A stretch of DNA of 64,000 nucleotides from [Ruminococcus] lactaris ATCC 29176 (GTDB lineage Bacteria; Bacillota; Clostridia; Lachnospirales; Lachnospiraceae). The notes beneath the pieces are model-generated. The model had not been told where the DNA came from and made no database searches. It worked only from the letters and a program-made list of their open reading frames with translations. Numbering within the stretch: position 1 is the stretch's first letter; each line of letters begins with the position of its first letter. Positions 1 to 64,000 of this stretch are shown in pieces. Where the stretch lies: NCBI RefSeq assembly GCF_025152405.1, contig NZ_CP102292.1, positions 1,116,001-1,180,000 of the forward strand. Reading direction: 5' to 3'. A program made the position numbers and the translations under genes.

Positions 1-459
1 GAGCCACATTCCAAAGCTGTGATGGAAGAGAAACCAAGACCGTTGAATGAGTCAATCCTTACGAAAGACTTTTTGCTGAGGATCGCAGTGGAGGGAGTAT
101 CTGTCTGTGCAACAACCATGACGGCATTTCTGATCGGGTACAGGGATGGAAATGCACTGCTGGCGAGTACGATGGCATTTGCAACACTCTGTTCGGCAAG
201 ACTGTTCCATGGATTCAACTGTAAATCGAACAAACCGGTTGTATTTACAAAGAAAGTGGCAGATAATAAGTATCTGATCGGTGCATTTGCACTGGGAATT
301 CTGCTGGTGACGGCAGTCGTTATGATCCCTGGACTGCATACGATTTTTAAAGTACAGACACTGAGCTTCACACAGCTCTTTACTGTGTATGGGCTTGCGG
401 CATTGAATATACCAGTGATTCAGTTATTGAAAGCAATCTGGGTAAAAGCAGGGAAATAG
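1..459 (+). CDS. C-terminal part of a cation-transporting P-type ATPase (5' end outside window)
   Basis: The frame is open from base 1, so this is the tail of a gene that begins upstream. The visible 152 codons hold about four hydrophobic segments, and a short motif (KPRPLNESI) sits just before the first. That matches the C-terminal transmembrane domain of calcium/cation P-type ATPases, which have an R-P-P-R-like motif followed by TM7-TM10. The catalytic DKTGT and hinge regions lie outside the window, so the transported ion cannot be judged. It ends 46 bp before ftsH with no clear terminator, so the two may be co-transcribed. Confidence 0.8.
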   Translation, partial: EPHSKAVMEEKPRPLNESILTKDFLLRIAVEGVSVCATTMTAFLIGYRDGNALLASTMAFATLCSARLFHGFNCKSNKPVVFTKKVADNKYLIGAFALGILLVTAVVMIPGLHTIFKVQTLSFTQLFTVYGLAALNIPVIQLLKAIWVKAGK

Positions 460-505
460 AACTGGATCTTCAGATATAGAATGACAGAACGAAGGAGGAG
501 TCAAG

Positions 506-2374
506 TTGAAAAAAGTAGAGAAACCCAAAAAACCCCTGATATTTTATTACCTGATTGCTCTGGTGATACTGATACTGCTTAATACATTTCTTTTTCCCAA
601 TCTGATGAATCATCATAAAGTAAAAGATGTAGATTACGGTACATTTCTTACGATGGTTGATAAAAAAGAAGTGTCCAAAGTAGAGTTAAATGGCGATACG
701 ATTTATTTTACGGATAAATCGGCTGAGCCAAATTACTATGAGACAACGACGTTTGAAGACCCGGATCTTGTAAACCGGCTGGAAGAAGCTGGATGTGAAT
801 TTGGAAGAATTGCACAGGAAGAGATGAATCCGCTTGTCAGTTTCCTGCTTGTATGGGTTCTGCCAATCGTGATTTTCTGGGTATTGGGACAGTTCCTTGC
901 AAAGCGTCTGATGAAAAAGATGGGGGGAGGTACTGCCGGAAATCCATTTATGCAGTTCGGAAAAAGCAATGCCAAAGTATATGTTGAGTCTACGACAGGA
1001 ATTACATTTAACGATGTTGCAGGGGAAGATGAGGCAAAAGAACTGCTGACAGAAATCGTGGATTTTCTTCATAATCCAAAGAAATATCAGGAAATTGGAG
1101 CCGTCTGCCCGAAAGGTGCACTTCTTGTCGGACCTCCCGGTACAGGTAAGACGCTGCTTGCAAAGGCGGTGGCAGGAGAAGCAAATGTTCCATTTTTCTC
1201 AATGTCAGGTTCTGAATTTGTTGAAATGTTCGTCGGTATGGGTGCTTCTAAGGTAAGAGATCTTTTCAAGCAGGCAAATGAAAAAGCTCCTTGTATCGTG
1301 TTCATTGATGAGATTGATACGATTGGTAAGAAAAGAGATAATGCCGGATATGGAGGAAATGATGAGCGTGAGCAGACGCTGAACCAGCTTTTGACGGAGA
1401 TGGATGGATTTGATGCATCCAAGGGTGTTGTGATTCTTGCGGCAACGAACCGTCCCGACAGTCTTGATCCGGCACTTTTAAGACCGGGAAGATTTGACCG
1501 GCGGATTCCGGTGGAACTTCCTGACCTGAAAGGAAGAGAAGAAATCCTGAAAGTTCATGCGAAAAAGGTCAGACTGGGAGATGACATTGACTTTAACGCG
1601 ATCGCAAGAGCAGCATCCGGGGCATCCGGAGCGGAGCTGGCGAATATGGTGAATGAAGCGGCATTGCGGGCGGTTCGTGAGAACCGGAAGTTTGTAACAC
1701 AGGCGGATCTTGAAGAGAGTATTGAGACGGTTATTGCCGGATATCAGAAGAAGAATCAGGTACTTTCCGCAAAAGAAAAACTGATTGTATCTTATCATGA
1801 AATCGGACATGCACTGGTTGCCGCATTGCAGACCCATTCTGCACCGGTGACAAAGATTACGATCATTCCGAGAACTTCAGGAGCATTGGGATATACCATG
1901 CAGGTAGAAGCGGAAGAGCGGAATCTTATGAGCAAGGAAGAGCTGGTGAATAAGATTGCAACACTGACAGGTGGAAGATGTGCCGAGAAACTGATCTTTG
2001 ATTCGATCACGACAGGTGCATCCAACGATATTGAACAGGCGACAAAACTGGCACGTGCCATGATCACAAGGTATGGGATGAGCGACCGTTTTGGCATGGT
2101 GGCACTGGAAACCCAGAATAATCCATATTTGGGCGGTGACAGTACCTTAAGCTGTTCTCCACAGACGGCTGCCACGATTGATGATATGGTCGTAGAGACA
2201 GTCAGGGAAGGGTATGACACAGCGATGGATCTGCTGGAGAAAAATAAGATGAAACTGCATGAACTTGCAAAATATCTTTATGAAAAAGAGACGATCACGG
2301 GAGAAGAGTTTATGCAGATCCTGAACCGTAAAGAGATTTCAGGAGAACAAATAAGAACAGAGTCTGAAGATTAG
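506..2374 (+). CDS. ftsH: ATP-dependent zinc metalloprotease FtsH
   Basis: This is a membrane-anchored AAA+ protease that degrades misfolded or short-lived membrane and regulatory proteins. The 622 residues show two N-terminal transmembrane helices (about 11-30 and 108-130) flanking a small extracytoplasmic domain. They are followed by Walker A GPPGTGKT (about 209-216), Walker B with IDEID (about 266-270), the second region of homology ending in RPGRFDR, and the zinc motif HEIGH (about 431-435). HEIGH replaces the usual HEAGH and keeps both His ligands and the catalytic Glu. The start is TTG at 506, chosen because AAGGAGG lies 7 nt upstream. Length is normal for clostridial FtsH. Confidence 0.95.
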   Translation: MKKVEKPKKPLIFYYLIALVILILLNTFLFPNLMNHHKVKDVDYGTFLTMVDKKEVSKVELNGDTIYFTDKSAEPNYYETTTFEDPDLVNRLEEAGCEFGRIAQEEMNPLVSFLLVWVLPIVIFWVLGQFLAKRLMKKMGGGTAGNPFMQFGKSNAKVYVESTTGITFNDVAGEDEAKELLTEIVDFLHNPKKYQEIGAVCPKGALLVGPPGTGKTLLAKAVAGEANVPFFSMSGSEFVEMFVGMGASKVRDLFKQANEKAPCIVFIDEIDTIGKKRDNAGYGGNDEREQTLNQLLTEMDGFDASKGVVILAATNRPDSLDPALLRPGRFDRRIPVELPDLKGREEILKVHAKKVRLGDDIDFNAIARAASGASGAELANMVNEAALRAVRENRKFVTQADLEESIETVIAGYQKKNQVLSAKEKLIVSYHEIGHALVAALQTHSAPVTKITIIPRTSGALGYTMQVEAEERNLMSKEELVNKIATLTGGRCAEKLIFDSITTGASNDIEQATKLARAMITRYGMSDRFGMVALETQNNPYLGGDSTLSCSPQTAATIDDMVVETVREGYDTAMDLLEKNKMKLHELAKYLYEKETITGEEFMQILNRKEISGEQIRTESED

Positions 2375-2439
2375 TTAAAGTTTTTCTAAACATAGTGGAA
2401 AATGCGGATGAATGTGGTAAAATAAAATCAGATGTGGCG

Positions 2440-2465
2440 TGCCTCGCGAGTTTCATCGCGGGGCA
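2440..2465 (+). other. Hairpin in the leader of the P-type ATPase gene
   Basis: A 10-bp stem (TGCCTCGCGA with TCGCGGGGCA, one G-U pair) closes a 6-nt loop. A second short hairpin, CAGCAA/TTGCTG, follows near 2484-2501. Both lie between ftsH and the ATPase start at 2532. There is no T-run after either, so they do not look like a terminator. Confidence 0.45.
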
Positions 2466-2531
2466 TACTTACTTTATGCAGGGCAGCAATTTTTATTGCT
2501 GAAGCAGAAAGAATACAAAAGGAGAATTGAT

Positions 2532-4970
2532 ATGTCAGCGGCCAGAAGAAAAAGGAAGCCTGTTGAGGCAGAGGAAAAAAAGAAAAGGATGCCGACGACG
2601 CGATATATGCCGGACTACAGAAAGGGACTGACCAGTCAGCAGGTGCAGGAACATAAGCTTCATGGCTGGACGAATCAGGCGGTAGATTCAACATCCAAGA
2701 CTACAAAGGAGATTGTAAAGGAGAATGTCTTCACGTATTTCAACCTGATCTTTCTTGTACTGGCAGTTTTGCTCTGCCTGGTGGGGTCGTTCAGGGATCT
2801 GACATTTCTTCCGGTGATCATTGCCAATACGCTGATCGGAATTATTCAGGAAATCCGGGCGAAAAAGGTACTGGATGATCTTACCATGCTCAATGCTCCT
2901 CATGCGATGGTTGTAAGAGATGGGAAAAAATCCATGATCGATGCAGAAGAATTGGTTGTGGATGATATTGTTATTTTTAAGGCAGGAGCTCAGGTCTGTG
3001 CGGATGCAGAAGTCTGTGCAGGGGAAGTTCAGGTCAATGAATCACTGCTGACCGGAGAATCCGACGAGATCACAAAGAAAAAGGGATCGAAGCTGATGTC
3101 AGGGAGCTTTATTGTTTCAGGACAGTGCCACGCGAGACTTGATAAAGTCGGTGAGGATTCTTATATTTCAAGGCTGACGCTGGAAGCCAAAGAGATGCAG
3201 CAGGGAGAGCAGTCGGAAATGATCCGTTCGCTGGATCGTCTTGTAAAGTGCGTTGGAATTGCGATTATTCCGATCGGGATCATCCTTTTTGTACAGGCAT
3301 TTTTCTTTCAGAATTCCTCGTTCCGATCCAGTGTTACATCCATGGTTGCGGCAGTGATCGGAATGATCCCGGAGGGGCTGTATCTGCTGGCAAGTGTGGC
3401 ACTGGCAGTCAGTTCTATCAGACTGGCACAGAAAAAGGTGCTGCTGCATGATATGAAATGCATTGAGACACTGGCAAGGGTTGATGTACTTTGCGTGGAT
3501 AAGACCGGAACCATTACTGAAAATACGATGCAGGTGCAGAAACTGATCCCAACGCAGCAGTATGACCCGGATACAATGAAGCCGCTTGAAACGCTGGTAG
3601 GAGATTTTGCAGCCGCTATGACGAAGGATAATATTACGATGGCTGCGGTAAAGGCTTATTTTACTTCTGTATCAGGGGCAAAGCCGGTCGCAAAGACCGG
3701 ATTTTCCTCAGCGACCAAGTACAGCAGTGTTACTTTTGAAGAAGGGGCATATGTGCTTGGAGCACCGGAATTTGTACTGCTGGATGAGTATGAAGCCTAT
3801 GAAGCAAAAATAACCAGTCTGGCATCGACCGGTGCAAGAGTACTGGTATTTGGAACTTATGACGGTACGATCGACGGAAAGGCTCTGAGAAATCCAATCT
3901 GTCCGCTGGGTTATATCCTGCTTGCAAATCCGATCAGAGAGGCAGCAAAAGAGACGTTTGAGTATTTTACCGAACAAGGGGTGGAGGTAAAAGTCATTTC
4001 AGGTGACAATCCGGTTACAGTATCAAAGGTTGCAAAGCAGGCCGGAATAGCAAATGCAGATCAGTACGTGGATGCTTCTGAATTAAAATCCATCAATGAT
4101 GTAAAGAAAGCAGTACTTGAGAATACAGTCTTTGGAAGAGTAACCCCGAATCAGAAACGGCAGTTCGTTCAGGTACTGAAAGAGGCCGGAAAGACTGTGG
4201 CGATGACGGGAGACGGAGTGAATGATGTTCTTGCTTTGAAGGATGCTGATTGCAGTATTGCGATGGCCTCTGGAAGTGAGGCAGCGGCACAGGCATCACA
4301 ACTGGTACTTCTGGAATCAGATTTTTCGTGTATGCCAGAGGTTGTGCTGGAAGGAAGAAGAGTTGTCAATAATATCCAGCGTTCAGCAAGTTTGTTCCTT
4401 GTAAAGAATATTTTCTCATTTTTATTAAGCCTGATGTCAGTTGTATTTATGTTCACGTATCCACTGGAGCCATCGCAGGTTTCCCTGATCAGTATGTTTA
4501 CGATCGGTATCCCTGCTTTCTTCCTTGCACTGGAACCGAATAAGAATATCATTAAAGGTCATTTCCTTACGAATGTATTCTTGAAAGCACTTCCGGCTGC
4601 CATTACCGATGCAGTAGCGGTCGGAGCACTTGTGATTTTTGGAAAAACTTTTGGGGTAGGAGAAACAGATATTTCGACGGCAGCGACAATGCTGCTGGCA
4701 ATCGTAGGATTTATGATCCTGTATAAGATCAGTGCACCGATGAATATGTTGAGAACTGCGATTCTGACAGGATGTATTGCAGGACTTCTGTTCTGTAGTA
4801 TTTTCCTGAATGATCTTTTTGCCATTACCGGAATGACGACAAAATGTATCATGCTATTTATCGTATTTGCCATTGCAACGGAACCGGTATTAAGATATCT
4901 TACGATTCTGACAGAAAAGATCCGCTCTTTTTATTCGGGACTACGTAGCCGAAAGGCAGAAAAAAAGTAA
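2532..4970 (+). CDS. Cation-translocating P-type ATPase (CtpE/Exp7-like)
   Basis: This is an ATP-driven cation pump of 812 residues. It has an actuator domain with LTGES, a PEGL motif in the membrane helix before the phosphorylation site, DKTGTITEN with the phosphorylated Asp near residue 323, and the hinge motif TGDGVNDVLALKDAD. The C-terminal half holds about six further membrane helices. There is no N-terminal heavy-metal domain and no CPC motif, which argues against a copper or cadmium pump. The overall look is that of the CtpE/Exp7 (CaxP) group, for which calcium has been proposed, so the substrate here is inference. The ATG at 2532 is preferred over an upstream GTG at 2439 because AAAAGGAG lies 7 nt in front, and the upstream codons fall in the leader hairpins. 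Confidence 0.85.
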   Translation: MSAARRKRKPVEAEEKKKRMPTTRYMPDYRKGLTSQQVQEHKLHGWTNQAVDSTSKTTKEIVKENVFTYFNLIFLVLAVLLCLVGSFRDLTFLPVIIANTLIGIIQEIRAKKVLDDLTMLNAPHAMVVRDGKKSMIDAEELVVDDIVIFKAGAQVCADAEVCAGEVQVNESLLTGESDEITKKKGSKLMSGSFIVSGQCHARLDKVGEDSYISRLTLEAKEMQQGEQSEMIRSLDRLVKCVGIAIIPIGIILFVQAFFFQNSSFRSSVTSMVAAVIGMIPEGLYLLASVALAVSSIRLAQKKVLLHDMKCIETLARVDVLCVDKTGTITENTMQVQKLIPTQQYDPDTMKPLETLVGDFAAAMTKDNITMAAVKAYFTSVSGAKPVAKTGFSSATKYSSVTFEEGAYVLGAPEFVLLDEYEAYEAKITSLASTGARVLVFGTYDGTIDGKALRNPICPLGYILLANPIREAAKETFEYFTEQGVEVKVISGDNPVTVSKVAKQAGIANADQYVDASELKSINDVKKAVLENTVFGRVTPNQKRQFVQVLKEAGKTVAMTGDGVNDVLALKDADCSIAMASGSEAAAQASQLVLLESDFSCMPEVVLEGRRVVNNIQRSASLFLVKNIFSFLLSLMSVVFMFTYPLEPSQVSLISMFTIGIPAFFLALEPNKNIIKGHFLTNVFLKALPAAITDAVAVGALVIFGKTFGVGETDISTAATMLLAIVGFMILYKISAPMNMLRTAILTGCIAGLLFCSIFLNDLFAITGMTTKCIMLFIVFAIATEPVLRYLTILTEKIRSFYSGLRSRKAEKK

Positions 4971-4976
4971 AAAGAA

Positions 4977-5028
4977 AACCGTCTGCGAAGAAAAGATAAA
5001 AATCTTAACTTTGCAGGCGGTTCTTTTT
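4977..5028. terminator. Bidirectional intrinsic terminator
   Basis: A 14-bp stem (AACCGTCTGCGAAG with CTTTGCAGGCGGTT, a few mismatches) is followed by CTTTTT on the plus strand and has an A-rich 5' flank. It lies between the convergent ATPase gene and the zinc-ribbon gene and can serve both. Confidence 0.8.
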
Positions 5029-5035
5029 AAGAAAG

Positions 5036-5575
5036 TCAGACAGACTTATTGATCGTATCCTGAATAAGACAGAAATCGACGATACTGAGTCCGAAGATTC
5101 CAAGAAGGAGATAAAGAATACCGGAACTTCCCTGAACTCCCTTAATAAAATCACATTTCTCTCCCATTTTATACATCCAGTAGAATCCGTAAATACCGCA
5201 GGTGATCAGAGAAAAGATAACAACCAAAGCACCACTTGTCGCATTTGTATCACCACAGAGGAGATTGATTTCATCATTTAGCTTCAGCATCCAGTAAATG
5301 CCGTAAATTCCGCAGGTAACAATGGAAAGGATAATGCAAAGAGGGATGCTGCGAGGAGTAATCCCGTAGGAAGAACGGAACGGTGTTCCTCCGGTTGACT
5401 GGTAATAGTTATTCTGCTGATAATAATTGTTCTGTGTTCCTCCGGTTCCCTGAAAATCAGAAGAACTGTGAGCAGTTCCGTCTGTATTCGGCTGATCGTT
5501 AAGGGGAGCACCACACTGGTTGCAGAATGTAGCATGATCGTCAGTAGGATTCCCGCATTTCGGACAAAATTTCAT
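5036..5575 (-). CDS. Zinc-ribbon and DUF4234 membrane protein
   Basis: The 179-residue protein starts with a zinc ribbon carrying two CxxC knuckles (CPKCGNP and CNQCGAP). A Gln/Asn/Gly-rich low-complexity linker with repeated NNYYQ follows. The C-terminal membrane part contains two similar hydrophobic units, each with a CGIYG(I/F)YWM motif, as in DUF4234. The function of this family is unknown to me. The ATG at 5575 is chosen because AGGAGG precedes it by about 9 nt, and the codons upstream look like promoter DNA. It is a single gene, divergent from the AAA+ ATPase gene. Confidence 0.75.
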   Translation of the reverse strand: MKFCPKCGNPTDDHATFCNQCGAPLNDQPNTDGTAHSSSDFQGTGGTQNNYYQQNNYYQSTGGTPFRSSYGITPRSIPLCIILSIVTCGIYGIYWMLKLNDEINLLCGDTNATSGALVVIFSLITCGIYGFYWMYKMGEKCDFIKGVQGSSGILYLLLGIFGLSIVDFCLIQDTINKSV

Positions 5576-5653
5576 ATGTAATGACCTCCTAAAATAATTT
5601 GTTTTAATGATAACATAGACAGGACGGTTATACAAGTAATACGTCCGGCTGAC

Positions 5654-5683
5654 TGGACAGATCTGATAGTTTCTTGCTATAAT
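5654..5683 (+). promoter_or_regulatory. Sigma-A-type promoter for the Lon-like ATPase gene
   Basis: The elements are TGGACA (5654-5659), an 18-bp spacer and TATAAT (5678-5683), about 33 nt upstream of the start at 5717. Confidence 0.6.
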
Positions 5684-5716
5684 AAGAAAAATGAAAGTGA
5701 AAAAGGAGTACAGAAG

Positions 5717-7201
5717 ATGCCAGTATTTGATTTTAATAATGCACCGGATGATAAAAAGCCGGTTGTATGTACATATACCACGTTCTCATCTAATGAGGAT
5801 CATGCGTCCATTGAAAATCCGATCCTTGTCCTGGATAACAGTAAAAAGGAGTGGAATCACCATTCCTGTGGGATTTTCACGAATCAGAGTAAGCAGACTG
5901 CTTTTGAATTTGATGAAGACGGAGGAACGATAAGTGCGGATATTCTGCTTGTGGATGCACGGTTTGTCAGCCTTTTGAAATGGCTGGGAGAAAATCATAT
6001 CAATGTGCGTTTATCAGGAAAGAATACAGAAAGCGGATATGCCGTGTATCGTATCAGGGAGATCGCATTTGGTGGCGGTACGAAGCTGTCTGCGGAGGAT
6101 GGATTCCTGCAGTTTATGATTGAGAGACTTTTTGCAAGCAATGCACCTGCGGAAGAAGTAGAAGATGAAGACGGAGAAGAGAACGGGGATGACATGAAGC
6201 TGACCAGTATTCAGAGTATTACTGATTTCATGACCTGTGCAGGAAGGACGCTACCGGATAATATCCGTCTCTGGGCGAGAAGAAATCTTGCTGTGGCACG
6301 TTCCCATGAGGTGTCGCAGGAAGAACGTCGTCATGCACAGCGGGCATTATCCATTATGATGAATATTCAATGGAAAAATGATTATTTTGAAGCCATTGAT
6401 CCCGAAGAGGCAAGAAGGATTCTGGATGAAGAGCTTTATGGAATGGAACGCGTAAAGCAAAGGATCATCGAGACGATCATTCAGATCAACAGAACACATA
6501 CATTGCCGGCATACGGACTGTTGCTGGTAGGTCCTGCAGGAACCGGAAAATCTCAGATTGCCTATGCGGTGGCACGTATTTTAAAATTACCGTGGACAAC
6601 ATTGGATATGAGTTCGATCAATGACCCTGAACAGTTGACAGGAAGTTCCCGTATTTATTCCAATGCGAAGCCAGGAATCATTATGGAGGCCTTTTCCATG
6701 GCGGGTGAGTCGAATCTTGTGTTTATTATCAATGAGCTTGATAAGGCAGCTTCAGGAAAGGGAAATGGAAATCCGGCAGATGTGCTTCTGACACTTCTTG
6801 ATAATCTTGGATTTACGGATAACTATATGGAGTGTATGATTCCGACTGTAGGTGTTTATCCAATCGCAACGGCGAATGATAAGGATCAGATCAGTGCACC
6901 GCTAATGTCACGTTTTGCGGTGATTGATATACCGGACTATACTCCGGAGGAAAAGAAGATCATATTCTCTAAATTTGCATTACCAAAAGTACTGAAACGT
7001 ATGAGCCTGAGAGAAGAAGAGTGCATCATGACAGACGAAGCACTGGATGAGGTGATTGAATTGTATTCCGATACAACAGGAATCCGTGATCTGGAGCAGG
7101 CGGCAGAGCATATTGCGGCAAATGCGTTATATCAGATTGAAGTGGAACAGAAAAAGAAAGTTGTATTTGATGCAGAAATGGTAAAAGAGCTGCTGGACTG
7201 A
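5717..7201 (+). CDS. Lon-type AAA+ ATPase without a protease domain
   Basis: The 494-residue protein has an N-terminal region of about 230 residues that I do not recognise, with an acidic stretch (EEVEDEDGEE). It ends in a clear Lon-family AAA+ module. Visible are Walker A GPAGTGKS (about 272-279), a Walker B region FIINELDK, sensor 1 (ATAND), the arginine-finger segment (LMSRF), and sensor 2 (GIRDLE). The protein stops right after the helical lid, so the Ser/Lys protease domain of Lon is absent, as is the Lon N-domain. In Walker B the usual Asp is Asn339, while the catalytic Glu340 is kept. It is monocistronic between its own promoter and a terminator. A chaperone or unfoldase role is inference. 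Confidence 0.75.
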   Translation: MPVFDFNNAPDDKKPVVCTYTTFSSNEDHASIENPILVLDNSKKEWNHHSCGIFTNQSKQTAFEFDEDGGTISADILLVDARFVSLLKWLGENHINVRLSGKNTESGYAVYRIREIAFGGGTKLSAEDGFLQFMIERLFASNAPAEEVEDEDGEENGDDMKLTSIQSITDFMTCAGRTLPDNIRLWARRNLAVARSHEVSQEERRHAQRALSIMMNIQWKNDYFEAIDPEEARRILDEELYGMERVKQRIIETIIQINRTHTLPAYGLLLVGPAGTGKSQIAYAVARILKLPWTTLDMSSINDPEQLTGSSRIYSNAKPGIIMEAFSMAGESNLVFIINELDKAASGKGNGNPADVLLTLLDNLGFTDNYMECMIPTVGVYPIATANDKDQISAPLMSRFAVIDIPDYTPEEKKIIFSKFALPKVLKRMSLREEECIMTDEALDEVIELYSDTTGIRDLEQAAEHIAANALYQIEVEQKKKVVFDAEMVKELLD

Positions 7202-7216
7202 CTGAAATCAGAAAAA

Positions 7217-7250
7217 GAAAGCAAGCCGGAATAGAAAGCAAGCCGGAATA
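7217..7250 (+). repeat. 17-bp tandem duplication
   Basis: The unit GAAAGCAAGCCGGAATA occurs twice head to tail (7217-7233 and 7234-7250), and a partial third copy (GAAAGTAAG) follows. It lies between the ATPase stop and its terminator. Confidence 0.9.
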
Positions 7251-7283
7251 GAAAGTAAGAAAAGACCCGGGTGGCAGGGCAGG

Positions 7284-7328
7284 AAAAGATCTGAAGATCA
7301 TAAAAATGATTTTCAGATCTTTTTTTTA
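7284..7328 (+). terminator. Intrinsic terminator of the Lon-like ATPase gene
   Basis: The stem AAAGATCTGAA...TTCAGATCTTT has an additional inner ATCAT/ATGAT pairing, and a run of eight or more T follows. Confidence 0.85.
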
Positions 7329-7424
7329 TACCCGGACACACAGAAAAAGCTGCCAGTGCCAGGAAATTCTGCATTTACACCAATGTGCAGACTGTATGGA
7401 TGCAATATGTGTAGTATTTGTGTC

Positions 7425-7468
7425 TTTAAAAGTAATTTAAAGTTGATTTAAGGTACGACCGATAAAAT
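7425..7468 (+). promoter_or_regulatory. Three 11-bp direct repeats plus -10 element upstream of the polyP polymerase operon
   Basis: TTTAAAAGTAA (7425-7435), TTTAAAGTTGA (7436-7446) and TTTAAGGTACG (7447-7457) are three in-phase repeats with an 11-bp period. A -10-like TAAAAT lies at 7463-7468, and no good -35 sits at the right distance (TTGATT is only 14 bp away). Direct repeats at helical period over the -35 region are typical of OmpR/PhoB-type response regulator sites. Assigning this site to a phosphate regulator is inference. Confidence 0.5.
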
Positions 7469-7492
7469 GCAGGATGTAAGGAGGAAAGAACA

Positions 7493-8203
7493 ATGGCAGT
7501 GCAAAAAGTTTTTAAACGTTATGAATATAAATATCTGCTGACCCGGGAGCAGAAAGAGCTTTTACAGAACGTGATGGAAGAGTACATGATCCCGGATGAA
7601 TATGGAAAAAGTACCATCTGTAATCTGTATTTTGACACACCACAGTATTTGTTGATCCGCAGATCCATAGAGAACAAAGTATATAAAGAAAAAGTGCGGC
7701 TCCGTACCTATGGAAGAGCAGAGCCGGCAGGTGAGGCATTTATCGAGTTAAAGAAGAAGTATAAAAAAGTCGTCTACAAAAGGCGAATCTGTACGGAATA
7801 CGAAAAAGCGATCCAGTATCTTTGCCGGGGCGAACGGGTTGTCGGGGAAAGTCAGATCGGAGAAGAACTGGATTATGCTCTGAGACTTTACCAGGGAATC
7901 CGCCCGGCAATGTGGCTGTCCTATGAGCGTGAGGCATTCTATGGAAAAGAAGATCATGAACTGCGGATGACATTTGATCAGAATATTTTATGGAGAACAG
8001 AAGATCTTGACCTGAGCAGTCCGATCTATGGAAGAAGCCTGCTGGACGAGGATCAGTCATTATTGGAAATAAAAGTGGGGCATGCGATTCCTTTATGGCT
8101 GAGTCATTTTCTTACAGAAAATAAAATGTTCCGTACATCGTATTCAAAATACGGAAATGCATACAGAACACTATTAAGAGAAGGAAAAATAAATTATGTT
8201 TAG
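7493..8203 (+). CDS. VTC-domain polyphosphate polymerase
   Basis: The 236-residue protein matches the VTC (vacuolar transporter chaperone) catalytic domain, a tunnel-fold enzyme that makes polyphosphate from ATP. Typical are the N-terminal KRYEYKYLL, the YFDT motif, basic strands with KEKVRLRTYG, a lysine-rich strand (ELKKKYKKVVYKR), and the late LLEIKV segment with an acidic metal ligand. There is no SPX domain, as usual for bacterial members. AAGGAGG precedes the ATG. The gene overlaps the next one by 8 bp, so the two are probably translationally coupled. Polymerase activity in this bacterium is inferred from the family. Confidence 0.85.
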   Translation: MAVQKVFKRYEYKYLLTREQKELLQNVMEEYMIPDEYGKSTICNLYFDTPQYLLIRRSIENKVYKEKVRLRTYGRAEPAGEAFIELKKKYKKVVYKRRICTEYEKAIQYLCRGERVVGESQIGEELDYALRLYQGIRPAMWLSYEREAFYGKEDHELRMTFDQNILWRTEDLDLSSPIYGRSLLDEDQSLLEIKVGHAIPLWLSHFLTENKMFRTSYSKYGNAYRTLLREGKINYV

Positions 8204-8888
8204 TAACTTATTTGGAGGAATTTTTGACAGCAGTACAGTGACGGTGATCCCGGTATATCAGTTTCTGCTTTGCGTGGTAGTCTCACTGCTACTTGGAATC
8301 GTGCTTGCGGCAGCCTATACATATAAATCAAAATATAATGCAGGATTTGTGAGGACGCTGGCAATTCTTCCTGCAGTTGTATGTATCGTCATTATGATGG
8401 TAAATGGAAATGTAGGAACAGGAGTGGCAGTGGCAGGAGCTTTCAGTCTTGTTCGTTTCAGAAGTGTGCCGGGCAGTGCAAAAGAGATCGGAGCGATTTT
8501 TATTGCCATGGGAGCAGGTCTGGTAAGTGGGATGGGCTATCTGGGGTATGCAGTGCTTTATACGGTGATCCTTTCTCTAGTCATGGCTCTCTATGTGCAG
8601 ATCCGTGCATGGGAAAAGAACGCAGGCAGTGAGAAGACCATGGTGATCACGATCCCGGAGGATCTGGACTATACGGAAGTTTTTGATGATCTGCTTGAGG
8701 CGTATACGAGCCGTTATGAACTGACAGAAGTAAAGACCACCAATATGGGAAGTCTTTTCAAACTGACCTATCAGTTAAGCCTGAAAGATACTTCAAAGGA
8801 AAAAGAAATGATCGACCATTTGCGGTGCAGAAATGGGAATCTGGAAATCATGGTGAAAAATCAGGAAACCACAACTACAAGCCTGTAA
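8196..8888 (+). CDS. DUF4956 membrane protein
   Basis: The 230-residue protein has about four transmembrane helices in the first 145 residues, followed by a soluble C-terminal domain of about 80 residues. The conserved segment between helices (SLVRFRSVPGSAKEIG) is characteristic of DUF4956. This family is often found beside VTC-domain polymerases and is a candidate membrane partner or channel for the polymer, although no activity is established. The start overlaps the end of the polymerase gene. Confidence 0.8.
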   Translation: MFSNLFGGIFDSSTVTVIPVYQFLLCVVVSLLLGIVLAAAYTYKSKYNAGFVRTLAILPAVVCIVIMMVNGNVGTGVAVAGAFSLVRFRSVPGSAKEIGAIFIAMGAGLVSGMGYLGYAVLYTVILSLVMALYVQIRAWEKNAGSEKTMVITIPEDLDYTEVFDDLLEAYTSRYELTEVKTTNMGSLFKLTYQLSLKDTSKEKEMIDHLRCRNGNLEIMVKNQETTTTSL

Positions 8889-8939
8889 AAATATATCTGA
8901 AGGAGGCAGGCAGATTGTAATGAAATGGAGGAAAACTCT

Positions 8940-10676
8940 ATGAAAAGAAAATATATGATTATCGTACTGATGGCAGGGGCATTGGAACTGACGGGATGCT
9001 CCCAGGGGACTTCAAATTCAGCAAAAAACGGAACGACCGGATCAGAAAATACAATCATATCAGAAAGTGATATTGCGATTTTAGATACAGAGGATATGTT
9101 TACTGAACGAGATCGAGACACAGAGTATGATGAAAGTGAATGTACTGCGATCAGTCTTTCGGATGAAGAAACAAAATGCGACAGTGACGGAGTAAAAATG
9201 GACGGACAGACTGTAACGATTACAGAAGGTGGAACGTATCTTCTGACCGGTTCGCTAAGTAATGGAAGTGTTGTCGTTGATACAGATAAAACGGAAAAAG
9301 TACAACTGATCCTGGAAAATGTATCCATTATAAACGAAGAGGGGGCAGGAATCTGCGTGGAACAGGCAGACAAAGTCTTTATAACCCTCGCAGATGGTAG
9401 CACAAATAAAATTGTATCCAATTCTTTTACTGGAAATGAGGATACAAATATTGACGGAGCAATCTTTTCGCGGGAAGATCTGACATTGAATGGAAGTGGT
9501 ACTTTAAAGATCACCTCTGCTGCCCATGGCATTGTCTCAAAGGATGATCTTGTTCTTACCGGAGGAGTCTATCAGATTCAGTCAGAAAAGCAGGGACTTT
9601 CAGGAAAAGAAAGTGTGCGTATTGCAGATGGAACATTTACGATTACTTCCGGTACAGATGCGATCCACAGTGAGGATACAGATGAAGATACAAAAGGATT
9701 TGTTTATATAACCGGAGGTGTTCTTACACTGGCTGCCGGAGGAGATGGAATTTCTTCTTCCTATGTGGTGCAGGCAGACGGAGGAAGCTTTGATATTTCT
9801 ACCAGCTCCACAGAGACAGATACCAGTACGAAGGGAATCAAGGCACAAAAGTATGTCATTCTGAAAGATGGAACATATCAGCTTGCCACGGCGGATGATG
9901 GAATCCATTGTAACGGAAATGTATATGTCTGCGGAGGCACTTATTCCATTAATTCGGGAGATGATGGAATCCATGCAGATGACCAGACCGTTGTACTGGA
10001 TGGGAAAATTGATATAACGAACTGCTATGAAGGAATTGAAGGGCAAAGTGTGACGATACAGGATGGAACGATCAAAATTGTATCCAGTGACGACGGATTG
10101 AATGCAGCGGGAGGAAACGATCAAAGCAGTATGGGACGTCCTGGTGAAAATACTTTTCAGGAAGATTCAGATGCATATATCGATATCCTTGGCGGAACAA
10201 TTGAAATTGATGCAAAAGGTGACGGAATTGACAGTAATGGAGATTTCAGCGTGAGTGGTGGTGTGATCTATGTATCAGGTCCCGGGGATGACGGAAACGG
10301 AGCTTTGGATTATGACGGAACAGCGACCATCACAGGTGGAACAGTCGTTGCAGCAGGCATGAGCGGAATGGCACAGAATTTTGGATCAGATTCTACGCAG
10401 GGAACGATGCTCATCAATCTGGATACAGATCAGAGTGGTGAAATTACACTGAAAGATACCGATGGAACGGTGCTGGTAAGTTATACACCGGTCAGGGATT
10501 TTAATTCTGTTGTGATCAGTTGTGAGGAACTGGAAGAGGGGGCAGCCTATACTCTTACGACCGGTTTGGAAAGTGAAAAAATTACGATGAGCAGCCTGGT
10601 TTATTCAGAAGGGCAGAGCATGCAGGGACCGGGACAGGGCGGCCCAAGAATGGACGGTCAGAATGGGCAACCGTGA
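8940..10676 (+). CDS. Beta-helix surface lipoprotein (Cthe_2159/DUF4353-like carbohydrate-binding)
   Basis: The 578-residue protein starts with a short lipoprotein signal (ELTGC, lipidated Cys20), so it is anchored outside the membrane. The body is made of repeated Gly/Asp-rich turns of the form D-D-G-I-H or G-D-G-I-D between short beta strands (for example DDGIHCNG, DDGIHADD, GDGIDSNG). That pattern is expected of the right-handed beta-helix family typified by Cthe_2159, a calcium-dependent polysaccharide-binding protein. The tail is Gly/Gln/Pro-rich. ATG 8940 is preferred over ATG 8925 because GGAGG lies 8 nt upstream of it. It is the third gene of the VTC operon; the ligand here is unknown. 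Confidence 0.8.
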   Translation: MKRKYMIIVLMAGALELTGCSQGTSNSAKNGTTGSENTIISESDIAILDTEDMFTERDRDTEYDESECTAISLSDEETKCDSDGVKMDGQTVTITEGGTYLLTGSLSNGSVVVDTDKTEKVQLILENVSIINEEGAGICVEQADKVFITLADGSTNKIVSNSFTGNEDTNIDGAIFSREDLTLNGSGTLKITSAAHGIVSKDDLVLTGGVYQIQSEKQGLSGKESVRIADGTFTITSGTDAIHSEDTDEDTKGFVYITGGVLTLAAGGDGISSSYVVQADGGSFDISTSSTETDTSTKGIKAQKYVILKDGTYQLATADDGIHCNGNVYVCGGTYSINSGDDGIHADDQTVVLDGKIDITNCYEGIEGQSVTIQDGTIKIVSSDDGLNAAGGNDQSSMGRPGENTFQEDSDAYIDILGGTIEIDAKGDGIDSNGDFSVSGGVIYVSGPGDDGNGALDYDGTATITGGTVVAAGMSGMAQNFGSDSTQGTMLINLDTDQSGEITLKDTDGTVLVSYTPVRDFNSVVISCEELEEGAAYTLTTGLESEKITMSSLVYSEGQSMQGPGQGGPRMDGQNGQP

Positions 10677-10986
10677 TCGGATATGCGGAAAATCAGGGAA
10701 AGGGAGCAGCCCTGAAGACAGCATACAGTTTCCTATACAGAGAAATCCTGAAAATTGGAGGAGTTTCGCTTTTGTCTTTTGGGATTGGTTATACGTTGTA
10801 TGGATTGCAACACTGACTGTGGGCTGTCTGGTGAGAGGAATCATCACAATTTCAGGAAGAAGCAGTTCCTACGACAGAGATTACTGGTTTGCCGGAGTTG
10901 TTTTTTTACTGTGGGCGTGTGGAAATGAACTGTGTGGGATACATCAGCGAAAATGCCGGAGAAATAATATTTCAGTAGGAAAATAA
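10664..10986 (+). pseudogene. Relic of a GT2/GtrA fusion glycosyltransferase
   Basis: In the frame read from 10,676, the DNA encodes GYAENQGKGAALKTAYSF. This holds the ENxGKGAALKTA signature of family 2 glycosyltransferases of the polyprenyl-phosphate type. It runs straight into LYREILKIGG and LLSFGIGYTLYGL and stops at 10,816. The second part looks like the start of a GtrA membrane domain (consensus about KFxLxSLLSFGIDYxL). The whole N-terminus and about 150 residues between the two parts are missing, so this is a deleted, frame-broken remnant and not a working gene. The DNA to 10,986 keeps hydrophobic-coding character in another frame and may be more of the decayed GtrA domain. Confidence 0.55.
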
Positions 10987-11044
10987 AGATGACCGGGTAT
11001 ACAGAGAACCTGCTGCTGGCAGCTCATCCTGAATAGCCTGGTAT

Positions 11045-11090
11045 GAAAAACTTCCCGGATGAACAGAAAATCGGTTCGCCCGGGAAGTGA
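11045..11090 (-). terminator. Intrinsic terminator of the HTH-aminotransferase gene
   Basis: Read on the minus strand, ACTTCCCGGG pairs with CCGGGAAGT, with an inner GAAC/GTTC stem, and GTTTTTC follows. It lies about 50 bp past the stop codon. Confidence 0.75.
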
Positions 11091-11141
11091 GCATTTTATA
11101 AATCTGTATTCAATAAAAAATGAAACGACCGGATACAGAAA

Positions 11142-12665
11142 TTACTGTCTGTAGTAACTCAGAAAGTCGCCGATCTTTTCGACGGCTTCTTTTAAGATCT
11201 CAATTCTCGGAAGATATACAACACGGAAGTGATCCGGTTCTTTCCAGTTAAATCCGCCACCATGTACGATCAGAAGTTTTTTGTCACGCAGGAGATCAAG
11301 AGCAAATTTTTCATCATTTACGATGTCGAATTTCTTTGTATCGATCTTCGGGAACATATAAAATGCTGCCTGTGGTTTTACGGCACTGATACCTGGAATA
11401 TCGGTCAGAGCATTGTAGATATATTCTCTCTGCTCATAAATACGACCGCCGGGAACGATATAACTTTCCACGCTCTGATGACCGCCGAGAGCAGTCTGCA
11501 CAATGGACTGTGCAGGTACGTTGGAACATAAACGCATATTGGAAAGCATTTTTAATCCTTCAATATAATCTGCCGCGATTGATTTATTTCCGCTTAAGAT
11601 CATCCATCCGATACGGAAACCTGCGATCATATGAGATTTGGAAAGTCCGCTGAACGTCACGCAGAACAGATCCGGTGCAAGGGATGCAATCGAAATATGT
11701 TCCTGTCCGTCCATAACAAGGCGGTCATAGATCTCATCAGAAAAAATAATCAGATGGTGTTCTCTTGCCAGATCAACGATCTGCTGAAGTACCTCTTTTG
11801 GATAAAGAGCACCGGTCGGGTTATTCGGATTGATGATGACAAGAGCTTTCGTGCGGTCATTGATCTTCTTTTTCATGTCGCTGATATCAGGATACCAGTT
11901 GGACTGTTCATCGCAAAGATAGTGGACGGCTTTTCCGCCGGCAAGTGTGGCACAGGCGGTCCAAAGTGGGTAATCAGGAGAAGGAATCAGAATCTCATCC
12001 CCGTCATCCAAAAGAGCAGACATACTTAAATTGATCAATTCGCTGACCCCGTTTCCGGTGTAAATGTCATCGATCGTTACATTAGGGAGCTTTTTCAACT
12101 GGGCATACTGCATGATCGCCTTTCGTGCAGAAAAAAGTCCCTGTGAAGCGGAATATCCTTCGCAGTCAGATAACTGGTGACTCATATCATAAATGATTTC
12201 ATCGGGTGTGCGGAATCCGAAAGGAGCAGGATTACCGATGTTCAGTTTCAGGACATGGGTGCCGCGTTCTTCCATTTTTGCGGCCTCGTCTACGACCGGA
12301 CCGCGGACATCGTAAAGTACATTATTCAATTTGGATGATTTTTTAAATTCTCGCATCGTATTATTACCTCCTGGATTTAGAATTTCCTGCTGACTCTTTT
12401 CGGGAGCAGAGGTGGAATGTGAAATGGAACCGGTCGGAGCAGGATCTTCTGCCGTTTTACAGCTCAGCCATCCGGCATCTACTTCCAGCGTATCTGCCAG
12501 AAAATGAAGGATATCATTCCGGGGAATCGTTTTCCCGCTTACATACTGGCTGATATGACTTTTCCCAAGCTTCACGCCCTGCTGTGAAGCAATGCGGATG
12601 AGATCCACCTGCTTGAGATGTTTTTGTTCCATTGCAGATTTTAGCCGGTCAGAAAAAGTAACCAT
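11142..12665 (-). CDS. alaA: AlaA-type aminotransferase with an N-terminal XRE helix-turn-helix domain
   Basis: Residues 1-65 form an XRE/Cro-type DNA-binding domain (MEQKHLKQVDLIRIA, then KSHISQYVSGKTIPR). A Ser/Pro-rich linker to about residue 103 leads into a complete fold-type I PLP enzyme. The enzyme part follows E. coli AlaA almost segment by segment (KLNIGNPAPFGF, GNGVSELI, NPNNPTGA, SGLSKSHMIAGFR with the PLP lysine), so glutamate-pyruvate transamination is likely. The 507-residue start at 12,665 has AGAAAGGA 7 nt upstream. A second Shine-Dalgarno (AGGAGG, 12,367-12,372) precedes an in-frame ATG at 12,356, exactly where stand-alone AlaA would begin. The protein could bind DNA and control itself; that is inference. 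Confidence 0.85.
   Translation of the reverse strand: MVTFSDRLKSAMEQKHLKQVDLIRIASQQGVKLGKSHISQYVSGKTIPRNDILHFLADTLEVDAGWLSCKTAEDPAPTGSISHSTSAPEKSQQEILNPGGNNTMREFKKSSKLNNVLYDVRGPVVDEAAKMEERGTHVLKLNIGNPAPFGFRTPDEIIYDMSHQLSDCEGYSASQGLFSARKAIMQYAQLKKLPNVTIDDIYTGNGVSELINLSMSALLDDGDEILIPSPDYPLWTACATLAGGKAVHYLCDEQSNWYPDISDMKKKINDRTKALVIINPNNPTGALYPKEVLQQIVDLAREHHLIIFSDEIYDRLVMDGQEHISIASLAPDLFCVTFSGLSKSHMIAGFRIGWMILSGNKSIAADYIEGLKMLSNMRLCSNVPAQSIVQTALGGHQSVESYIVPGGRIYEQREYIYNALTDIPGISAVKPQAAFYMFPKIDTKKFDIVNDEKFALDLLRDKKLLIVHGGGFNWKEPDHFRVVYLPRIEILKEAVEKIGDFLSYYRQ
12356..12372 (-). promoter_or_regulatory. Internal ribosome-binding site and ATG inside the HTH-aminotransferase gene
   Basis: On the minus strand AGGAGG, a 10-nt spacer and ATG (12,356-12,354) open a 404-residue product that starts MREFKKSSKLNN, which is the natural N-terminus of AlaA proteins. 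A free aminotransferase could be made next to the HTH fusion. Confidence 0.5.
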
Positions 12666-12699
12666 AGAAACATCCTTTCTATAAAAATTCATATTAAAA

Positions 12700-12893
12700 G
12701 ATGTTGGGGTCAAAAACCCCCAACAATGATGCCAACGGATTGTTTCGTGCTACGCACTCCCACAATCCTACCCGCTATTCGCATATCATGGTGCTTACGC
12801 CCCACTTTTATGCTCATATCGGGGCGGGTCTCAAGGTCATTCTACCACCAGTGTGCAAGCACACGTGGTTTCAGACCTTTTGAGCCTGACATC
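12700..12893. repeat. Dispersed palindromic repeat, copy A (full length, 194 bp)
   Basis: The element starts GATGTTGGGGTCAAAA and ends TTTTGAGCCTGACATC, which form imperfect terminal inverted repeats. It is flanked on both sides by the 7-bp sequence ATTAAAA (12,693-12,699 and 12,894-12,900), consistent with a target duplication. The left arm folds as GTTGGGG/CCCCAAC and the right arm as ACCAC-GTGTGC/GCACAC-GTGGT (12,844-12,869). It lies in the 5' leader of the aminotransferase gene, 34 nt upstream of the start codon. No transposase gene is inside. Confidence 0.8.
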
Positions 12894-12940
12894 ATTAAAA
12901 TGATGGCAGGATCAACAGATCCAAATTATGATATGAATAT

Positions 12941-13059
12941 AAGTTCAATTTCAGAACCTAAAAGTTCAAATCATGAAGAGATCATACCATAAAAAAGAAA
13001 AAAGTTCAATATAAAAACTGAAAATGGGAAATGTAAAAGTTCAAAAAAGAAAAGTTCAA
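12941..13059 (-). promoter_or_regulatory. Array of five AAGTTCAA (TTGAACTT) sites
   Basis: The 8-mer AAGTTCAA occurs at 12,941, 12,962, 13,002, 13,037 and 13,052, always in the same orientation, with spacings of 21, 40, 35 and 15 bp. One copy forms the -35 box of the candidate aminotransferase promoter. This density is far above chance and suggests an operator array, possibly for the HTH domain of the adjacent gene. Confidence 0.55.
12981..13009 (-). promoter_or_regulatory. Sigma-A promoter for the HTH-aminotransferase gene
   Basis: On the minus strand TTGAAC (13,009-13,004), a 17-bp spacer and TATGAT (12,986-12,981). This predicts a leader of about 310 nt that contains repeat copy A. Confidence 0.65.
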
Positions 13060-13128
13060 TTCCGGATTCGCAAAAAGAACCGTAAAAAAATTCGTGATAA
13101 AGGACATGAAAAAAAGAAAAAAAGGGTC

Positions 13129-13157
13129 TTTACAGATACAGAAAAAGAGGTTACAAT
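13129..13157 (+). promoter_or_regulatory. Sigma-A promoter for thrS
   Basis: TTTACA (13,129-13,134), a 17-bp spacer and TACAAT (13,152-13,157), just upstream of the T-box leader. Confidence 0.75.
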
Positions 13158-13164
13158 TAACACC

Positions 13165-13445
13165 GAATAAAGCGTTGAAGAGACGAGTAGCATAAGTAGA
13201 AGTCGCAGAGAGAAGTGCATTTGGTGGGAGCATTTTGATGGAACTTATGTGAAGACCAGCTCTGAGTGACCCTAATCCGGTCCGGTGATTCCGTTATCAT
13301 CATGAATGAGATCTTTTCTTTTTGATAAGCCGGCTTTAGCAGATATGCAGAGTGCCGGAGAGGAAAAGATGAAGACGGGTGGAACCACGGTAGATGAAGA
13401 TATCGTCCCTGACATTGTAGAGATGCAGTGTCAGGGATTTTTTCA
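13165..13445 (+). promoter_or_regulatory. T-box riboswitch (threonine) with terminator
   Basis: The leader has the T-box core GGGTGGAACCACGG (13,377-13,390), an AGTA motif in the 5' side of stem I, and the distal-loop-like GGTGGG. The context GAA-G-ACC-A puts a threonine specifier ACC at 13,255-13,257, matching the GAA-N-specifier-A arrangement of known T-boxes. A terminator follows (CCCTGACA 13,407-13,414 with TGTCAGGG 13,429-13,436, then a T-run). Uncharged tRNA-Thr is expected to stabilise the antiterminator and switch on thrS. Confidence 0.9.
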
Positions 13446-13512
13446 TGTTGTTGTTTTCTGATCCATGAATTTCCCTGACACGGGAAAATGAACAAAGAAA
13501 GGAAGCAGGAAC

Positions 13513-15480
13513 ATGAAAATTACATTAAAAGACGGTTCAGTGAAAGAGTACAGTGAAGCAAAATCGGTGTATGACATTGCAGCCGATATCAGCAGCGGAC
13601 TTGCAAGAGTTGCATGTGCAGGAGAAGTGAATGGAGAGATCGTAGATCTCAGGACAGTGATTGACAGTGACTGTGAACTGAATATTGTCACAGCAAGTGA
13701 TCCGGAGGGATTGAAGGTGATCCGCCATACAGCATCTCATGTGCTTGCACAGGCAGTAAAGAGACTGTTTCCGGATGCAAAAATTGCAATCGGGCCGGCA
13801 ATTGAAGACGGATTTTATTATGATTTTGAGGCAGAACCATTTTCAAGAGAGACTCTGGATAAGCTGGAAGCGGAAATGAAGAAGATCATCAAAGAGGGAC
13901 ATGAGCTGAAGAGATATACACTTCCAAGAGAAGAAGCAATTAAATTCATGCAGGAAAAGAATGAGCCTTTCAAAGTAGAACTGATCGAAGATCTTCCGGA
14001 AGGGGAAGAAATCTCTTTCTATGATCAGGGAGAATTTGTTGATTTATGTGCAGGTCCTCATCTGATGACAACAAAAGGAATCAAGGCATTTAAGCTGACT
14101 TCTTCATCCATGGCATACTGGAGAGGAGACTCCGATAAAGCACGCCTTCAGAGAATTTACGGAACTGCATTTAATAAAAAGGAAGAACTGAATGCATATC
14201 TTGAAAAACTGGAAGATGCAAAGCGTCGTGACCATAATAAGCTGGGACGTGAGATGGAACTCTTTACAACAGTAGATGTAATCGGACAGGGACTTCCGTT
14301 ATTCCCGCCAAAGGGAACAAAAATGATTATGAAACTGCAGAGATGGATTGAAGATCTGGAAGATAAAGAATGGGGTTATGTCCGTACAAGAACACCATTG
14401 ATGGCGAAATCAGATCTGTATAAGATTTCCGGACACTGGGATCATTACAAAGAAGGAATGTTCGTTCTTGGTGATGAAGAAAAAGATAAAGAAGTTTTTG
14501 CACTCCGCCCGATGACCTGTCCATTCCAGTACTATGTATATAAGAATACGCAGAAGTCCTATCGTGATCTTCCATATCGTATGAGTGAGACATCTACACT
14601 GTTCCGTTCCGAGGATTCAGGTGAGATGCACGGACTGACACGTGTCCGTCAGTTTACGATCACAGAGGCACATAATGTAATCCGTCCGGATCAGGCAGAG
14701 GAAGAGCTGAAGAACTGCTTTGATCTTGCTTATTATGTATTATCGACGCTGGGACTTCAGGATGATGTGACCTACCGTCTGTCAAAATGGGATCCGGCAA
14801 ATAAAAAGAAATATCTTGGGGATGAGGATTACTGGAACAGAACCCAGGAAGCACTGCGTGAAGTACTGCGTGAAAAGGGCGTTCCATTTGTAGAGGCTGA
14901 CGGAGAAGCAGCTTTCTATGGTCCGAAGATCGACATTCAGGCAAAGAACGTATATGGCAAAGAAGATACAATGATCACGATCCAGCTTGACTGTGCAATC
15001 GCTGAAAACTTTGATCTGTATTATATCGATCAGAACGGAGATAAAGTACGTCCGTATATCATTCACAGAACTTCCATGGGATGCTATGAGAGAACACTTG
15101 CATGGCTGATCGAGAAGTATGCCGGAAAGTTCCCGACCTGGTTATGCCCGGAGCAGGTGCGTGTACTTCCTATTTCTGAAAAGTATGAGGAGTATGCAAA
15201 TAAAGTATGTGCAGAACTGAAAAAGAATGATATTGATGTGACGGTAGATAACCGTTCAGAAAAGATCGGATTCAAGATCCGCGAAGCAAGACTGGATAAA
15301 CTTCCGTATATGTTGGTTGTAGGACAGCAGGAAGAGGCAGATGGAACCGTATCTGTCAGAAGCCGGTTTGCAGGAAATGAAGGAACAAAATCCCTGGATG
15401 AATTTATTGATGCGATCTGTAAAGAAATCCGTACAAAAGAGATCCGCAAAGAACTGCCGGAGGAAGAAAAAAAGAGATAA
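13513..15480 (+). CDS. thrS: Threonyl-tRNA synthetase
   Basis: This class II synthetase charges tRNA-Thr. The 655 residues show a TGS domain at the N-terminus (about 1-62), then the editing domain with zinc-like ligands HTASH and DLCAGPH. The catalytic core has PMTCPFQYYVYK (the zinc-binding Cys), the motif 2 loop with RVRQFTITEAH, and motif 3 around HRTSMGCYERT. The C-terminal anticodon-binding domain starts near PEQVRVLP. Length is normal. AAAGGAAGC precedes the ATG. Expression is controlled by the T-box upstream, and a terminator follows. Confidence 0.97.
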   Translation: MKITLKDGSVKEYSEAKSVYDIAADISSGLARVACAGEVNGEIVDLRTVIDSDCELNIVTASDPEGLKVIRHTASHVLAQAVKRLFPDAKIAIGPAIEDGFYYDFEAEPFSRETLDKLEAEMKKIIKEGHELKRYTLPREEAIKFMQEKNEPFKVELIEDLPEGEEISFYDQGEFVDLCAGPHLMTTKGIKAFKLTSSSMAYWRGDSDKARLQRIYGTAFNKKEELNAYLEKLEDAKRRDHNKLGREMELFTTVDVIGQGLPLFPPKGTKMIMKLQRWIEDLEDKEWGYVRTRTPLMAKSDLYKISGHWDHYKEGMFVLGDEEKDKEVFALRPMTCPFQYYVYKNTQKSYRDLPYRMSETSTLFRSEDSGEMHGLTRVRQFTITEAHNVIRPDQAEEELKNCFDLAYYVLSTLGLQDDVTYRLSKWDPANKKKYLGDEDYWNRTQEALREVLREKGVPFVEADGEAAFYGPKIDIQAKNVYGKEDTMITIQLDCAIAENFDLYYIDQNGDKVRPYIIHRTSMGCYERTLAWLIEKYAGKFPTWLCPEQVRVLPISEKYEEYANKVCAELKKNDIDVTVDNRSEKIGFKIREARLDKLPYMLVVGQQEEADGTVSVRSRFAGNEGTKSLDEFIDAICKEIRTKEIRKELPEEEKKR

Positions 15481-15535
15481 AATGCTCTGCTTTTAAGAGA
15501 TTGTCCGGATGAGGGGAAGTCCGGTAAATGATGAG

Positions 15536-15594
15536 AAACTCCTTTTGGAAATGTCAGAAACTGATGTTACGATATTTCCGGAAGGAGTTTTTTA
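15536..15594 (+). terminator. Intrinsic terminator after thrS
   Basis: AAACTCCTTTTGGAAAT pairs with ATTTCCGGAAGGAGTTT across a 20-nt loop, and TTTT follows. The short open frame over this stretch (15,509-15,712) is explained by the hairpin. Confidence 0.8.
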
Positions 15595-15734
15595 TCTTTA
15601 CGCAGACAATGAAAAAATTAAGAGTCAGCGGAGAAAATTAAGAAATTCTTCAAGTGATTTTACAGGGGAGATAAGATATACTGAAACTAACAGATCCTGG
15701 GAATGGCTGTGATCTTAAAAGGAGGGAAAGGCAA

Positions 15735-17060
15735 GTGAAAGAAAAGAAATTGAGCCTGAAGCAGAAAAAGATGCTGATAATAGCGGGGATCATACTGGCA
15801 GTACTTCTGGTCGTGATTCTGGTGATCAGGGCAGTGACCGGAAAAGGAAGCGGGAACGGAGAAGATGTGCTGTATGCAGATTCCGTCGGTATGCTGACGG
15901 GAACAGGACTGGGGACTCAGAACCGGTTTTCCGGCGTTGTGGAGGCACAGGATACTCTGAAACTGACGCTTTCAGATGATCAGAAAGTAAAAGAGATTTT
16001 TGTGGAGAAGGGGCAGGAAGTAAAGCCTGGGACAAAGCTGTATGAGTTCGATACAGAAGAGCTTGCGATGACACTGGAACAGAGAAATCTGGAGCTGGAT
16101 AAGATCAATAACAGTATCAGCAACCTGAATAACCAGATTGCGACCCTGACAGCGGAGAAAAAGAATGCCCCGGCCAGTGAGCAGTTATCTTATACGACTC
16201 AGATCCAGGAACTTCAGACCAATGTGAAGCAGGAAGAATACAATTATAAAGTAAAAGAACTGGAAGTAAACCGTATGAAAAAGAACCTGGAATCTTCTGT
16301 TGTGACATCTACGATTTCAGGAATCGTTCAGGAAATTAACGAGGAGCAGGGATATGATGATGTTACCGGAGAAAAGAAACCGTTTATGAGTATTCTTTCT
16401 ACAGGAAAATACCGGATCAAAGGAAAGATCAGCGAGCAGAATATTGGAAATCTTTCACCGGGAATGGAAGTGACGATTCGTTCAAGAGTGGATGAGACGC
16501 AGATATGGAAGGGAACAGTGGATTCTATTGATACGGAAAAGCCGGAGAGTGGTTCTCAGAACAGCTATTATTCCGGTTCTGACAGTTCCCAGCAGGCAAC
16601 GAAATATCCATTTTACGTGACACTGGAGAAAAGTGAAGGGCTGATGCTCGGACAGCACGTCTATGTTGAACCCGGAACAGGAAGTGAGACAGATTCTGGT
16701 ATGTGGCTGATGAGTTCCTATATCGTAGATGCAGATTCTGATGTTCCATATGTATGGGTGGCAGGCAAGAATGACCGCCTTGAAAAGAGAGAGATCAAAC
16801 TGGGTGAGAAAAATGAGGATATGGATACCTGGGAAGTACTGGACGGACTGAAGAATACGGATTATATCGTGTGGCCAAGCGAAGATTGCAAAAAAGGTGC
16901 AGCGGTTGTAAAAAATACGGCAGTGAATAATGAAAGTGGAATCAGTGAAGATGAACTGAATGGAACTGCAGGAACAGAGCCGGAAGATGGAACAGAGGCA
17001 GAACCGGAAGACGGGACATCTGAAAATCTGCAGAAAGATGGAGGAATGGAGGACGAATAA
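15735..17060 (+). CDS. HlyD/RND-type adaptor of an ABC exporter (adaptor 1)
   Basis: The 441-residue protein has one N-terminal membrane anchor (about 10-28), a split lipoyl domain (VEKGQEVKPGTKLYEFD, later STISGIVQEI), a helical hairpin (about 115-190, heptad-like Leu/Ile/Gln-rich), a beta-barrel domain and an acidic Glu/Asp-rich tail. This is the architecture of periplasmic adaptor proteins working with MacB-type ABC transporters. In a Gram-positive cell it would sit outside the membrane. The GTG start has AGGAGGG upstream. Its stop overlaps the ATPase start by 1 nt (TAATG), so the genes are coupled. The exported substrate is unknown. Confidence 0.85.
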   Translation: MKEKKLSLKQKKMLIIAGIILAVLLVVILVIRAVTGKGSGNGEDVLYADSVGMLTGTGLGTQNRFSGVVEAQDTLKLTLSDDQKVKEIFVEKGQEVKPGTKLYEFDTEELAMTLEQRNLELDKINNSISNLNNQIATLTAEKKNAPASEQLSYTTQIQELQTNVKQEEYNYKVKELEVNRMKKNLESSVVTSTISGIVQEINEEQGYDDVTGEKKPFMSILSTGKYRIKGKISEQNIGNLSPGMEVTIRSRVDETQIWKGTVDSIDTEKPESGSQNSYYSGSDSSQQATKYPFYVTLEKSEGLMLGQHVYVEPGTGSETDSGMWLMSSYIVDADSDVPYVWVAGKNDRLEKREIKLGEKNEDMDTWEVLDGLKNTDYIVWPSEDCKKGAAVVKNTAVNNESGISEDELNGTAGTEPEDGTEAEPEDGTSENLQKDGGMEDE

Positions 17061-17752
17061 TGCTTCTGAAGTTAGAACATATATATAAAGATTACGTTCA
17101 GGACAAACTGACAGTCCCTGTTTTGAAAGATATCTGCTTTCAGGTAGAACGCGGAGAATATGTTGCGATCATGGGACCTTCGGGTTCAGGAAAGACGACT
17201 CTGATGAATATCATCGGATGTCTTGATGTGGCAAGTTCCGGGGTCTATCAGCTCAACGGGACAGACCTGAAGGATTTTGACGACCGGACAATGGCACAGA
17301 TCAGAAACCGCTCCATTGGATTTGTCTTTCAGACATTTAATCTGCTGCCAAAACAGACAGCACTGGATAATGTAGCACTGCCACTTCTTTATTCCAATGT
17401 ATCCAAAAAAGAGCGGATGGAGCGGGCGAAGGCAGCACTGGAACGGGTCGGACTTGGGGATCGCCTGGATTTCAGACCGACGCAGTTATCAGGAGGACAG
17501 AAGCAGCGTGTGGCCATCGCAAGAGCAATCGTTACCGGCCCTGATCTTCTGCTGGCAGATGAGCCTACGGGAGCGTTGGATTCGGTTTCGGGACGGCAGA
17601 TCATGGAATTATTTTCAGAACTGAATCAGGAAGGAATGACAGTGCTGATGATCACACATGATGCACAGATCGCAGGGTGTGCTGACCGGATGGTGATGAT
17701 CAAAGATGGAAGATTGAAGGACGGAGAGGAGCAGGAGAATGGAAAAGAATAA
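17060..17752 (+). CDS. MacB-like ABC transporter ATP-binding protein
   Basis: This is the 230-residue ATPase subunit of the exporter. It shows Walker A GPSGSGKT, the Q-loop with FVFQTFNLLP, the signature LSGGQKQR, Walker B with LLADEPTGALD, and the H-loop in MITHD. These motifs place it in the LolD/MacB/FtsE group that energises permeases with a large extracytoplasmic domain. It overlaps both neighbours (1 nt upstream, 14 nt downstream), which supports tight co-translation with the adaptors. Confidence 0.92.
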   Translation: MLLKLEHIYKDYVQDKLTVPVLKDICFQVERGEYVAIMGPSGSGKTTLMNIIGCLDVASSGVYQLNGTDLKDFDDRTMAQIRNRSIGFVFQTFNLLPKQTALDNVALPLLYSNVSKKERMERAKAALERVGLGDRLDFRPTQLSGGQKQRVAIARAIVTGPDLLLADEPTGALDSVSGRQIMELFSELNQEGMTVLMITHDAQIAGCADRMVMIKDGRLKDGEEQENGKE

Positions 17753-19466
17753 GAAAAAGATCCTGATCGGTTCGGTTTCCGGCGTTGCGGCAGCAGTCCT
17801 GTTGACCGGGATCATTGTTGCGGCTGTGCAGGGAAGCGGAAAAGCGGTAAAAGTAGCTCCTGTCAGTAATATGAATTCCGGTGGCTGGTCCAGCGGTTCT
17901 GAAATCTCTGATTACGGAACTGTAACAACGAATATGAACCAGGATATCTATTATGATGAATCTCTTACTGTGAAAGAAGTCTATGTTAAAGCCGGAGATA
18001 CGGTTAAGATCGGGGATCGTCTGGTTGCTTATGATACAACTCTGGCAACGATGGAAAAAGAAATGAAGCAGATGGAGATTGAGGGAATTGCCTTAAACCG
18101 TAAGAATATTGAAGCAGAACTGAAGCAACTGCGTGGAACAAAAGCGGTTGCAAAAGGAAATGTAGCAGGGACCAATACAGTTGTGAAGACCAGTGCGGCA
18201 GGAACAGATACAGTCGTAAACGCAGATACAGGGAAGAGCAGGACAACAGCATCAGTGCAGAGGCAGAATATGACTGCTCGGGAAGGAAATACGGATACCG
18301 GAACGGCAGGATCGGATCAGGATTCAACGGTGACAGATGGAAAAGAGACCGGTAAACCCTTCCCGGAAGAATTAAAGGGAACAAAGATTTATGATAAGAT
18401 TACGGAAGAGTCCGTTCCGTACAATGAGGATGGTGACGGAACAGAAGAAAAACCTTACCGGTATCTCTGTGCACCTGGGGTGACGGTTCATGCACAGTTT
18501 ATGCTGAAAGTGCTGGAAAATAGAGAAATCTGCACATTTGAGGTGGTAGATGATAAGGATAATCCGACCAGGATTCTTTATGAATGGACACTGGATGGAA
18601 AGAATGGTCAGATCATCAAGCCAGTTCAGCCAGACCAGCCGGACACACCATCTGAACCGGATGTACCGGACGAACCGGATACACCGTCCGAGCCGGAAGA
18701 TCCATCTGAACCGGATGATCCGGGAATTTCAGATGGACCTACAAAAGAAGAGCTGGCAAAAGAGATTCAGGAGAAGGAAGAACGGTTAAAAGAGCTGGAA
18801 CTGGAGCAGAGAACAGCCGAACTGGAACTGAAGCAATTGAAAAAAAAGGTAGACAATGCGATCGTAACCAGTACAGTGGAAGGAACCGTAAAATCGGTGA
18901 CGGATGAAGAGACAGCAAGACTGGAAAATACACCGATCATCAGTGTTGTAGGTGAGGATGGATTTTATGTGACAGGGCGTGTGGCAGAGACAGCATTTGA
19001 TAAGATCAAAGAGGGAATGACTGTGACTGTTACGTCATGGACCAGCGGGATGACTTATGAGGCGACGATCAGCGGAGTCAGCAGTTCACCGTCAACAGGA
19101 TATTCGGACGGAAATAATGAAAATCTTTCTTATTATCCATTCACAGCAGTGATCCATGGGGACGCGGAACTTTCCAATGGAGACGGAGTAAATCTGAGTA
19201 TTGATGATCTTTCTTCCCAGGATGAGGATGAAATCTATCTTGAGCAGATGTTTGTCAGGGAAGACGGAAACCAATATTATGTATATAAAAAGGGTGATAA
19301 CGGGAAATTGAAAAAGCAGTATGTCGAAGTTGGAAAAAATGTATCCGGTTCTCTGGAGATTGTATCCGGTCTGAGCCTGGATGACGAGATTGCATTTCCA
19401 TATGGAAGAGATGTTCGGGAAGGTGCGAAGACAAAGTCGACAGATACATTATATGATTATAAGTAA
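17739..19466 (+). CDS. HlyD-type adaptor with a large hairpin insertion (adaptor 2)
   Basis: The 575-residue protein has a membrane anchor (about 8-30), a first lipoyl half (VKAGDTVKIGDRLVAYD), then the first helix of the adaptor hairpin. About 200 residues are inserted at the hairpin tip (about 133-335). The insertion holds a Thr/Gly-rich stretch, a small beta-like region (KPYRYLCAPGVTVHAQF) and a Pro/Glu/Asp repeat built from PSEPD, PDEPD and PSEPE units. The second helix (KEELAKEIQEKEERLKELE), the second lipoyl half and the beta barrel follow. It is the second adaptor in the same operon. The insertion may be a surface or wall-spanning domain; that is inference. Confidence 0.8.
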   Translation: MEKNKKKILIGSVSGVAAAVLLTGIIVAAVQGSGKAVKVAPVSNMNSGGWSSGSEISDYGTVTTNMNQDIYYDESLTVKEVYVKAGDTVKIGDRLVAYDTTLATMEKEMKQMEIEGIALNRKNIEAELKQLRGTKAVAKGNVAGTNTVVKTSAAGTDTVVNADTGKSRTTASVQRQNMTAREGNTDTGTAGSDQDSTVTDGKETGKPFPEELKGTKIYDKITEESVPYNEDGDGTEEKPYRYLCAPGVTVHAQFMLKVLENREICTFEVVDDKDNPTRILYEWTLDGKNGQIIKPVQPDQPDTPSEPDVPDEPDTPSEPEDPSEPDDPGISDGPTKEELAKEIQEKEERLKELELEQRTAELELKQLKKKVDNAIVTSTVEGTVKSVTDEETARLENTPIISVVGEDGFYVTGRVAETAFDKIKEGMTVTVTSWTSGMTYEATISGVSSSPSTGYSDGNNENLSYYPFTAVIHGDAELSNGDGVNLSIDDLSSQDEDEIYLEQMFVREDGNQYYVYKKGDNGKLKKQYVEVGKNVSGSLEIVSGLSLDDEIAFPYGRDVREGAKTKSTDTLYDYK

Positions 19467-19478
19467 GGGGGGATTTCT

Positions 19479-20735
19479 ATGCTGGAAGATATCAGACTTG
19501 CGTTTCAGGGAATCTGGAACCACAAATTAAGATCTGCTCTGACGATGCTTGGAATCATCATAGGAATCGGCTCGATCATTGCAATTGTATCAACAATCAA
19601 GGGAACAAATGAACAGATCAAGGAAAATCTGGTAGGAGCAGGAAATAATGCAGTGAATATCCAGCTTTACCAGGGAGAATGGCCGATTGATCTGAGCTAT
19701 GGAAATGTCCCGGACGGAGTACCGGTGATCAGTAAGGATGTACTGGAGGAAATAAAAGAATCTGATGCAGTGGAGACAGCAGCACTCTACTATACAAGAA
19801 ATGAATATGATGCCGTCTTTAACGGCTCCCAGTCCCTTTCCAACGGAACGATCATGGGAGTAGACTCTGATTATCTGGATGTATATGGTTATCAGATTAC
19901 AAAAGGACGTGGATTTTCAGAGAAAGATTTTTTGGAGAACAGAAAAGTTGCACTGCTTGACAAGACTTCTGCATCCAATCTGTTCCCGGACGGGAATGTG
20001 ATCGGAAAGACGATTGAAATGAAAGGAGAACCGTTTACGGTGATCGGTCTGATTGCCAGAAAAGCGGCATCCCAGCCGGTGATCAATTCCATGGATGATT
20101 ACAATCGCTATATATCAAATGATGGAAGTGGAATGGTCTGCGTTCCTGATACAGTATGGCCGACCCTGTATCAGTATGATGAACCACAGAATGTGGTAGT
20201 ACGTGCCACATCGACGGATGATATGACAAAAGCAGGGGAAGATGCAGCAGAGATCCTTAATTCTTATCTGTCTGTATCCGATGATTCCATCAAATATAAA
20301 GGGGAAGATCTGCTGAAGCAGGCAACCCAGATCCAGGAGATCAGCAATTCGACGAACCAGCAGTTGATCTGGATCGCCAGTATTTCTCTTTTAGTAGGAG
20401 GAATCGGAGTTATGAATATCATGCTTGTATCGGTCACAGAGCGTACAAGAGAGATCGGACTTAAAAAGGCACTGGGAGCAAGAAAAAAGAGAATCCTGTT
20501 CCAGTTCCTGACAGAGGCAGCAGTACTGACTCTGCTTGGTGGAATCATCGGTGTTGCGGTGGGAATCGCACTGGCGTATATTATCTCGGGAGTTTCCGCT
20601 GTGCCTGTGGCGATCAGCGGTACAGCAATTGTAGTGGCAGTCCTGTTCTCTACGCTGATCGGAGTAATCTTCGGACTGATTCCGTCGGTGAAAGCAGCCA
20701 ACATGAACCCGATCGACGCGTTACGGTATGAATAA
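19479..20735 (+). CDS. MacB/FtsX-type ABC transporter permease
   Basis: The 418-residue permease has one N-terminal helix (TMLGIIIGIGSIIAIVS), a MacB periplasmic-core domain of about 240 residues and three C-terminal helices. The cytoplasmic motif TERTREIGLKKALGA and the end NPIDALRYE are typical. It completes a four-gene exporter of two adaptors, one ATPase and one permease. Such systems export peptides, lipids or antibiotics, but nothing here fixes the substrate. The start at 19,479 has AAGGGGGG upstream. Confidence 0.9.
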   Translation: MLEDIRLAFQGIWNHKLRSALTMLGIIIGIGSIIAIVSTIKGTNEQIKENLVGAGNNAVNIQLYQGEWPIDLSYGNVPDGVPVISKDVLEEIKESDAVETAALYYTRNEYDAVFNGSQSLSNGTIMGVDSDYLDVYGYQITKGRGFSEKDFLENRKVALLDKTSASNLFPDGNVIGKTIEMKGEPFTVIGLIARKAASQPVINSMDDYNRYISNDGSGMVCVPDTVWPTLYQYDEPQNVVVRATSTDDMTKAGEDAAEILNSYLSVSDDSIKYKGEDLLKQATQIQEISNSTNQQLIWIASISLLVGGIGVMNIMLVSVTERTREIGLKKALGARKKRILFQFLTEAAVLTLLGGIIGVAVGIALAYIISGVSAVPVAISGTAIVVAVLFSTLIGVIFGLIPSVKAANMNPIDALRYE

Positions 20736-20774
20736 GAGATAAGATAAAAATTGAAAAATGCTTTCAACTGGTAA

Positions 20775-20835
20775 CACAGATATTTATAAAAGTAAATGAA
20801 AACGCACACAACATTTAAAAATATAAATATCTGTG
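20775..20835. repeat. Perfect 14-bp inverted repeat
   Basis: CACAGATATTTATA (20,775-20,788) and TATAAATATCTGTG (20,822-20,835) are exact inverted copies 33 bp apart. No T-run follows, so it is not a standard terminator. It lies between the exporter operon and the MATE gene and could be an operator or a transcript-end structure. Confidence 0.7.
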
Positions 20836-20890
20836 TTATTCTATTGTAAATGAAGGAAAACTTGATTTGCTAAATAATAAAGAGGGTTTT

Positions 20891-22210
20891 ATGGAAACAT
20901 CAGATTTTTACGGAACAGAAAAGGTCAGCAGGATCCTGTTAAAAATTGCACCACCGGTCATGCTGGCACAACTGATCCAGGCATTATACAATATTGTAGA
21001 CAGTTTTTTTGTAGGAAAGTATTCGGAGACCGGACTTACGGCATTGTCGATCATCTATCCGGTGCAGCTTCTCATGATCGCACTGGGAGTGGGAACAGGA
21101 GTCGGTATCAATACTGATATGGCGTATTATCTTGGAATCGGAAAGAAGAAAAAAGCAGAAGAGGTGGCGGGAACTGGTACACCGCTGGGACTGATCCTGT
21201 GGATTATTTTTGCAGCAGTCTGCTATGTTACGCTGCCGGCATATGCCGGTATGTCAACAGATTCCCCGGAAGTGATCCGGGATGTGGTGGCATACGGCAG
21301 GATCGTCTGTCTTTTCAGCATTGGTCTTTTTACGGAGGGAATCTGGAGTAAGATCCTGCAGGCAGAGGGCGATATGAGGACACCAATGATCGCTCAGATC
21401 GCAGGTGCAGTCGTCAATATCATTTTGGATCCGCTTCTGATCTTTGGAATGCTGGGCATGCCTGAAATGGGAATCTCCGGTGCAGCAGTAGCAACGGTGT
21501 CAGGACAGATCGTGGCAGCCTTGATCGTAATGAAAAAAGCGTGGTACAGACCGCCCAGGAGATCCTGCTATTCCGGTTATATAAAAAGAATCTATCAGCT
21601 TGGAATCCCCAATATCATTATGCAGTCAGCTTATACGCTCTACATTCTCGGACTGAATCTGATCCTGGCGGGATTTTCAGACCAGGCAGTTACCGCACTG
21701 GGATTATATTATAAGTGGCAGACCTTCTTTTTTATTCCATTGGGAGCATTACAGACCTGCATTGTTCCGGTGATCAGTTATAATTATGCAGCGAAGGATA
21801 TAAAAAGGTGCAGGCTTGTATTGAAAGATTCTCTGATCATGGGAGAATGTCTGATGTTTCTTGGTACCTTGTGTTTTGAGTTTCTGCCTGGACAGATGCT
21901 GGCTGTATTCTCCGGCGACAGCGAGGTGATTGCAATAGGAACGAACGGATTCCATTACATCGGGATCAGTTTTATTTTTATGGTCACTTCCCTGATCTTT
22001 CCGGTCTTTTTCCAGGCAATCGGATATGCCGTGAAGAGTTCGGTACTGACGATCGTGAGAACCGTGTTGTTTTTTGTGCCGCTGGGATATATTTTTTCAA
22101 GATTCGGTTTGCAGTATTTCTGGCTGACTTTCCCGGTAACAGAGCTGCTTACCTCTGTGATCGGAGTTGGATTTTATAGGAACTTTTTAAAAAGAGAACA
22201 GACAATATAA
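20891..22210 (+). CDS. MATE family efflux transporter
   Basis: This multidrug and toxin extrusion pump has 12 predicted transmembrane helices in 439 residues. The start motif FYGTEKVSRILLKIAPPVM and the segment QALYNIVDSFFVGKYS are typical of the clostridial NorM-like/DinF-related group. The second half repeats the pattern (IMQSAYTLYILGLNLILAGF). ATG 20,891 is preferred (AGAGGG 4-5 nt upstream); a TTG eight codons earlier (20,867) is possible. The drug or ion coupling cannot be told from sequence. It precedes a MerR gene that has its own promoter. Confidence 0.88.
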   Translation: METSDFYGTEKVSRILLKIAPPVMLAQLIQALYNIVDSFFVGKYSETGLTALSIIYPVQLLMIALGVGTGVGINTDMAYYLGIGKKKKAEEVAGTGTPLGLILWIIFAAVCYVTLPAYAGMSTDSPEVIRDVVAYGRIVCLFSIGLFTEGIWSKILQAEGDMRTPMIAQIAGAVVNIILDPLLIFGMLGMPEMGISGAAVATVSGQIVAALIVMKKAWYRPPRRSCYSGYIKRIYQLGIPNIIMQSAYTLYILGLNLILAGFSDQAVTALGLYYKWQTFFFIPLGALQTCIVPVISYNYAAKDIKRCRLVLKDSLIMGECLMFLGTLCFEFLPGQMLAVFSGDSEVIAIGTNGFHYIGISFIFMVTSLIFPVFFQAIGYAVKSSVLTIVRTVLFFVPLGYIFSRFGLQYFWLTFPVTELLTSVIGVGFYRNFLKREQTI

Positions 22211-22248
22211 AGGAAACAGGATGAAAAAAGAAAAATAGAAAAATCCTC

Positions 22249-22279
22249 TTGACCTGGAGCTGACTCCAAGTGTTATAGT
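22249..22279 (+). promoter_or_regulatory. MerR-type promoter with 19-bp spacer
   Basis: TTGACC (22,249-22,254), a 19-bp spacer and TATAGT (22,274-22,279). The spacer carries an imperfect dyad (ACCTGGAG-CTGA-CTCCAAGT). An overlong spacer with a central palindrome is the hallmark of MerR-activated promoters, so the merR-dxs pair is probably autoregulated. Confidence 0.85.
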
Positions 22280-22309
22280 TCTTGTGAAAAAAGAAAGGGC
22301 AGGTGATCG

Positions 22310-22702
22310 ATGTTGACGATCAAGGAAGTCAGTGAAAAATACGGGATTTCCCAGGATACGCTGCGATATTATGAAAGGATCGGTCTGATCCCGCCGGTTC
22401 CGCGTACACCGGGCGGAATCCGGGATTATCAGGAAAAAGACCTGGGCTGGGTAGAACAGGCAGTATGTATGCGGAGTGCCGGTGTCCAGATCGAGGCACT
22501 GATCGAATATGTGCGACTGTACCAGATGGGGGACAGTACGATCGAGGCACGCAGAGATCTTTTACAGGAACAGTATGAAGTGCTGGAGGAACAGCGGCGA
22601 CAGATCAATGCAACGATGGAACGGCTGAAATATAAAATATCACGTTATCAGAAAGCAGTAGAGACAGGAGTCCTGTCCTGGGAAAAAGAAGAGGAGAATT
22701 AG
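22310..22702 (+). CDS. MerR family transcriptional regulator
   Basis: The 130-residue protein has a winged-helix N-terminus (MLTIKEVSEKYGISQDTLRYYERIG) and a C-terminal dimerisation helix (about 80-118). It has no conserved metal-binding Cys pair; the only Cys lies in VCMRSAG at about residue 59. That fits the AdhR/NmlR side of the family rather than metal sensors. It lies directly downstream of a MerR-type promoter and 3 bp upstream of the Dxs-like gene, so it should control that gene. The inducer is unknown. Confidence 0.88.
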   Translation: MLTIKEVSEKYGISQDTLRYYERIGLIPPVPRTPGGIRDYQEKDLGWVEQAVCMRSAGVQIEALIEYVRLYQMGDSTIEARRDLLQEQYEVLEEQRRQINATMERLKYKISRYQKAVETGVLSWEKEEEN

Positions 22703-22705
22703 AAA

Positions 22706-24469
22706 ATGTATATTGAGAAGATCAACGGACCGGCTGATGTAAAGAAACTGACATTGGAGGAACTGCCGGTTCTTGCAGAGGAAATACGACAGGCACTGCT
22801 TGTCAGGGCAAGTAAGCATGGAGGACATTTTGGACCGAATTTTGGTATGGTAGAAGCAACCATTGCAATGCATTATGTATTTGAATCACCAAAGGACAAG
22901 ATCGTGTACGATGTATCACACCAGAGCTATCCACATAAGATGCTGACGGGAAGAAAAGATGCCTATCTGTATGAAGAACATTATGATGATGTATCAGGAT
23001 ATACCAATCCGGGTGAAAGTGAACACGATTTCTTTACGGTAGGTCATACCTCTACTTCGGTCAGCCTTGCCTGCGGACTTGCAAAGGGAAGAGACCTGAA
23101 AGACGAAAAAGGGAATGTGATCGCAGTCATCGGAGACGGATCTCTGAGTGGCGGAGAGTCACTGGAAGGACTGGATTATGCTGCAGAGCTTGGTGGCAAC
23201 CTGATTATTGTAGTCAATGACAATGATATGTCCATAGCAGAGAACCATGGAGGGCTTTACCAGAATTTAAAACTTCTGCGGGAGACAGACGGCAAGGCAG
23301 ACTGCAATCTGTTCAGGGCAATGGGACTGGATTATATTTATGTAAACGAAGGAAATAATACAGCCGCTCTGATCGAGGCATTTCAGAAAGCAAAAGATAC
23401 AGACCATGCAGTGGTCGTTCATATCAATACGCTGAAGGGAAAGGGATATGCCCCTGCAGAGCAGCACAAGGAGCAGTGGCATTATAATGCTCCGTTTGAT
23501 CTGAAGACCGGAATGCCTCTTTATCCGGCAGACGGAGAAGATTACTCTTCTGTGACGAGAGATTATCTTCTGAAAAAGATGAAAGAAGATCCGACGGTTG
23601 TTGCGATCACTTCAGGAACACCGACAGTCATGGGATTTACAGAAGATAAAAGAAAAGAAGCCGGAAGACAGTTCGTGGATGTGGGAATTGCGGAGGAGAC
23701 TGCCGTGGCACTTGCTTCAGGAATCGCAGCCAACGGAGGGAAGCCGGTGTATGGAGTTTACAGTTCCTTTATACAGAGAACTTTTGACCAGATTTCCCAG
23801 GATTTATGCATTGATAAAAATCCGGCAACGATCGTGATTTTTGCAGGTTCTGTTTATGGAATGAATGATGTGACTCATTTAGGTTTGCAGGATATGCCGA
23901 TGCTTGGAAATATTCCGAATTTAGTCTATCTTGCACCGACAACAAAAGAAGAGTATCTTGCCATGCTGGACTGGAGCGTGGAGCAGACAGAGTATCCGGT
24001 TGCGATCAAACTTCCGGGTGGTGCAATGATCTCAGACGGAAAAGAAGTGAAAAAGGATTTCAGAAGACTGGATCAGTATGAAGTGACGAGAAAAGGTTCA
24101 AAAGTTGCGGTCATCGGACTTGGAACATTCTACGGACTTGCAGGACAGGCAGCAGACCTGATCGGGGAAAAGACAGGAACTGTACCGACAGTGATCAATC
24201 CATATTATATTACAGGGCTGGATGAAGAACTCCTGAAAGAACTGAAGAAAGATCATGATATCGTGGTCACGCTGGAAGATGGAATCCTCAATGGTGGATT
24301 TGGAGAGAAGATCGCACGTTTCTATGGCGACAGTGACATGAAGGTTCTGAACTACGGATTGAAAAAAGAGTTCATTGACCGGTATGACGTGAAAGAGATA
24401 CTGCTGGAAAATCATCTGACTGCAGAACAGATTGCAGATGATGTAATGCAGGTTGAACAGAAAAGATAA
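22706..24469 (+). CDS. Divergent 1-deoxyxylulose-5-phosphate synthase-like ThDP enzyme
   Basis: The 587-residue protein has the transketolase-type layout. The ThDP-binding part carries GDGSLSGGESLEG...NDNDMSI, followed by the pyrimidine domain (DVGIAEETAV with the catalytic Glu) and a C-terminal transketolase domain. Overall it aligns with Dxs (GHFGPNFG, HQSYPHKMLTGR, YSSFIQR). Compared with E. coli Dxs from memory, the Asp and Arg at positions 427 and 420 become Asn and Ala, Arg478 becomes Lys, His372 becomes Thr, and the loop around 183-240 is much shorter. Since Arg420 and Arg478 hold the glyceraldehyde-3-phosphate phosphate, this may be a paralogue with another acceptor. It is linked to MerR. 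Housekeeping Dxs is the alternative. Confidence 0.75.
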   Translation: MYIEKINGPADVKKLTLEELPVLAEEIRQALLVRASKHGGHFGPNFGMVEATIAMHYVFESPKDKIVYDVSHQSYPHKMLTGRKDAYLYEEHYDDVSGYTNPGESEHDFFTVGHTSTSVSLACGLAKGRDLKDEKGNVIAVIGDGSLSGGESLEGLDYAAELGGNLIIVVNDNDMSIAENHGGLYQNLKLLRETDGKADCNLFRAMGLDYIYVNEGNNTAALIEAFQKAKDTDHAVVVHINTLKGKGYAPAEQHKEQWHYNAPFDLKTGMPLYPADGEDYSSVTRDYLLKKMKEDPTVVAITSGTPTVMGFTEDKRKEAGRQFVDVGIAEETAVALASGIAANGGKPVYGVYSSFIQRTFDQISQDLCIDKNPATIVIFAGSVYGMNDVTHLGLQDMPMLGNIPNLVYLAPTTKEEYLAMLDWSVEQTEYPVAIKLPGGAMISDGKEVKKDFRRLDQYEVTRKGSKVAVIGLGTFYGLAGQAADLIGEKTGTVPTVINPYYITGLDEELLKELKKDHDIVVTLEDGILNGGFGEKIARFYGDSDMKVLNYGLKKEFIDRYDVKEILLENHLTAEQIADDVMQVEQKR

Positions 24470-24486
24470 AAATGCTATAATACATC

Positions 24487-24530
24487 GGAAAGAACCCATT
24501 TTTTAATGGGTTTTCTTTCCGGTTTTTTTA
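24487..24530 (+). terminator. Intrinsic terminator after the Dxs-like gene
   Basis: GGAAAGAACCCATT pairs with AATGGGTTTTCTTTCC across a T4 loop, then GGTTTTTTT. Confidence 0.9.
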
Positions 24531-24625
24531 CTTTATGATGCTATCTGTGCAGGAAAAACCATCTGGTATGGTTTGGACCGCATTTTGTATGCAAAAATAG
24601 ATTTTACAGATGAAGGAGTTTGAAT

Positions 24626-27277
24626 GTGGCTGAGTTAACACCAATGATGAAGCAGTATATGGAGACCAAGTCCCAGTATCAGGACTGCATTCTCTTCTAT
24701 CGCTTAGGCGATTTTTATGAAATGTTCTTTGAGGATGCACTGACTGCATCCAGAGAACTGGAGATCACACTGACCGGGAAAAACTGTGGGCAGGAAGAAC
24801 GTGCCCCAATGTGCGGAGTCCCTTATCATGCGGTGGAAGGATATCTGAACAGGCTGGTTGCCAAAGGATACAAAGTGGCAATCTGTGAGCAGGTGGAAGA
24901 TCCAAAGCAGGCGAAGGGAATCGTAAAGCGTGAGGTCGTGCGGATCGTAACTCCGGGAACGAACCTGGATACGCAGGCACTGGATGAGACGAAGAATAAT
25001 TATATTATGTGCATTGTCTATATTGCAGACCGGTACGGAGTGTCCATTGCAGATATTTCTACAGGAGATTATTTTGTGACGGAACTTCCGGACGGCAGCA
25101 GGCTGATGGATGAGATTTATAAATTCTCTCCATCGGAGATCATCTGCAATGAGGCTTTTTATATGAGCGGTATGGATCTGGATACGATGAAAGAGAAACT
25201 GGGGATTACAATTTATTCTCTGGATTCCTGGTATTTTGATGATGCCATGTGCAGGGAGAAACTGCTGGAGCATTTCAAGGTTTCAAGTTTTGCAGGACTG
25301 GGGCTGGAGGATTATGACTGTGGTGTAATCAGTGCAGGGGCATTACTTACTTATCTGCTGGAAACGCAGAAAAATTCCCTTTCCAACCTGACGCATCTGA
25401 CTCCATACGTAACGGGAAAATATATGATGCTGGACAGCTCGACAAGAAGAAATCTGGAGCTGTGCGAGACACTCCGGGAAAAGCAGAAAAGAGGTTCCCT
25501 TCTGTGGGTGCTGGATAAGACGAGAACCGCCATGGGAGCACGTACCCTGCGAAAGTTCGTGGAGCAGCCTCTGATTGATAAAAATGAGATCAACCGAAGG
25601 CTGGATGCGGTGGAAGAATTAAAAGAACAGGCGATTTCACGGGAAGAGATCAGAGAATATCTTTCCCCGGTTTATGATCTGGAACGTCTGATCACGAAGA
25701 TTACCTATGGTTCGGCAAATCCGAGGGATCTGACGGCATTTAAAAGCTCTCTTGAGATGCTGCCACCGATCCGTTATATTTTAGAGGAGATGAAAGTACC
25801 TCTGCTGCAGGAGATCTACGAAGATCTGGACGCACTGGAAGATCTGTGCGATCTTGTGACGAAAGCGATCCGGGAAGAGCCTCCGATCGCAATGAAAGAG
25901 GGAAATATTATCCGGGAAGGGTATAATGAAGAAGTAGATAAGCTGCGGAGAGCCAAGTCGGATGGAAAAGACTGGCTTGCGAAGCTGGAGGAAGATGAAC
26001 GGGAAAAGACCGGAATTAAAAATCTCAAGATCAAGTATAATAAAGTATTTGGATATTATCTGGAAGTCACAAATTCCTATAAAGATCTTGTACCGGATTA
26101 TTATACCCGCAAGCAGACGCTTGCCAATGCGGAGCGTTATATTACTCCGGAATTAAAAGAACTTGAAGATATGATCCTGGGGGCAGAAGATAAACTGTAT
26201 GCACTGGAGTATGAACTTTACAGTGAGGTCAGAGAGACGATCGCAGCCCAGGTGGAGCGGATCCAGAAGACGGCAAAGGCGGTCGCAGGACTGGATGTAT
26301 TTACCTCTCTGGCACTTGTGGCAGAACGGAATCATTATGTACGCCCGAAGATCAATGAAAAAGGAATTATTGATATCAAAGAAGGAAGACATCCGGTTGT
26401 GGAAAAAATGATCCCGAATGATATGTTCATTTCAAATGACACGTATCTGGATGATAAAAAGAACCGGATTTCCATTATCACGGGACCGAATATGGCAGGA
26501 AAATCCACTTATATGCGTCAGACAGCTCTGATCGCTCTGATGGCACAGGTGGGCTGTTTTGTTCCGGCACAGAGTGCGAATATCGGACTTTCGGATCGGA
26601 TCTTTACCCGTGTAGGGGCATCGGATGACCTGGCATCCGGACAGAGTACGTTCATGGTGGAAATGACAGAGGTGGCGAATATTCTTCGGAATGCGACATC
26701 GAAAAGTCTTCTGATCCTGGATGAGATCGGAAGAGGAACGAGTACCTTTGACGGACTTTCCATCGCATGGGCGGTTGTAGAATATATCAGTGACAGTAAA
26801 TTATTAGGTGCAAAGACGTTATTTGCCACGCATTATCATGAGCTGACAGAGCTGGAAGGAAAGATCGAAAATGTGAATAATTACTGCATTGCAGTCAAGG
26901 AAAAAGGGGACGATATTGTCTTCCTGCGTAAGATTGTAAAAGGCGGTGCAGATAAGAGTTATGGAATCCAGGTGGCAAAGCTGGCAGGAGTTCCGGATCT
27001 GGTGATCAACCGGGCAAAAGAGATCGTGGAAGAGTTAAGTGACGAAGATATTACCAGCCGGGTCAGCGAGATCGCTGCAAGGGAACATACAGCAAAGAAA
27101 AAGGGCAGATCCAAAAAATATGATGAAGTGGATATTGCACAGATGTCTTTATTTGATACGGTAAAGGATGATGATGTGCTGAACGAATTAAAGGAGATTG
27201 ATGTCACCAATCTGACACCGATTGATGCACTGAATACATTGTACCGGCTTCAGAACAAACTGAAGAACCGCTGGTAG
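24626..27277 (+). CDS. mutS: DNA mismatch repair protein MutS
   Basis: MutS recognises mispairs and recruits MutL. The 883 residues start with the mismatch-binding domain (FYRLGDFYEMFFEDA, with the Phe-x-Glu motif). The connector, lever and clamp domains follow, then the ABC-type ATPase with Walker A GPNMAGKST (about 621-629), the signature STFMVEM, Walker B LLILDEIGRGTSTFDG, and the H-loop in FATHYHEL. The C-terminus keeps the helix-turn-helix dimer region and a beta-clamp-like QMSLF. GTG 24,626 is chosen because GAAGGAG lies 7 nt upstream; an in-frame TTG at 24,620 is too close to that site. It forms an operon with mutL. Confidence 0.97.
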   Translation: MAELTPMMKQYMETKSQYQDCILFYRLGDFYEMFFEDALTASRELEITLTGKNCGQEERAPMCGVPYHAVEGYLNRLVAKGYKVAICEQVEDPKQAKGIVKREVVRIVTPGTNLDTQALDETKNNYIMCIVYIADRYGVSIADISTGDYFVTELPDGSRLMDEIYKFSPSEIICNEAFYMSGMDLDTMKEKLGITIYSLDSWYFDDAMCREKLLEHFKVSSFAGLGLEDYDCGVISAGALLTYLLETQKNSLSNLTHLTPYVTGKYMMLDSSTRRNLELCETLREKQKRGSLLWVLDKTRTAMGARTLRKFVEQPLIDKNEINRRLDAVEELKEQAISREEIREYLSPVYDLERLITKITYGSANPRDLTAFKSSLEMLPPIRYILEEMKVPLLQEIYEDLDALEDLCDLVTKAIREEPPIAMKEGNIIREGYNEEVDKLRRAKSDGKDWLAKLEEDEREKTGIKNLKIKYNKVFGYYLEVTNSYKDLVPDYYTRKQTLANAERYITPELKELEDMILGAEDKLYALEYELYSEVRETIAAQVERIQKTAKAVAGLDVFTSLALVAERNHYVRPKINEKGIIDIKEGRHPVVEKMIPNDMFISNDTYLDDKKNRISIITGPNMAGKSTYMRQTALIALMAQVGCFVPAQSANIGLSDRIFTRVGASDDLASGQSTFMVEMTEVANILRNATSKSLLILDEIGRGTSTFDGLSIAWAVVEYISDSKLLGAKTLFATHYHELTELEGKIENVNNYCIAVKEKGDDIVFLRKIVKGGADKSYGIQVAKLAGVPDLVINRAKEIVEELSDEDITSRVSEIAAREHTAKKKGRSKKYDEVDIAQMSLFDTVKDDDVLNELKEIDVTNLTPIDALNTLYRLQNKLKNRW

Positions 27278-27303
27278 CCGGACCGGATGAAAAGGAGGAA
27301 AAG

Positions 27304-29445
27304 ATGCCGCATATTCATGTATTAGACCAGATCACGATCGATAAGATCGCAGCGGGAGAGGTGATCGAGAGACCGGCCTCAATTGTAAAAGAGCTTGTAG
27401 AAAATGCCATTGATGCAGGTTCTACATCCGTGACGGTGGAGATTAAAGATGGGGGAATTTCCTTTATCAGGATCCGGGATAACGGATGCGGAATCCCGAA
27501 AGAAGAAGTGAAAAGTGCATTTCTCCGGCATTCGACCAGTAAGATCGAGACGGTGGAAGACCTGTCACATATTGCATCGTTGGGGTTCAGAGGAGAAGCA
27601 TTGTCAAGCATTGCCGCAGTGACAAGAACCGAAGTGATCACCAAGACGAAGGACAGCGATCTCGGAACAAAGTATGTCATTGAAGGCGGAAAAGAGGTTT
27701 CCCTGGAAGAGACAGGTGCACCGGATGGAACGACATTCCTTGTGCATCAGCTCTTTTATAATGTGCCTGCGAGAAGAAAGTTTTTAAAGACTCCGATGAC
27801 CGAAGCGGGACATGTCCAGGATCTGCTGATGCATCTTGCACTTTCACATCCTGAGGTGGCATTGCAGTTTCTTAATAACGGACAGGAGAAACTACGGACT
27901 TCCGGGAATGGAAAGCTGAAGGATGTGATCTATCAGATCTACGGAAGAGACGTTGCTGCGAATCTGATCGAACTGGATTATGAAAAAGGAGGACTGCGTA
28001 TCACCGGATTTCTTGGCAAGCCTGTCATTACCCGGGGAAACCGGAACTTTGAAAATTTTTTCGTGAACGGACGCTATGTAAAAAGCGGAATGATCTCAAA
28101 GGCACTGGAGGATGCGTACCGGGATTTTGTTATGCAGCATAAGTTCCCATTTGCAGTACTTCATTTTCATTTAAACGGGGAAGAAGTCGATATCAATGTT
28201 CATCCGACAAAAATGGAACTGCGGTTTCAGAAGCAGCAGGAGGTATACGGGACAGTCTTTGAGGCAGTGCATCGAACGCTGCTTGAGCCGGAGCTGATTC
28301 AGCGGGCAGAAGTACCGGAACCGGTAGCTGTCAGGATGGAAGAGGAGAAACGCAGGTCAGAAGAGAAAGCTGAGAGAAGAAAGGAAAGTCCTTTTCTTCT
28401 GCGTCCGAGAGCTTCTGCATCCATGGCAGGAGAAAGCCGGACAGTTTACGGGGAGAATCCGTATACCAAGAAAGATGCAGAATCCACGGAGAGAACCGGG
28501 GCAGCACAACCGGCAGAACATACAGAAAATTCTGAAGTCATGCAGCCGACAGGAGATCAGGAGAGAACCGGAGCAGTACAGAGCATGGAAAGCACCGCAG
28601 GCACGCAGGTACAGCCGGATCCGGTGCCGGACAATGCCGGAACCGGAAGAGCTACAGTCAGGGATGAGGATTATTTTATCAGAAAGATGAGGGAGAGAGT
28701 TCTGTCTTATCATAACCGTTCATCTTCTGCGGAAGTTTCGGATAAAAATGGAATCTTCCGGCAGGATGAGCAGATGGAGCGGATCAGTGAAAGAGTGCAG
28801 GAACAGAAAGAAAAGCCAAAGCAGATGGATTTATTTGAAGAAAATTTCCTGAAGCGGGAAGTACGTGCGGAATATAAACTGATCGGTCAGGTCTTTGATA
28901 CGTACTGGCTGGTTGAGTTTCAGGATAAATTGTATATTATCGATCAGCATGCGGCACATGAGAGAGTACTGTATGAAAGGACACTGCAGGGAATGAAGAC
29001 CAGAGAGTTTACTTCCCAGTATTTAAGCCCTCCGATCATTTTGTCTTTATCCATGCAGGAGGCACAGCTTCTGAATGAAAATCTGGACCGGTTTACCAGG
29101 ATCGGATTTGAGATCGAACCGTTTGGCGGGGAAGAATATGCAGTACGTGCAGTGCCGGACAATCTGTTCAGCATTGCAAAAAAGGAACTGTTGATGGAAA
29201 TGCTGGATGATCTGGCAGACGGACTGTCCACGGGAATGACACCGGAACTGATTGATGAAAAAGTGGCATCCATGTCATGCAAGGCGGCAGTCAAAGGAAA
29301 TAACCGATTGTCTGCACAGGAGGTGGACGAGCTGATCGCTGAACTGCTGACCCTGGATAATCCATATCACTGCCCTCATGGAAGACCGACGATCATTGCC
29401 ATGACAAAGCATGATCTTGAAAAGAAATTTAAGCGAATCGTATAA
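27304..29445 (+). CDS. mutL: DNA mismatch repair endonuclease MutL
   Basis: This is a GHKL ATPase of 713 residues (motifs ELVENAIDAG, DNGCGI, GFRGEALSS). A long, low-complexity linker rich in Glu, Arg, Thr and Gln (about 345-500) joins it to the C-terminal dimerisation domain. That domain carries the endonuclease metal motif DQHAAHERVLYE (about 547-558), the SCKAAVKG motif and the CPHGRP motif, so this MutL should nick DNA itself. This fits a bacterium without MutH. It lies 26 bp after mutS, with AAGGAGG before the ATG. Confidence 0.96.
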   Translation: MPHIHVLDQITIDKIAAGEVIERPASIVKELVENAIDAGSTSVTVEIKDGGISFIRIRDNGCGIPKEEVKSAFLRHSTSKIETVEDLSHIASLGFRGEALSSIAAVTRTEVITKTKDSDLGTKYVIEGGKEVSLEETGAPDGTTFLVHQLFYNVPARRKFLKTPMTEAGHVQDLLMHLALSHPEVALQFLNNGQEKLRTSGNGKLKDVIYQIYGRDVAANLIELDYEKGGLRITGFLGKPVITRGNRNFENFFVNGRYVKSGMISKALEDAYRDFVMQHKFPFAVLHFHLNGEEVDINVHPTKMELRFQKQQEVYGTVFEAVHRTLLEPELIQRAEVPEPVAVRMEEEKRRSEEKAERRKESPFLLRPRASASMAGESRTVYGENPYTKKDAESTERTGAAQPAEHTENSEVMQPTGDQERTGAVQSMESTAGTQVQPDPVPDNAGTGRATVRDEDYFIRKMRERVLSYHNRSSSAEVSDKNGIFRQDEQMERISERVQEQKEKPKQMDLFEENFLKREVRAEYKLIGQVFDTYWLVEFQDKLYIIDQHAAHERVLYERTLQGMKTREFTSQYLSPPIILSLSMQEAQLLNENLDRFTRIGFEIEPFGGEEYAVRAVPDNLFSIAKKELLMEMLDDLADGLSTGMTPELIDEKVASMSCKAAVKGNNRLSAQEVDELIAELLTLDNPYHCPHGRPTIIAMTKHDLEKKFKRIV

Positions 29446-29455
29446 GGAGAACAGA

Positions 29456-30415
29456 GTGGAAAAAGAAGAAAAGAAGCCGCTGATTATTCTGACCGGTCCG
29501 ACGGCAGTCGGCAAAACTGCTGCCTCCATCGGACTTGCAAAAGCTGTAGGCGGAGAGATTATTTCAGCAGATTCCATGCAGGTATACAAAGAAATGGACA
29601 TAGGTTCGGCCAAGATCACACCGGAAGAGATGGAAGGAGTTCCTCATCACCTGGTCGATGTGCTGGAACCGGAAGAGGAGTTTAACGTAGTACGTTTTCA
29701 GGAACTGGCAAAGGAGGCAATGAAGGGGATTTATGAACGTGGTCATATCCCGATCGTTGTAGGCGGGACAGGTTTCTATATCCAGGCACTTCTGTATGAT
29801 ATAGATTTTACGGAAAATGAGACAGATCACACATACCGGAAAGAACTGGAGCAGCTCGCGGAGGAAAAAGGAGAAGAGTATCTCCATAAGTTGCTTCAGG
29901 AGGCAGATCCGGAATCAGCCGGCCAGATCCATTGTCATAATGTGAAGCGGGTGATCCGTGCATTGGAATTTTATCATCAGACGGGAACAAAAATTTCTGA
30001 GCATAATGAGAAAGAACGGGAAAAAGAAGCTGCATACCGGTCCGCATATTTTGTTCTGACAGATGAGAGAAAAAGGTTATATGAACGGATCGACCGCCGT
30101 GTGGAAAAAATGATGGAGCAGGGACTGCCCGAAGAAGTGGAGGCACTGCGAAAACGCGGGCTGAAACGGGAAAACGTATCCATGCAGGGGCTTGGATATA
30201 AAGAGCTGTTCGGCTATTTTGAAGGAGAATATCCGTTTGAAGAGGCAGTCAGGATCATCCAGCGGGATACAAGGCATTTCGCAAAGCGTCAGCTGACGTG
30301 GTTCAGAAGAGAACGGGATGTGATCTGGATAGATAAAAGTATTGTCGGAAGAGATGAAGACAAGCTGATCACATTTATGCTGGATCAGCTCAGAAAAAAA
30401 GAGATAATCAGGTAA
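29456..30415 (+). CDS. miaA: tRNA dimethylallyltransferase MiaA
   Basis: MiaA transfers a dimethylallyl group to A37 of tRNAs that read UNN codons. The 319 residues contain the P-loop GPTAVGKT, the substrate motif SADSMQVYKEMDIGSAK, the VGGTGFYIQALL loop, and the C-terminal tRNA-binding part with QGLGYKE and TRHFAKRQLTWFR. GTG 29,456 is chosen because AAGGAG lies 6 nt upstream and the gene then starts 10 bp after mutL. The longer frame would overlap mutL. Confidence 0.95.
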   Translation: MEKEEKKPLIILTGPTAVGKTAASIGLAKAVGGEIISADSMQVYKEMDIGSAKITPEEMEGVPHHLVDVLEPEEEFNVVRFQELAKEAMKGIYERGHIPIVVGGTGFYIQALLYDIDFTENETDHTYRKELEQLAEEKGEEYLHKLLQEADPESAGQIHCHNVKRVIRALEFYHQTGTKISEHNEKEREKEAAYRSAYFVLTDERKRLYERIDRRVEKMMEQGLPEEVEALRKRGLKRENVSMQGLGYKELFGYFEGEYPFEEAVRIIQRDTRHFAKRQLTWFRRERDVIWIDKSIVGRDEDKLITFMLDQLRKKEIIR

Positions 30416-30431
30416 AAGAAGAGGAAAGAAA

Positions 30432-31739
30432 ATGGGAATAATGGATACAGAAAAAATCTATGAAGGACTTGGAATTTCCAGAGAAGTATGGGAGTACGGG
30501 CAGAGGACAGAGAGCCGGCTGAAAGAACGGTTTGAAGAATTTGACAAAAATGCAGAATATAACCAGATGAAAGTGATCCGGGCGATGCAGGAGAACCGGG
30601 TCAGTGAAGGCTGCTTTAATTATGTGAGCGGTTATGGGTATAATGATCTTGGAAGGGATACACTGGAGTCGGTTTATGCGTCGGTATTTCATACCGAGGC
30701 AGCCCTGGTACGTCCACAGATTACCTGTGGAACGCATGCACTGGCACTGGCACTGGCTGCCAATCTGCGTCCGGGCGATGAACTGCTCTCTCCGGTCGGA
30801 AAGCCGTATGATACACTGGAAGAAGTGATCGGTATCCGTCCATCCAAGGGATCTCTTGCGGAGTATGGGATTACTTACCGGCAGGTGGAACTTTTAGAAG
30901 ACGGATATTTCGATTATCCGGCTATTGAGGCAGCCCTGAATGAAAAGACAAAGCTGGTGACGATCCAACGTTCCAAAGGATATCAGACAAGACCAAGCTA
31001 TTCCGTAGAAAAGATCGGAGAACTGATTGCTTTTATTAAAGAGAGAAGACCGGATGTGATCTGTATGGTAGATAACTGCTATGGAGAATTTGTAGAGCGG
31101 ATTGAACCGAGTGATGTAGGAGCAGATATGATCGTCGGTTCTCTGATCAAAAATCCGGGAGGCGGCCTTGCACCGATCGGTGGCTATATTGCCGGACGGG
31201 AAGATCTGATCGAGAACTGTGCTTACCGGCTGACTTCTCCGGGACTGGGAAAAGAAGTGGGGGCATCTCTCGGAGTCATGCAGTCATTTTATCAGGGATT
31301 TTTCCTTGCACCGACTGTGGTATGCGGTGCGTTGAAAGGGGCAGTCTTTGCAGCCAATATTTATGAAGGACTGGGATATCCGGTAGTACCGGATGGAAAA
31401 GAATCCCGTCATGATATCATTCAGGCAGTGACCCTCGGCTCTGCGGAAGGTGTGATCGCTTTCTGTAAAGGAATCCAGGCAGCAGCTCCGGTGGACAGCT
31501 ATGTAAGTCCGGAACCATGGGCAATGCCGGGGTATGACAGTGATGTGATCATGGCAGCAGGAGCTTTTGTGCAGGGATCTTCCATTGAGTTAAGTGCGGA
31601 TGGTCCGGTCAAGCCTCCGTATGCAGTTTATTTCCAGGGAGGACTGACCTGGTATCATGCGAAACTTGGCATCCTGAAATCATTGCAGAGTCTGCTGGAT
31701 GCAGGGGTAGTCAGCCGGGAACAGATTGAACAGGCGTGA
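30432..31739 (+). CDS. ynbB: Methionine gamma-lyase family PLP protein (YnbB/aluminium-resistance family)
   Basis: The 435-residue protein belongs to the fold-type I PLP family annotated as aluminium resistance or methionine gamma-lyase family (YnbB in Bacillus). Visible are the cofactor segment with QITCGTHALALAL, the Asp in MVDNCYGEF, and the lysine motif SLIKNPGGGLAPIGGYIAG. Position after miaA is conserved in Firmicutes. The physiological substrate is not established; cysteine- or methionine-type C-S lyase chemistry is inferred from the family. AAAGGAAA... precedes the ATG 16 bp after miaA. Confidence 0.88.
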   Translation: MGIMDTEKIYEGLGISREVWEYGQRTESRLKERFEEFDKNAEYNQMKVIRAMQENRVSEGCFNYVSGYGYNDLGRDTLESVYASVFHTEAALVRPQITCGTHALALALAANLRPGDELLSPVGKPYDTLEEVIGIRPSKGSLAEYGITYRQVELLEDGYFDYPAIEAALNEKTKLVTIQRSKGYQTRPSYSVEKIGELIAFIKERRPDVICMVDNCYGEFVERIEPSDVGADMIVGSLIKNPGGGLAPIGGYIAGREDLIENCAYRLTSPGLGKEVGASLGVMQSFYQGFFLAPTVVCGALKGAVFAANIYEGLGYPVVPDGKESRHDIIQAVTLGSAEGVIAFCKGIQAAAPVDSYVSPEPWAMPGYDSDVIMAAGAFVQGSSIELSADGPVKPPYAVYFQGGLTWYHAKLGILKSLQSLLDAGVVSREQIEQA

Positions 31740-31750
31740 GAGGGAGCAGA

Positions 31751-32983
31751 ATGAAAAAGAAAAATCGGATCGCAGTGATCGGTGGCGGAGTTTCGGGAAT
31801 GACTGCTGCGGTTACCGCGGCAGAGCAGGGAGCTGATGTGCTGCTGCTGGAACAGAAAGAGATGACCGGAAAAAAGATACTGGTGACCGGGAACGGAAGA
31901 TGCAACTATACGAACCGGGTGCAGACACCGCAGTGTTACCGTTCAGATGATCCGGAATTTCCGTGGAAGGTCATGCAGAAGTTCCCGGCAGAAAAGATTC
32001 TGGAGCTTTTTCAGGAGATGGGAATTTATCCAAAGGACAGAAACGGTTATATTTATCCCAATTCAGATCAGGCTTCTTCTGTGGCAGAGACTTTGCAGGA
32101 AGAACTGGAGAGGACCGGTGTGGAGGTGCATACCGGTGTCCGCTGCCTGGAGATCCGCAGAGAAAAAAATGGATTTAAGATCTGTGCGGAGGGAAAAAGT
32201 TTTCAGGCAGACCGGGTGATCTTATGTGCCGGTTCCAAGGCGGCTCCAGTGACCGGATCAGATGGATCGGGGTATGATATTGCAAAAAAAATGGGGCATA
32301 GCCTGATTCCGGTTCTCCCGGCACTGGTGCAGCTTCAGTGCAGTGGAAAGTTTTTTAAAAATATTGCAGGGGTAAGAGTGAACGGAAAGATCATTCTTTA
32401 TACAGATGGAACAGAGGCGGCTTCTGATACCGGAGAATTGCAGCTTGCTGCGTACGGACTTTCAGGAATCCCGGTATTCCAGGTTAGCAGATATGCTTCG
32501 AGAGGATTGTATGAAGGAAAAAAAGTAGAGGCGATGATCGATTTTATGCCGGAACTTTCTACGGAGAAAATGCTGGACTTTTTAAGAAAAAGAGCCCGAA
32601 ACAGACCAGAAAAAACCGCGGAGCATTTTCTGACCGGATTATTTCATAAAAAGCTTTCCGGTCTGTGGCTGAAATTTGCCAGGATCCCGAAAGAAAAAAG
32701 AGTGGGAACTCTGACGGAGGAAGAACTCCGGCACCTGACCTGGCTGATCAAAGAATTTAAAGTACAGGTCACAGGTACTAATTCCTTTGAACAGGCACAG
32801 ATCTGTTGCGGAGGTGTTGATACGCGGCAGATCCATGCAGATACAATGGAGTCCAGACTTGTTCCGGGGGTGTATTTTGCAGGAGAGATCGTAGATGTTG
32901 ACGGGATCTGCGGAGGATATAATATTTCCTTTGCAGTTGCCAGTGGTGTGCTGGCAGGAAAATCGGCAGCAACGAAAGAGTGA
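31751..32983 (+). CDS. HI0933/YhiN-family flavoprotein
   Basis: The 410-residue NAD(P)/FAD-dependent oxidoreductase begins with a Rossmann dinucleotide motif (IAVIGGGVSGM) and has the family segments KKILVTGNGRCN and LCAGSKAAPVTGSDGSGY. The C-terminal FAD motif reads PGVYFAGEIVDVDGICGGYN. Biological function in this family is not settled. ATG 31,751 is used (AGGGAG upstream); the in-frame GTG at 31,736 overlaps the previous stop. It is followed by another flavoprotein of a different family. Confidence 0.88.
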   Translation: MKKKNRIAVIGGGVSGMTAAVTAAEQGADVLLLEQKEMTGKKILVTGNGRCNYTNRVQTPQCYRSDDPEFPWKVMQKFPAEKILELFQEMGIYPKDRNGYIYPNSDQASSVAETLQEELERTGVEVHTGVRCLEIRREKNGFKICAEGKSFQADRVILCAGSKAAPVTGSDGSGYDIAKKMGHSLIPVLPALVQLQCSGKFFKNIAGVRVNGKIILYTDGTEAASDTGELQLAAYGLSGIPVFQVSRYASRGLYEGKKVEAMIDFMPELSTEKMLDFLRKRARNRPEKTAEHFLTGLFHKKLSGLWLKFARIPKEKRVGTLTEEELRHLTWLIKEFKVQVTGTNSFEQAQICCGGVDTRQIHADTMESRLVPGVYFAGEIVDVDGICGGYNISFAVASGVLAGKSAATKE

Positions 32984-33008
32984 AAATGAGATTGGAGAAA
33001 TGAATCAT

Positions 33009-34589
33009 ATGATAAGAGTCAGTCAGTTAAAATTATCGATTCCACATACAAAAGAGCAGCTTGAAAAAAAGCTGGTCAGACAGCTTCACATCCGCCCGGA
33101 GGAACTGATCTCTTATCAGATCCGCAGACAGTCACTGGATGCGAGAAAGAAACCGGAGCTTTTTTATGTCTATACAGTGGATGTAAAAGTGAAAAATGAA
33201 GCGATGCTGTTAAAGCATAAAAAGGGGAGCAATGTTTCGCATATAGAGGAACGTCCATATCAGGTTCCGCCACATGGAACGGAGAAATTAAACGGAAGAC
33301 CGGTAATCGTCGGAAGCGGACCGGCAGGTCTGTTCTGTGCTTATGTACTGGCAAAAGAGGGGTATCGTCCGTTGGTGCTGGAACGTGGGGCAGACGTGGA
33401 GAAGCGAAAGTCAGATGTGGATCATTTCTGGGAAACCGGGGTTTTGAATCCAGATTCCAACGTACAGTTCGGTGAAGGCGGAGCCGGAACTTTTTCGGAC
33501 GGAAAGCTGAATACACTTGTAAAAGATAAGAACGGAAGAAACCGGTTTGTCCTGGAGACATTTGTAAAATTCGGGGCGGCAGAGGATATTTTATATGTGC
33601 AGAAACCACATATCGGAACCGATATCCTGATTGAAGTTGTCAGGAAAATGCGTGAAGAAATTTTACGCCTGGGAGGAGAATTTTCTTTTCATTCTCAGGT
33701 GACAGATCTTCTTGTGGAGCAGCATTGCCTTCAGGTTAATGGAACAGAAGAAATTCCGGCAGGAGTTGCAGTTTTTGCAATCGGACACAGTGCGAGAGAT
33801 ACGTTTGAGATGCTGAACCGGCATCAGCTTCCGATGCGTGCCAAATCTTTCGCAGTGGGGGTCAGGGTGGAACATCCGCAGGAACTGATCGATCAGTCGC
33901 AGTACGGAAGAAGCCGGGGAAAAGAACTCCCGGCAGCCGCATATAAGCTGACAGAAAAGCTTACAAACGGACGGGGCGTATATACCTTCTGCATGTGTCC
34001 GGGAGGGTATGTGGTCAATGCGTCTTCGGAAGAACACCGCCTTGCGGTCAATGGAATGAGCTACAGCGACCGGGCCGGAAAAAATGCGAACAGTGCGGTG
34101 ATCGTAACTGTGACACCGGAAGATTTTGGATCAGATGATGCTCTTGCAGGAATCGCATTTCAGAGAAAGCTTGAGGAAAATGCCTGGAAAGCCGGACAGG
34201 GAAAAGTACCGGTACAGAGATTTGAGGATTTCAGGAAGAACCGGATCAGCACAGAATATGGAACAGTAAGTCCCTGCATCAAAGGAGCGTATACACTGGC
34301 AAATGTCCGGGAGATCTTCCCAAAGGAACTTTCGCTGTCGCTTGAGGATGGAATCCTTGCAATGGATCATAAGATCAGAGGCTTTGCCGGAGAGGATGTA
34401 TTGCTGAGTGGTGTGGAAAGCAGAACTTCTTCACCGGTGCGGATCGAGAGAAATGAACAGTGCGTTTCTGAAAAAATATCCTGGATCTACCCGTGTGGGG
34501 AAGGCACCGGGTATGCAGGAGGGATCACGTCTGCTGCCATGGACGGGATCAAAGTTGCGGAAGAGATCATCCGTCGTTATGAATCTTAA
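33009..34589 (+). CDS. FAD-dependent oxidoreductase (COG2509-like)
   Basis: The 526-residue protein has an N-terminal domain of about 90 residues (MIRVSQLKLSI..., basic) before the FAD Rossmann motif (VIVGSGPAGLFCAYVLA). The body shows FGEGGAGTFSDGKLNT and KPHIGTD segments, and the end has IYPCGEGTGYAGGITSAAMDG. This matches the uncharacterised FAD-dependent dehydrogenases of COG2509. The substrate is unknown. The start is ambiguous between ATG 33,000 and ATG 33,009; the second lies at a better distance from GGAG at 32,994. Confidence 0.85.
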   Translation: MIRVSQLKLSIPHTKEQLEKKLVRQLHIRPEELISYQIRRQSLDARKKPELFYVYTVDVKVKNEAMLLKHKKGSNVSHIEERPYQVPPHGTEKLNGRPVIVGSGPAGLFCAYVLAKEGYRPLVLERGADVEKRKSDVDHFWETGVLNPDSNVQFGEGGAGTFSDGKLNTLVKDKNGRNRFVLETFVKFGAAEDILYVQKPHIGTDILIEVVRKMREEILRLGGEFSFHSQVTDLLVEQHCLQVNGTEEIPAGVAVFAIGHSARDTFEMLNRHQLPMRAKSFAVGVRVEHPQELIDQSQYGRSRGKELPAAAYKLTEKLTNGRGVYTFCMCPGGYVVNASSEEHRLAVNGMSYSDRAGKNANSAVIVTVTPEDFGSDDALAGIAFQRKLEENAWKAGQGKVPVQRFEDFRKNRISTEYGTVSPCIKGAYTLANVREIFPKELSLSLEDGILAMDHKIRGFAGEDVLLSGVESRTSSPVRIERNEQCVSEKISWIYPCGEGTGYAGGITSAAMDGIKVAEEIIRRYES

Positions 34590-34693
34590 GGTTTCTTAAA
34601 TTCACATTTTTTTAATGATTCATCTCTATACACTTTTTGGAAACTGTGCTAAAATTAGTCGTTGTATTCTATCGTCGCAGTGATATGATATAG

Positions 34694-35410
34694 ATGCAGA
34701 GAAATGAAAATGTTACGATAAAAGAGATGTACCGTGAAGAGCGGCCTTATGAAAAGTGTGAACAGTATGGAGCAGAGAATCTGACAGATGCAGAGTTACT
34801 GGCAGTTCTTTTGCGAACCGGAACAAAAGGGGAGAATTCACTCCGGCTCGCACAGAAGATCCTGCATCCGGAGACAGATCGGGGTGGTCTTGTGAACCTT
34901 CCGCAATGGACAGTGGAACAGCTTCGGCAGGTCAGGGGGATCGGCAAAGTGAAAGCAATTCAGATCCGCTGCCTTGCAGAGCTTGCAAGAAGGATGGCGA
35001 AGGCAGAGGCTTTGGAGGGTCTGGATTTTTCTTCTCCGAATACGATCGCCCGTTACTATATGGAAGATATGCGGCATCGTCAGAAAGAAGTGATGAAGCT
35101 GCTTTTGCTGAATACAAAAGCAAAACTGATCGGAGCCAGTGATATATCAGTGGGAACGGTCAATGCAACGCTCGTATCTCCGAGGGAGCTTTTTCTTGAA
35201 GCTCTGAAGAAGAATGCAGTATCCATCATTCTGCTTCATAATCATCCAAGTGGTGACCCGACTCCGAGTCAGGAAGATATTCTTCTGACGCAGAGAGTGA
35301 GAAAAGCAGGAGATCTGATCGGTATCGAGCTGCTGGATCATATCATCATAGGAGATAATCGTTATATAAGTCTGAGGGAAAAGGGTTTCTTTTGCGGGAA
35401 TCCGGGTTAA
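34694..35410 (+). CDS. radC: RadC-family JAB/MPN domain protein
   Basis: The 238-residue protein has an N-terminal helix-hairpin-helix-like region (LRQVRGIGKVKAIQI) and a C-terminal JAB1/MPN metalloprotease-like domain with the zinc motif HNHPSGDPTPSQED. The historic link to DNA repair is weak, and its true activity is unknown. In Firmicutes it often precedes mreB, as here (24 bp gap), and it probably opens the cell-shape operon. Confidence 0.9.
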   Translation: MQRNENVTIKEMYREERPYEKCEQYGAENLTDAELLAVLLRTGTKGENSLRLAQKILHPETDRGGLVNLPQWTVEQLRQVRGIGKVKAIQIRCLAELARRMAKAEALEGLDFSSPNTIARYYMEDMRHRQKEVMKLLLLNTKAKLIGASDISVGTVNATLVSPRELFLEALKKNAVSIILLHNHPSGDPTPSQEDILLTQRVRKAGDLIGIELLDHIIIGDNRYISLREKGFFCGNPG

Positions 35411-35433
35411 GAAATTAAGGGGTTGGTTTTAGA

Positions 35434-36459
35434 ATGGCCAGGAATATATATGGGCTGGATCTTGGGACATACGAGATCAAGATTTTTGATAAAAAGAAAG
35501 TACGGATCTGGCGGGAAAAAAATGTGATAGCCATGAAGGATAAAAAATATATTTTTTCCGTCGGAAATGAAGCGTATAAGATGTATGAAAAAGCACCGGA
35601 GAATGTTGAGATCCTTTTTCCGATGAAGAACGGAGTAATCGCGAGATTTGATGATATGCAGTATTTACTGGGGAGTCTTCTGAAGACAGATCATCAGTTT
35701 GCCCGTGGAGCGGAATATGTGATCGCAGTACCGACCGATGTGACGGAAGTGGAAAAGAAAGCGTTTTACGATCTTGTGATGCATTCCGAGGCAAAGGCAA
35801 AGTCAGTCAGGATTGTGGAACGGGGACTGGCAGATGCCGTCGGACTGGGGCTGGATGTGATGAATGAGACCGGGATTTTTATTGCCAACTTTGGTGGCGG
35901 CACTACAGAATTGTCGGTGCTTTCCCGCGGCGGAATGGTCATGAACCGGCTGCTGAAGACCGGTGGAGAAACGCTGGATGCAGCGATTGCCGGACGGGTC
36001 AGGAGAAACCGGGAGTTCCTGATCGGGAAAAGCACGGCTGAACGTCTGAGAAAAGAATTTGCAGTATTTGAAGACGGAACAGCGGATGCAAAAAGAGTCT
36101 ATGGCAGGGATCTGACTTCCGGTGTCCCGGCACATACTGAGATACAGATCAGTCTTGTGCGTGCGGCGGTCAAGGAGCCTTTGGAAGAATGTGCAGAGGC
36201 AATCCGATCCATGCTCACGCGAACCCCGCCGGATGTCAGAAGGGCGATCGAGGCCAGGGGCATCTATCTGACCGGTGGTGTTGCAGGTCTGAAGGGCTTT
36301 CCTACATATCTGGGAGAAAGGACCGGACTGAAGGTTTTTACGGTACCTGACCCGGAATTATGTGCGGTGAAAGGGCTTCAGAAGATCATACTGGACAAGG
36401 AGTATTATAAAAAATTAAGCTATTCTATGTTAGATCAGAATTATAGGTGGTTAAGATAA
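35434..36459 (+). CDS. mreB: MreB-like cell-shape actin
   Basis: The 341-residue actin-fold ATPase has phosphate-1 motif LDLGTYEIKIF, phosphate-2 motif ANFGGGTTELSVLS and the adenosine motif LTGGVAGLKG. The phosphate-1 loop differs from the usual DLGTANTLIY but keeps Asp and Gly-Thr. Filaments of MreB guide peptidoglycan synthesis along the side wall. It is followed after 4 bp by mreC, then mreD, PBP2 and RodA-type proteins, making a complete elongasome set. AAGGGGTTGG lies upstream of the ATG. Confidence 0.92.
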   Translation: MARNIYGLDLGTYEIKIFDKKKVRIWREKNVIAMKDKKYIFSVGNEAYKMYEKAPENVEILFPMKNGVIARFDDMQYLLGSLLKTDHQFARGAEYVIAVPTDVTEVEKKAFYDLVMHSEAKAKSVRIVERGLADAVGLGLDVMNETGIFIANFGGGTTELSVLSRGGMVMNRLLKTGGETLDAAIAGRVRRNREFLIGKSTAERLRKEFAVFEDGTADAKRVYGRDLTSGVPAHTEIQISLVRAAVKEPLEECAEAIRSMLTRTPPDVRRAIEARGIYLTGGVAGLKGFPTYLGERTGLKVFTVPDPELCAVKGLQKIILDKEYYKKLSYSMLDQNYRWLR

Positions 36460-36463
36460 GATT

Positions 36464-37333
36464 ATGAAAAAAAAGAAGACGCAGGCATCAGCCTTTAATA
36501 AATATTTATTGATCGGACTTTCCGTTTTTTGTATTTTAATGATGACGTTATCCGTAGTTTCTGAAAAGACAAAAGGACCTTTTAAGATGATCGCGGAGGT
36601 TACGGTAGTTCCGCTTCAGAAAGGAATCAACCATATCGGAAGCTGGATGGGAGATATGAAAGATAATTTCCAGACCCTGAAAGAAGTACGGGCTGAGAAC
36701 AAAAAGCTTCAGGAGCAGGTGGATTCCCTGGTGATCGAGAACAATAATCTCCAGCAGGAACGGTATGAGCTTGAACGGCTGCAGGAGTTATATCAGTTAG
36801 ACCAGAGCTATTCAGATTATAAGAAGACAGCAGCACATGTCATTGGAAATGATTCAGGCAACTGGTTCAGTACATTTACCATTGATAAGGGAAGCAATGA
36901 CGGAATCGCAAAAGATATGAATGTTATGGCAGGAAGCGGACTGGTCGGAATCGTGACAGATGTAGGGCCAGCCTGGGCGAAAGTCCGTTCAATCGTAGAT
37001 GACTCCAGCAATGTGAGCGGTATGGTATTGTCTACATCTGACCGGTGCGTGGTCAGCGGAGATCTTTCACTGATGAGTGACGGACAGATCCGTTTCAGCC
37101 AGATGGAAAATAATGATAATACAGTTTCCGTTGGAGATCAGATTGTTACATCTTATATCAGTGACAAGTATCTGCAGGGAATCCTGATCGGATATGTCAG
37201 TGAAGTGACGGTTGATTCCAATAATCTGACCCGGTCCGGATATATTACACCGGCTGTTGATTTTAAAAATCTGCAGGAGGTACTGATTATTACATCCACC
37301 AAAGCAGATCTGACCGGAGGAGAAAAAAAATAG
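36464..37333 (+). CDS. mreC: Rod shape-determining protein MreC
   Basis: The 289-residue protein has one transmembrane helix (about 14-32), a coiled coil (about 70-110, rich in Glu, Leu and Asn) and the beta-rich MreC core (VIGNDSGNWFSTFTIDKGSNDGI, GLVGIVTDVG). MreC links MreB filaments to PBP2 outside the membrane. Length and domain order are normal. Confidence 0.94.
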   Translation: MKKKKTQASAFNKYLLIGLSVFCILMMTLSVVSEKTKGPFKMIAEVTVVPLQKGINHIGSWMGDMKDNFQTLKEVRAENKKLQEQVDSLVIENNNLQQERYELERLQELYQLDQSYSDYKKTAAHVIGNDSGNWFSTFTIDKGSNDGIAKDMNVMAGSGLVGIVTDVGPAWAKVRSIVDDSSNVSGMVLSTSDRCVVSGDLSLMSDGQIRFSQMENNDNTVSVGDQIVTSYISDKYLQGILIGYVSEVTVDSNNLTRSGYITPAVDFKNLQEVLIITSTKADLTGGEKK

Positions 37334-37346
37334 GAGGAATACGGAA

Positions 37347-37880
37347 ATGAAGATGTTGAAGTTTAAAAGATTTATCACGACAGCAGTGATCCTGCTGGCT
37401 GCCTATCTTCTTCAGAGTACGGTATTTTCTCATCTGGAATTGGCCGGGATCAAACCAAACCTGCTGCTGATCGTTACAGCAGCTTTTGGTTTTATGAGAG
37501 GACCGAAGGAGGGAATGTGGATCGGACTGGCAGCGGGGCTGTTACTGGATGTTCAGTGTGGAGATATCATTGGATTTTACGGCTTGATCTATCTGCTGGT
37601 GGGAGCATTGAATGGCCTGTTTGAGCAGCTTTTCTTTGATGAGGATATCAAACTTCCGCTGTTCCTGATCACACTGAGTGAGTTTCTGTATGGGATCGTG
37701 ATCTATTTTCTGATGTTCCTTCTGAAAAGTGATTTTAAGTTCCCGTATTATCTGGGCAGGATCATTGTGCCGGAACTGATCTATACGATCATGGTTACGC
37801 TGATCGTGTATCCGCTGATCCTGTGGGTAAATCATAAACTGGAAGCTGAAGAGAAAAGGAGTGCAAGTAAATTTGTTTAG
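37347..37880 (+). CDS. mreD: Rod shape-determining protein MreD
   Basis: The 177-residue integral membrane protein has five to six predicted helices and the typical N-terminal pattern LQSTVFSHLELAGIKPNLLLI. It belongs to the elongasome with MreC and PBP2. Its end overlaps the PBP2 start by 8 bp. Confidence 0.9.
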   Translation: MKMLKFKRFITTAVILLAAYLLQSTVFSHLELAGIKPNLLLIVTAAFGFMRGPKEGMWIGLAAGLLLDVQCGDIIGFYGLIYLLVGALNGLFEQLFFDEDIKLPLFLITLSEFLYGIVIYFLMFLLKSDFKFPYYLGRIIVPELIYTIMVTLIVYPLILWVNHKLEAEEKRSASKFV

Positions 37881-40752
37881 AAATATTTGGGACAGGATTA
37901 AAGAGGCGGGGGCGTATCTTTTAAATTCCAGACTGGTCATGCTGATCCTGGTATTCTGCTTGAGTTCCTCAATTCTGATCGGCAGACTTTTCTATCTGCA
38001 GATCGTGAAGGGGGAGGATTATCTGCAGAACTATGAGCTGTCTATCCGACGTACAAGCACGATCCAGGGAACAAGAGGAAATATTTATGACCGGAACGGG
38101 GAACTGCTGGCATATAACAAGCTCGCATATTCGGTGACGATCAATCTTTCCACGGTAGAGAATGCGATTACGACAACAAGGCGTGCCGAGAAGAATCAGG
38201 AGATCAACCGAATCCTGGATAAAGTTCTGTCGATTGTTGAAGAGCATGGAGATTCGGTGATTTCCAGTTTCGGGATCGTACTGGATTCGGCAGGGGAATA
38301 TCAGTTTACACAGACCAGTGAGACACAGAGACTGCGTTTTATTGCGGATGTATATGGAAAAGCGAAGATCGATCAGCTGACAAAGAAGCAGAAAAATCAG
38401 ACGGCAGCGGATGTGATCCATTATCTCTGTTCAGATGAGCGGTATGGATATGGACTGGATGAATCCAGCCTGGATGCGGCTTATATCTTAAAGATGATCA
38501 ATATGCGGTATGCAATGAACCTGAACAGTTTTCAGCAGTACATTGATACAACGCTGGCATCGGATGTCAGTGACGAAACTGCGGCTGCAATCATGGAGAA
38601 CAAGGATATCCTGACCGGAATCGATATTACGGAAGATTCAGTCAGAAAATATACGGATGCAGAGTATTTTGCATCAATCATCGGTTATACAGGGCAGATT
38701 TCCCAGGAGGAGTATGATGCTCTTTCAGAGGATGATAAAAAGAGATATTCTCTTTCGGATACTGTAGGAAAGGCAGGACTGGAGCAGACATTTGACAGTG
38801 TGCTGCAGGGTACAAAAGGAAAAACGACCGTCTATGTTGATAATCTCGGACGTGTGACGGATACTGTGAGCAGAAAAGAACCGGAGGCAGGAAATGATGT
38901 TTATCTGACGATTGATAAGAATCTGCAGGAAAATACTTATAAGCTGTTGGAAGAAAAAGTGGCGGGAATCGTTCTTGCCAAACTTCAGAATGTCCTGACC
39001 TATGATCCATCCAATGTCAGTGATTCCAAAAATCTGATCATTCCGGTTGGGGATGCATATTATAATCTGATCGGGAACAGTATTATTGATACAGGACATT
39101 TTGTGAAAGATGATGCAAAGACAGCAGAAAAGGCGGTTTACAGTATATTTCAGCCGAAACGGGAAGAAGCGGTCGCAGCGATCATAGCCCAGATGCAGAA
39201 CAAAGATGCAGCGGCATACAAAGATCTGGATGATGAAATGAAGGGCTATATGGACTATGTCTGTGATACGGTGCTTACAAAAAATACAGGCATCCTTAAT
39301 TCAGATCTGATCGATAAAAATGATGATACTTATATTTCATGGGCAAAAGATGAAGTAATCAGTCTTTACACGTATCTGAATTATGCAATTTCAAAGAACT
39401 GGATCGATACGACAAAGCTGGGAGAAAATTCTTATTCGAGTTCAGAGGAGATTTATCAGGAGATTTTGAACTATCTGCAGGATTATTTGAAAAATGACAG
39501 CAGTTTCGACAAACTTCTCTATGAAAATCTTATAAAATCAGGAAGTGTTACAGGAAATCAGGTTTGTGCGATCCTTTACGAACAGGGGGTACTTCCGATG
39601 GATGAGTCTGCATATAACGGTCTTTTAAGCGGCAGTATCGGTGCTTTTTCCTGGCTGACAGGAAAGATTCAGAATCTGGAGATCACACCGGGGCAATTGG
39701 CTCTGGAGCCGTGTTCTGCAGGGGCAGTCGTTACCGATCCGAAGACCGGAAAAGTGCTGGCATGTGTTTCTTATCCGGGATATGATAATAACCGGTTATC
39801 CAATGTGATGGATACAGATTATTATGTACAGTTAAGTACCGGGCTTTCACGTACTTTCTACAACAGGGCAACGCAGGAAAAGACAGCACCCGGATCAACC
39901 TATAAGATGATGTCTTCCGTAGCAGGTCTGACAGAAGGTGTGATCGGTGGTGGAACGTATCTGCCATGTACGGGTGAATTTGACAAGATCACGCCGAGTC
40001 CGAAATGCTGGATCTATCCAAGTGCCCACGGCAGTCTGAATGTAGTGGGAGCAATTCAGCATTCCTGTAATGATTTCTTCTATGAAGTGGGTTACAGACT
40101 CGGACAGGACGAAAATGGGAATTATGATAGCAGTGTCGGACTGGAAAAACTTGAAAAATACGCAAGCATGTTCGGACTGGATGAGACTTCAGGGGTGGAA
40201 ATCCCGGAGTCCGATCCACAGATATCTGATACAGATGCAGTTCGTTCTGCAATCGGACAGGGTACGAACAACTACACAGTAAGCCAGCTTAACCGTTATG
40301 TGACGGCTGTAGCAAACCGGGGAACCGTATATAAGCTCTCTCTGGTAGGAAAGACGACAGATGCTGATGGAAAGCTGATCAAAGAGTATGAACCGGAAGT
40401 CGTAAACCAGATGGATGAAGTAAGCTCCTCCACATGGGATCTGGTTCATAACGGTATGGAAAGCATGGTGAAAAATTCATCGGTATTTTCAAAAATGGAG
40501 ATTGCGATGGGAGGAAAGACCGGTACTGCACAGCAGAGTAAAGTGCATCCGGATCACGTTCTGTTTGCAGGATATGCACCTGCGGATGATCCTCAGATCG
40601 CGATCACAGTCCGTATTGCCAATGGATACAGTTCCAATTATGCGGCAGAAATCGGACGGGATATCACAAAAGTATACTTTGATGCCAATGCAGCGAAAGA
40701 TCTGATTACAGGAAAAGCATCATCACTTGGAAAGGCTGGTTCAGGAGATTAA
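37873..40752 (+). CDS. mrdA: Penicillin-binding protein 2 (class B transpeptidase) with a large insertion
   Basis: This is the elongation-specific peptidoglycan transpeptidase, anchored by one helix (about 17-37). The PBP dimerisation domain (RGNIYDRNGELLAYN) is followed by the transpeptidase domain with STYK (Ser675), SCN (about 731) and KTG (about 881). About 250 extra residues, mostly helical and polar, sit between the start of the transpeptidase domain (about 350) and AGAVVTDPKTG (about 615). The total is therefore 959 residues against about 600-700 in most PBP2. TTG 37,873 is preferred because AAGGAG lies 12 nt upstream; GTG 37,861 abuts that site. Confidence 0.9.
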   Translation: MFRNIWDRIKEAGAYLLNSRLVMLILVFCLSSSILIGRLFYLQIVKGEDYLQNYELSIRRTSTIQGTRGNIYDRNGELLAYNKLAYSVTINLSTVENAITTTRRAEKNQEINRILDKVLSIVEEHGDSVISSFGIVLDSAGEYQFTQTSETQRLRFIADVYGKAKIDQLTKKQKNQTAADVIHYLCSDERYGYGLDESSLDAAYILKMINMRYAMNLNSFQQYIDTTLASDVSDETAAAIMENKDILTGIDITEDSVRKYTDAEYFASIIGYTGQISQEEYDALSEDDKKRYSLSDTVGKAGLEQTFDSVLQGTKGKTTVYVDNLGRVTDTVSRKEPEAGNDVYLTIDKNLQENTYKLLEEKVAGIVLAKLQNVLTYDPSNVSDSKNLIIPVGDAYYNLIGNSIIDTGHFVKDDAKTAEKAVYSIFQPKREEAVAAIIAQMQNKDAAAYKDLDDEMKGYMDYVCDTVLTKNTGILNSDLIDKNDDTYISWAKDEVISLYTYLNYAISKNWIDTTKLGENSYSSSEEIYQEILNYLQDYLKNDSSFDKLLYENLIKSGSVTGNQVCAILYEQGVLPMDESAYNGLLSGSIGAFSWLTGKIQNLEITPGQLALEPCSAGAVVTDPKTGKVLACVSYPGYDNNRLSNVMDTDYYVQLSTGLSRTFYNRATQEKTAPGSTYKMMSSVAGLTEGVIGGGTYLPCTGEFDKITPSPKCWIYPSAHGSLNVVGAIQHSCNDFFYEVGYRLGQDENGNYDSSVGLEKLEKYASMFGLDETSGVEIPESDPQISDTDAVRSAIGQGTNNYTVSQLNRYVTAVANRGTVYKLSLVGKTTDADGKLIKEYEPEVVNQMDEVSSSTWDLVHNGMESMVKNSSVFSKMEIAMGGKTGTAQQSKVHPDHVLFAGYAPADDPQIAITVRIANGYSSNYAAEIGRDITKVYFDANAAKDLITGKASSLGKAGSGD

Positions 40753-40770
40753 GAGCAGGGGGATTTTAGT

Positions 40771-41415
40771 ATGGACAGGCTGGTGACGATAAAAAGCAAT
40801 CGATACGGGATGGAACTCCGCATGAACCCGGATGTTCCTTTTGAGGAGATACAGAAGGCGGTAGTCGAAAAATTCACAGATGCGGCAGGATTTTTTAAAA
40901 ATGCCCGGATGGCGATCAGCTTTACGGGAAGGACTCTGACTGCCACTGAGGAAGAAATACTGATCCAGACGATTACGGAGACGACCGGCGTGGAGCTTCT
41001 CTGCATTATCGATCAGGATGAAAAGAAAGAACTGATGTACAGAAGCATAGTAGAACAGACGCTTTCCAATATACAGAAGCGGGAAGGTCAGTTCTATAAA
41101 GGGACGCTCAGAAAGCGTCAGGTACTGGAAAGTGAATCAAGTATCGTGATCCTGGGAGATGTAGAACCCGGAGCAAAAGTGGTCTCAAAGGGAAATATAG
41201 TCATTGTCGGAGATCTTTACGGATCTGTACACGCAGGAGCGTATGACAACAGAGATGCTTATATCGTCGCATTGTCCATGCAGCCGAAAAGACTTTGTAT
41301 TGGAGATATTGAAGCAAAACGCCAGTTGATCTCGCAGGAAAGTCTGAACGTGAGAGGACCGAAGATTGCTGTAGTAGACGGGGGACGCATTTACTTAGAT
41401 CCATTGACAGATTAA
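40771..41415 (+). CDS. minC: Septum site-determining protein MinC
   Basis: The 214-residue FtsZ inhibitor has an N-terminal FtsZ-binding domain (about 1-100) and a C-terminal beta-helix that binds MinD (SSIVILGDVEPGAKVVSKGNI, then GDLYGSVHAG). It blocks division near the poles. It heads a minC-minD-minE block inserted between PBP2 and RodA, an order common in Clostridia. GGGGGAT lies upstream of the ATG. Confidence 0.93.
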   Translation: MDRLVTIKSNRYGMELRMNPDVPFEEIQKAVVEKFTDAAGFFKNARMAISFTGRTLTATEEEILIQTITETTGVELLCIIDQDEKKELMYRSIVEQTLSNIQKREGQFYKGTLRKRQVLESESSIVILGDVEPGAKVVSKGNIVIVGDLYGSVHAGAYDNRDAYIVALSMQPKRLCIGDIEAKRQLISQESLNVRGPKIAVVDGGRIYLDPLTD

Positions 41416-41449
41416 ATGCTCATACAAAGAGGCAGGAGGAATATACAGC

Positions 41450-42241
41450 ATGAGTGAAGTAATTGTTATTACATCAGGAAAAGGTGGAGTCGGCAAGACA
41501 ACGACAACAGCTAATATTGGAATCGGACTGGCAAAACTGGGAAAGAAGGTGCTTGTGATCGATACGGATCTGGGACTTCGTAATCTGGATGTCGTTCTGG
41601 GACTGGAGAATCGCATTGTCTATAATCTGGTGGATGTGATCGAGGGAAAATGCAGACCCAAGCAGGCCATCATCAAGGATAAACGTTTTCAGGATCTGTA
41701 TCTGCTGCCATCTGCACAGACAAAAGATAAATCCAGTGTATCACCGGAGCAGATGAAGAAGCTGACGGAAGATCTGAGAGAAGACTATGATTTTGTACTT
41801 CTGGACTGCCCGGCAGGGATTGAACAGGGGTTTCAGAATGCCATTGCAGGAGCTGATAAAGCAATCGTTGTGACAACACCGGAAGTATCCTCCATCCGCG
41901 ATGCAGACAGGATCATCGGGCTGCTGGAGGCCTCCGGTATCCGGGATAACCAGCTTGTGATTAACAGACTGCGTGTGGACATGGTCAAAAAAGGAGATAT
42001 GATGTCAGTGGAGGATGTGACGGAGATCCTTGCGATTGATCTTTTAGGAGTCATTCCGGATGACGAATCCGTGGTGATTGCAACCAATCAGGGAGAACCG
42101 GTCGTAGGCGAGGAAAGTCCGGCAGGAAAAGGATATGAGAATATCTGCCGCCGTCTGACAGGAGAGGAGATTCCGGTGACGGATTTTTCACGGCATAGCG
42201 GAATCAGAAAAAAACTTTCGGGTTTATTTCATCGCAGGTAG
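41450..42241 (+). CDS. minD: Septum site-determining ATPase MinD
   Basis: The 263-residue ParA/MinD-family ATPase has the deviant Walker A GKGGVGKTT, switch regions VIDTDLGLRNLD and LLDCPAGIE, and a C-terminal amphipathic membrane-targeting helix (about 250-263, IRKKLSGLFHRR). It recruits MinC to the membrane. Confidence 0.96.
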   Translation: MSEVIVITSGKGGVGKTTTTANIGIGLAKLGKKVLVIDTDLGLRNLDVVLGLENRIVYNLVDVIEGKCRPKQAIIKDKRFQDLYLLPSAQTKDKSSVSPEQMKKLTEDLREDYDFVLLDCPAGIEQGFQNAIAGADKAIVVTTPEVSSIRDADRIIGLLEASGIRDNQLVINRLRVDMVKKGDMMSVEDVTEILAIDLLGVIPDDESVVIATNQGEPVVGEESPAGKGYENICRRLTGEEIPVTDFSRHSGIRKKLSGLFHRR

Positions 42242-42253
42242 GAGGGGAATCAT

Positions 42254-42463
42254 ATGAGTGTACCTTCTGTTGCCATTGCAAAAGACAGACTGAAAAATCT
42301 GTTGATGTCAGACAGGATTCAATGTACACAGGATATGACGGAAAGGCTTTCAAAGGATCTGTATCAGGTAATCGCCAAGTATATGGAGCTTGATCCGGAG
42401 AAAGTGACGATAGAGATTACAAGGAACGATATACATATAAAATATACAGGAGAAAATCATTGA
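42254..42463 (+). CDS. minE: Cell division topological specificity factor MinE
   Basis: The 69-residue protein is short but keeps the MinE pattern. It has an N-terminal helix with AKDRLKNLLMSDR, and beta strands with DLYQVIAKYMELDPEKVTIEI. It drives MinD off the membrane and so sets Min oscillation. AGGAGGGG lies upstream. Its stop overlaps the TTG start of rodA. Confidence 0.9.
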   Translation: MSVPSVAIAKDRLKNLLMSDRIQCTQDMTERLSKDLYQVIAKYMELDPEKVTIEITRNDIHIKYTGENH

Positions 42464-43590
42464 AAAAGCTATTTTCCAATATGAAACAACGTTACAGTTT
42501 AAGAGATTACAAATTCAGCCTGGTCGTGCTGGTGCTTGCTATTTCTGTGATCGGAATCTTTATGGTCAGAAGTGCAAGACCGGAGTATATGACGCGGCAG
42601 ATCCTTGGAGTGGTTCTTGGAGTGGCGGTCATGGTCGTCATTTCCCTGATTGATTATAACTGGGTTCTGAATTTTTACTGGCTGCTTTATGGAATCAATC
42701 TGATTCTGCTGATCGCCGTCCTGCTGGTAGGAACATCTTCCCATGGAGCAACCCGCTGGCTGGATCTTGGATTCGTGCAGTTTCAGCCTTCGGATCTTGC
42801 AAAAATTCTGACAATTTTGTTCTTTGCAAGATTTTTAATGGACAGGGAAGAGAGTATTAAAAGTCCGAAGACGATCCTGCAGGCAGTGGTATTGATTCTG
42901 CCAACACTGGCATTGATCGTAATGCAGCCGAACCTTTCAACTACGATCTGTGTTGCAGCTTTATTCTGTGCATTGCTTTATATTGCAGGACTGAGTTATA
43001 AAATTGTCGGACCGGCACTGCTGATTCTGATCCCGGCAGTTATCATTTTTCTGACGATTGCAGTACAGCCGAATCAGCCATTGCTGAAAGATTACCAACA
43101 GAAACGTATTCTTGCGTGGCTGGAACCTGAAAAGTATACAGATGAGGATTCCTATCAGCAGCTTAATTCAGTGAAAGCAATCGGATCAGGGCAGCTTTTG
43201 GGAAAAGGATACGATAATGATGAAGCTACTTCCGTTAAAAATGGAAACTTTGTATCAGAGCCTCAGACAGATTTTATTTTTGCAATTATTGGTGAAGAAT
43301 TAGGATTTGTGGGTTGTTGTGTCGTTATATTTTTGTTATTATTGATAGTGATAGATTGTATTCTGATCGGACTAAAGGCGAAGGATACCGGAGGACGGAT
43401 CATCTGTGGAGGCGTGGCATCACTGGTGGGGATTCAGACATTTATCAATATCAGTGTTACGACGATGATCTTTCCGAATACAGGACTTTCCCTTCCTTTT
43501 GTAAGTTATGGCCTGACCTCAATTGTATGCTTTTATATGGGGATAGGGTTCGTACTGAATGTAGGGTTACAACCTAATAAATATCAGTAA
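42460..43590 (+). CDS. rodA: RodA/FtsW-family peptidoglycan glycosyltransferase
   Basis: The 376-residue SEDS protein has about ten transmembrane helices. It polymerises lipid II and works with a class B PBP. Motifs include HGATRWLDLGFVQFQPSD near the catalytic loop, the Asp-containing FVSEPQTDFIFAIIGEELG segment, and the late PFVSYGLTSI. Its place next to mreBCD and PBP2 favours RodA over FtsW. The TTG start has AGGAG 7 nt upstream and overlaps the minE stop. Confidence 0.93.
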   Translation: MKKLFSNMKQRYSLRDYKFSLVVLVLAISVIGIFMVRSARPEYMTRQILGVVLGVAVMVVISLIDYNWVLNFYWLLYGINLILLIAVLLVGTSSHGATRWLDLGFVQFQPSDLAKILTILFFARFLMDREESIKSPKTILQAVVLILPTLALIVMQPNLSTTICVAALFCALLYIAGLSYKIVGPALLILIPAVIIFLTIAVQPNQPLLKDYQQKRILAWLEPEKYTDEDSYQQLNSVKAIGSGQLLGKGYDNDEATSVKNGNFVSEPQTDFIFAIIGEELGFVGCCVVIFLLLLIVIDCILIGLKAKDTGGRIICGGVASLVGIQTFINISVTTMIFPNTGLSLPFVSYGLTSIVCFYMGIGFVLNVGLQPNKYQ

Positions 43591-43606
43591 AGAGAGGTTG
43601 ACATTT

Positions 43607-44002
43607 ATGAACATAGGACTGGTAGCACATGATGCAAAGAAGAAACTGATGCAGAATTTCTGTATCGCATATAGAGGAATCCTGAGTAAGCATAATCTTT
43701 ATGCAACGGAGACGACAGGGATTCTGGTAGAGAATGTGACGAATTTAAGTATTCATAAGTATCTTCCGGGACATCTTGGAGGAAAGCAGCAGCTCGGTTC
43801 CCAGATTGAACATAATCAGATGGATCTGTTGATTTTTTTCCGTGATCCTCTGACGCCACATTCTCATGAACCGGATGTCAATGATATTGTAAAGTTATGC
43901 GATATTTATAATATTCCGATCGCAACGAACATTGCGACAGCAGAGGCTCTGATCCTTGCACTTGACCGTGGAGACTTAGACTGGCGGGAGATGTATAAAT
44001 AA
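43607..44002 (+). CDS. mgsA: Methylglyoxal synthase
   Basis: The 131-residue enzyme converts dihydroxyacetone phosphate to methylglyoxal, a bypass used under phosphate limitation or sugar overflow. The N-terminus GLVAHDAKKKLM and the segment DLLIFFRDPLTPHSHEPDV are family signatures, and length is normal. ATG 43,607 is used; the in-frame TTG at 43,598 adds three residues. Linkage to the rod-shape genes is common in Clostridia but unexplained. Confidence 0.92.
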   Translation: MNIGLVAHDAKKKLMQNFCIAYRGILSKHNLYATETTGILVENVTNLSIHKYLPGHLGGKQQLGSQIEHNQMDLLIFFRDPLTPHSHEPDVNDIVKLCDIYNIPIATNIATAEALILALDRGDLDWREMYK

Positions 44003-44004
44003 TT

Positions 44005-45024
44005 ATGAGCAGAAGACGTAGAAGACGAAGAAAAAGAAGGAATCCGGCCGGCAGACTGATCGCACTGGTTCTGACGCTTGTTGTGGCAGGAGGTGCTGCG
44101 GCAGGTGGAATATGGTATTATGCGGAACATAGCGGCAATCCTCTGACAGAGTATGCAGATGAAAAGTATAATGCAGACTTATATCGGGCAGAACCATTTT
44201 CAGAAACTCTGTGTGTAAGTGCGGAAAATGTTGCACTGGATGGGTTTACAGATGAACCTTCCCTGCATGCGGCAGGACTTTTTAATCTGAATGAGCGGTC
44301 TGTTGAATATGGATACAGATTATACGATAAGCTTTATCCTGCAAGCACAACAAAGCTTATGACAGCATATCTTGCCCTGAAGTATGGAAAGCTGGAAGAT
44401 ATGGTGACGGTAACAGACAGCGTGACGGGATTTGCAATAGATGAGGTGGTCTGCGGACTGTATCCGGGCGGACAGGTGAAGCTTTATGATCTGCTGTGCG
44501 GTCTGCTCCTGAAATCGGGGAATGACTGTGGTGTTGCGATCGCAGAGTATATCTCGGGAAGTGTTGAAGCTTTTGCAGAATTGATGAATGAAGAGGCAAA
44601 GGAACTGGGAGCGACCGGAACGCATTTTGTGAATCCACATGGATTGCATGAGGATGATCATTATACAACGGCATATGATCTGTATCTGATTTTTAATGCA
44701 TGTATTCAGAATGATACATTTAAGGAGATTATTTCGATGTCATCCTATACAATGAGTATTGGGGATGCAGCGGGAAATACACATAGTCTGGAAGTCCTTC
44801 CGACAAATTATTATTCTCTTGGAAAGACTGAGGCACCGGAGGGAATCAAAGTTTTTGGTGGTAAGACGGGAACGACGGACCAGGCGGGATGCTGTGTTAT
44901 TCTGTATAGTGAAGATATGGAGGCACATCCTTATATTTCTGTGATTATGGGAGCAGAAGATAAGGCATTCCTTTATCAGGAAATGAACAGGCTCTTAGAA
45001 GCAGAAAAAGCACTTTCTGAATGA
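44005..45024 (+). CDS. D-alanyl-D-alanine carboxypeptidase (S11 family, DacF-like)
   Basis: The 339-residue penicillin-binding protein trims pentapeptide side chains. An Arg-rich start (eight or more basic residues) precedes a membrane anchor (about 16-36), a strong positive-inside signal. Active-site motifs are STTK, SGN and KTG, in PASTTKLM, KSGNDCG and GGKTGTTD. The C-terminal beta domain found in longer PBP5-like enzymes seems to be missing. It ends the envelope operon, followed by a strong terminator. Confidence 0.9.
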   Translation: MSRRRRRRRKRRNPAGRLIALVLTLVVAGGAAAGGIWYYAEHSGNPLTEYADEKYNADLYRAEPFSETLCVSAENVALDGFTDEPSLHAAGLFNLNERSVEYGYRLYDKLYPASTTKLMTAYLALKYGKLEDMVTVTDSVTGFAIDEVVCGLYPGGQVKLYDLLCGLLLKSGNDCGVAIAEYISGSVEAFAELMNEEAKELGATGTHFVNPHGLHEDDHYTTAYDLYLIFNACIQNDTFKEIISMSSYTMSIGDAAGNTHSLEVLPTNYYSLGKTEAPEGIKVFGGKTGTTDQAGCCVILYSEDMEAHPYISVIMGAEDKAFLYQEMNRLLEAEKALSE

Positions 45025-45047
45025 TATCATTCAGAAAGTGTCTTTTT
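45009..45047 (+). terminator. Intrinsic terminator of the shape/division operon
   Basis: CACTTTCTGAATGAT and ATCATTCAGAAAGTG form an uninterrupted 15-bp palindrome that includes the stop codon, followed by TCTTTTTT. Confidence 0.9.
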
Positions 45048-45088
45048 TAGATTGTATGAAAATTTACGCAATCTTTTGAAATCCTGCG

Positions 45089-45292
45089 TTATTCTGACAT
45101 AGAACCGATACGTCCAAATAAGCTGATCAGATATAATCCGCACAGACCGACGATCGTATATATGATTCTGGAGAGCCAGCTCATATTACCGAACAGGAAA
45201 GCAACAAGATCAAACCGGAAGATGCCGATCAGGAGCCAGTTCACTGCACCGATGATTACCAGCGTCAGTGAAGTATTATCAAACCACTTCAT
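45089..45292 (-). CDS. DUF378 (YuzA-like) small membrane protein
   Basis: The 67-residue protein has two transmembrane helices and the family pattern LTLVIIGAVNWLLIGIFRFDLVA. The function of DUF378 is unknown. ATG 45,292 is preferred because AAAGGAGG lies about 8 nt upstream; the longer frame adds only leader codons. Confidence 0.8.
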   Translation of the reverse strand: MKWFDNTSLTLVIIGAVNWLLIGIFRFDLVAFLFGNMSWLSRIIYTIVGLCGLYLISLFGRIGSMSE

Positions 45293-45340
45293 GTATTTTC
45301 CTCCTTTACCTATCAATACTTTTATTATTACCGCAAATAC

Positions 45341-45369
45341 TGGAATTATACATAAAATAATGGTATACT
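45341..45369 (+). promoter_or_regulatory. Sigma-A promoter for the adaptor-yggS-sepF operon
   Basis: TGGAAT (45,341-45,346), a 17-bp spacer and TATACT (45,364-45,369), 40 bp upstream of the TTG start at 45,410. Confidence 0.55.
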
Positions 45370-45409
45370 GTTTTAGTTATGAAAATAGTACGGAGAGAAA
45401 GGAGCTATT

Positions 45410-46804
45410 TTGGCTGCAAAAAAAAGCGAATCTGTTAATATCAGAAAATATAAAGGAAAAAGAGAACTTAATATAGGAATCTTTCTTTTTGTTATTGTAT
45501 TATTTTATCTGATCGTAACGCTTGTTCTGTATTTGTCCGAAGATACACCTTCTGTATATGAAGTGAGGGAAGGAAGTATTGTGAAAGATACATCTTATAC
45601 CGGACTGATCATCCGGGATGAGCAGGATATAAAATCAGAAGGCTCAGGATATATTTATTATTATTTTAATGATAATTCAAAAATAAAGGCAGGGGCAAAT
45701 GTATATGCGTTGGTACCGTCCAGGCTGGAGACCGGATCTTCCGACAGTGCGAAAGCTTCAACATCGGTGAACTCGGAAGTGCAGACCTCGATCACGCACA
45801 GGATCGAAAATTTTAATGACAGTTTTACCGAGATGGACTTTTCTACCGTTTATTCTCTGAAGGATGAGATTAATACATATCTGCAGAGCAATGTCAGTGA
45901 AACGAAGATGCAGCAACTTGATACAGTGATCGCTGCAAGCGGGCAGAGCGTATCGTCCTATCCTTCTTCAGCAGATGGAATTATGACTTTCAGTACGGAT
46001 GGAATGGAAGAACTGACAAAAGATACATTTACTGCGGAAGATTTTGACCGGACCGAGTATTCTCAAAAGGAGCTGACAGATCAGGTTAAAGTAAAAAAAG
46101 GAGATTCGATCTACCGACTGATCACCAGTGAGAACTGGTCTGTGATCGTTCCGTTAGAAGAGGAAACTGCGAAGAAGATCCAGGATGAGGAAATTACGAG
46201 TATCCAGGTGAGGATCGATAAGGACAGCCAGAAGATGGTGGCGGATCTTTCTGTGATTGAAAAAGACGGTGCTTATTATGGCTGCCTGGATTTTGATAAT
46301 TCCATGATCCGGTATGCGGATGAGAGGTATCTGAATATTGAACTGATCTTTGAAGATGAAAGTGGGCTGAAAATTCCAAAGTCAGCAGTTGTGGAAAAGC
46401 CTTATTATGAGATCCCATCCACATGCATTACGACCGGTGCGAACAGCACATCAGCAGGGGTGATCGTTGTAGATAAGAATGGAAATGGAAAGTTTACGAT
46501 CCTGGAAAATTATTATCTGGATGAGGACAAAGGGACGGCATACATTTCACAGGAAGAATTTCCACAGGGAACGGTTCTGATCCAGCCGGATTCAGAGGAA
46601 CGTCTGACTTTGACGGAAACGACAGGAATAAAAGGAGTTTACAATGTAAATAAAGGATATGCTGTATTTAAAAGAGTGACGATCCTCTGTGAAAGCGATG
46701 AATACTATATCGTAAAAGAAAGTGAAAAAGGCGGTTTATCCAATTATGACCATATCATTCAGAACGGGACAAGTGTTCATTCTGAAGAAGTGGTATTTCA
46801 ATAA
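45410..46804 (+). CDS. HlyD-like membrane-anchored adaptor protein at the sepF locus
   Basis: The 464-residue protein has a basic N-terminus, one transmembrane helix (about 24-44), a short lipoyl-like region (VREGSIVKDTSYTGLIIRDEQ), a Ser-rich helical middle and a beta-barrel-like C-terminal half. It looks like a HlyD-family adaptor, but no transporter gene is beside it. It lies 30 bp before yggS and so belongs to the division-linked yggS-sepF-ylmH block. The TTG start has AAAGGAG upstream. A role in export or in the envelope is inference. Confidence 0.7.
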   Translation: MAAKKSESVNIRKYKGKRELNIGIFLFVIVLFYLIVTLVLYLSEDTPSVYEVREGSIVKDTSYTGLIIRDEQDIKSEGSGYIYYYFNDNSKIKAGANVYALVPSRLETGSSDSAKASTSVNSEVQTSITHRIENFNDSFTEMDFSTVYSLKDEINTYLQSNVSETKMQQLDTVIAASGQSVSSYPSSADGIMTFSTDGMEELTKDTFTAEDFDRTEYSQKELTDQVKVKKGDSIYRLITSENWSVIVPLEEETAKKIQDEEITSIQVRIDKDSQKMVADLSVIEKDGAYYGCLDFDNSMIRYADERYLNIELIFEDESGLKIPKSAVVEKPYYEIPSTCITTGANSTSAGVIVVDKNGNGKFTILENYYLDEDKGTAYISQEEFPQGTVLIQPDSEERLTLTETTGIKGVYNVNKGYAVFKRVTILCESDEYYIVKESEKGGLSNYDHIIQNGTSVHSEEVVFQ

Positions 46805-46834
46805 GAAAATCAATTTCCTACAGGAGGAGTCATT

Positions 46835-47527
46835 ATGTTAAAAGACCAGTTGCAAGAAGTGGAAAAAAGGATTCAGGCAGCCTGCGACAGAGCAGGAAGA
46901 AAAAGAGAAGAGGTAACGCTGATCGCAGTGAGTAAGACGAAGCCCGTTGAGACGCTGCAGGAGGCATATGATCTTGGTGTACGGATTTTTGGCGAGAATA
47001 AAGTACAGGAACTGACAGCGAAATACGAGGCACTTCCAAAGGATATCCACTGGCATATGATCGGGCATCTGCAGACTAATAAAGTAAAATATATCATTGA
47101 TAAAGCAGAGCTGATCCATTCCGTTGATTCACTGAAGCTTGCAGAGACGATTGAAAAGGAAGCTGCGAAGCATGATCTGATTGCTGACATTTTGGTGGAG
47201 GTCAATGTAGCGGAAGAGGAAAGTAAATTCGGAATGAAAATGGAAGAAGTGATTCCGTTTGTGGAAAAAGTGTCCGCATTTCCTCATGTACGGGTAAGAG
47301 GTCTGATGACGATTGCTCCATTTGTAGAAGACCCAGAGGAAAATCGCAGTATTTTTGCAGATTTACATAAATTATATATTGACATTAAGAAGAAAAACCA
47401 TGATAATGATACTGTGAGTGTACTTTCAATGGGGATGACCAATGATTATGAAGTCGCAATAGAAGAGGGAGCGACGATGGTACGTGTGGGTACAGGAATC
47501 TTTGGTGCCAGAAATTATGCGGTTTAA
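46835..47527 (+). CDS. yggS: PLP homeostasis protein YggS/YlmE
   Basis: The 230-residue TIM-barrel protein binds PLP but has no known catalytic activity; it regulates PLP levels. Motifs are VSKTKPVE with the PLP lysine, FGENKVQEL, HMIGHLQTNKVKYI and SMGMTNDYEVAIEEGATMVRVGTGIFG. It precedes sepF as in most Firmicutes. Confidence 0.93.
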   Translation: MLKDQLQEVEKRIQAACDRAGRKREEVTLIAVSKTKPVETLQEAYDLGVRIFGENKVQELTAKYEALPKDIHWHMIGHLQTNKVKYIIDKAELIHSVDSLKLAETIEKEAAKHDLIADILVEVNVAEEESKFGMKMEEVIPFVEKVSAFPHVRVRGLMTIAPFVEDPEENRSIFADLHKLYIDIKKKNHDNDTVSVLSMGMTNDYEVAIEEGATMVRVGTGIFGARNYAV

Positions 47528-47601
47528 CCGGTTTCTGAGTAAGAAAGTACAAAATAAAAGGATGTTCCACAGTGAGGGAGCATGAGATAAGGAGTGTAAA
47601 A

Positions 47602-48156
47602 ATGGGCGTATTTGATAAATTCTTAGACATCATGAAGTTAAATGAGGACGATTATGATGATCAATATGATGAGTATGATGAAGGTGGATTCTACGACGAT
47701 GATGAGTATGAAGAAAAGCCACGTCATAGTTTCTTTGGAAAGAAAAATAATAGCAGCAAGGAAGACAGCTATAAAGATTTTGATGTAGAGGAAGAAAAGG
47801 AATTTCAGCCTGCAAAGAGTAAGGTTACGCAGATGCGTACACCTGCGAGACATAGCAGCAGCGGTAATATGGAGGTCTGTGTAGTGAAGCCGGGATCAGT
47901 GGATGATTCCCGAGAGATCACGGAGACTCTGCTTGGCGGTCGTACCGTAATCCTGAATCTGGAAGGCATGGATCTGGATGTTGCCCAGAGAATTATTGAT
48001 TTTATTTCCGGTGCTACTTTTGCAATTAATGGAAATCTTCAGAAAATTTCTAACTATATTTTCCTTGTTACACCGACGAACGTTGATATTTCCGGTGATC
48101 TTCAGGATCTTCTTGGAGGATCTATGGAGACAGCAAGTGTCCGTGGAAGATACTAG
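47602..48156 (+). CDS. sepF: Cell division protein SepF
   Basis: The 184-residue FtsZ-tethering protein has an N-terminal amphipathic helix (MGVFDKFLDIMKL) for membrane binding, an acidic Asp/Tyr-rich linker and the SepF core (VVKPGSVDDSREITETLLGGRTVILNLEGMD). ATG 47,602 is used because AAGGAGT lies 7 nt upstream; the earlier in-frame GTG lacks a site. Confidence 0.93.
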   Translation: MGVFDKFLDIMKLNEDDYDDQYDEYDEGGFYDDDEYEEKPRHSFFGKKNNSSKEDSYKDFDVEEEKEFQPAKSKVTQMRTPARHSSSGNMEVCVVKPGSVDDSREITETLLGGRTVILNLEGMDLDVAQRIIDFISGATFAINGNLQKISNYIFLVTPTNVDISGDLQDLLGGSMETASVRGRY

Positions 48157-48164
48157 GATCCGTT

Positions 48165-48977
48165 ATGGCGAAGAATTATAGTAATGGTAATAGTGAGAAG
48201 GAAGTTCATCTCTTAGAGAGGAGACTGATTGATCTGTCCAGAGTGGCTTATCAGCGGGACATTATTACATTTACAGATTTCCTGAACCTGAACGAACAGA
48301 ATATATTACATACATTGCCGAAGGATAGCCTGTATACAGGTTATATCCTTTTTGGCGGGTATGCATCAGCAGAGCGTCAGATGGCGGCATTCATCCCTGA
48401 GGCTCTTTCTTTACGTTACGGGAAGAAGAATCTTCTGCCGGAGGAACTCGGATACCCGTTTCAGGCAGTGGAGATCTGTCCGAGGAACATCCGGTTTGCA
48501 GAGGATCTTACGCATAGGGATTTTCTTGGAGCAATCTTAAATCTGGGGATTGAAAGGAGCAGGACCGGTGATATTCTGCTGGAAGAACATCGGGCGTATC
48601 TTTTTGCACAGACAGAAATTGCAGAGCTGGTCAGCCGGGAACTGTCGAATGTGCGGCATACACCGGTGAAATGCCGTCTGACAGAACTCGAGGGAGTTGA
48701 ATATGTTCCCCGCACAGAGGCGGTCAGAGGCACAGTTTCTTCAGTGCGGCTGGACAGTCTGCTCCCGTTGGCATTTTCGTCCTCAAGAAGCCGGTTGTCA
48801 GGCCTGATTGAGGGAGCAAAGGTATTTGTAAATGGGAAACTGATCACCAGTAATGGCTATCAGGTAAAAGAAAATGATCTGATTTCTGTTCGTGGAATGG
48901 GAAAATTCCGGTATATCGGCACAGGCGGGAAGACGAAGAAGAACCGTCTGAGTGTGGAGATTGAAAGATATATCTGA
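48165..48977 (+). CDS. ylmH: S4-domain RNA-binding protein YlmH
   Basis: The 270-residue protein has an unknown N-terminal domain of about 180 residues and a C-terminal S4 RNA-binding fold (LDSLLPLAFSSSRSRLSGLIEGAKVFVNGKLI). YlmH is linked to ribosome rescue in Bacillus and sits in the sepF cluster across Firmicutes. YlmG (YggT) and DivIVA, usual members of the cluster, are not between these genes here. Confidence 0.9.
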   Translation: MAKNYSNGNSEKEVHLLERRLIDLSRVAYQRDIITFTDFLNLNEQNILHTLPKDSLYTGYILFGGYASAERQMAAFIPEALSLRYGKKNLLPEELGYPFQAVEICPRNIRFAEDLTHRDFLGAILNLGIERSRTGDILLEEHRAYLFAQTEIAELVSRELSNVRHTPVKCRLTELEGVEYVPRTEAVRGTVSSVRLDSLLPLAFSSSRSRLSGLIEGAKVFVNGKLITSNGYQVKENDLISVRGMGKFRYIGTGGKTKKNRLSVEIERYI

Positions 48978-49003
48978 GCAATGAAATAAGGAGTGAATAC
49001 GAA

Positions 49004-49531
49004 ATGAAATCGTATAATAAAAAAATAAGTTGTCTGCTGGGGCTGGTTGGTTTCGTCCTGGCCCTGGCACTGGATCAGGTTACGAAATATTTAGCGGTAA
49101 TGGATTTAAGGGAAAATGGTCCGGTGATCCTGATTAAAAATGTATTTCAACTGCAATATTTAGAAAACCGGGGAGCAGCTTTCGGGATCATGCAGAACCG
49201 GCAGTTCTTTTTTGTAGTGATCGCTGCTCTGATCCTGGGGATCATAGGATATCTGTATTCAAGAATGCCGTATACATCACACTATCGTATGCTGCGAATC
49301 TGTGCGGTGTTGATCGCATCCGGTGCAGTGGGAAATATGATTGACCGGATCCGGCTGAATTATGTAGTAGATTTCTTTTATTTCAGTCTGATCGATTTTC
49401 CGGTGTTCAATGTGGCAGACTGTTATGTGGTAATTGCCTGTATCTGGTTTGCGTGTCTGATCCTTTTTTACTATAAGGATGAATCAGACTTTGATTTTCT
49501 GAAAGCTTCAAAAAGAAAAGGAAATAAATAA
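49004..49531 (+). CDS. lspA: Lipoprotein signal peptidase LspA
   Basis: The 175-residue, four-helix aspartic protease cleaves signal peptides of lipoproteins before the lipidated Cys. The two catalytic Asp lie in GNMIDRI and FNVADCYV, and ENRGAAFG is conserved. It would process the beta-helix lipoprotein at 8,940. Confidence 0.96.
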   Translation: MKSYNKKISCLLGLVGFVLALALDQVTKYLAVMDLRENGPVILIKNVFQLQYLENRGAAFGIMQNRQFFFVVIAALILGIIGYLYSRMPYTSHYRMLRICAVLIASGAVGNMIDRIRLNYVVDFFYFSLIDFPVFNVADCYVVIACIWFACLILFYYKDESDFDFLKASKRKGNK

Positions 49532-49532
49532 T

Positions 49533-50447
49533 ATGGAACAGATGAGTCTCATATCTAAAAAAAAAGGGGAAAGAATCGACAAGTTTCTCGGAGAGAATCT
49601 GGACGATCTTTCCCGTTCTTATATTCAGAAACTTTTAAAGGACGGTCTGATCCTTGTGAATGGGAAAAAGGTGAAAGCAAATTATAAGCTGAATGAGGGG
49701 GATCAGATTGATGTGGAAGTGCCGGATCCGGAACCGCTGGATATTGCAGCAGAAAATATTCCGCTGGATATTCTGTATGAAGATGAAGATATTTTGATCG
49801 TGAATAAACCCAAGGGGATGGTCGTACACCCGTCTCCCGGACACCCGGATCATACGCTGGTCAATGCGATCCTGTATCATTGCGGAGAACATTTGTCCGG
49901 GATTAACGGTGTGATCCGTCCGGGGATCGTACATCGGATCGATATGAATACAACAGGATCACTTCTGATCTGTAAGAATGACCATGCACATCAGATCCTT
50001 GCGGAACAGTTAAAAGAACATTCGATCACCCGAAGATACCATGCAATCGTTCATGGCTCTTTAAAGGCTGATACAGGCACTGTAAATGCTTCAATAGGCA
50101 GACATCCGACCGACCGTAAAAAAATGAGTACAAAGGCTCTTAACGGCCGTCATGCAGTAACGCATTATAGAGTGCTGGAACGTCTGGGAAATTATACATA
50201 TATCGAGTGTGAACTTGAGACAGGAAGAACGCATCAGATCCGGGTGCATATGGCAAGTATCGGACATCCGATCCTGGGGGATGATGTGTATGGTCCGGCA
50301 AAATGTCCGTTTCATTTGGAGGGGCAGACGCTGCATGCAAAGATCCTGGGGATCACGCATCCTGCTACCGGAGAGTATATGGAATTTGATGCTCCGCTCC
50401 CGGAGTACTTTATGAAGCTTTTAAGTACACTGCGGCAAAAGAAGTAA
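49533..50447 (+). CDS. RluD/RluA-family pseudouridine synthase
   Basis: The 304-residue protein has an N-terminal S4 domain (about 12-75) and an RluA-type catalytic domain with VHRIDMNTTGSLL (catalytic Asp) and ETGRTHQIRVHMA. It modifies uridines in rRNA, most likely 23S. It starts 1 bp after lspA, an adjacency conserved in many Firmicutes. Confidence 0.94.
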   Translation: MEQMSLISKKKGERIDKFLGENLDDLSRSYIQKLLKDGLILVNGKKVKANYKLNEGDQIDVEVPDPEPLDIAAENIPLDILYEDEDILIVNKPKGMVVHPSPGHPDHTLVNAILYHCGEHLSGINGVIRPGIVHRIDMNTTGSLLICKNDHAHQILAEQLKEHSITRRYHAIVHGSLKADTGTVNASIGRHPTDRKKMSTKALNGRHAVTHYRVLERLGNYTYIECELETGRTHQIRVHMASIGHPILGDDVYGPAKCPFHLEGQTLHAKILGITHPATGEYMEFDAPLPEYFMKLLSTLRQKK

Positions 50448-50465
50448 GAAAAGTGAAAATATGGA

Positions 50466-50494
50466 TTGTATTATCAGAATAATTTGTATATAAT
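50466..50494 (+). promoter_or_regulatory. Sigma-A promoter for the cytidylate-kinase-like gene
   Basis: TTGTAT (50,466-50,471), a 17-bp spacer and TATAAT (50,489-50,494). Confidence 0.65.
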
Positions 50495-50498
50495 AGTC

Positions 50499-50543
50499 AT
50501 ATGTAAAGGGAGTTCACAATTCCCTTTTATGCAAATTACATAT
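50499..50543 (+). other. Stem-loop at the predicted transcript start
   Basis: AAAGGGAGTT pairs with AATTCCCTTT over a 3-nt loop, enclosed by ATATGTAA/TTACATAT. It begins right after the -10 box of the promoter at 50,466-50,494, so it would be the 5' end of the new transcript. It could also end read-through from the upstream operon, since TTTTAT follows the inner stem. Confidence 0.5.
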
Positions 50544-50609
50544 ATTGATGTTGCTTATTATAAATAATGGCTGGATGAATATGAATGGCTAGAAGGAGCG
50601 TGGACGATT

Positions 50610-51257
50610 ATGAAGACAAATACGATCATTACCATAGGAAGGCAATATGGAAGTGCCGGAAGGGAGATTGGTTCTAAGGTTGCTGAGGCATTTGGAATCA
50701 AGCTTTATGATAAAGAGATGCTGGCACGTGCGGCAAAGGAAAGCGGAATCTGCGAGGAAATTTTTGAGACCCATGATGAGAAACCGACGAACAGTTTTCT
50801 GTATTCTCTGGTGATGGATACATATTCCATGGGGTATTCAGGAAGTACGTATACAGATATGCCAATCAACCATAAAGTATTTCTGGCACAGTTTGATGCA
50901 ATCAAGAAGATTGCAGACGAAGGTCCGTGTATTCTTGTGGGACGCTGTGCAGATTATGCTTTGGAGTCTTATCCAAATGTAGTCAGCGTATTTATCCATG
51001 CTGATCTGGATGCAAGGATCAGAAGAATTGCAAGACTGTATAATCTGACGGATGCAAAAGCCAAAGATACGATCGTGAAGGCAGATAAAAAGCGTGCAAG
51101 TTATTATAATTATTATACAAATAAAAAATGGTCAGATTCTGCCAGTTATGAGCTTTGCCTGAACAGTTCAGAACTGGGGATCGAAGGAACTGCAAAAGCG
51201 ATCGAGCAGTATGTTCAATTAAAAGAAAGTATTCAGAACGAGCAGCGTACGATTTAA
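50610..51257 (+). CDS. Cytidylate kinase-like family protein
   Basis: The 215-residue P-loop protein has ITIGRQYGSAGREIG as a nucleotide-binding loop and a second conserved part ILVGRCADYAL, typical of the cytidylate-kinase-like family (PF13189) common in gut Firmicutes. True CMP kinase activity is uncertain, since the NMP-binding region differs from Cmk. It is monocistronic, with its own promoter and terminator. Confidence 0.85.
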   Translation: MKTNTIITIGRQYGSAGREIGSKVAEAFGIKLYDKEMLARAAKESGICEEIFETHDEKPTNSFLYSLVMDTYSMGYSGSTYTDMPINHKVFLAQFDAIKKIADEGPCILVGRCADYALESYPNVVSVFIHADLDARIRRIARLYNLTDAKAKDTIVKADKKRASYYNYYTNKKWSDSASYELCLNSSELGIEGTAKAIEQYVQLKESIQNEQRTI

Positions 51258-51285
51258 TTCAAGATCAGAAAAAGGAACGGAAAAG

Positions 51286-51335
51286 AAAAAGGACAGACCG
51301 GAAGGAATGATGAGTTCCCACTCTGTCCTTTTTTA
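51286..51335. terminator. Bidirectional terminator between convergent genes
   Basis: AAAAAGGACAGA pairs with TCTGTCCTTTTT around a 23-nt loop. The A-run and T-run on both sides serve the kinase-like gene (+) and the recombinase gene (-). Confidence 0.85.
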
Positions 51336-51350
51336 TCCAGAAGAATCCTT

Positions 51351-52478
51351 TTATACTTCCCTTAATTTTACTGCACCGGCAGCTCTGCGGCGGCGGTTTT
51401 CATCAATGGCAGCGTAATGCTTTTTCGTTGTATTTACGTCTTTATGGCCAAGAACATCTGCTACAAGGTAAATATCACCGGTTTCTTTATAGAGAGCAGT
51501 ACCGTAGGTGCTTCGCAGTTTATGTGGTGTGATCTTTTTGTTCGGAGTGACTTCACGGGCATATTTTTTAACCATATTCTCGACTGCCTGGACACCCATA
51601 CGTTTTCGTTGAGTGGAGAGAAAAAGTGCATTTTCATGACCACTTAACGGGACAGTACTTTTCCTGGTTGTATACAGATAAGTTTTAAGTGCATGTTCAA
51701 CTTCTTCACCAAAATAGACGACCATTTCATTCCCGCCTTTCCGGGTTACTTTTATTCCATTATTTTTAAAATCAACATCCTGAACATCCAGACCGACACA
51801 CTCCGATACACGGATTCCGGTTCCGAGAAGAAGAGTAAGAATCGCAAGATCCCGATTTTTTGTCTTCTCATAATAGGCAAGCCGCTGTCCGGTGAGATTC
51901 TCCCCACCATGCTCTACATAGTCAAGAAGCATGGCGATTTCGTCCGTATCAAGACGTATGATCGCTTTTTCATGCAGTTTTGGCATATCAACCAGTAAGG
52001 TAGGATTTTTTGAAATGATCTGACGCTTAAAATAATATCCGTAGAAGCTGCGGAGTGCAGACATTTTACGGGAAAGTCCTTTTTCAGTATTTGTGATCTG
52101 ACGATCTTCTTCATTCTTATAGACTTTCAGATATTCCTGATATTCTTCAATATCAACAGGATCAAGCCGTTCAAGATCCTGAACTGTAAACTGGTCGATT
52201 GTATAATTTTTATAATGTGGGTTCACTTCCATAAGAAAATGAAAGAAAACCCGGATGTCATAGGCATAAGAAATTCTTGTGCGTGCAGAGGTTGTCGGCT
52301 CAACGGCACGAAAATAATCTTTTGTAAATGCAGGAAGTGTCTTCAGAATTTCCCGAAGACGTAAAGTCTGATCGATATAAGCCTGTTCGTGATAAGTCTT
52401 TGAAGGGGATGCGTCAAAAACCTCGGACGAATCAGGGGAGCTGATTTTTTTTTCGTTAGCTGAAGATGATTGATTCAT
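51351..52478 (-). CDS. Tyrosine recombinase (XerS-like)
   Basis: The 375-residue site-specific recombinase has a SAM-like N-terminal DNA-binding domain (about 60-170) and a catalytic domain with Arg in GTGIRVSE, HKLRST (His-x-x-Arg), LGHKDVNTTKKHY (His and nucleophile Tyr). The long N-terminal part and overall length are closer to single-chain XerS of streptococci than to XerC/XerD (about 300 residues). It may resolve chromosome dimers. No phage or transposon genes surround it, so it is probably not an integrase of a mobile element. Its leader contains repeat copy B. Confidence 0.82.
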   Translation of the reverse strand: MNQSSSANEKKISSPDSSEVFDASPSKTYHEQAYIDQTLRLREILKTLPAFTKDYFRAVEPTTSARTRISYAYDIRVFFHFLMEVNPHYKNYTIDQFTVQDLERLDPVDIEEYQEYLKVYKNEEDRQITNTEKGLSRKMSALRSFYGYYFKRQIISKNPTLLVDMPKLHEKAIIRLDTDEIAMLLDYVEHGGENLTGQRLAYYEKTKNRDLAILTLLLGTGIRVSECVGLDVQDVDFKNNGIKVTRKGGNEMVVYFGEEVEHALKTYLYTTRKSTVPLSGHENALFLSTQRKRMGVQAVENMVKKYAREVTPNKKITPHKLRSTYGTALYKETGDIYLVADVLGHKDVNTTKKHYAAIDENRRRRAAGAVKLREV

Positions 52479-52525
52479 AAGAAAAACCTCCTTAAGTCAT
52501 GTATTTTTAAGTGCTCTGATATTCT

Positions 52526-52600
52526 GATATGCGGGTCAAAAGGTCTTTCACCCACCTATGAGCAAGCTCATGTGGGCTTAGACCTTTTGACCCTGGCATC
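52526..52600. repeat. Dispersed palindromic repeat, copy B (short form, 75 bp)
   Basis: GGGTCAAAAGGTCT (52,533-52,546) and AGACCTTTTGACCC (52,580-52,593) are perfect inverted repeats. They enclose a hairpin, CCCAC-CT-ATGAGC-AA-GCTCAT-GTGGG (52,551-52,576). The right end reads GGCATC. Flanking 7-mers (ATATTCT and ATATAAA) match at only four positions. It lies 48 nt upstream of the recombinase start. It shares the right arm with copy A and lacks the GTCGGGG arm. Confidence 0.8.
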
Positions 52601-52685
52601 ATATAAATTATAGCATATACAGTCAGAATTTACCACATCTTTTGGAAAAATCGGTATTTGTCGTATAGATTGGCTTCTGTAAATA

Positions 52686-52781
52686 GAACCCGGAGAATGT
52701 TCTCCTGCCGTTGTATTCTTACTATCATTTAAGATGGAACATTGGAATATCACGCAGGATAAGGGATGCTTCTCCGGGTTC
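52686..52781. ncRNA. Candidate structured RNA or long hairpin
   Basis: GAACCCGGAGAA (52,686-52,697) and TTCTCCGGGTTC (52,770-52,781) are perfect 12-bp inverted copies. Inside, TCCTGC/GCAGGA, GTATTC/GAATAT and CAT/ATG can extend the same helix in nested order. No open reading frame with a start and ribosome site covers it. It lies between the LysM gene stop (52,832) and the recombinase gene leader. Strand, transcription and function are unknown. Confidence 0.45.
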
Positions 52782-52831
52782 AGGGAGTGTATATATATCA
52801 ATACATAGGGTGTATATTGATACCTTGGTTA

Positions 52832-53146
52832 TCAATTATAAGCAATTATAAGATTCTGACCGGCTTCCAGCTGATCTGAATCAAGGGAATTGATCTCTTT
52901 CAGAACTTTTACATATTCTGGTACGGAGCTGTATTCGGAAGTCATTGTCTCTTCAGCAATGTTCCAAAGTGTATCTCCCGGCTGGATCTCAATACTTGTA
53001 TAATAGACAGATCCTGTCTGGGAATGCGTGCTGTCAGCTGATACAGGAAATACATTCAGCATAATGCAGACAATCACTGCAATCAGTCCGCTGGCTGAAA
53101 AGAAAATAAACTGTCTGTGATGCTTCTTTTTTGCTCTTTTTCTCAT
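52832..53146 (-). CDS. LysM-domain protein divergent from lexA (YneA-like)
   Basis: The 104-residue protein has a basic N-terminus, one membrane segment or signal (about 12-32), and a C-terminal LysM domain (IEIQPGDTLWNIAEE...LEAGQNLIIAYN) that binds peptidoglycan. The arrangement back-to-back with lexA and under LexA boxes is that of Bacillus yneA, the SOS-induced division inhibitor. An SOS division block is therefore the likely role; sequence identity to YneA was not measured. Confidence 0.8.
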   Translation of the reverse strand: MRKRAKKKHHRQFIFFSASGLIAVIVCIMLNVFPVSADSTHSQTGSVYYTSIEIQPGDTLWNIAEETMTSEYSSVPEYVKVLKEINSLDSDQLEAGQNLIIAYN

Positions 53147-53172
53147 AAGTAAATCCCCCTTTAGAATATTGA

Positions 53173-53275
53173 GAACGTATGTTCATCTTGCTTATGTATG
53201 TATTATACTGCCCGAACAGATGTTTGTCAACAAGAAAAGGATAAAAAATCGAACATATTTTCGCAACAAATGTTT
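53173..53275. promoter_or_regulatory. LexA (SOS) box array between the LysM gene and lexA
   Basis: There are four boxes of the Gram-positive type (GAAC-N4-GTTC). They are GAACGTATGTTC (53,173-53,184, perfect), GAACAGATGTTT (53,214-53,225), GAACATATTTTC (53,251-53,262) and CAACAAATGTTT (53,264-53,275). Box 1 lies in the start region of the LysM transcript, box 2 in the LysM promoter spacer, and boxes 3-4 at the lexA promoter. Confidence 0.85.
53202..53230 (-). promoter_or_regulatory. Consensus promoter for the LysM gene
   Basis: On the minus strand TTGACA (53,230-53,225), a 17-bp spacer holding a LexA box, and TATAAT (53,207-53,202). Both hexamers match consensus exactly, so tight repression is expected. 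Confidence 0.85.
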
Positions 53276-53302
53276 GCTTTTAAAACAATGATATGGTACT
53301 AT
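53274..53302 (+). promoter_or_regulatory. lexA promoter
   Basis: TTGCTT (53,274-53,279), a 17-bp spacer and TACTAT (53,297-53,302). A LexA box overlaps the -35, giving autorepression. Confidence 0.7.
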
Positions 53303-53340
53303 AAGGTATAAGATTTTATGTATACGGAGGCGTATTGGAT

Positions 53341-53958
53341 ATGGCAAAAGGTAATATCAGTAAAAAGCAGGAAGAGATTCTGCAATATATAAAAGATCAG
53401 ATTCTGCAGAGAGGATTCCCACCGGCTGTCCGGGAGATCTGTGAGGCAGTACATCTGAAGTCTACCTCTTCTGTCCACTCCCACCTTGAGACACTGGAGA
53501 AGAACGGATATATCCGGAGAGATCCTACAAAGCCAAGAGCGATCGAGATCCTGGATGATGATTTCAATCTGCTTCGCAGAGAGATGGTTCAGGTTCCTAT
53601 CGTGGGACGTGTGGCGGCAGGAGAACCGATTCTGGCACAGCAGAACATCGAAGATTATTTTCCGTTCCCTGCAGAGTATGTATCAAACAAGCAGCTCTTT
53701 CTTTTAAAGGTTCAAGGGGAAAGCATGGTGAATGCAGGAATCCTGAATGGAGATTATGTCCTGGTTGAAGAGGCAAAGACCGCAGAGAATGGAGAGAAAG
53801 TTGTAGCGATGATCGAGGATGGAGCTACAGTGAAGACTTTTTACAGAGAAGAAGGTGTGATCCGTCTTCAGCCGGAGAATGATTTTATGGATCCGATCAT
53901 TGTGCAGGATGTGGTGATTCTGGGACGTGTTATTGGAGTTATGAGATTTTTTAAATAG
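53341..53958 (+). CDS. lexA: SOS repressor LexA
   Basis: The 205-residue repressor has a winged helix-turn-helix (about 1-65, [23 protein letters not shown]), the self-cleavage site Ala-Gly in GRVAAGEP, the catalytic Ser in QGESMVNAG and the general-base Lys in the segment [16 protein letters not shown]. RecA filaments trigger cleavage and derepress SOS genes. ATG 53,341 lies 10 nt after GGAGG; the TTG at 53,335 is 4 nt away and less likely. Confidence 0.96.
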
Positions 53959-53990
53959 AAAAAGAAGCTGGCAGATACCAGCTTCTTTTT
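53959..53990. terminator. Bidirectional intrinsic terminator after lexA
   Basis: AAAGAAGCTGG pairs with CCAGCTTCTTT, with flanking A- and T-runs. It also lies about 70 bp past the rsfS stop on the other strand. Confidence 0.85.
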
Positions 53991-54059
53991 CTATTGTATA
54001 GAAGTACTACTCTTCTATTTCCATTTTCAGAAAAGGTTTTGATTTCAGATTTATATAAT

Positions 54060-54410
54060 TTATAATTCTTCTGCAGGAATTTCTTTTCCATCCTTCCAGA
54101 TTCTTTCGAGATTATAGAAGAGACGGTTTTCTCTATCGAATACGTGGATGATCACATCGCCGAAATCCATCAGAACCCATTTTCCGGAAGCCTGTCCTTC
54201 TCTTTCTTTCAGAGGATAACCGGCTTTGTGAAGCTGCTCTTCCACATTTTCTACAAGTGCATTTACCTGGCTGTCACTGTTACCATGAGCGATAAGAAAG
54301 TAATCTGCAAGAACAGAAATACCGGAAATATCGATTACCTTGATATCTTCTCCCTTTTTTTCACTCAGAGCCTCGTATGCAATACGTGCCATTTCTTTTG
54401 CCTGATTCAT
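54060..54410 (-). CDS. rsfS: Ribosomal silencing factor RsfS
   Basis: The 116-residue protein binds L14 on the large subunit and blocks 30S joining in starvation. It shows KVIDISGISVLADYFLIAHGNSDSQVNALV and the late segment WVLMDFGDVIIHVF. ATG 54,410 has AAGGAG about 8 nt upstream. An in-frame upstream extension is encoded by repeat copy C and is not likely to be translated. Confidence 0.94.
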   Translation of the reverse strand: MNQAKEMARIAYEALSEKKGEDIKVIDISGISVLADYFLIAHGNSDSQVNALVENVEEQLHKAGYPLKEREGQASGKWVLMDFGDVIIHVFDRENRLFYNLERIWKDGKEIPAEEL

Positions 54411-54435
54411 ATTATTCTCCTTTTTACAATAGAAA

Positions 54436-54493
54436 GATGTCGGGGTCAAAAGCCCCCGACTTTGATGCCTACGGATTGCTCCGTGCTAGCATC
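54436..54493. repeat. Dispersed palindromic repeat, copy C (58 bp)
   Basis: The element starts GATGTCGGGGTC and ends GCTAGCATC. It is flanked on both sides by ATAGAAA (54,429-54,435 and 54,494-54,500), a clear 7-bp direct repeat. It holds the hairpin GTCGGGG-TCAAAAGC-CCCCGAC and the ACGGA/TCCGT stem. It sits 25 nt upstream of rsfS and supplies the last codons and stop of yqeK. Confidence 0.85.
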
Positions 54494-55051
54494 ATAGAAA
54501 TTATAAGTTTCAATACTCATTGGATCAACCGGCTTGCCGGTTTCACGAAGATACTCTACCGTATTTTTGGAACAGAGGCAGATAGCATCGTCAATCGACT
54601 GGAATGCAAGCTTTCTTACTTCCGGTAATCCGGGAATGAGTTTCCGGTTTGGTTCGATATAGTCAGCGATATAAATGATCTTTTCTAAAAGTGTCATGTC
54701 AGGACGTCCGGTGGTATGCCATCGGATCGCATCAAGGACACTCTGATCGGTGATTCCGTACTCATGTTCTGCAAGATAAACTCCAAGCTTTGCATGAACC
54801 AGTGCAGGCATCTGTTCTTCCGCATCAGAAAGAGCAATATTCTTCTTCCTGCAAAGCTGGATCTGTTCTTCCGCAGAGCAGTATTTTCCGCAGTCATGGA
54901 GCAGTCCGGCTGTCAGGGCAGCCTGGATTTCTTCCCCGTAGTTCATGGCAAGAGCTGCCGCGGTATACATGACACCGATAGTATGTTCATAACGGTCTTT
55001 TTTCAGCCGCCTGGAAAGTAATTTTTTTATCTCTCTGAGTTGTTCTGTCAT
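54446..55051 (-). CDS. yqeK: HD-domain phosphohydrolase YqeK (Ap4A hydrolase family)
   Basis: The 201-residue HD protein has the metal motif HDCGK and further conserved His and Asp residues (YEHTIGV, then ALVHAKLGVYLAEH and DAIRWHTTGR). Bacillus YqeK cleaves diadenosine tetraphosphate symmetrically. It starts directly after nadD (TAA-ATG). The last 15 residues or so (DASTEQSVGIKVGGF) come from repeat copy C, so the natural C-terminus has been replaced. The catalytic core is intact. Confidence 0.9.
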   Translation of the reverse strand: MTEQLREIKKLLSRRLKKDRYEHTIGVMYTAAALAMNYGEEIQAALTAGLLHDCGKYCSAEEQIQLCRKKNIALSDAEEQMPALVHAKLGVYLAEHEYGITDQSVLDAIRWHTTGRPDMTLLEKIIYIADYIEPNRKLIPGLPEVRKLAFQSIDDAICLCSKNTVEYLRETGKPVDPMSIETYNFYDASTEQSVGIKVGGF

Positions 55052-55666
55052 TTATCTGTCTTCCTCCCTGTAGAGCTTTTGCTCCCGAATATAATCTGCA
55101 ACATTGTCAGGAACCATAAAACGGACGGTAAGACCATCAGAAGCCCTTTTTCGGATTGTAGTTGAGGAAACCTCTACCAGTGGGGCACGAAGCAGTTCGA
55201 TATTTGCTCCATAAGTCTGTTTCAGATACAGGATCTGTCCACGCATGGCAGAAATGTCCTTGTCATCCCGCATTGCTGCAAGGATCGTACAGGTTGTAAA
55301 AATCTCCCTGAAAAACCGCCACTCTTCAATGGAAAATAAGGAGTCAGCTCCAAGGATGAAATAAAAATCTACATCCGGGTACAGGCGGTTAAATTCCTTC
55401 ATAGTCTGATACGTGTAAGAATGTTTTGTAGTATCAGCTTCTGAAAGATCAAGCTTAAAGTAGGGAATATGTTCGATCGCAAGACGAACCATTTCCACAC
55501 GGTTTCTCAAAGCCTGCTCAGAATCTTTGGTTTCTTTATGCGGTGGATTTCCATTTGGAACGAACCAGATTTCGTCCAGTCCGAAATCTTCGTATGCAAA
55601 TTCACCAAGAAGGAGGTGACCGATATGGATCGGATCGAACGTCCCTCCCATAATTCCAACTTTCAT
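55052..55666 (-). CDS. nadD: Nicotinate-nucleotide adenylyltransferase NadD
   Basis: The 204-residue enzyme makes deamido-NAD from nicotinate mononucleotide and ATP. It has the GGTFDPIHIGHL nucleotidyltransferase motif, FVPNGNPPHK, and the late SSTTIRKR motif. ATG 55,666 has AAGGAG 6 nt upstream. The order yhbY-nadD-yqeK-rsfS is the standard Firmicutes block. Confidence 0.95.
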   Translation of the reverse strand: MKVGIMGGTFDPIHIGHLLLGEFAYEDFGLDEIWFVPNGNPPHKETKDSEQALRNRVEMVRLAIEHIPYFKLDLSEADTTKHSYTYQTMKEFNRLYPDVDFYFILGADSLFSIEEWRFFREIFTTCTILAAMRDDKDISAMRGQILYLKQTYGANIELLRAPLVEVSSTTIRKRASDGLTVRFMVPDNVADYIREQKLYREEDR

Positions 55667-55676
55667 AAGCAACTCC

Positions 55677-55967
55677 TTATGGAAGGATTATTTTTTTCTT
55701 ATCATCCTTACCTTCTCTGTAAAGTACAATTTTCTTTCCGATTACCTGAACTATTTCAGATCTGGTTCTCTGAGCCAGAGTTTCAGCCAGTTCTCTCGGA
55801 TCGTCCATGCAGTTGTTCAGGACACTGATCTTGATCAGCTCGCGGGCATCCAGTGCCTCAGATACAGCCTGCGTAAGTCCGGGGTTCATACTTGCCTTTC
55901 CAATCTGGAAAATCGGATCCATTGTCATGGCAAGCCCTTTTAAATAGGCTCTCTGCTTTGTTGTCAT
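55677..55967 (-). CDS. yhbY: YhbY-family RNA-binding protein (CRM domain)
   Basis: The 96-residue protein is a single CRM domain (KQRAYLKGLAMTMDPIFQIGK), with a GxxG-like loop in QIGKASMNPG. Members bind pre-50S particles and help ribosome assembly. It sits with obgE, another 50S assembly factor. Confidence 0.92.
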   Translation of the reverse strand: MTTKQRAYLKGLAMTMDPIFQIGKASMNPGLTQAVSEALDARELIKISVLNNCMDDPRELAETLAQRTRSEIVQVIGKKIVLYREGKDDKKKIILP

Positions 55968-55991
55968 AATCTTCTCTCCTAATCTTCAAAA

Positions 55992-56021
55992 TCATTCAGA
56001 ATCCGCTTTCTGTGCGGATTC
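55992..56021 (-). other. Stem-loop between obgE and yhbY
   Basis: AGAATCCGC pairs with GCGGATTCT over a 7-nt loop just past the obgE stop. No strong T-run follows on the minus strand, so it may be a weak terminator or a processing site. Confidence 0.5.
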
Positions 56022-57305
56022 TTATTTATAGTAATCAAACTGTAATCCGTACATACGGACTGTATCGCCTTCCTGGATGCCTGCATTTTCAAGATCCTCA
56101 AGGATGCCGGAATCTTTCAGGAATTTCTGGAAGAAAGCAAATCCTTTTTCAGAATCGAGGTTGGTATAGCCAAGCATCTTTTCAATCTTAGGACCTTCTA
56201 CGACATACATTCCGTCGACCTGTTCTACCGTATATGGAAGATCCTCATAGATCAGTTCATCATCCGGGAAGTATTCCTGCTCAAAAATGACAGGTGCTGT
56301 ATCCATCTGTTCCAACTGGCTGCTCACATAGTAAAGAAGTTCGGAAATTCCCTTGCCTGTTGCACCTGAAATAGGAAATACACGGATTCCCTTTGGCTCA
56401 AATTCATCTTTCAGACGCTGTACCGGATCGGACTCCGGTTCATAGATCAGATCGGTCTTATTTGCCGCAATCACCTGCGGACGCTGAGCAATTTCAGGAT
56501 TATAGGCAGCAAGTTCGGCATTGATTTTGTAAATGTCATCGACAGGATCTCTTCCCTCTGTTCCAGCAGCATCAACGACGTGGATCATCAGCTTAGTACG
56601 TTCTACATGACGTAAAAATTCATGTCCCAGTCCGACTCCTTCAGAAGCACCTTCGATCAGTCCGGGGATATCGGCCATGACAAATCCCTTGGCACCGTCC
56701 AGGTCAACAACGCCCAAATTAGGATTGAGAGTTGTAAAATGATAATTGGCAATCTTCGGTTCCGCATTTGTTACGCGGGATAAGAGGGTGGATTTCCCTA
56801 CGTTCGGGAATCCGATCAGTCCTACATCAGCAATGACTTTCAGCTCCATATATACTTCCAGTTCGCGAGCCGGCTGTCCAGGCTGGGCATATTTCGGAAC
56901 CTGCATGGTAGAGGTCGCAAAATGCTGATTCCCAAGTCCGCCCTTACCACCTTTGAGAACGATCTGGCGACGGTTGTCTCCCGACATGTCGGCAATGACT
57001 TTTCCTGAAACAGCTTCTTTGATCACGGTACCTTCGGGTACACGCAGGACAAGGTCTTTCCCGTCTTTGCCGTGGCATCTGCGTTTACCGCCCTGTTCTC
57101 CGTCTCCGGCGGCATATTTTCTTTTGTGACGGTAATCTACAAGTGTGTTGAGACCTTCATCCACTTCAAAGATCAGATCTCCGCCCTTGCCGCCGTCTCC
57201 GCCGTCGGGACCACCGTTGGGAACATAAAGCTCTCTTCGGAAGCTGCAATGCCCATCTCCGCCCTTACCGGAGCGGATGAATATCTTAGCTCTGTCTGCA
57301 AACAT
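56022..57305 (-). CDS. obgE: GTPase ObgE/CgtA
   Basis: The 427-residue GTPase acts in 50S assembly and stress signalling. It has the Gly-rich Obg fold (about 1-158), the G domain with GFPNVGKSTLL, DIPGLIEGA and NKTD, and the C-terminal OCT domain typical of Firmicutes (about 345-427). It is downstream of rpmA, separated by a terminator-like attenuator. Confidence 0.96.
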   Translation of the reverse strand: MFADRAKIFIRSGKGGDGHCSFRRELYVPNGGPDGGDGGKGGDLIFEVDEGLNTLVDYRHKRKYAAGDGEQGGKRRCHGKDGKDLVLRVPEGTVIKEAVSGKVIADMSGDNRRQIVLKGGKGGLGNQHFATSTMQVPKYAQPGQPARELEVYMELKVIADVGLIGFPNVGKSTLLSRVTNAEPKIANYHFTTLNPNLGVVDLDGAKGFVMADIPGLIEGASEGVGLGHEFLRHVERTKLMIHVVDAAGTEGRDPVDDIYKINAELAAYNPEIAQRPQVIAANKTDLIYEPESDPVQRLKDEFEPKGIRVFPISGATGKGISELLYYVSSQLEQMDTAPVIFEQEYFPDDELIYEDLPYTVEQVDGMYVVEGPKIEKMLGYTNLDSEKGFAFFQKFLKDSGILEDLENAGIQEGDTVRMYGLQFDYYK

Positions 57306-57345
57306 ATTTTGTCTCCTTTAATTTATAAAATAATGATAAGTTGAT

Positions 57346-57377
57346 AAAAAGCCCCAGACTGAAATAAGTCTGAGGCT
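57346..57377 (-). terminator. Terminator or attenuator between rpmA and obgE
   Basis: On the minus strand GCCTCAGACT pairs with AGTCTGGGGC, followed by TTTTT. It probably reduces transcription from the ribosomal protein genes into obgE. Confidence 0.75.
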
Positions 57378-57437
57378 TCTGTTGTTGCCATTTGTGCGAG
57401 TGAAAAGATTCCGTCGGAACTTTCCAGTCAACGCCGA

Positions 57438-57722
57438 TTACTCAGCTACTGGATAGATAGAAACCTGTTTCTTATCTCTTCCTTTTCTTTCAAATCTTAC
57501 AACACCGTCTACAAGTGCAAACAGAGTATCGTCTCCACCACGTCCTACATTAAGACCCGGGTGAATCTTTGTTCCACGCTGTCTGTAAAGAATGTTACCA
57601 GCCTTTACAAACTGACCGTCAGCTCTCTTCGCTCCCAGTCTCTTTGATTCAGAGTCACGACCGTTCTTTGTAGAACCAACTCCTTTTTTATGAGCAAAAA
57701 ACTGAAGATTCATTTTCATCAT
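57438..57722 (-). CDS. rpmA: 50S ribosomal protein L27 (with cleavable N-terminal extension)
   Basis: The 94-residue L27 starts [14 protein letters not shown]. The extension up to LQFF is removed by the Prp protease in Firmicutes so that the Ala-His-Lys N-terminus can reach the peptidyl transferase centre. The body ([24 protein letters not shown]) is highly conserved. The prp gene lies directly upstream. Confidence 0.97.
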
Positions 57723-57727
57723 GGTAA

Positions 57728-58060
57728 TTACACCTCCTTGAAAATTATGTCGATATATTGTTCGTATTCATTGCTGTCTTCTATCTCTTCCAGACCAAGA
57801 ATCATGGAATCCAGCAATAATGCGGCATCATGGGAAGGCTTTCCGTTAAAACGGAAGGAAATACTTCCGGTATCCTCGTCAGATACACAGCTTGTCTCAT
57901 CGTCCGTGAATCTCTCAATGGAGTTCAGTGCATTGATGACAAGGGCGGAGCAGGCAGCACACAAAATATCCTGTCCCTGCTCACCGTATCCGGCATGGTC
58001 TTCTGTATCAAATCCCACATATTCGTGCCGTTCGGTCTTATAAATGGTTACCTTAATCAT
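57728..58060 (-). CDS. prp: Ribosomal-processing cysteine protease Prp
   Basis: The 110-residue protease cleaves L27 after LQFF. The catalytic His is in [12 protein letters not shown] and the Cys in LCAACSALV, the family signature. It lies between rplU and rpmA as in most Firmicutes. Confidence 0.95.
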
Positions 58061-58071
58061 CGGATAACAGA

Positions 58072-58380
58072 TTAAGCGTTGATCTTTTCGATCTTAACTG
58101 CTGTATACTGCTGTCTGTGACCATTCTTTTTATGGTATCCAGATTTTCTCTTATACTTGTAAACGATAACCTTTTTTGCTTTGCCGTCACCGATTACGGA
58201 AGCTGTAACTGTTGCTCCCTCTACAGTCGGATTACCAACAACCATCTTGTCGTTGTTCACTGCAAGCACCTGGTCAAATGTATAAGTTTCTCCAGCTTCT
58301 ACACCAAGTTTCTCCACTTTAATGATATCGCCTTCAGCTACTTTGTACTGTTTACCACCTGTTGCTATAATTGCGTACAT
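58072..58380 (-). CDS. rplU: 50S ribosomal protein L21
   Basis: The 102-residue L21 starts [14 protein letters not shown] and ends with the basic [18 protein letters not shown] 58,380 has AGGAGGTG upstream. The longer frame would translate the leader. Confidence 0.97.
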
Positions 58381-58384
58381 ATGG

Positions 58385-58462
58385 CACCTCCTATTATCAT
58401 TACTCGCCAACTATGGTGTCTGTCATACAGAACTTGAAAACCTCGTTGTGCGGCATACCATT
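58385..58462 (-). promoter_or_regulatory. L21 leader (ribosomal protein autoregulatory RNA)
   Basis: The leader carries the conserved run with TGCCGCAC, GAGGTTTTCAAGTTCTG and TATGACAGACACCATAG, then TTGGCGAG. This resembles the L21 leader RNA known in front of rplU in Firmicutes. Confidence 0.65.
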
Positions 58463-58464
58463 GT

Positions 58465-58494
58465 ATATTAGCATACAGATACCGGTTTAGTCAA
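58465..58494 (-). promoter_or_regulatory. Promoter of the rplU-prp-rpmA-obgE operon
   Basis: On the minus strand TTGACT (58,494-58,489), an 18-bp spacer and TAATAT (58,470-58,465). It overlaps the end of the CBS-domain gene. Confidence 0.65.
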
Positions 58495-58909
58495 TAGGTT
58501 CTTTGGCTTTTTTTAATTTTTCATAACAATATTCAATAATGCTTTTTCTTGTTATGATTCCGATGAACTTTTTCTGATCATCAACAACCGGTACAAAATT
58601 CTGATTCATGGCTTTCTGAATCAGATCTTCCATGTCCGCATCGGCTGACACGGCCTCGTAATCAGCCTTTCGCGGGAAGTTCTGAATAAAAATTGTTTCT
58701 GCTTCTTTTACATTCAGGTGAGTATATTTCTTGATTCCCCAGAGGAGATCTCCCTCGGTCATAGTACCGACGTACTCTCCTGCTTTATTGAGCATGGGAA
58801 TGGAAGCATATTTATGAAATTCCATTGTCTCCAGTACCTGTCGGAGCGTACTGTGGTCATAGATAAATGCAACCTCACTTTTTGGCTTGAGAAAAAATAA
58901 AATATTCAT
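58487..58909 (-). CDS. CBS-domain pair protein
   Basis: The 140-residue protein is a single Bateman module of two CBS domains (LMEFHKYASIPMLNKAGEYVG in the first, NQNFVPVVDDQKKFIGIIT in the second), with no attached enzyme or transporter domain. Such proteins bind adenine nucleotides or cyclic di-AMP and regulate partners. The partner here is unknown. Confidence 0.85.
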   Translation of the reverse strand: MNILFFLKPKSEVAFIYDHSTLRQVLETMEFHKYASIPMLNKAGEYVGTMTEGDLLWGIKKYTHLNVKEAETIFIQNFPRKADYEAVSADADMEDLIQKAMNQNFVPVVDDQKKFIGIITRKSIIEYCYEKLKKAKEPID

Positions 58910-58981
58910 TTTGATCCTGTCCTTTTATATGCTGTCTGTTCTGTGGCTGATCTTTTTAAGGATCAGCCCTGACATTTGTGT

Positions 58982-60301
58982 TTAGATCTGGGTCAGAACA
59001 AAAATGTCATATAATGCACGGATCGCATGTTTGAACTCATCATGGCGTACACCAACAATAATGTTCAGCTCGCTGGATCCCTGATCAATCATCTTGACGT
59101 TGATATGGGCATGTGCCAGTGCAGAGAAGATCCTTCCTGCTGTACCTCTCGTGGACTTCATTCCACGACCAACGATCGCGATAAGTGCAAGATCAGACTC
59201 AAGCTCAATATGATCCGGATTTACGGCTTTATGGATTCCCGCAAGGATCTTCTGCTCTTTTTCTTCAAAGGCATCCTTGTGAACAAAAATTGTCATGGTA
59301 TCGATTCCTGATGGCATATGTTCAATGGAAACTCCGTTGTCTTCAAATACCTGAAGGACTTTCCTGCAGAAACCGATCTCAGAGTTCATCATTGCTTTTT
59401 CAATCGTAATAGCAGCGAAACCGTCTGTTCCGGCAATACCGGTGATCGTATACTTCGGCTGACAACAGGTTGCTTCTACGATCAGAGTTCCCTTGTCCTG
59501 TGGTGCATTTGTATTCTTGATGTTGATCGGAATACCGGCTTTTCTTACAGGGAAGATCGCATCCTCGTGGAGTACGCTGGCTCCCATGTAGGAAAGCTCA
59601 CGAAGTTCTTTATATGTGATGGTTTCGATAGATTTTGAATTTTTTACGATTCTCGGATCGGCAATCAGGAAACCGGAAACATCTGTCCAGTTCTCATACA
59701 GATCTGCCTGGACTGCCTGGGCTACGAGAGAACCGGTGACATCAGAGCCGCCTCTTGAAAATGTAACGACTGTTCCATCTTCTGTTGCACCGTAAAATCC
59801 CGGGATGACTGCATGCTCCAGCTCTGCAAGGCGGGCAGACAGGATCTCATTTGTTACCTCAGCGTTGAAAGTACCGTCTTTTTCAAATCGTACAACTTCT
59901 GCTGCATCTACAAACTCGTAACCAAGGTAGGCAGCCATTACCTTACCGTTCAGGAACTCACCACGGGAAGCAGCATAGTCGGAACCGCTTTTTGCCGCAA
60001 AATTCTTTTGGATCACTTCAAAATCTGCATCAAGAGAGAACTTCAGACCGAGACCATCAATAATCTCCTGATATCTTGCCTTGATCGCTGCGAGCTTTTC
60101 AGTGAAATCTTCCTCTCTTTCTGCTGCTCCGTAGCAGTCATATAACATATCAGTTACTTTTATGTCGGCAGAGAAACGCTTGCCCGGAGCTGACGGTACA
60201 ACGTATCTTCTGGATGAATCCGCATGGATAATATTTCCGACTTTTTTAAATTGTTCAGCACTTGCAAGAGAACTTCCGCCGAACTTTACTACTTTCTTCA
60301 T
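58982..60301 (-). CDS. lysC: Aspartate kinase
   Basis: The 439-residue enzyme makes aspartyl phosphate, the first step to lysine, threonine and methionine. It shows the KFGGSSLA start, SRGGSDVTGSL in the kinase domain, and two C-terminal ACT domains (about 290-439) for feedback control. ATG 60,301 has GGAGG upstream; the 13-residue longer frame lies in the leader. It is monocistronic, with repeat copy D in the leader. Which amino acid inhibits it cannot be told. Confidence 0.93.
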   Translation of the reverse strand: MKKVVKFGGSSLASAEQFKKVGNIIHADSSRRYVVPSAPGKRFSADIKVTDMLYDCYGAAEREEDFTEKLAAIKARYQEIIDGLGLKFSLDADFEVIQKNFAAKSGSDYAASRGEFLNGKVMAAYLGYEFVDAAEVVRFEKDGTFNAEVTNEILSARLAELEHAVIPGFYGATEDGTVVTFSRGGSDVTGSLVAQAVQADLYENWTDVSGFLIADPRIVKNSKSIETITYKELRELSYMGASVLHEDAIFPVRKAGIPINIKNTNAPQDKGTLIVEATCCQPKYTITGIAGTDGFAAITIEKAMMNSEIGFCRKVLQVFEDNGVSIEHMPSGIDTMTIFVHKDAFEEKEQKILAGIHKAVNPDHIELESDLALIAIVGRGMKSTRGTAGRIFSALAHAHINVKMIDQGSSELNIIVGVRHDEFKHAIRALYDIFVLTQI

Positions 60302-60346
60302 TCTTAACTTCCTCCAAAATGTAAATTGTGCATTCTGCATACGATA

Positions 60347-60415
60347 GATGTCGGGGTCAAAAGCCCCCGACTTTGATGCCTACGGATTGCTCCGTGCTAC
60401 GCACTCCCACAATCC
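60347..60415. repeat. Dispersed palindromic repeat, copy D (69 bp, left arm)
   Basis: Its first 50 bp match copy C (GATGTCGGGGTC...CTCCGTGCTA). It then continues as in copy A through CGCACTCCCACAATCC. TACGATA occurs on both sides (60,340-60,346 and 60,416-60,422), although the TAC of the right copy could be element sequence, since copy A also has CCTAC there. The right arm is missing. It lies 45 nt upstream of the aspartate kinase start. Confidence 0.8.
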
Positions 60416-60503
60416 TACGATATTCTGTATGATTCTGATGTCCGGAATCAAATGGATTAATGAATTATATGCACTGCCCTGCATCAGAACCTATCGGTTC
60501 AAT

Positions 60504-60532
60504 ATTATACCTCGTTCCTGGTAGGTTGTAAA
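60504..60532 (-). promoter_or_regulatory. Sigma-A promoter for aspartate kinase
   Basis: On the minus strand TTTACA (60,532-60,527), a 17-bp spacer and TATAAT (60,509-60,504). A GAACC-TATC-GGTTC dyad lies near the predicted start point. The leader of about 195 nt contains repeat copy D. Confidence 0.75.
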
Positions 60533-60566
60533 TAAAAAACGGAAATCCCATCAGAAATTCCCGTCA
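60533..60566 (-). terminator. Terminator after ybaK
   Basis: On the minus strand ACGGGAAT pairs imperfectly with ATTTCCGT, then TTTTTTAT. It overlaps the stop codon of ybaK and the aspartate kinase promoter. Confidence 0.6.
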
Positions 60567-61043
60567 GAAAGTGATGGCTGCATACTCTGCATTGGCAGCC
60601 TTTTTCAGATCATCCGGTTTCAGCCGGATCTGCATTCCGATCTTCCCGCCACTGACGTAAATCAGCTTCTGAGTACATGCACTTTCATCAATCACAGTCG
60701 GGAACTGCTTCTTCATTCCGATGGCAGTACATCCGCCCCGGACGTAACCGGTTACTTTGGTGATCTCTTTTACGTGGAGCATCTCAACCGATTTTTCACC
60801 TACGGCCTTCGCAGCTTTTTTCAGATCCAGTTCTGCCGCAATCGGAATGACAAAGACATAATGTCCACCGCTTTTTCCGACTGTGACGAGAGTTTTATAA
60901 ACCTGTTCGTGAGGAAGTCCGATTTTATCAGCAACGGAAATGCCGTCAATAAATTCATCACATTCATAAGTCTGATACTCATAAGGAATCTTATTCCGGT
61001 CAAGAAACCTCATTGCATTTGTTTTTAATTCTTTTTTACTCAA
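60564..61043 (-). CDS. ybaK: Cys-tRNA(Pro)/Cys-tRNA(Cys) deacylase YbaK
   Basis: The 159-residue protein hydrolyses mischarged Cys-tRNA-Pro in trans. The YbaK pattern is visible in KTLVTVGKSGGHYVFVIPIA (the Lys), in GYVRGGCTAIGMKK, and in FIDGISVADKIGLP. It sits 19 bp after rng. Confidence 0.92.
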   Translation of the reverse strand: MSKKELKTNAMRFLDRNKIPYEYQTYECDEFIDGISVADKIGLPHEQVYKTLVTVGKSGGHYVFVIPIAAELDLKKAAKAVGEKSVEMLHVKEITKVTGYVRGGCTAIGMKKQFPTVIDESACTQKLIYVSGGKIGMQIRLKPDDLKKAANAEYAAITF

Positions 61044-61062
61044 TATGACCGCCTCCTGATTT

Positions 61063-62253
61063 TTATACGGTTATCATTTCATAGAGTGGTTTGCGTACTT
61101 TTTTTCTTGTGACTTCTGCCAGTCCCAGTGCTGTAATATCAACGAGTGTTGTCTGAATCGGATCTTTCGTAAGATAAAAACGAAATTCCTGGAACAAAGT
61201 TTCTTCCATTTCAGGATCATCCATATTTACAAAGTCAACCAGAATGATGCCAGAAAGATTTCGCAGCCGGATCTGCCGGGCGGTTTCCCGGGCGGCTTCG
61301 AGGTTCAGCTTTAGGGCATCCGGTGTATTTTTGGATTTTTTAATACTTTTCCCGGAATTAACGTCCACAACCGTTAAAGCTTCTGTGACCTGGATGACCA
61401 GGTATCCACCGTGTTTCAGCCAAACCCGTTCTTTCAGTGCGTTTTCGATGGCAGTCTGAGTGCTGTAGAGCTTTCCCAGTGGATAGCCGGCATCATCATA
61501 CAGCCGGATGAGATAAGAACGTTCCGGTATTTCCCGGTCAAAAAAACTGCAGATCGTATGGTAAAGATCCGGATCATTTACAATAATCTCCTGCATTCCA
61601 TCCATATAAGCATTTTTCAGATCTGTAATATAGGACGGAGGTGCTGATTTCAGGCAGGAAAAGCAGACTCTTGACATGGCATTGGAGGTCAGCCTCTCAT
61701 ACTCTTTTTTCAGATCTTCAATCTCCTTTACGACCGCCTCAAACGGAGCTTCCTTTGCATTGGTGCGGACAATGATCCCGAACCGGTCATTCTGATATGC
61801 CTGAAGCCGCAGCTTATAGGCATCCCGCTCTTTTTTAGGAATCTTGGAAGAAACTCCGATCCGGGTATTCCCGTGCGTGAGGACTGCATAACGTCCGGTC
61901 AGGTTCAGATTTCCGGTGACGGTGGGAGCTTTTGTCTTAACCGCCTCCCTGCTGATCTGGACAAGAAGTTCATCTCCGATACAGAGAGGCTTTTTGCCGA
62001 TCTTATACGTAAAAAGGGCTGTAGGCACTCCCTGCAGGTCAAAATAACAGTTGACTCCCGGGGCAATCTCTATAAAAGCAGCTCCGATATTTGCAACAAT
62101 ATTCTGAACCTTTCCAATGTAGATATCGCCAATCTGATAACGGGCTTTTTCATCATTTTCAGGAGTACAGTGGATCTCGGTAATGCTGTCATTTTCTAAA
62201 AGAAAAGTCCAGATTTTCTTCTCTTTTTTTTCAATCAGTATTTTTCTTTTCAT
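61063..62253 (-). CDS. rng: Ribonuclease G/E family protein
   Basis: The 396-residue endoribonuclease begins with an S1-like domain (YQIGDIYIGKVQNIVANIGAAFIEI). The catalytic part has VVDVNSGK and VDFVNMDDPEMEE, which hold the metal-binding Asp residues. There is no long C-terminal scaffold, and the zinc-link Cys pair of E. coli RNase E is not evident. Its start overlaps the end of the DUF2344 gene (ATGA). Confidence 0.92.
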   Translation of the reverse strand: MKRKILIEKKEKKIWTFLLENDSITEIHCTPENDEKARYQIGDIYIGKVQNIVANIGAAFIEIAPGVNCYFDLQGVPTALFTYKIGKKPLCIGDELLVQISREAVKTKAPTVTGNLNLTGRYAVLTHGNTRIGVSSKIPKKERDAYKLRLQAYQNDRFGIIVRTNAKEAPFEAVVKEIEDLKKEYERLTSNAMSRVCFSCLKSAPPSYITDLKNAYMDGMQEIIVNDPDLYHTICSFFDREIPERSYLIRLYDDAGYPLGKLYSTQTAIENALKERVWLKHGGYLVIQVTEALTVVDVNSGKSIKKSKNTPDALKLNLEAARETARQIRLRNLSGIILVDFVNMDDPEMEETLFQEFRFYLTKDPIQTTLVDITALGLAEVTRKKVRKPLYEMITV

Positions 62254-62960
62254 TCTTCGTCACCTGCCATCTCTGTCCCCATTGCTTCGAGTGGAATCAG
62301 AGAGCCATCTTCACTGCGGTCTGTATACATCTCCAGTCTGTGATGCTGAAATTTCAGAGAATCGAAAGCAAGACCGAGGAAGCTGCAGAAAGCCTCCAGG
62401 ATCAGATCAGGTTTCAGGTTTTCCACACTGCCTGCTGCCACTTTTGTATAGATAGAATCTCCCCGGATCTCCCAGTCATAGATAAGAGGCTTGATATCCA
62501 CTTCTTTTTCACTGCGTTTCGTCTGCTTGAGAATACGGATTTCCGGCTGTCCCATAAACCGGACAAAAGAATCCTTCCAGTCAGAGGGGAGTTCTCCTTT
62601 ACGGAGCGTGGACAGATAATCTGCACCGGCAAGGATCGTCATTCCGGTCATTTTCTTCTCATCGGAAATCCGGCGGATACTGAGTACCTCGATGCCTTCC
62701 ACGCAGGCTTCATTCATTCTCCTGACAGCATCCAGGCTGTTGACAGCCTCCCGGAGTTCTATGTCAAAATATTCTCCGTCGCTGGTCAGTCCGATGCCAA
62801 GCGGATTGGCAAATGACATGATCATATGGGGACTGTATCCTGTTGTAAATGCGATCGGAATATCAGCCCGGTGCATGACCTTCTGAAAAAAACGCATGAC
62901 ATCAAGATGTCCAATAAAGCGGAGTGCCCCGTATTTTCTGAATTTAATTCTTGCTTTCAT
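62250..62960 (-). CDS. DUF2344/TIGR03936 protein
   Basis: The 236-residue protein starts with KARIKFRKYGALRFIGHLDVMRFFQKV and has GYSPHMIMSFANPLGIGL, the family signature. It pairs with the radical SAM protein next to it and is fused to it in some bacteria. Function is unknown. ATG 62,960 has GGAGGTGT upstream and overlaps the upstream gene by 17 bp. Confidence 0.88.
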   Translation of the reverse strand: MKARIKFRKYGALRFIGHLDVMRFFQKVMHRADIPIAFTTGYSPHMIMSFANPLGIGLTSDGEYFDIELREAVNSLDAVRRMNEACVEGIEVLSIRRISDEKKMTGMTILAGADYLSTLRKGELPSDWKDSFVRFMGQPEIRILKQTKRSEKEVDIKPLIYDWEIRGDSIYTKVAAGSVENLKPDLILEAFCSFLGLAFDSLKFQHHRLEMYTDRSEDGSLIPLEAMGTEMAGDEE

Positions 62961-64000
62961 AACAGACACCTCCTCCAAATTTTGCTGCCCCACAACCGGA
63001 ACACTGCATCCGGCAGTTCGGGGTCACGGTTTCTTTCATGGCACGTTCCCATTCTCTTCTCAGAAATTTCCGGCTGACTCCGATATCAATGAAATCCCAT
63101 GGGAACAGTTCATCTTCACTGCGTTCCCGGAGATTGTAAAACTCCAGATCAATGCCGGTATTTTCAAAGGCCTGCATCCACAGTTCATTATGAAAACTTT
63201 CTGTCCAGGAATCAAACAGACATCCGAGACGGTAAGCCTCTTCGATCAGCTTTCCGATCCGGCGGTCACCACGTGCCATCACGCCCTCAAGGACGGTGAC
63301 CTGTGCATCATGCCAGTTGTATTTCAGGCTTTTCCGGTTGAGTTGTGCCTTAAACTCATCGTTGACGAGATGGGCCCGCCTCATATATTCTTCTGCTTTG
63401 CACATCGGAGCCCACTGGAACGGAGTGAACGGCTTTGGAACGAAGAAAGAAGAACTTGCAGTGATCTGACATTTTCCGTGCCGCTGATCCTTTGGAATTT
63501 CATAATATCTGCGGGCTACTTTTTCGGAAAGATGGGCGATCTCTTTCATATCATCTTCCGTCTCAGTCGGAAGTCCCAGCATAAAATAAAGTTTTACTTT
63601 GGTCCAGCCGCCTTCAAAGGCCTGTCCGGCACCGTTCAGGATGACTTCTTCTGTCAGACCTTTATTGATCACATCACGCATTCTCTGAGAACCGGCTTCC
63701 GGGGCAAAAGTAAGACTGCTTTTCCGGATGTCCTGTACGCGGCTCATAACGTCCAGCGAAAATGCATCGATTCGCAGGGATGGCAGCGAAATATTAATCC
63801 CCTGCTCCTTAAATTCATCAATCAGGAAAAGAACCAGTTCTTTCAGTTCGGAATAGTCGCTGGAACTTAAGGAACTTAAAGAAATTTCCTCATGTCCGGT
63901 ATTTTTCAGCATGGCATGTGCATATTCTTTCAGACGGTCGACATCCCTCTCACGGGTCGGACGGTAAAGCATTCCTGCCTGGCAGAAACGGCATCCACGG
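62944..64000 (-). CDS. Radical SAM protein, TIGR03960 family (5' end outside window)
   Basis: The frame is open to base 64,000, so the N-terminus lies beyond the edge. At the edge the sequence reads RGCRFCQAGMLYRP, the last part of the CxxxCxxC iron-sulfur motif. The radical SAM barrel and a C-terminal part with a Cys cluster (NCRMQCSGCGA) follow. The family occurs upstream of rng and L21 in Firmicutes; its reaction is unknown. Confidence 0.88.
   Translation of the reverse strand, partial: RGCRFCQAGMLYRPTRERDVDRLKEYAHAMLKNTGHEEISLSSLSSSDYSELKELVLFLIDEFKEQGINISLPSLRIDAFSLDVMSRVQDIRKSSLTFAPEAGSQRMRDVINKGLTEEVILNGAGQAFEGGWTKVKLYFMLGLPTETEDDMKEIAHLSEKVARRYYEIPKDQRHGKCQITASSSFFVPKPFTPFQWAPMCKAEEYMRRAHLVNDEFKAQLNRKSLKYNWHDAQVTVLEGVMARGDRRIGKLIEEAYRLGCLFDSWTESFHNELWMQAFENTGIDLEFYNLRERSEDELFPWDFIDIGVSRKFLRREWERAMKETVTPNCRMQCSGCGAAKFGGGVCYESKN

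What the first reader, a model, noticed from the sequence alone, without database searches (positions are those of the whole stretch)
12700..60415. Dispersed hairpin repeat family with compensatory base changes and 7-bp flanking direct repeats
Four copies (12,700-12,893; 52,526-52,600; 54,436-54,493; 60,347-60,415) share GATG...CATC-type ends and inverted GGGTCAAAA termini. Copies A and C have exact 7-bp flanking repeats (ATTAAAA, ATAGAAA), and copy D may have one (TACGATA). The left hairpin is GTCGGGG/CCCCGAC in C and D but GTTGGGG/CCCCAAC in A. The right hairpin differs between A and B at three base pairs, and each change is compensated. So the stems are conserved as structure, not as sequence. 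This looks like a non-autonomous mobile element (MITE or REP-like) without an obvious parent in the window.
Basis: seen in the sequence. Interest (0 to 1): 0.75.

Follow-up and report, generated by a model that had tools for sequence, protein, structure and literature searches.

The report
A known RNA family is a transposon
The scattered hairpin repeats are copies of a small jumping DNA element that lacks its own enzyme, and the same sequence has been catalogued as the small-RNA family Clostridiales-1; insertion sequences with the same ends, the likely parent, were found in related gut bacteria.

Summary
Copy A (12700-12893) is a full 194-bp element. The fetched parts of its genome (2.73 Mb, one contig) hold 86 two-ended copies; 62 have exact target duplications (48 of 7 bp, 13 of 8, 1 of 9), and permutation gives about 1 for the 7-bp class. 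A relative shows the exact empty site of copy C.

First, the element is Rfam RF01699, Clostridiales-1 RNA (136.6 bits, E 3e-31), rated a probable, not cis-regulatory RNA in 2010; the match omits the left hairpin. Second, a likely parent was found: 1.84-1.95-kb insertion sequences in other Lachnospiraceae with matching 16-bp ends (0-3 mismatches), 7-8-bp duplications in 5 of 7 two-ended copies, and a 532-538-aa DDE transposase nearest IS1182 but below its curated cut-off. The window's genome gave no match to it.

Covariation is real (32 of 49 pairs, shuffles 16.3), but whether it serves RNA, DNA or nothing is open. Shorter forms probably arose by deletion in place. Copy D's duplication is doubtful; B has none.

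The parts
12693..12699 (.). left 7-bp target duplication ATTAAAA of copy A
12700..12893 (+). copy A: full-length 194-bp element, left terminus at the low coordinate; Rfam strand is minus
12727..12894 (-). match to Rfam RF01699 Clostridiales-1 RNA, model positions 1-166 of 166; the left hairpin 12700-12726 lies outside the match
12894..12900 (.). right 7-bp target duplication ATTAAAA of copy A
52526..52600 (+). copy B: 75-bp derivative made of the right hairpin with a terminus on both sides (one degraded); no exact target duplication
54429..54435 (.). left 7-bp target duplication ATAGAAA of copy C
54436..54493 (+). copy C: 58-bp internal-deletion derivative, left hairpin plus last bases GCATC; exact empty site in relative G007
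54494..54500 (.). right 7-bp target duplication ATAGAAA of copy C
60347..60415 (+). copy D: left part of an element, right terminus missing; the flanking TACGATA repeat is ambiguous

Best explanation
The repeats are a miniature, non-autonomous transposon (MITE) bounded by 16-bp terminal repeats GATGYYRGGGTCAAAA. The likely enzyme is the DDE transposase of an IS1182-related insertion sequence found in other Lachnospiraceae with the same ends. Insertion goes into A+T-rich, mostly non-coding DNA and duplicates 7 (sometimes 8) bp. SHOWN by sequence: element boundaries, target duplications, an empty site, four main subfamilies in one genome, and insertion sequences with the same ends and duplication length. 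INFERRED: that this transposase moves the MITE in trans, that movement is cut-and-paste, and that the parent was lost from, or never resident in, the window's genome. The catalogued Clostridiales-1 RNA is this transposon. The insertion sequence has the ends without the folded core, which suggests that the ends suffice for the enzyme; whether the MITE itself needs its fold is not known.
For: 48 of 86 two-ended copies have exact 7-bp duplications, permuted mean 1.0, maximum 5; 13 more have 8 bp and 1 has 9. Exact empty site of C in G007; of 23 genus loci examined 18 had both flanks placed, and none of these 18 has a terminus there. Junction-spanning matches to uninterrupted copies of a second repeat for 7 of 62 copies, one aligned in full. 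Of 30 transposase loci, 16 have the terminus (3 or fewer mismatches; 10 with 1 or fewer) upstream of the start codon. Of 7 two-ended IS copies, 5 have exact 7-8-bp duplications. One, L406, lies in the window's own genus, is internally deleted, and has exact GATGTCGGGGTCAAAA at both ends with ATGCCAT duplications. Only 7 of 86 insertion points lie in an open frame of 100 or more codons across 400 joined bases.
Against: The window's genome gave no match to this transposase, although copy A has full-length relatives of 98% identity there. MITE and IS share only the ends. 24 of 86 two-ended copies, and 2 of 7 IS copies, have no exact duplication. Three of the four intact-frame elements have ends with 1-3 mismatches; for L387 four end pairs were possible and I took the one with a duplication. 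IS1272, an IS1182-family member, was reported without target duplication, so the family link alone would not predict 7 bp. 14 of 30 transposase loci show no terminus upstream at 3 mismatches.
Confidence: 0.92

Rival explanations
1. Clostridiales-1 is an ordinary trans-acting small-RNA gene, as filed in Rfam, that happens to be multi-copy.
For: Weinberg 2010 Table 1: probable RNA, not cis-regulatory. The consensus folds at -105 kcal/mol on the Rfam strand against -87 on the other. Covariation beats shuffles. G-U exceptions outnumber A-C ones, 35 to 22 pair types (p 0.11) and 4 to 0 among those shared by 8 or more sequences (p 0.125).
Against: Precise ends with target duplications, empty sites, and terminal repeats shared with an insertion sequence. 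Copy number swings widely: one search gave 0 to 38 matches per genome, 38 being all the candidates scored in the window's genome.
Confidence: 0.04
2. Both: the element is a transposon that carries a working structured RNA, and selection on that RNA keeps the core fold.
For: The fold core is kept across genera by two-sided changes, while the insertion sequence with the same ends lacks the core. G-U over A-C trend.
Against: The strand asymmetry is not significant. The same 65 pairs form on either strand, so DNA hairpins or palindrome correction would also do. The MITE may need its fold for movement; the short forms do not settle this. No expression data.
Confidence: 0.2
3. The compensated changes come from quasi-palindrome correction (intrastrand template switching), not from selection on structure.
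For: Both strands fold alike; hairpins are known templates for such correction (recalled).
Against: Correction acts on neighbouring arms (recalled), while the closing stem (columns 1-5 with 184-188) joins stretches about 160 nt apart and also shows two-sided changes, e.g. GC in 22 and AU in 8 of 30 sequences (the number of independent events is not known).
Confidence: 0.3
4. REP/BIME-like palindromes moved by a Y1 (RAYT-type) enzyme.
For: Short, hairpin-rich, mostly non-coding, high copy.
Against: 7-8-bp target duplications, inverted termini and a DDE-type likely parent. No search for a RAYT gene was made.
Confidence: 0.01

Closest known systems
Rfam RF01699, Clostridiales-1 RNA (Weinberg et al. 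2010, PMC2864571)
   Same: Same sequence and fold: copy A matches model 1-166 of 166 at 136.6 bits.
   Different: Filed as a small-RNA gene; the match leaves out the left terminal hairpin, and none of the passages I saw links it to a transposon. The supplement could not be read.
IS1182 family (NCBIfam NF033551; example IS1272, PMC5678879, passages)
   Same: Best NCBIfam match of the likely parent's transposase over nearly the full model, 121-149 bits; DUF772 and DDE_Tnp_1_6 domains.
   Different: Below the curated cut-off of 270 bits; 7-8-bp duplications instead of the inverted-repeat replacement without duplication reported for IS1272.
IS4 family, subgroup ISPepr1 (PMC2266710, passages)
   Same: 7-8-bp duplications and apparent preference for A+T-rich sites.
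   Different: Different ends (YT-AA-YTT); no relation shown.
Bacterial MITEs in general (recalled)
   Same: Short, no gene, terminal inverted repeats, target duplications, ends shared with an autonomous IS.
   Different: Multi-helix fold conserved across genera and already catalogued as an RNA.

Membership tests
MITE (non-autonomous DDE transposon) | terminal inverted repeats | tested here: met
   86 copies with GATGYYRGGGTCAAAA (3 or fewer mismatches) at both ends
MITE (non-autonomous DDE transposon) | target-site duplication | tested here: met
   62 of 86 exact; 48 of these 7 bp, permuted mean 1.0
MITE (non-autonomous DDE transposon) | empty sites at orthologous or related positions | tested here: met
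   copy C exact in G007; 18 of 18 placed genus loci lack a terminus; 7 of 62 copies with junction-spanning matches in a second repeat
MITE (non-autonomous DDE transposon) | autonomous element with the same ends | tested here: met
   L384-L387 (intact frames), L391, L406 (broken or deleted); ends with 0-3 mismatches; no match in the window's genome
MITE (non-autonomous DDE transposon) | movement in trans by that transposase | not testable with these tools
   needs a bench assay
Clostridiales-1 RNA (RF01699) | covariance model over gathering score | tested here: met
   136.6 bits against 48
Clostridiales-1 RNA (RF01699) | is a transcribed small RNA | not testable with these tools
   no expression data
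IS1182 family (likely parent) | transposase over NCBIfam curated cut-off | tested here: not met
   121-149 bits against 270 in 4 of 4 proteins; hence called IS1182-related only
IS1182 family (likely parent) | DUF772 and DDE_Tnp_1_6 domains over Pfam cut-off | tested here: met
   4 of 4; the residues I take as catalytic (D157, D350, E477; my assignment) are invariant in 5 of 5
REP/BIME | no target duplication (recalled) | tested here: not met
   62 of 86 copies have exact 7-9-bp duplications
REP/BIME | Y1 (RAYT) transposase (recalled) | not tested
   no search for a RAYT gene was made

The most novel reading that the evidence does not exclude
The element is a transposon whose cargo is a structured non-coding RNA: the multi-helix core, absent from the insertion sequence that bears the same ends, is kept across Lachnospiraceae genera because the RNA made from it does something (for example regulates its own mobilising transposase, or shields neighbouring transcription). 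Rfam would then have described the cargo, and the terminal repeats found here its vehicle.
Probability: 0.2. Interest if true: 0.8.

Novelty: new variant of a known kind. Interest (0 to 1): 0.6.

Why it matters
A bacterial RNA family without a known role (as far as the passages seen tell), listed under 'sRNA' in the data set of an RNA classifier (PMC7682815, one passage), turns out to be a transposable element with an identifiable likely parent. That explains its patchy, high-copy distribution and warns that covariation in intergenic repeats can mark mobile DNA; the Rfam 12.0 passages I saw raise MITEs as a confounder of microRNA families. It makes the function testable: does the transposase need the fold, or is the fold an RNA cargo? 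It also points to an IS1182-related group with 7-8-bp target duplications.

Tried and rejected
Parents tested and rejected. DDE_Tnp_1 (PF01609) in 18 element-rich genomes: of 30 loci scanned, only L243 (one 3-mismatch end) and L258 (a duplicated copy of the element) hold a terminus. Transposase_mut (PF00872): none in the window's genome; of 17 loci scanned, two hold a lone 3-mismatch end. A 1984-bp element (594 aa, 4 matches) beside two copies makes long duplications and merely duplicated one element. A transposase that looks IS630-like by eye sits inside a copy in L138. Viral-contig pattern scans and plasmid searches gave no parent; element hits in 17 unannotated fecal 'phage' contigs; one more such contig holds a broken transposase start.

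I had argued that 113-bp (6 copies, one junction, 3 with duplications) and 75-bp copies (6, 3 with duplications) had themselves moved, so that the core is dispensable. One search does not bear this out: every 113-bp copy is as near or nearer to a 194-bp copy as to another 113-bp copy (one is identical to two 194-bp copies at the shared positions), and its junction lies between imperfect direct repeats (CTTTGATGC, CTTTTATGC). Deletion in place, keeping the old duplication, fits at least as well; one letter shared by two copies and by no 194-bp copy is the only sign of the other. The 75-bp forms differ by subfamily. I lowered the RNA-cargo odds from 0.25 to 0.2 for this.

Strand test: G-U against A-C exceptions 35 to 22 types, p 0.11; by cells 218 to 50 (not independent). 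Solved structures: nothing credible (best E 0.34). Genomes with transposase and with termini (13 of 24, against 102 of 397 overall; by eye) are confounded because IS ends count as termini. Copy D: the case against its duplication in note 2 and rested on a wrong letter in my consensus; it stays open. Sites B and D align too poorly in relatives for an exact test.

Papers: searches listed no paper that I could see linking RF01699 to a transposon; most listed papers were not opened, and the supplement of PMC2864571 could not be read, so I do not claim that nobody noticed.

Full report
OBSERVATION. A is 194 bp with exact ATTAAAA on both sides; C is 58 bp with exact ATAGAAA; B (75 bp) has no exact duplication; D has a repeated TACGATA but no right terminus and stays undecided. 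The window is positions 1,116,001-1,180,000 of a single-contig genome of 2,733,858 bp.

WHOLE GENOME. The terminus GATGYYRGGGTCAAAA with one mismatch occurs 104 times forward and 103 reverse, against 0 and 0 for the reversed-pattern control. I fetched 110 stretches around the listed ends, 100 of 104 and 100 of 103, plus 7 places known from other hits. With 3 mismatches allowed they give 133 end records: 86 two-ended and 47 one-ended. Some one-ended records look like chance matches or truncations. Two-ended lengths are 194 (65), 195 (5), 193 (2), 113 (6), 75 (6), 183 and 135. Exact duplications: 48 of 7 bp, 13 of 8 bp, 1 of 9 bp, none in 24; the 7-bp count under permutation has mean 1.0 and maximum 5. 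The 62 duplications are 91% A+T. The 72 copies of 193-195 bp fall into four main groups of 25, 19, 13 and 7, with 8 left over. 7 of 86 insertion points lie in an open frame of 100 or more codons.

EMPTY SITES. Gene order around B-D is kept in the genus. At site C, 18 of 23 genus loci examined had both flanks placed, and none of the 18 has a terminus with 4 or fewer mismatches. Relative G007 reads CTCCTTTTTATAGAAATTATACG, one ATAGAAA, where the window has ATAGAAA-element-ATAGAAA. Of 7 relatives scored, joined flanks beat the element-bearing sequence in 5, one tied and one scored lower. Of 62 copies with exact duplications, 8 have a junction-spanning match in the fetched parts of the genome; one (L109 on L008) is a hit on its own locus and was dropped, and 7 lie in a second repeat family. 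L063 was aligned in full and shows one TAGTAAA at the uninterrupted site. None of the 62 had such a match in the other loci held.

KNOWN NAME. Copy A is a full-length match to Rfam RF01699, Clostridiales-1 (136.6 bits). In 61 genomes (the window's own and 60 relatives) it matches in 28, and over the gathering score in 18. Weinberg 2010 rates it a probable RNA, not cis-regulatory, in Clostridiales and human gut (Table 1, seen as a passage). The terminus itself, without mismatch, occurs in 102 of 397 genomes of the family; the reversed control hit once in the rows listed. The family is Lachnospiraceae by the title of one member's records: G366 and CAMNRH01 share a contig of 55,274 bases.

LIKELY PARENT. 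Contig ends in G366 led to an insertion-sequence end, to named records and to a transposase start. A 37-aa probe then matched 24 of 397 genomes. Of the 30 loci returned, 16 have the terminus upstream of the start codon, 10 with one or no mismatch; 14 have none at 3 mismatches. I fetched 19 of these places at greater length; 6 show two ends, and L406 makes 7. Intact frames of 532-538 aa lie in L384-L387, elements of 1843, 1848, 1860 and 1945 bp with end mismatches 0/0, 1/2, 3/2 and 2/3; L391 (1863 bp, 0/0) and L389 (2017 bp) have shorter frames. For L387 four end pairs were possible and the one with a duplication was taken. Of the 7, 5 have exact duplications (8, 7, 7, 7, 7). The transposase is nearest IS1182 (121-149 bits, cut-off 270) with DUF772 and DDE_Tnp_1_6 domains. 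The window's genome has no match at E 1e-10; 6 of 61 genomes do. L406, in the window's genus, is a 978-bp internally deleted IS with exactly the MITE terminus.

STRUCTURE. On 30 sequences, 94.7% of pair cells are standard, 32 of 49 pairs show two-sided changes (shuffles 16.3, sd 2.3; 0 of 500) and slid structures give 7-11. The 30 were chosen: the window copy, 11 representatives of 72 own copies, and 18 of 27 found elsewhere. The fold was predicted on the same alignment, which favours it. Copy A folds at -84.3 kcal/mol on the Rfam strand (z -7.4) and -72.9 on the other (z -6.0). Strand preference by G-U against A-C exceptions is not significant.

WHAT THE FOLD IS FOR. Open. The insertion sequence moves, by its duplications, with these ends and without the core. 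The 113- and 75-bp copies do not show that the MITE can do so, since deletion in place explains them as well. RNA cargo, a DNA-hairpin role in movement, or palindrome correction remain.

VERDICT. A MITE with an IS1182-related likely parent, already catalogued as an RNA. The mobile-element reading is near certain; trans-mobilisation by this transposase is inferred; an RNA function is possible and untested.

Noticed in passing
L247, L258, L268 (own genome near 486756, 937788, 1850989): A 1984-bp element (594-aa DDE_Tnp_1 transposase, 4 matches in the genome, 3 looked at) is flanked by direct repeats of 229 bp (96.5% alike), 187 and 58 bp, which recalls IS1634-type long duplications; the 187-bp one duplicated a copy of the repeat element.
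   Followed up: partly
L005:2949-3145 and L047, L050, L063, L079, L093, L097, L099, L101, L127: A second dispersed hairpin repeat (GCCGGATGGCTAT...ATAGCCATCCGGC) that serves as a target for the element; no Rfam family over its gathering score there in five loci searched.
   Followed up: partly
L138 (2384507-2386744 of the own genome): A transposase gene that looks IS630-like by eye lies between two halves of a copy of the element.
   Followed up: partly
L066, L067, L069, L082: One-ended copies broken off about 16-19 bp from the terminus, in the left hairpin, perhaps by hairpin-induced deletion.
   Followed up: no
L158 (G292) and window 52526-52600: Right-hairpin-only elements of 69-75 bp with termini on both sides occur in more than one genus; L158 has an 8-bp duplication.
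   Followed up: partly
L338-L340, L345-L347, L292: Both kinds of end of the likely parent IS in two genomes carry a shared subterminal repeat AACCTTGAAAATTTAATATTTTACAGTA or the start of it.
   Followed up: no
L298 (strain 1XD21-72): Two such ends lie next to each other, separated by 7 bp, ATGACAT.
   Followed up: no
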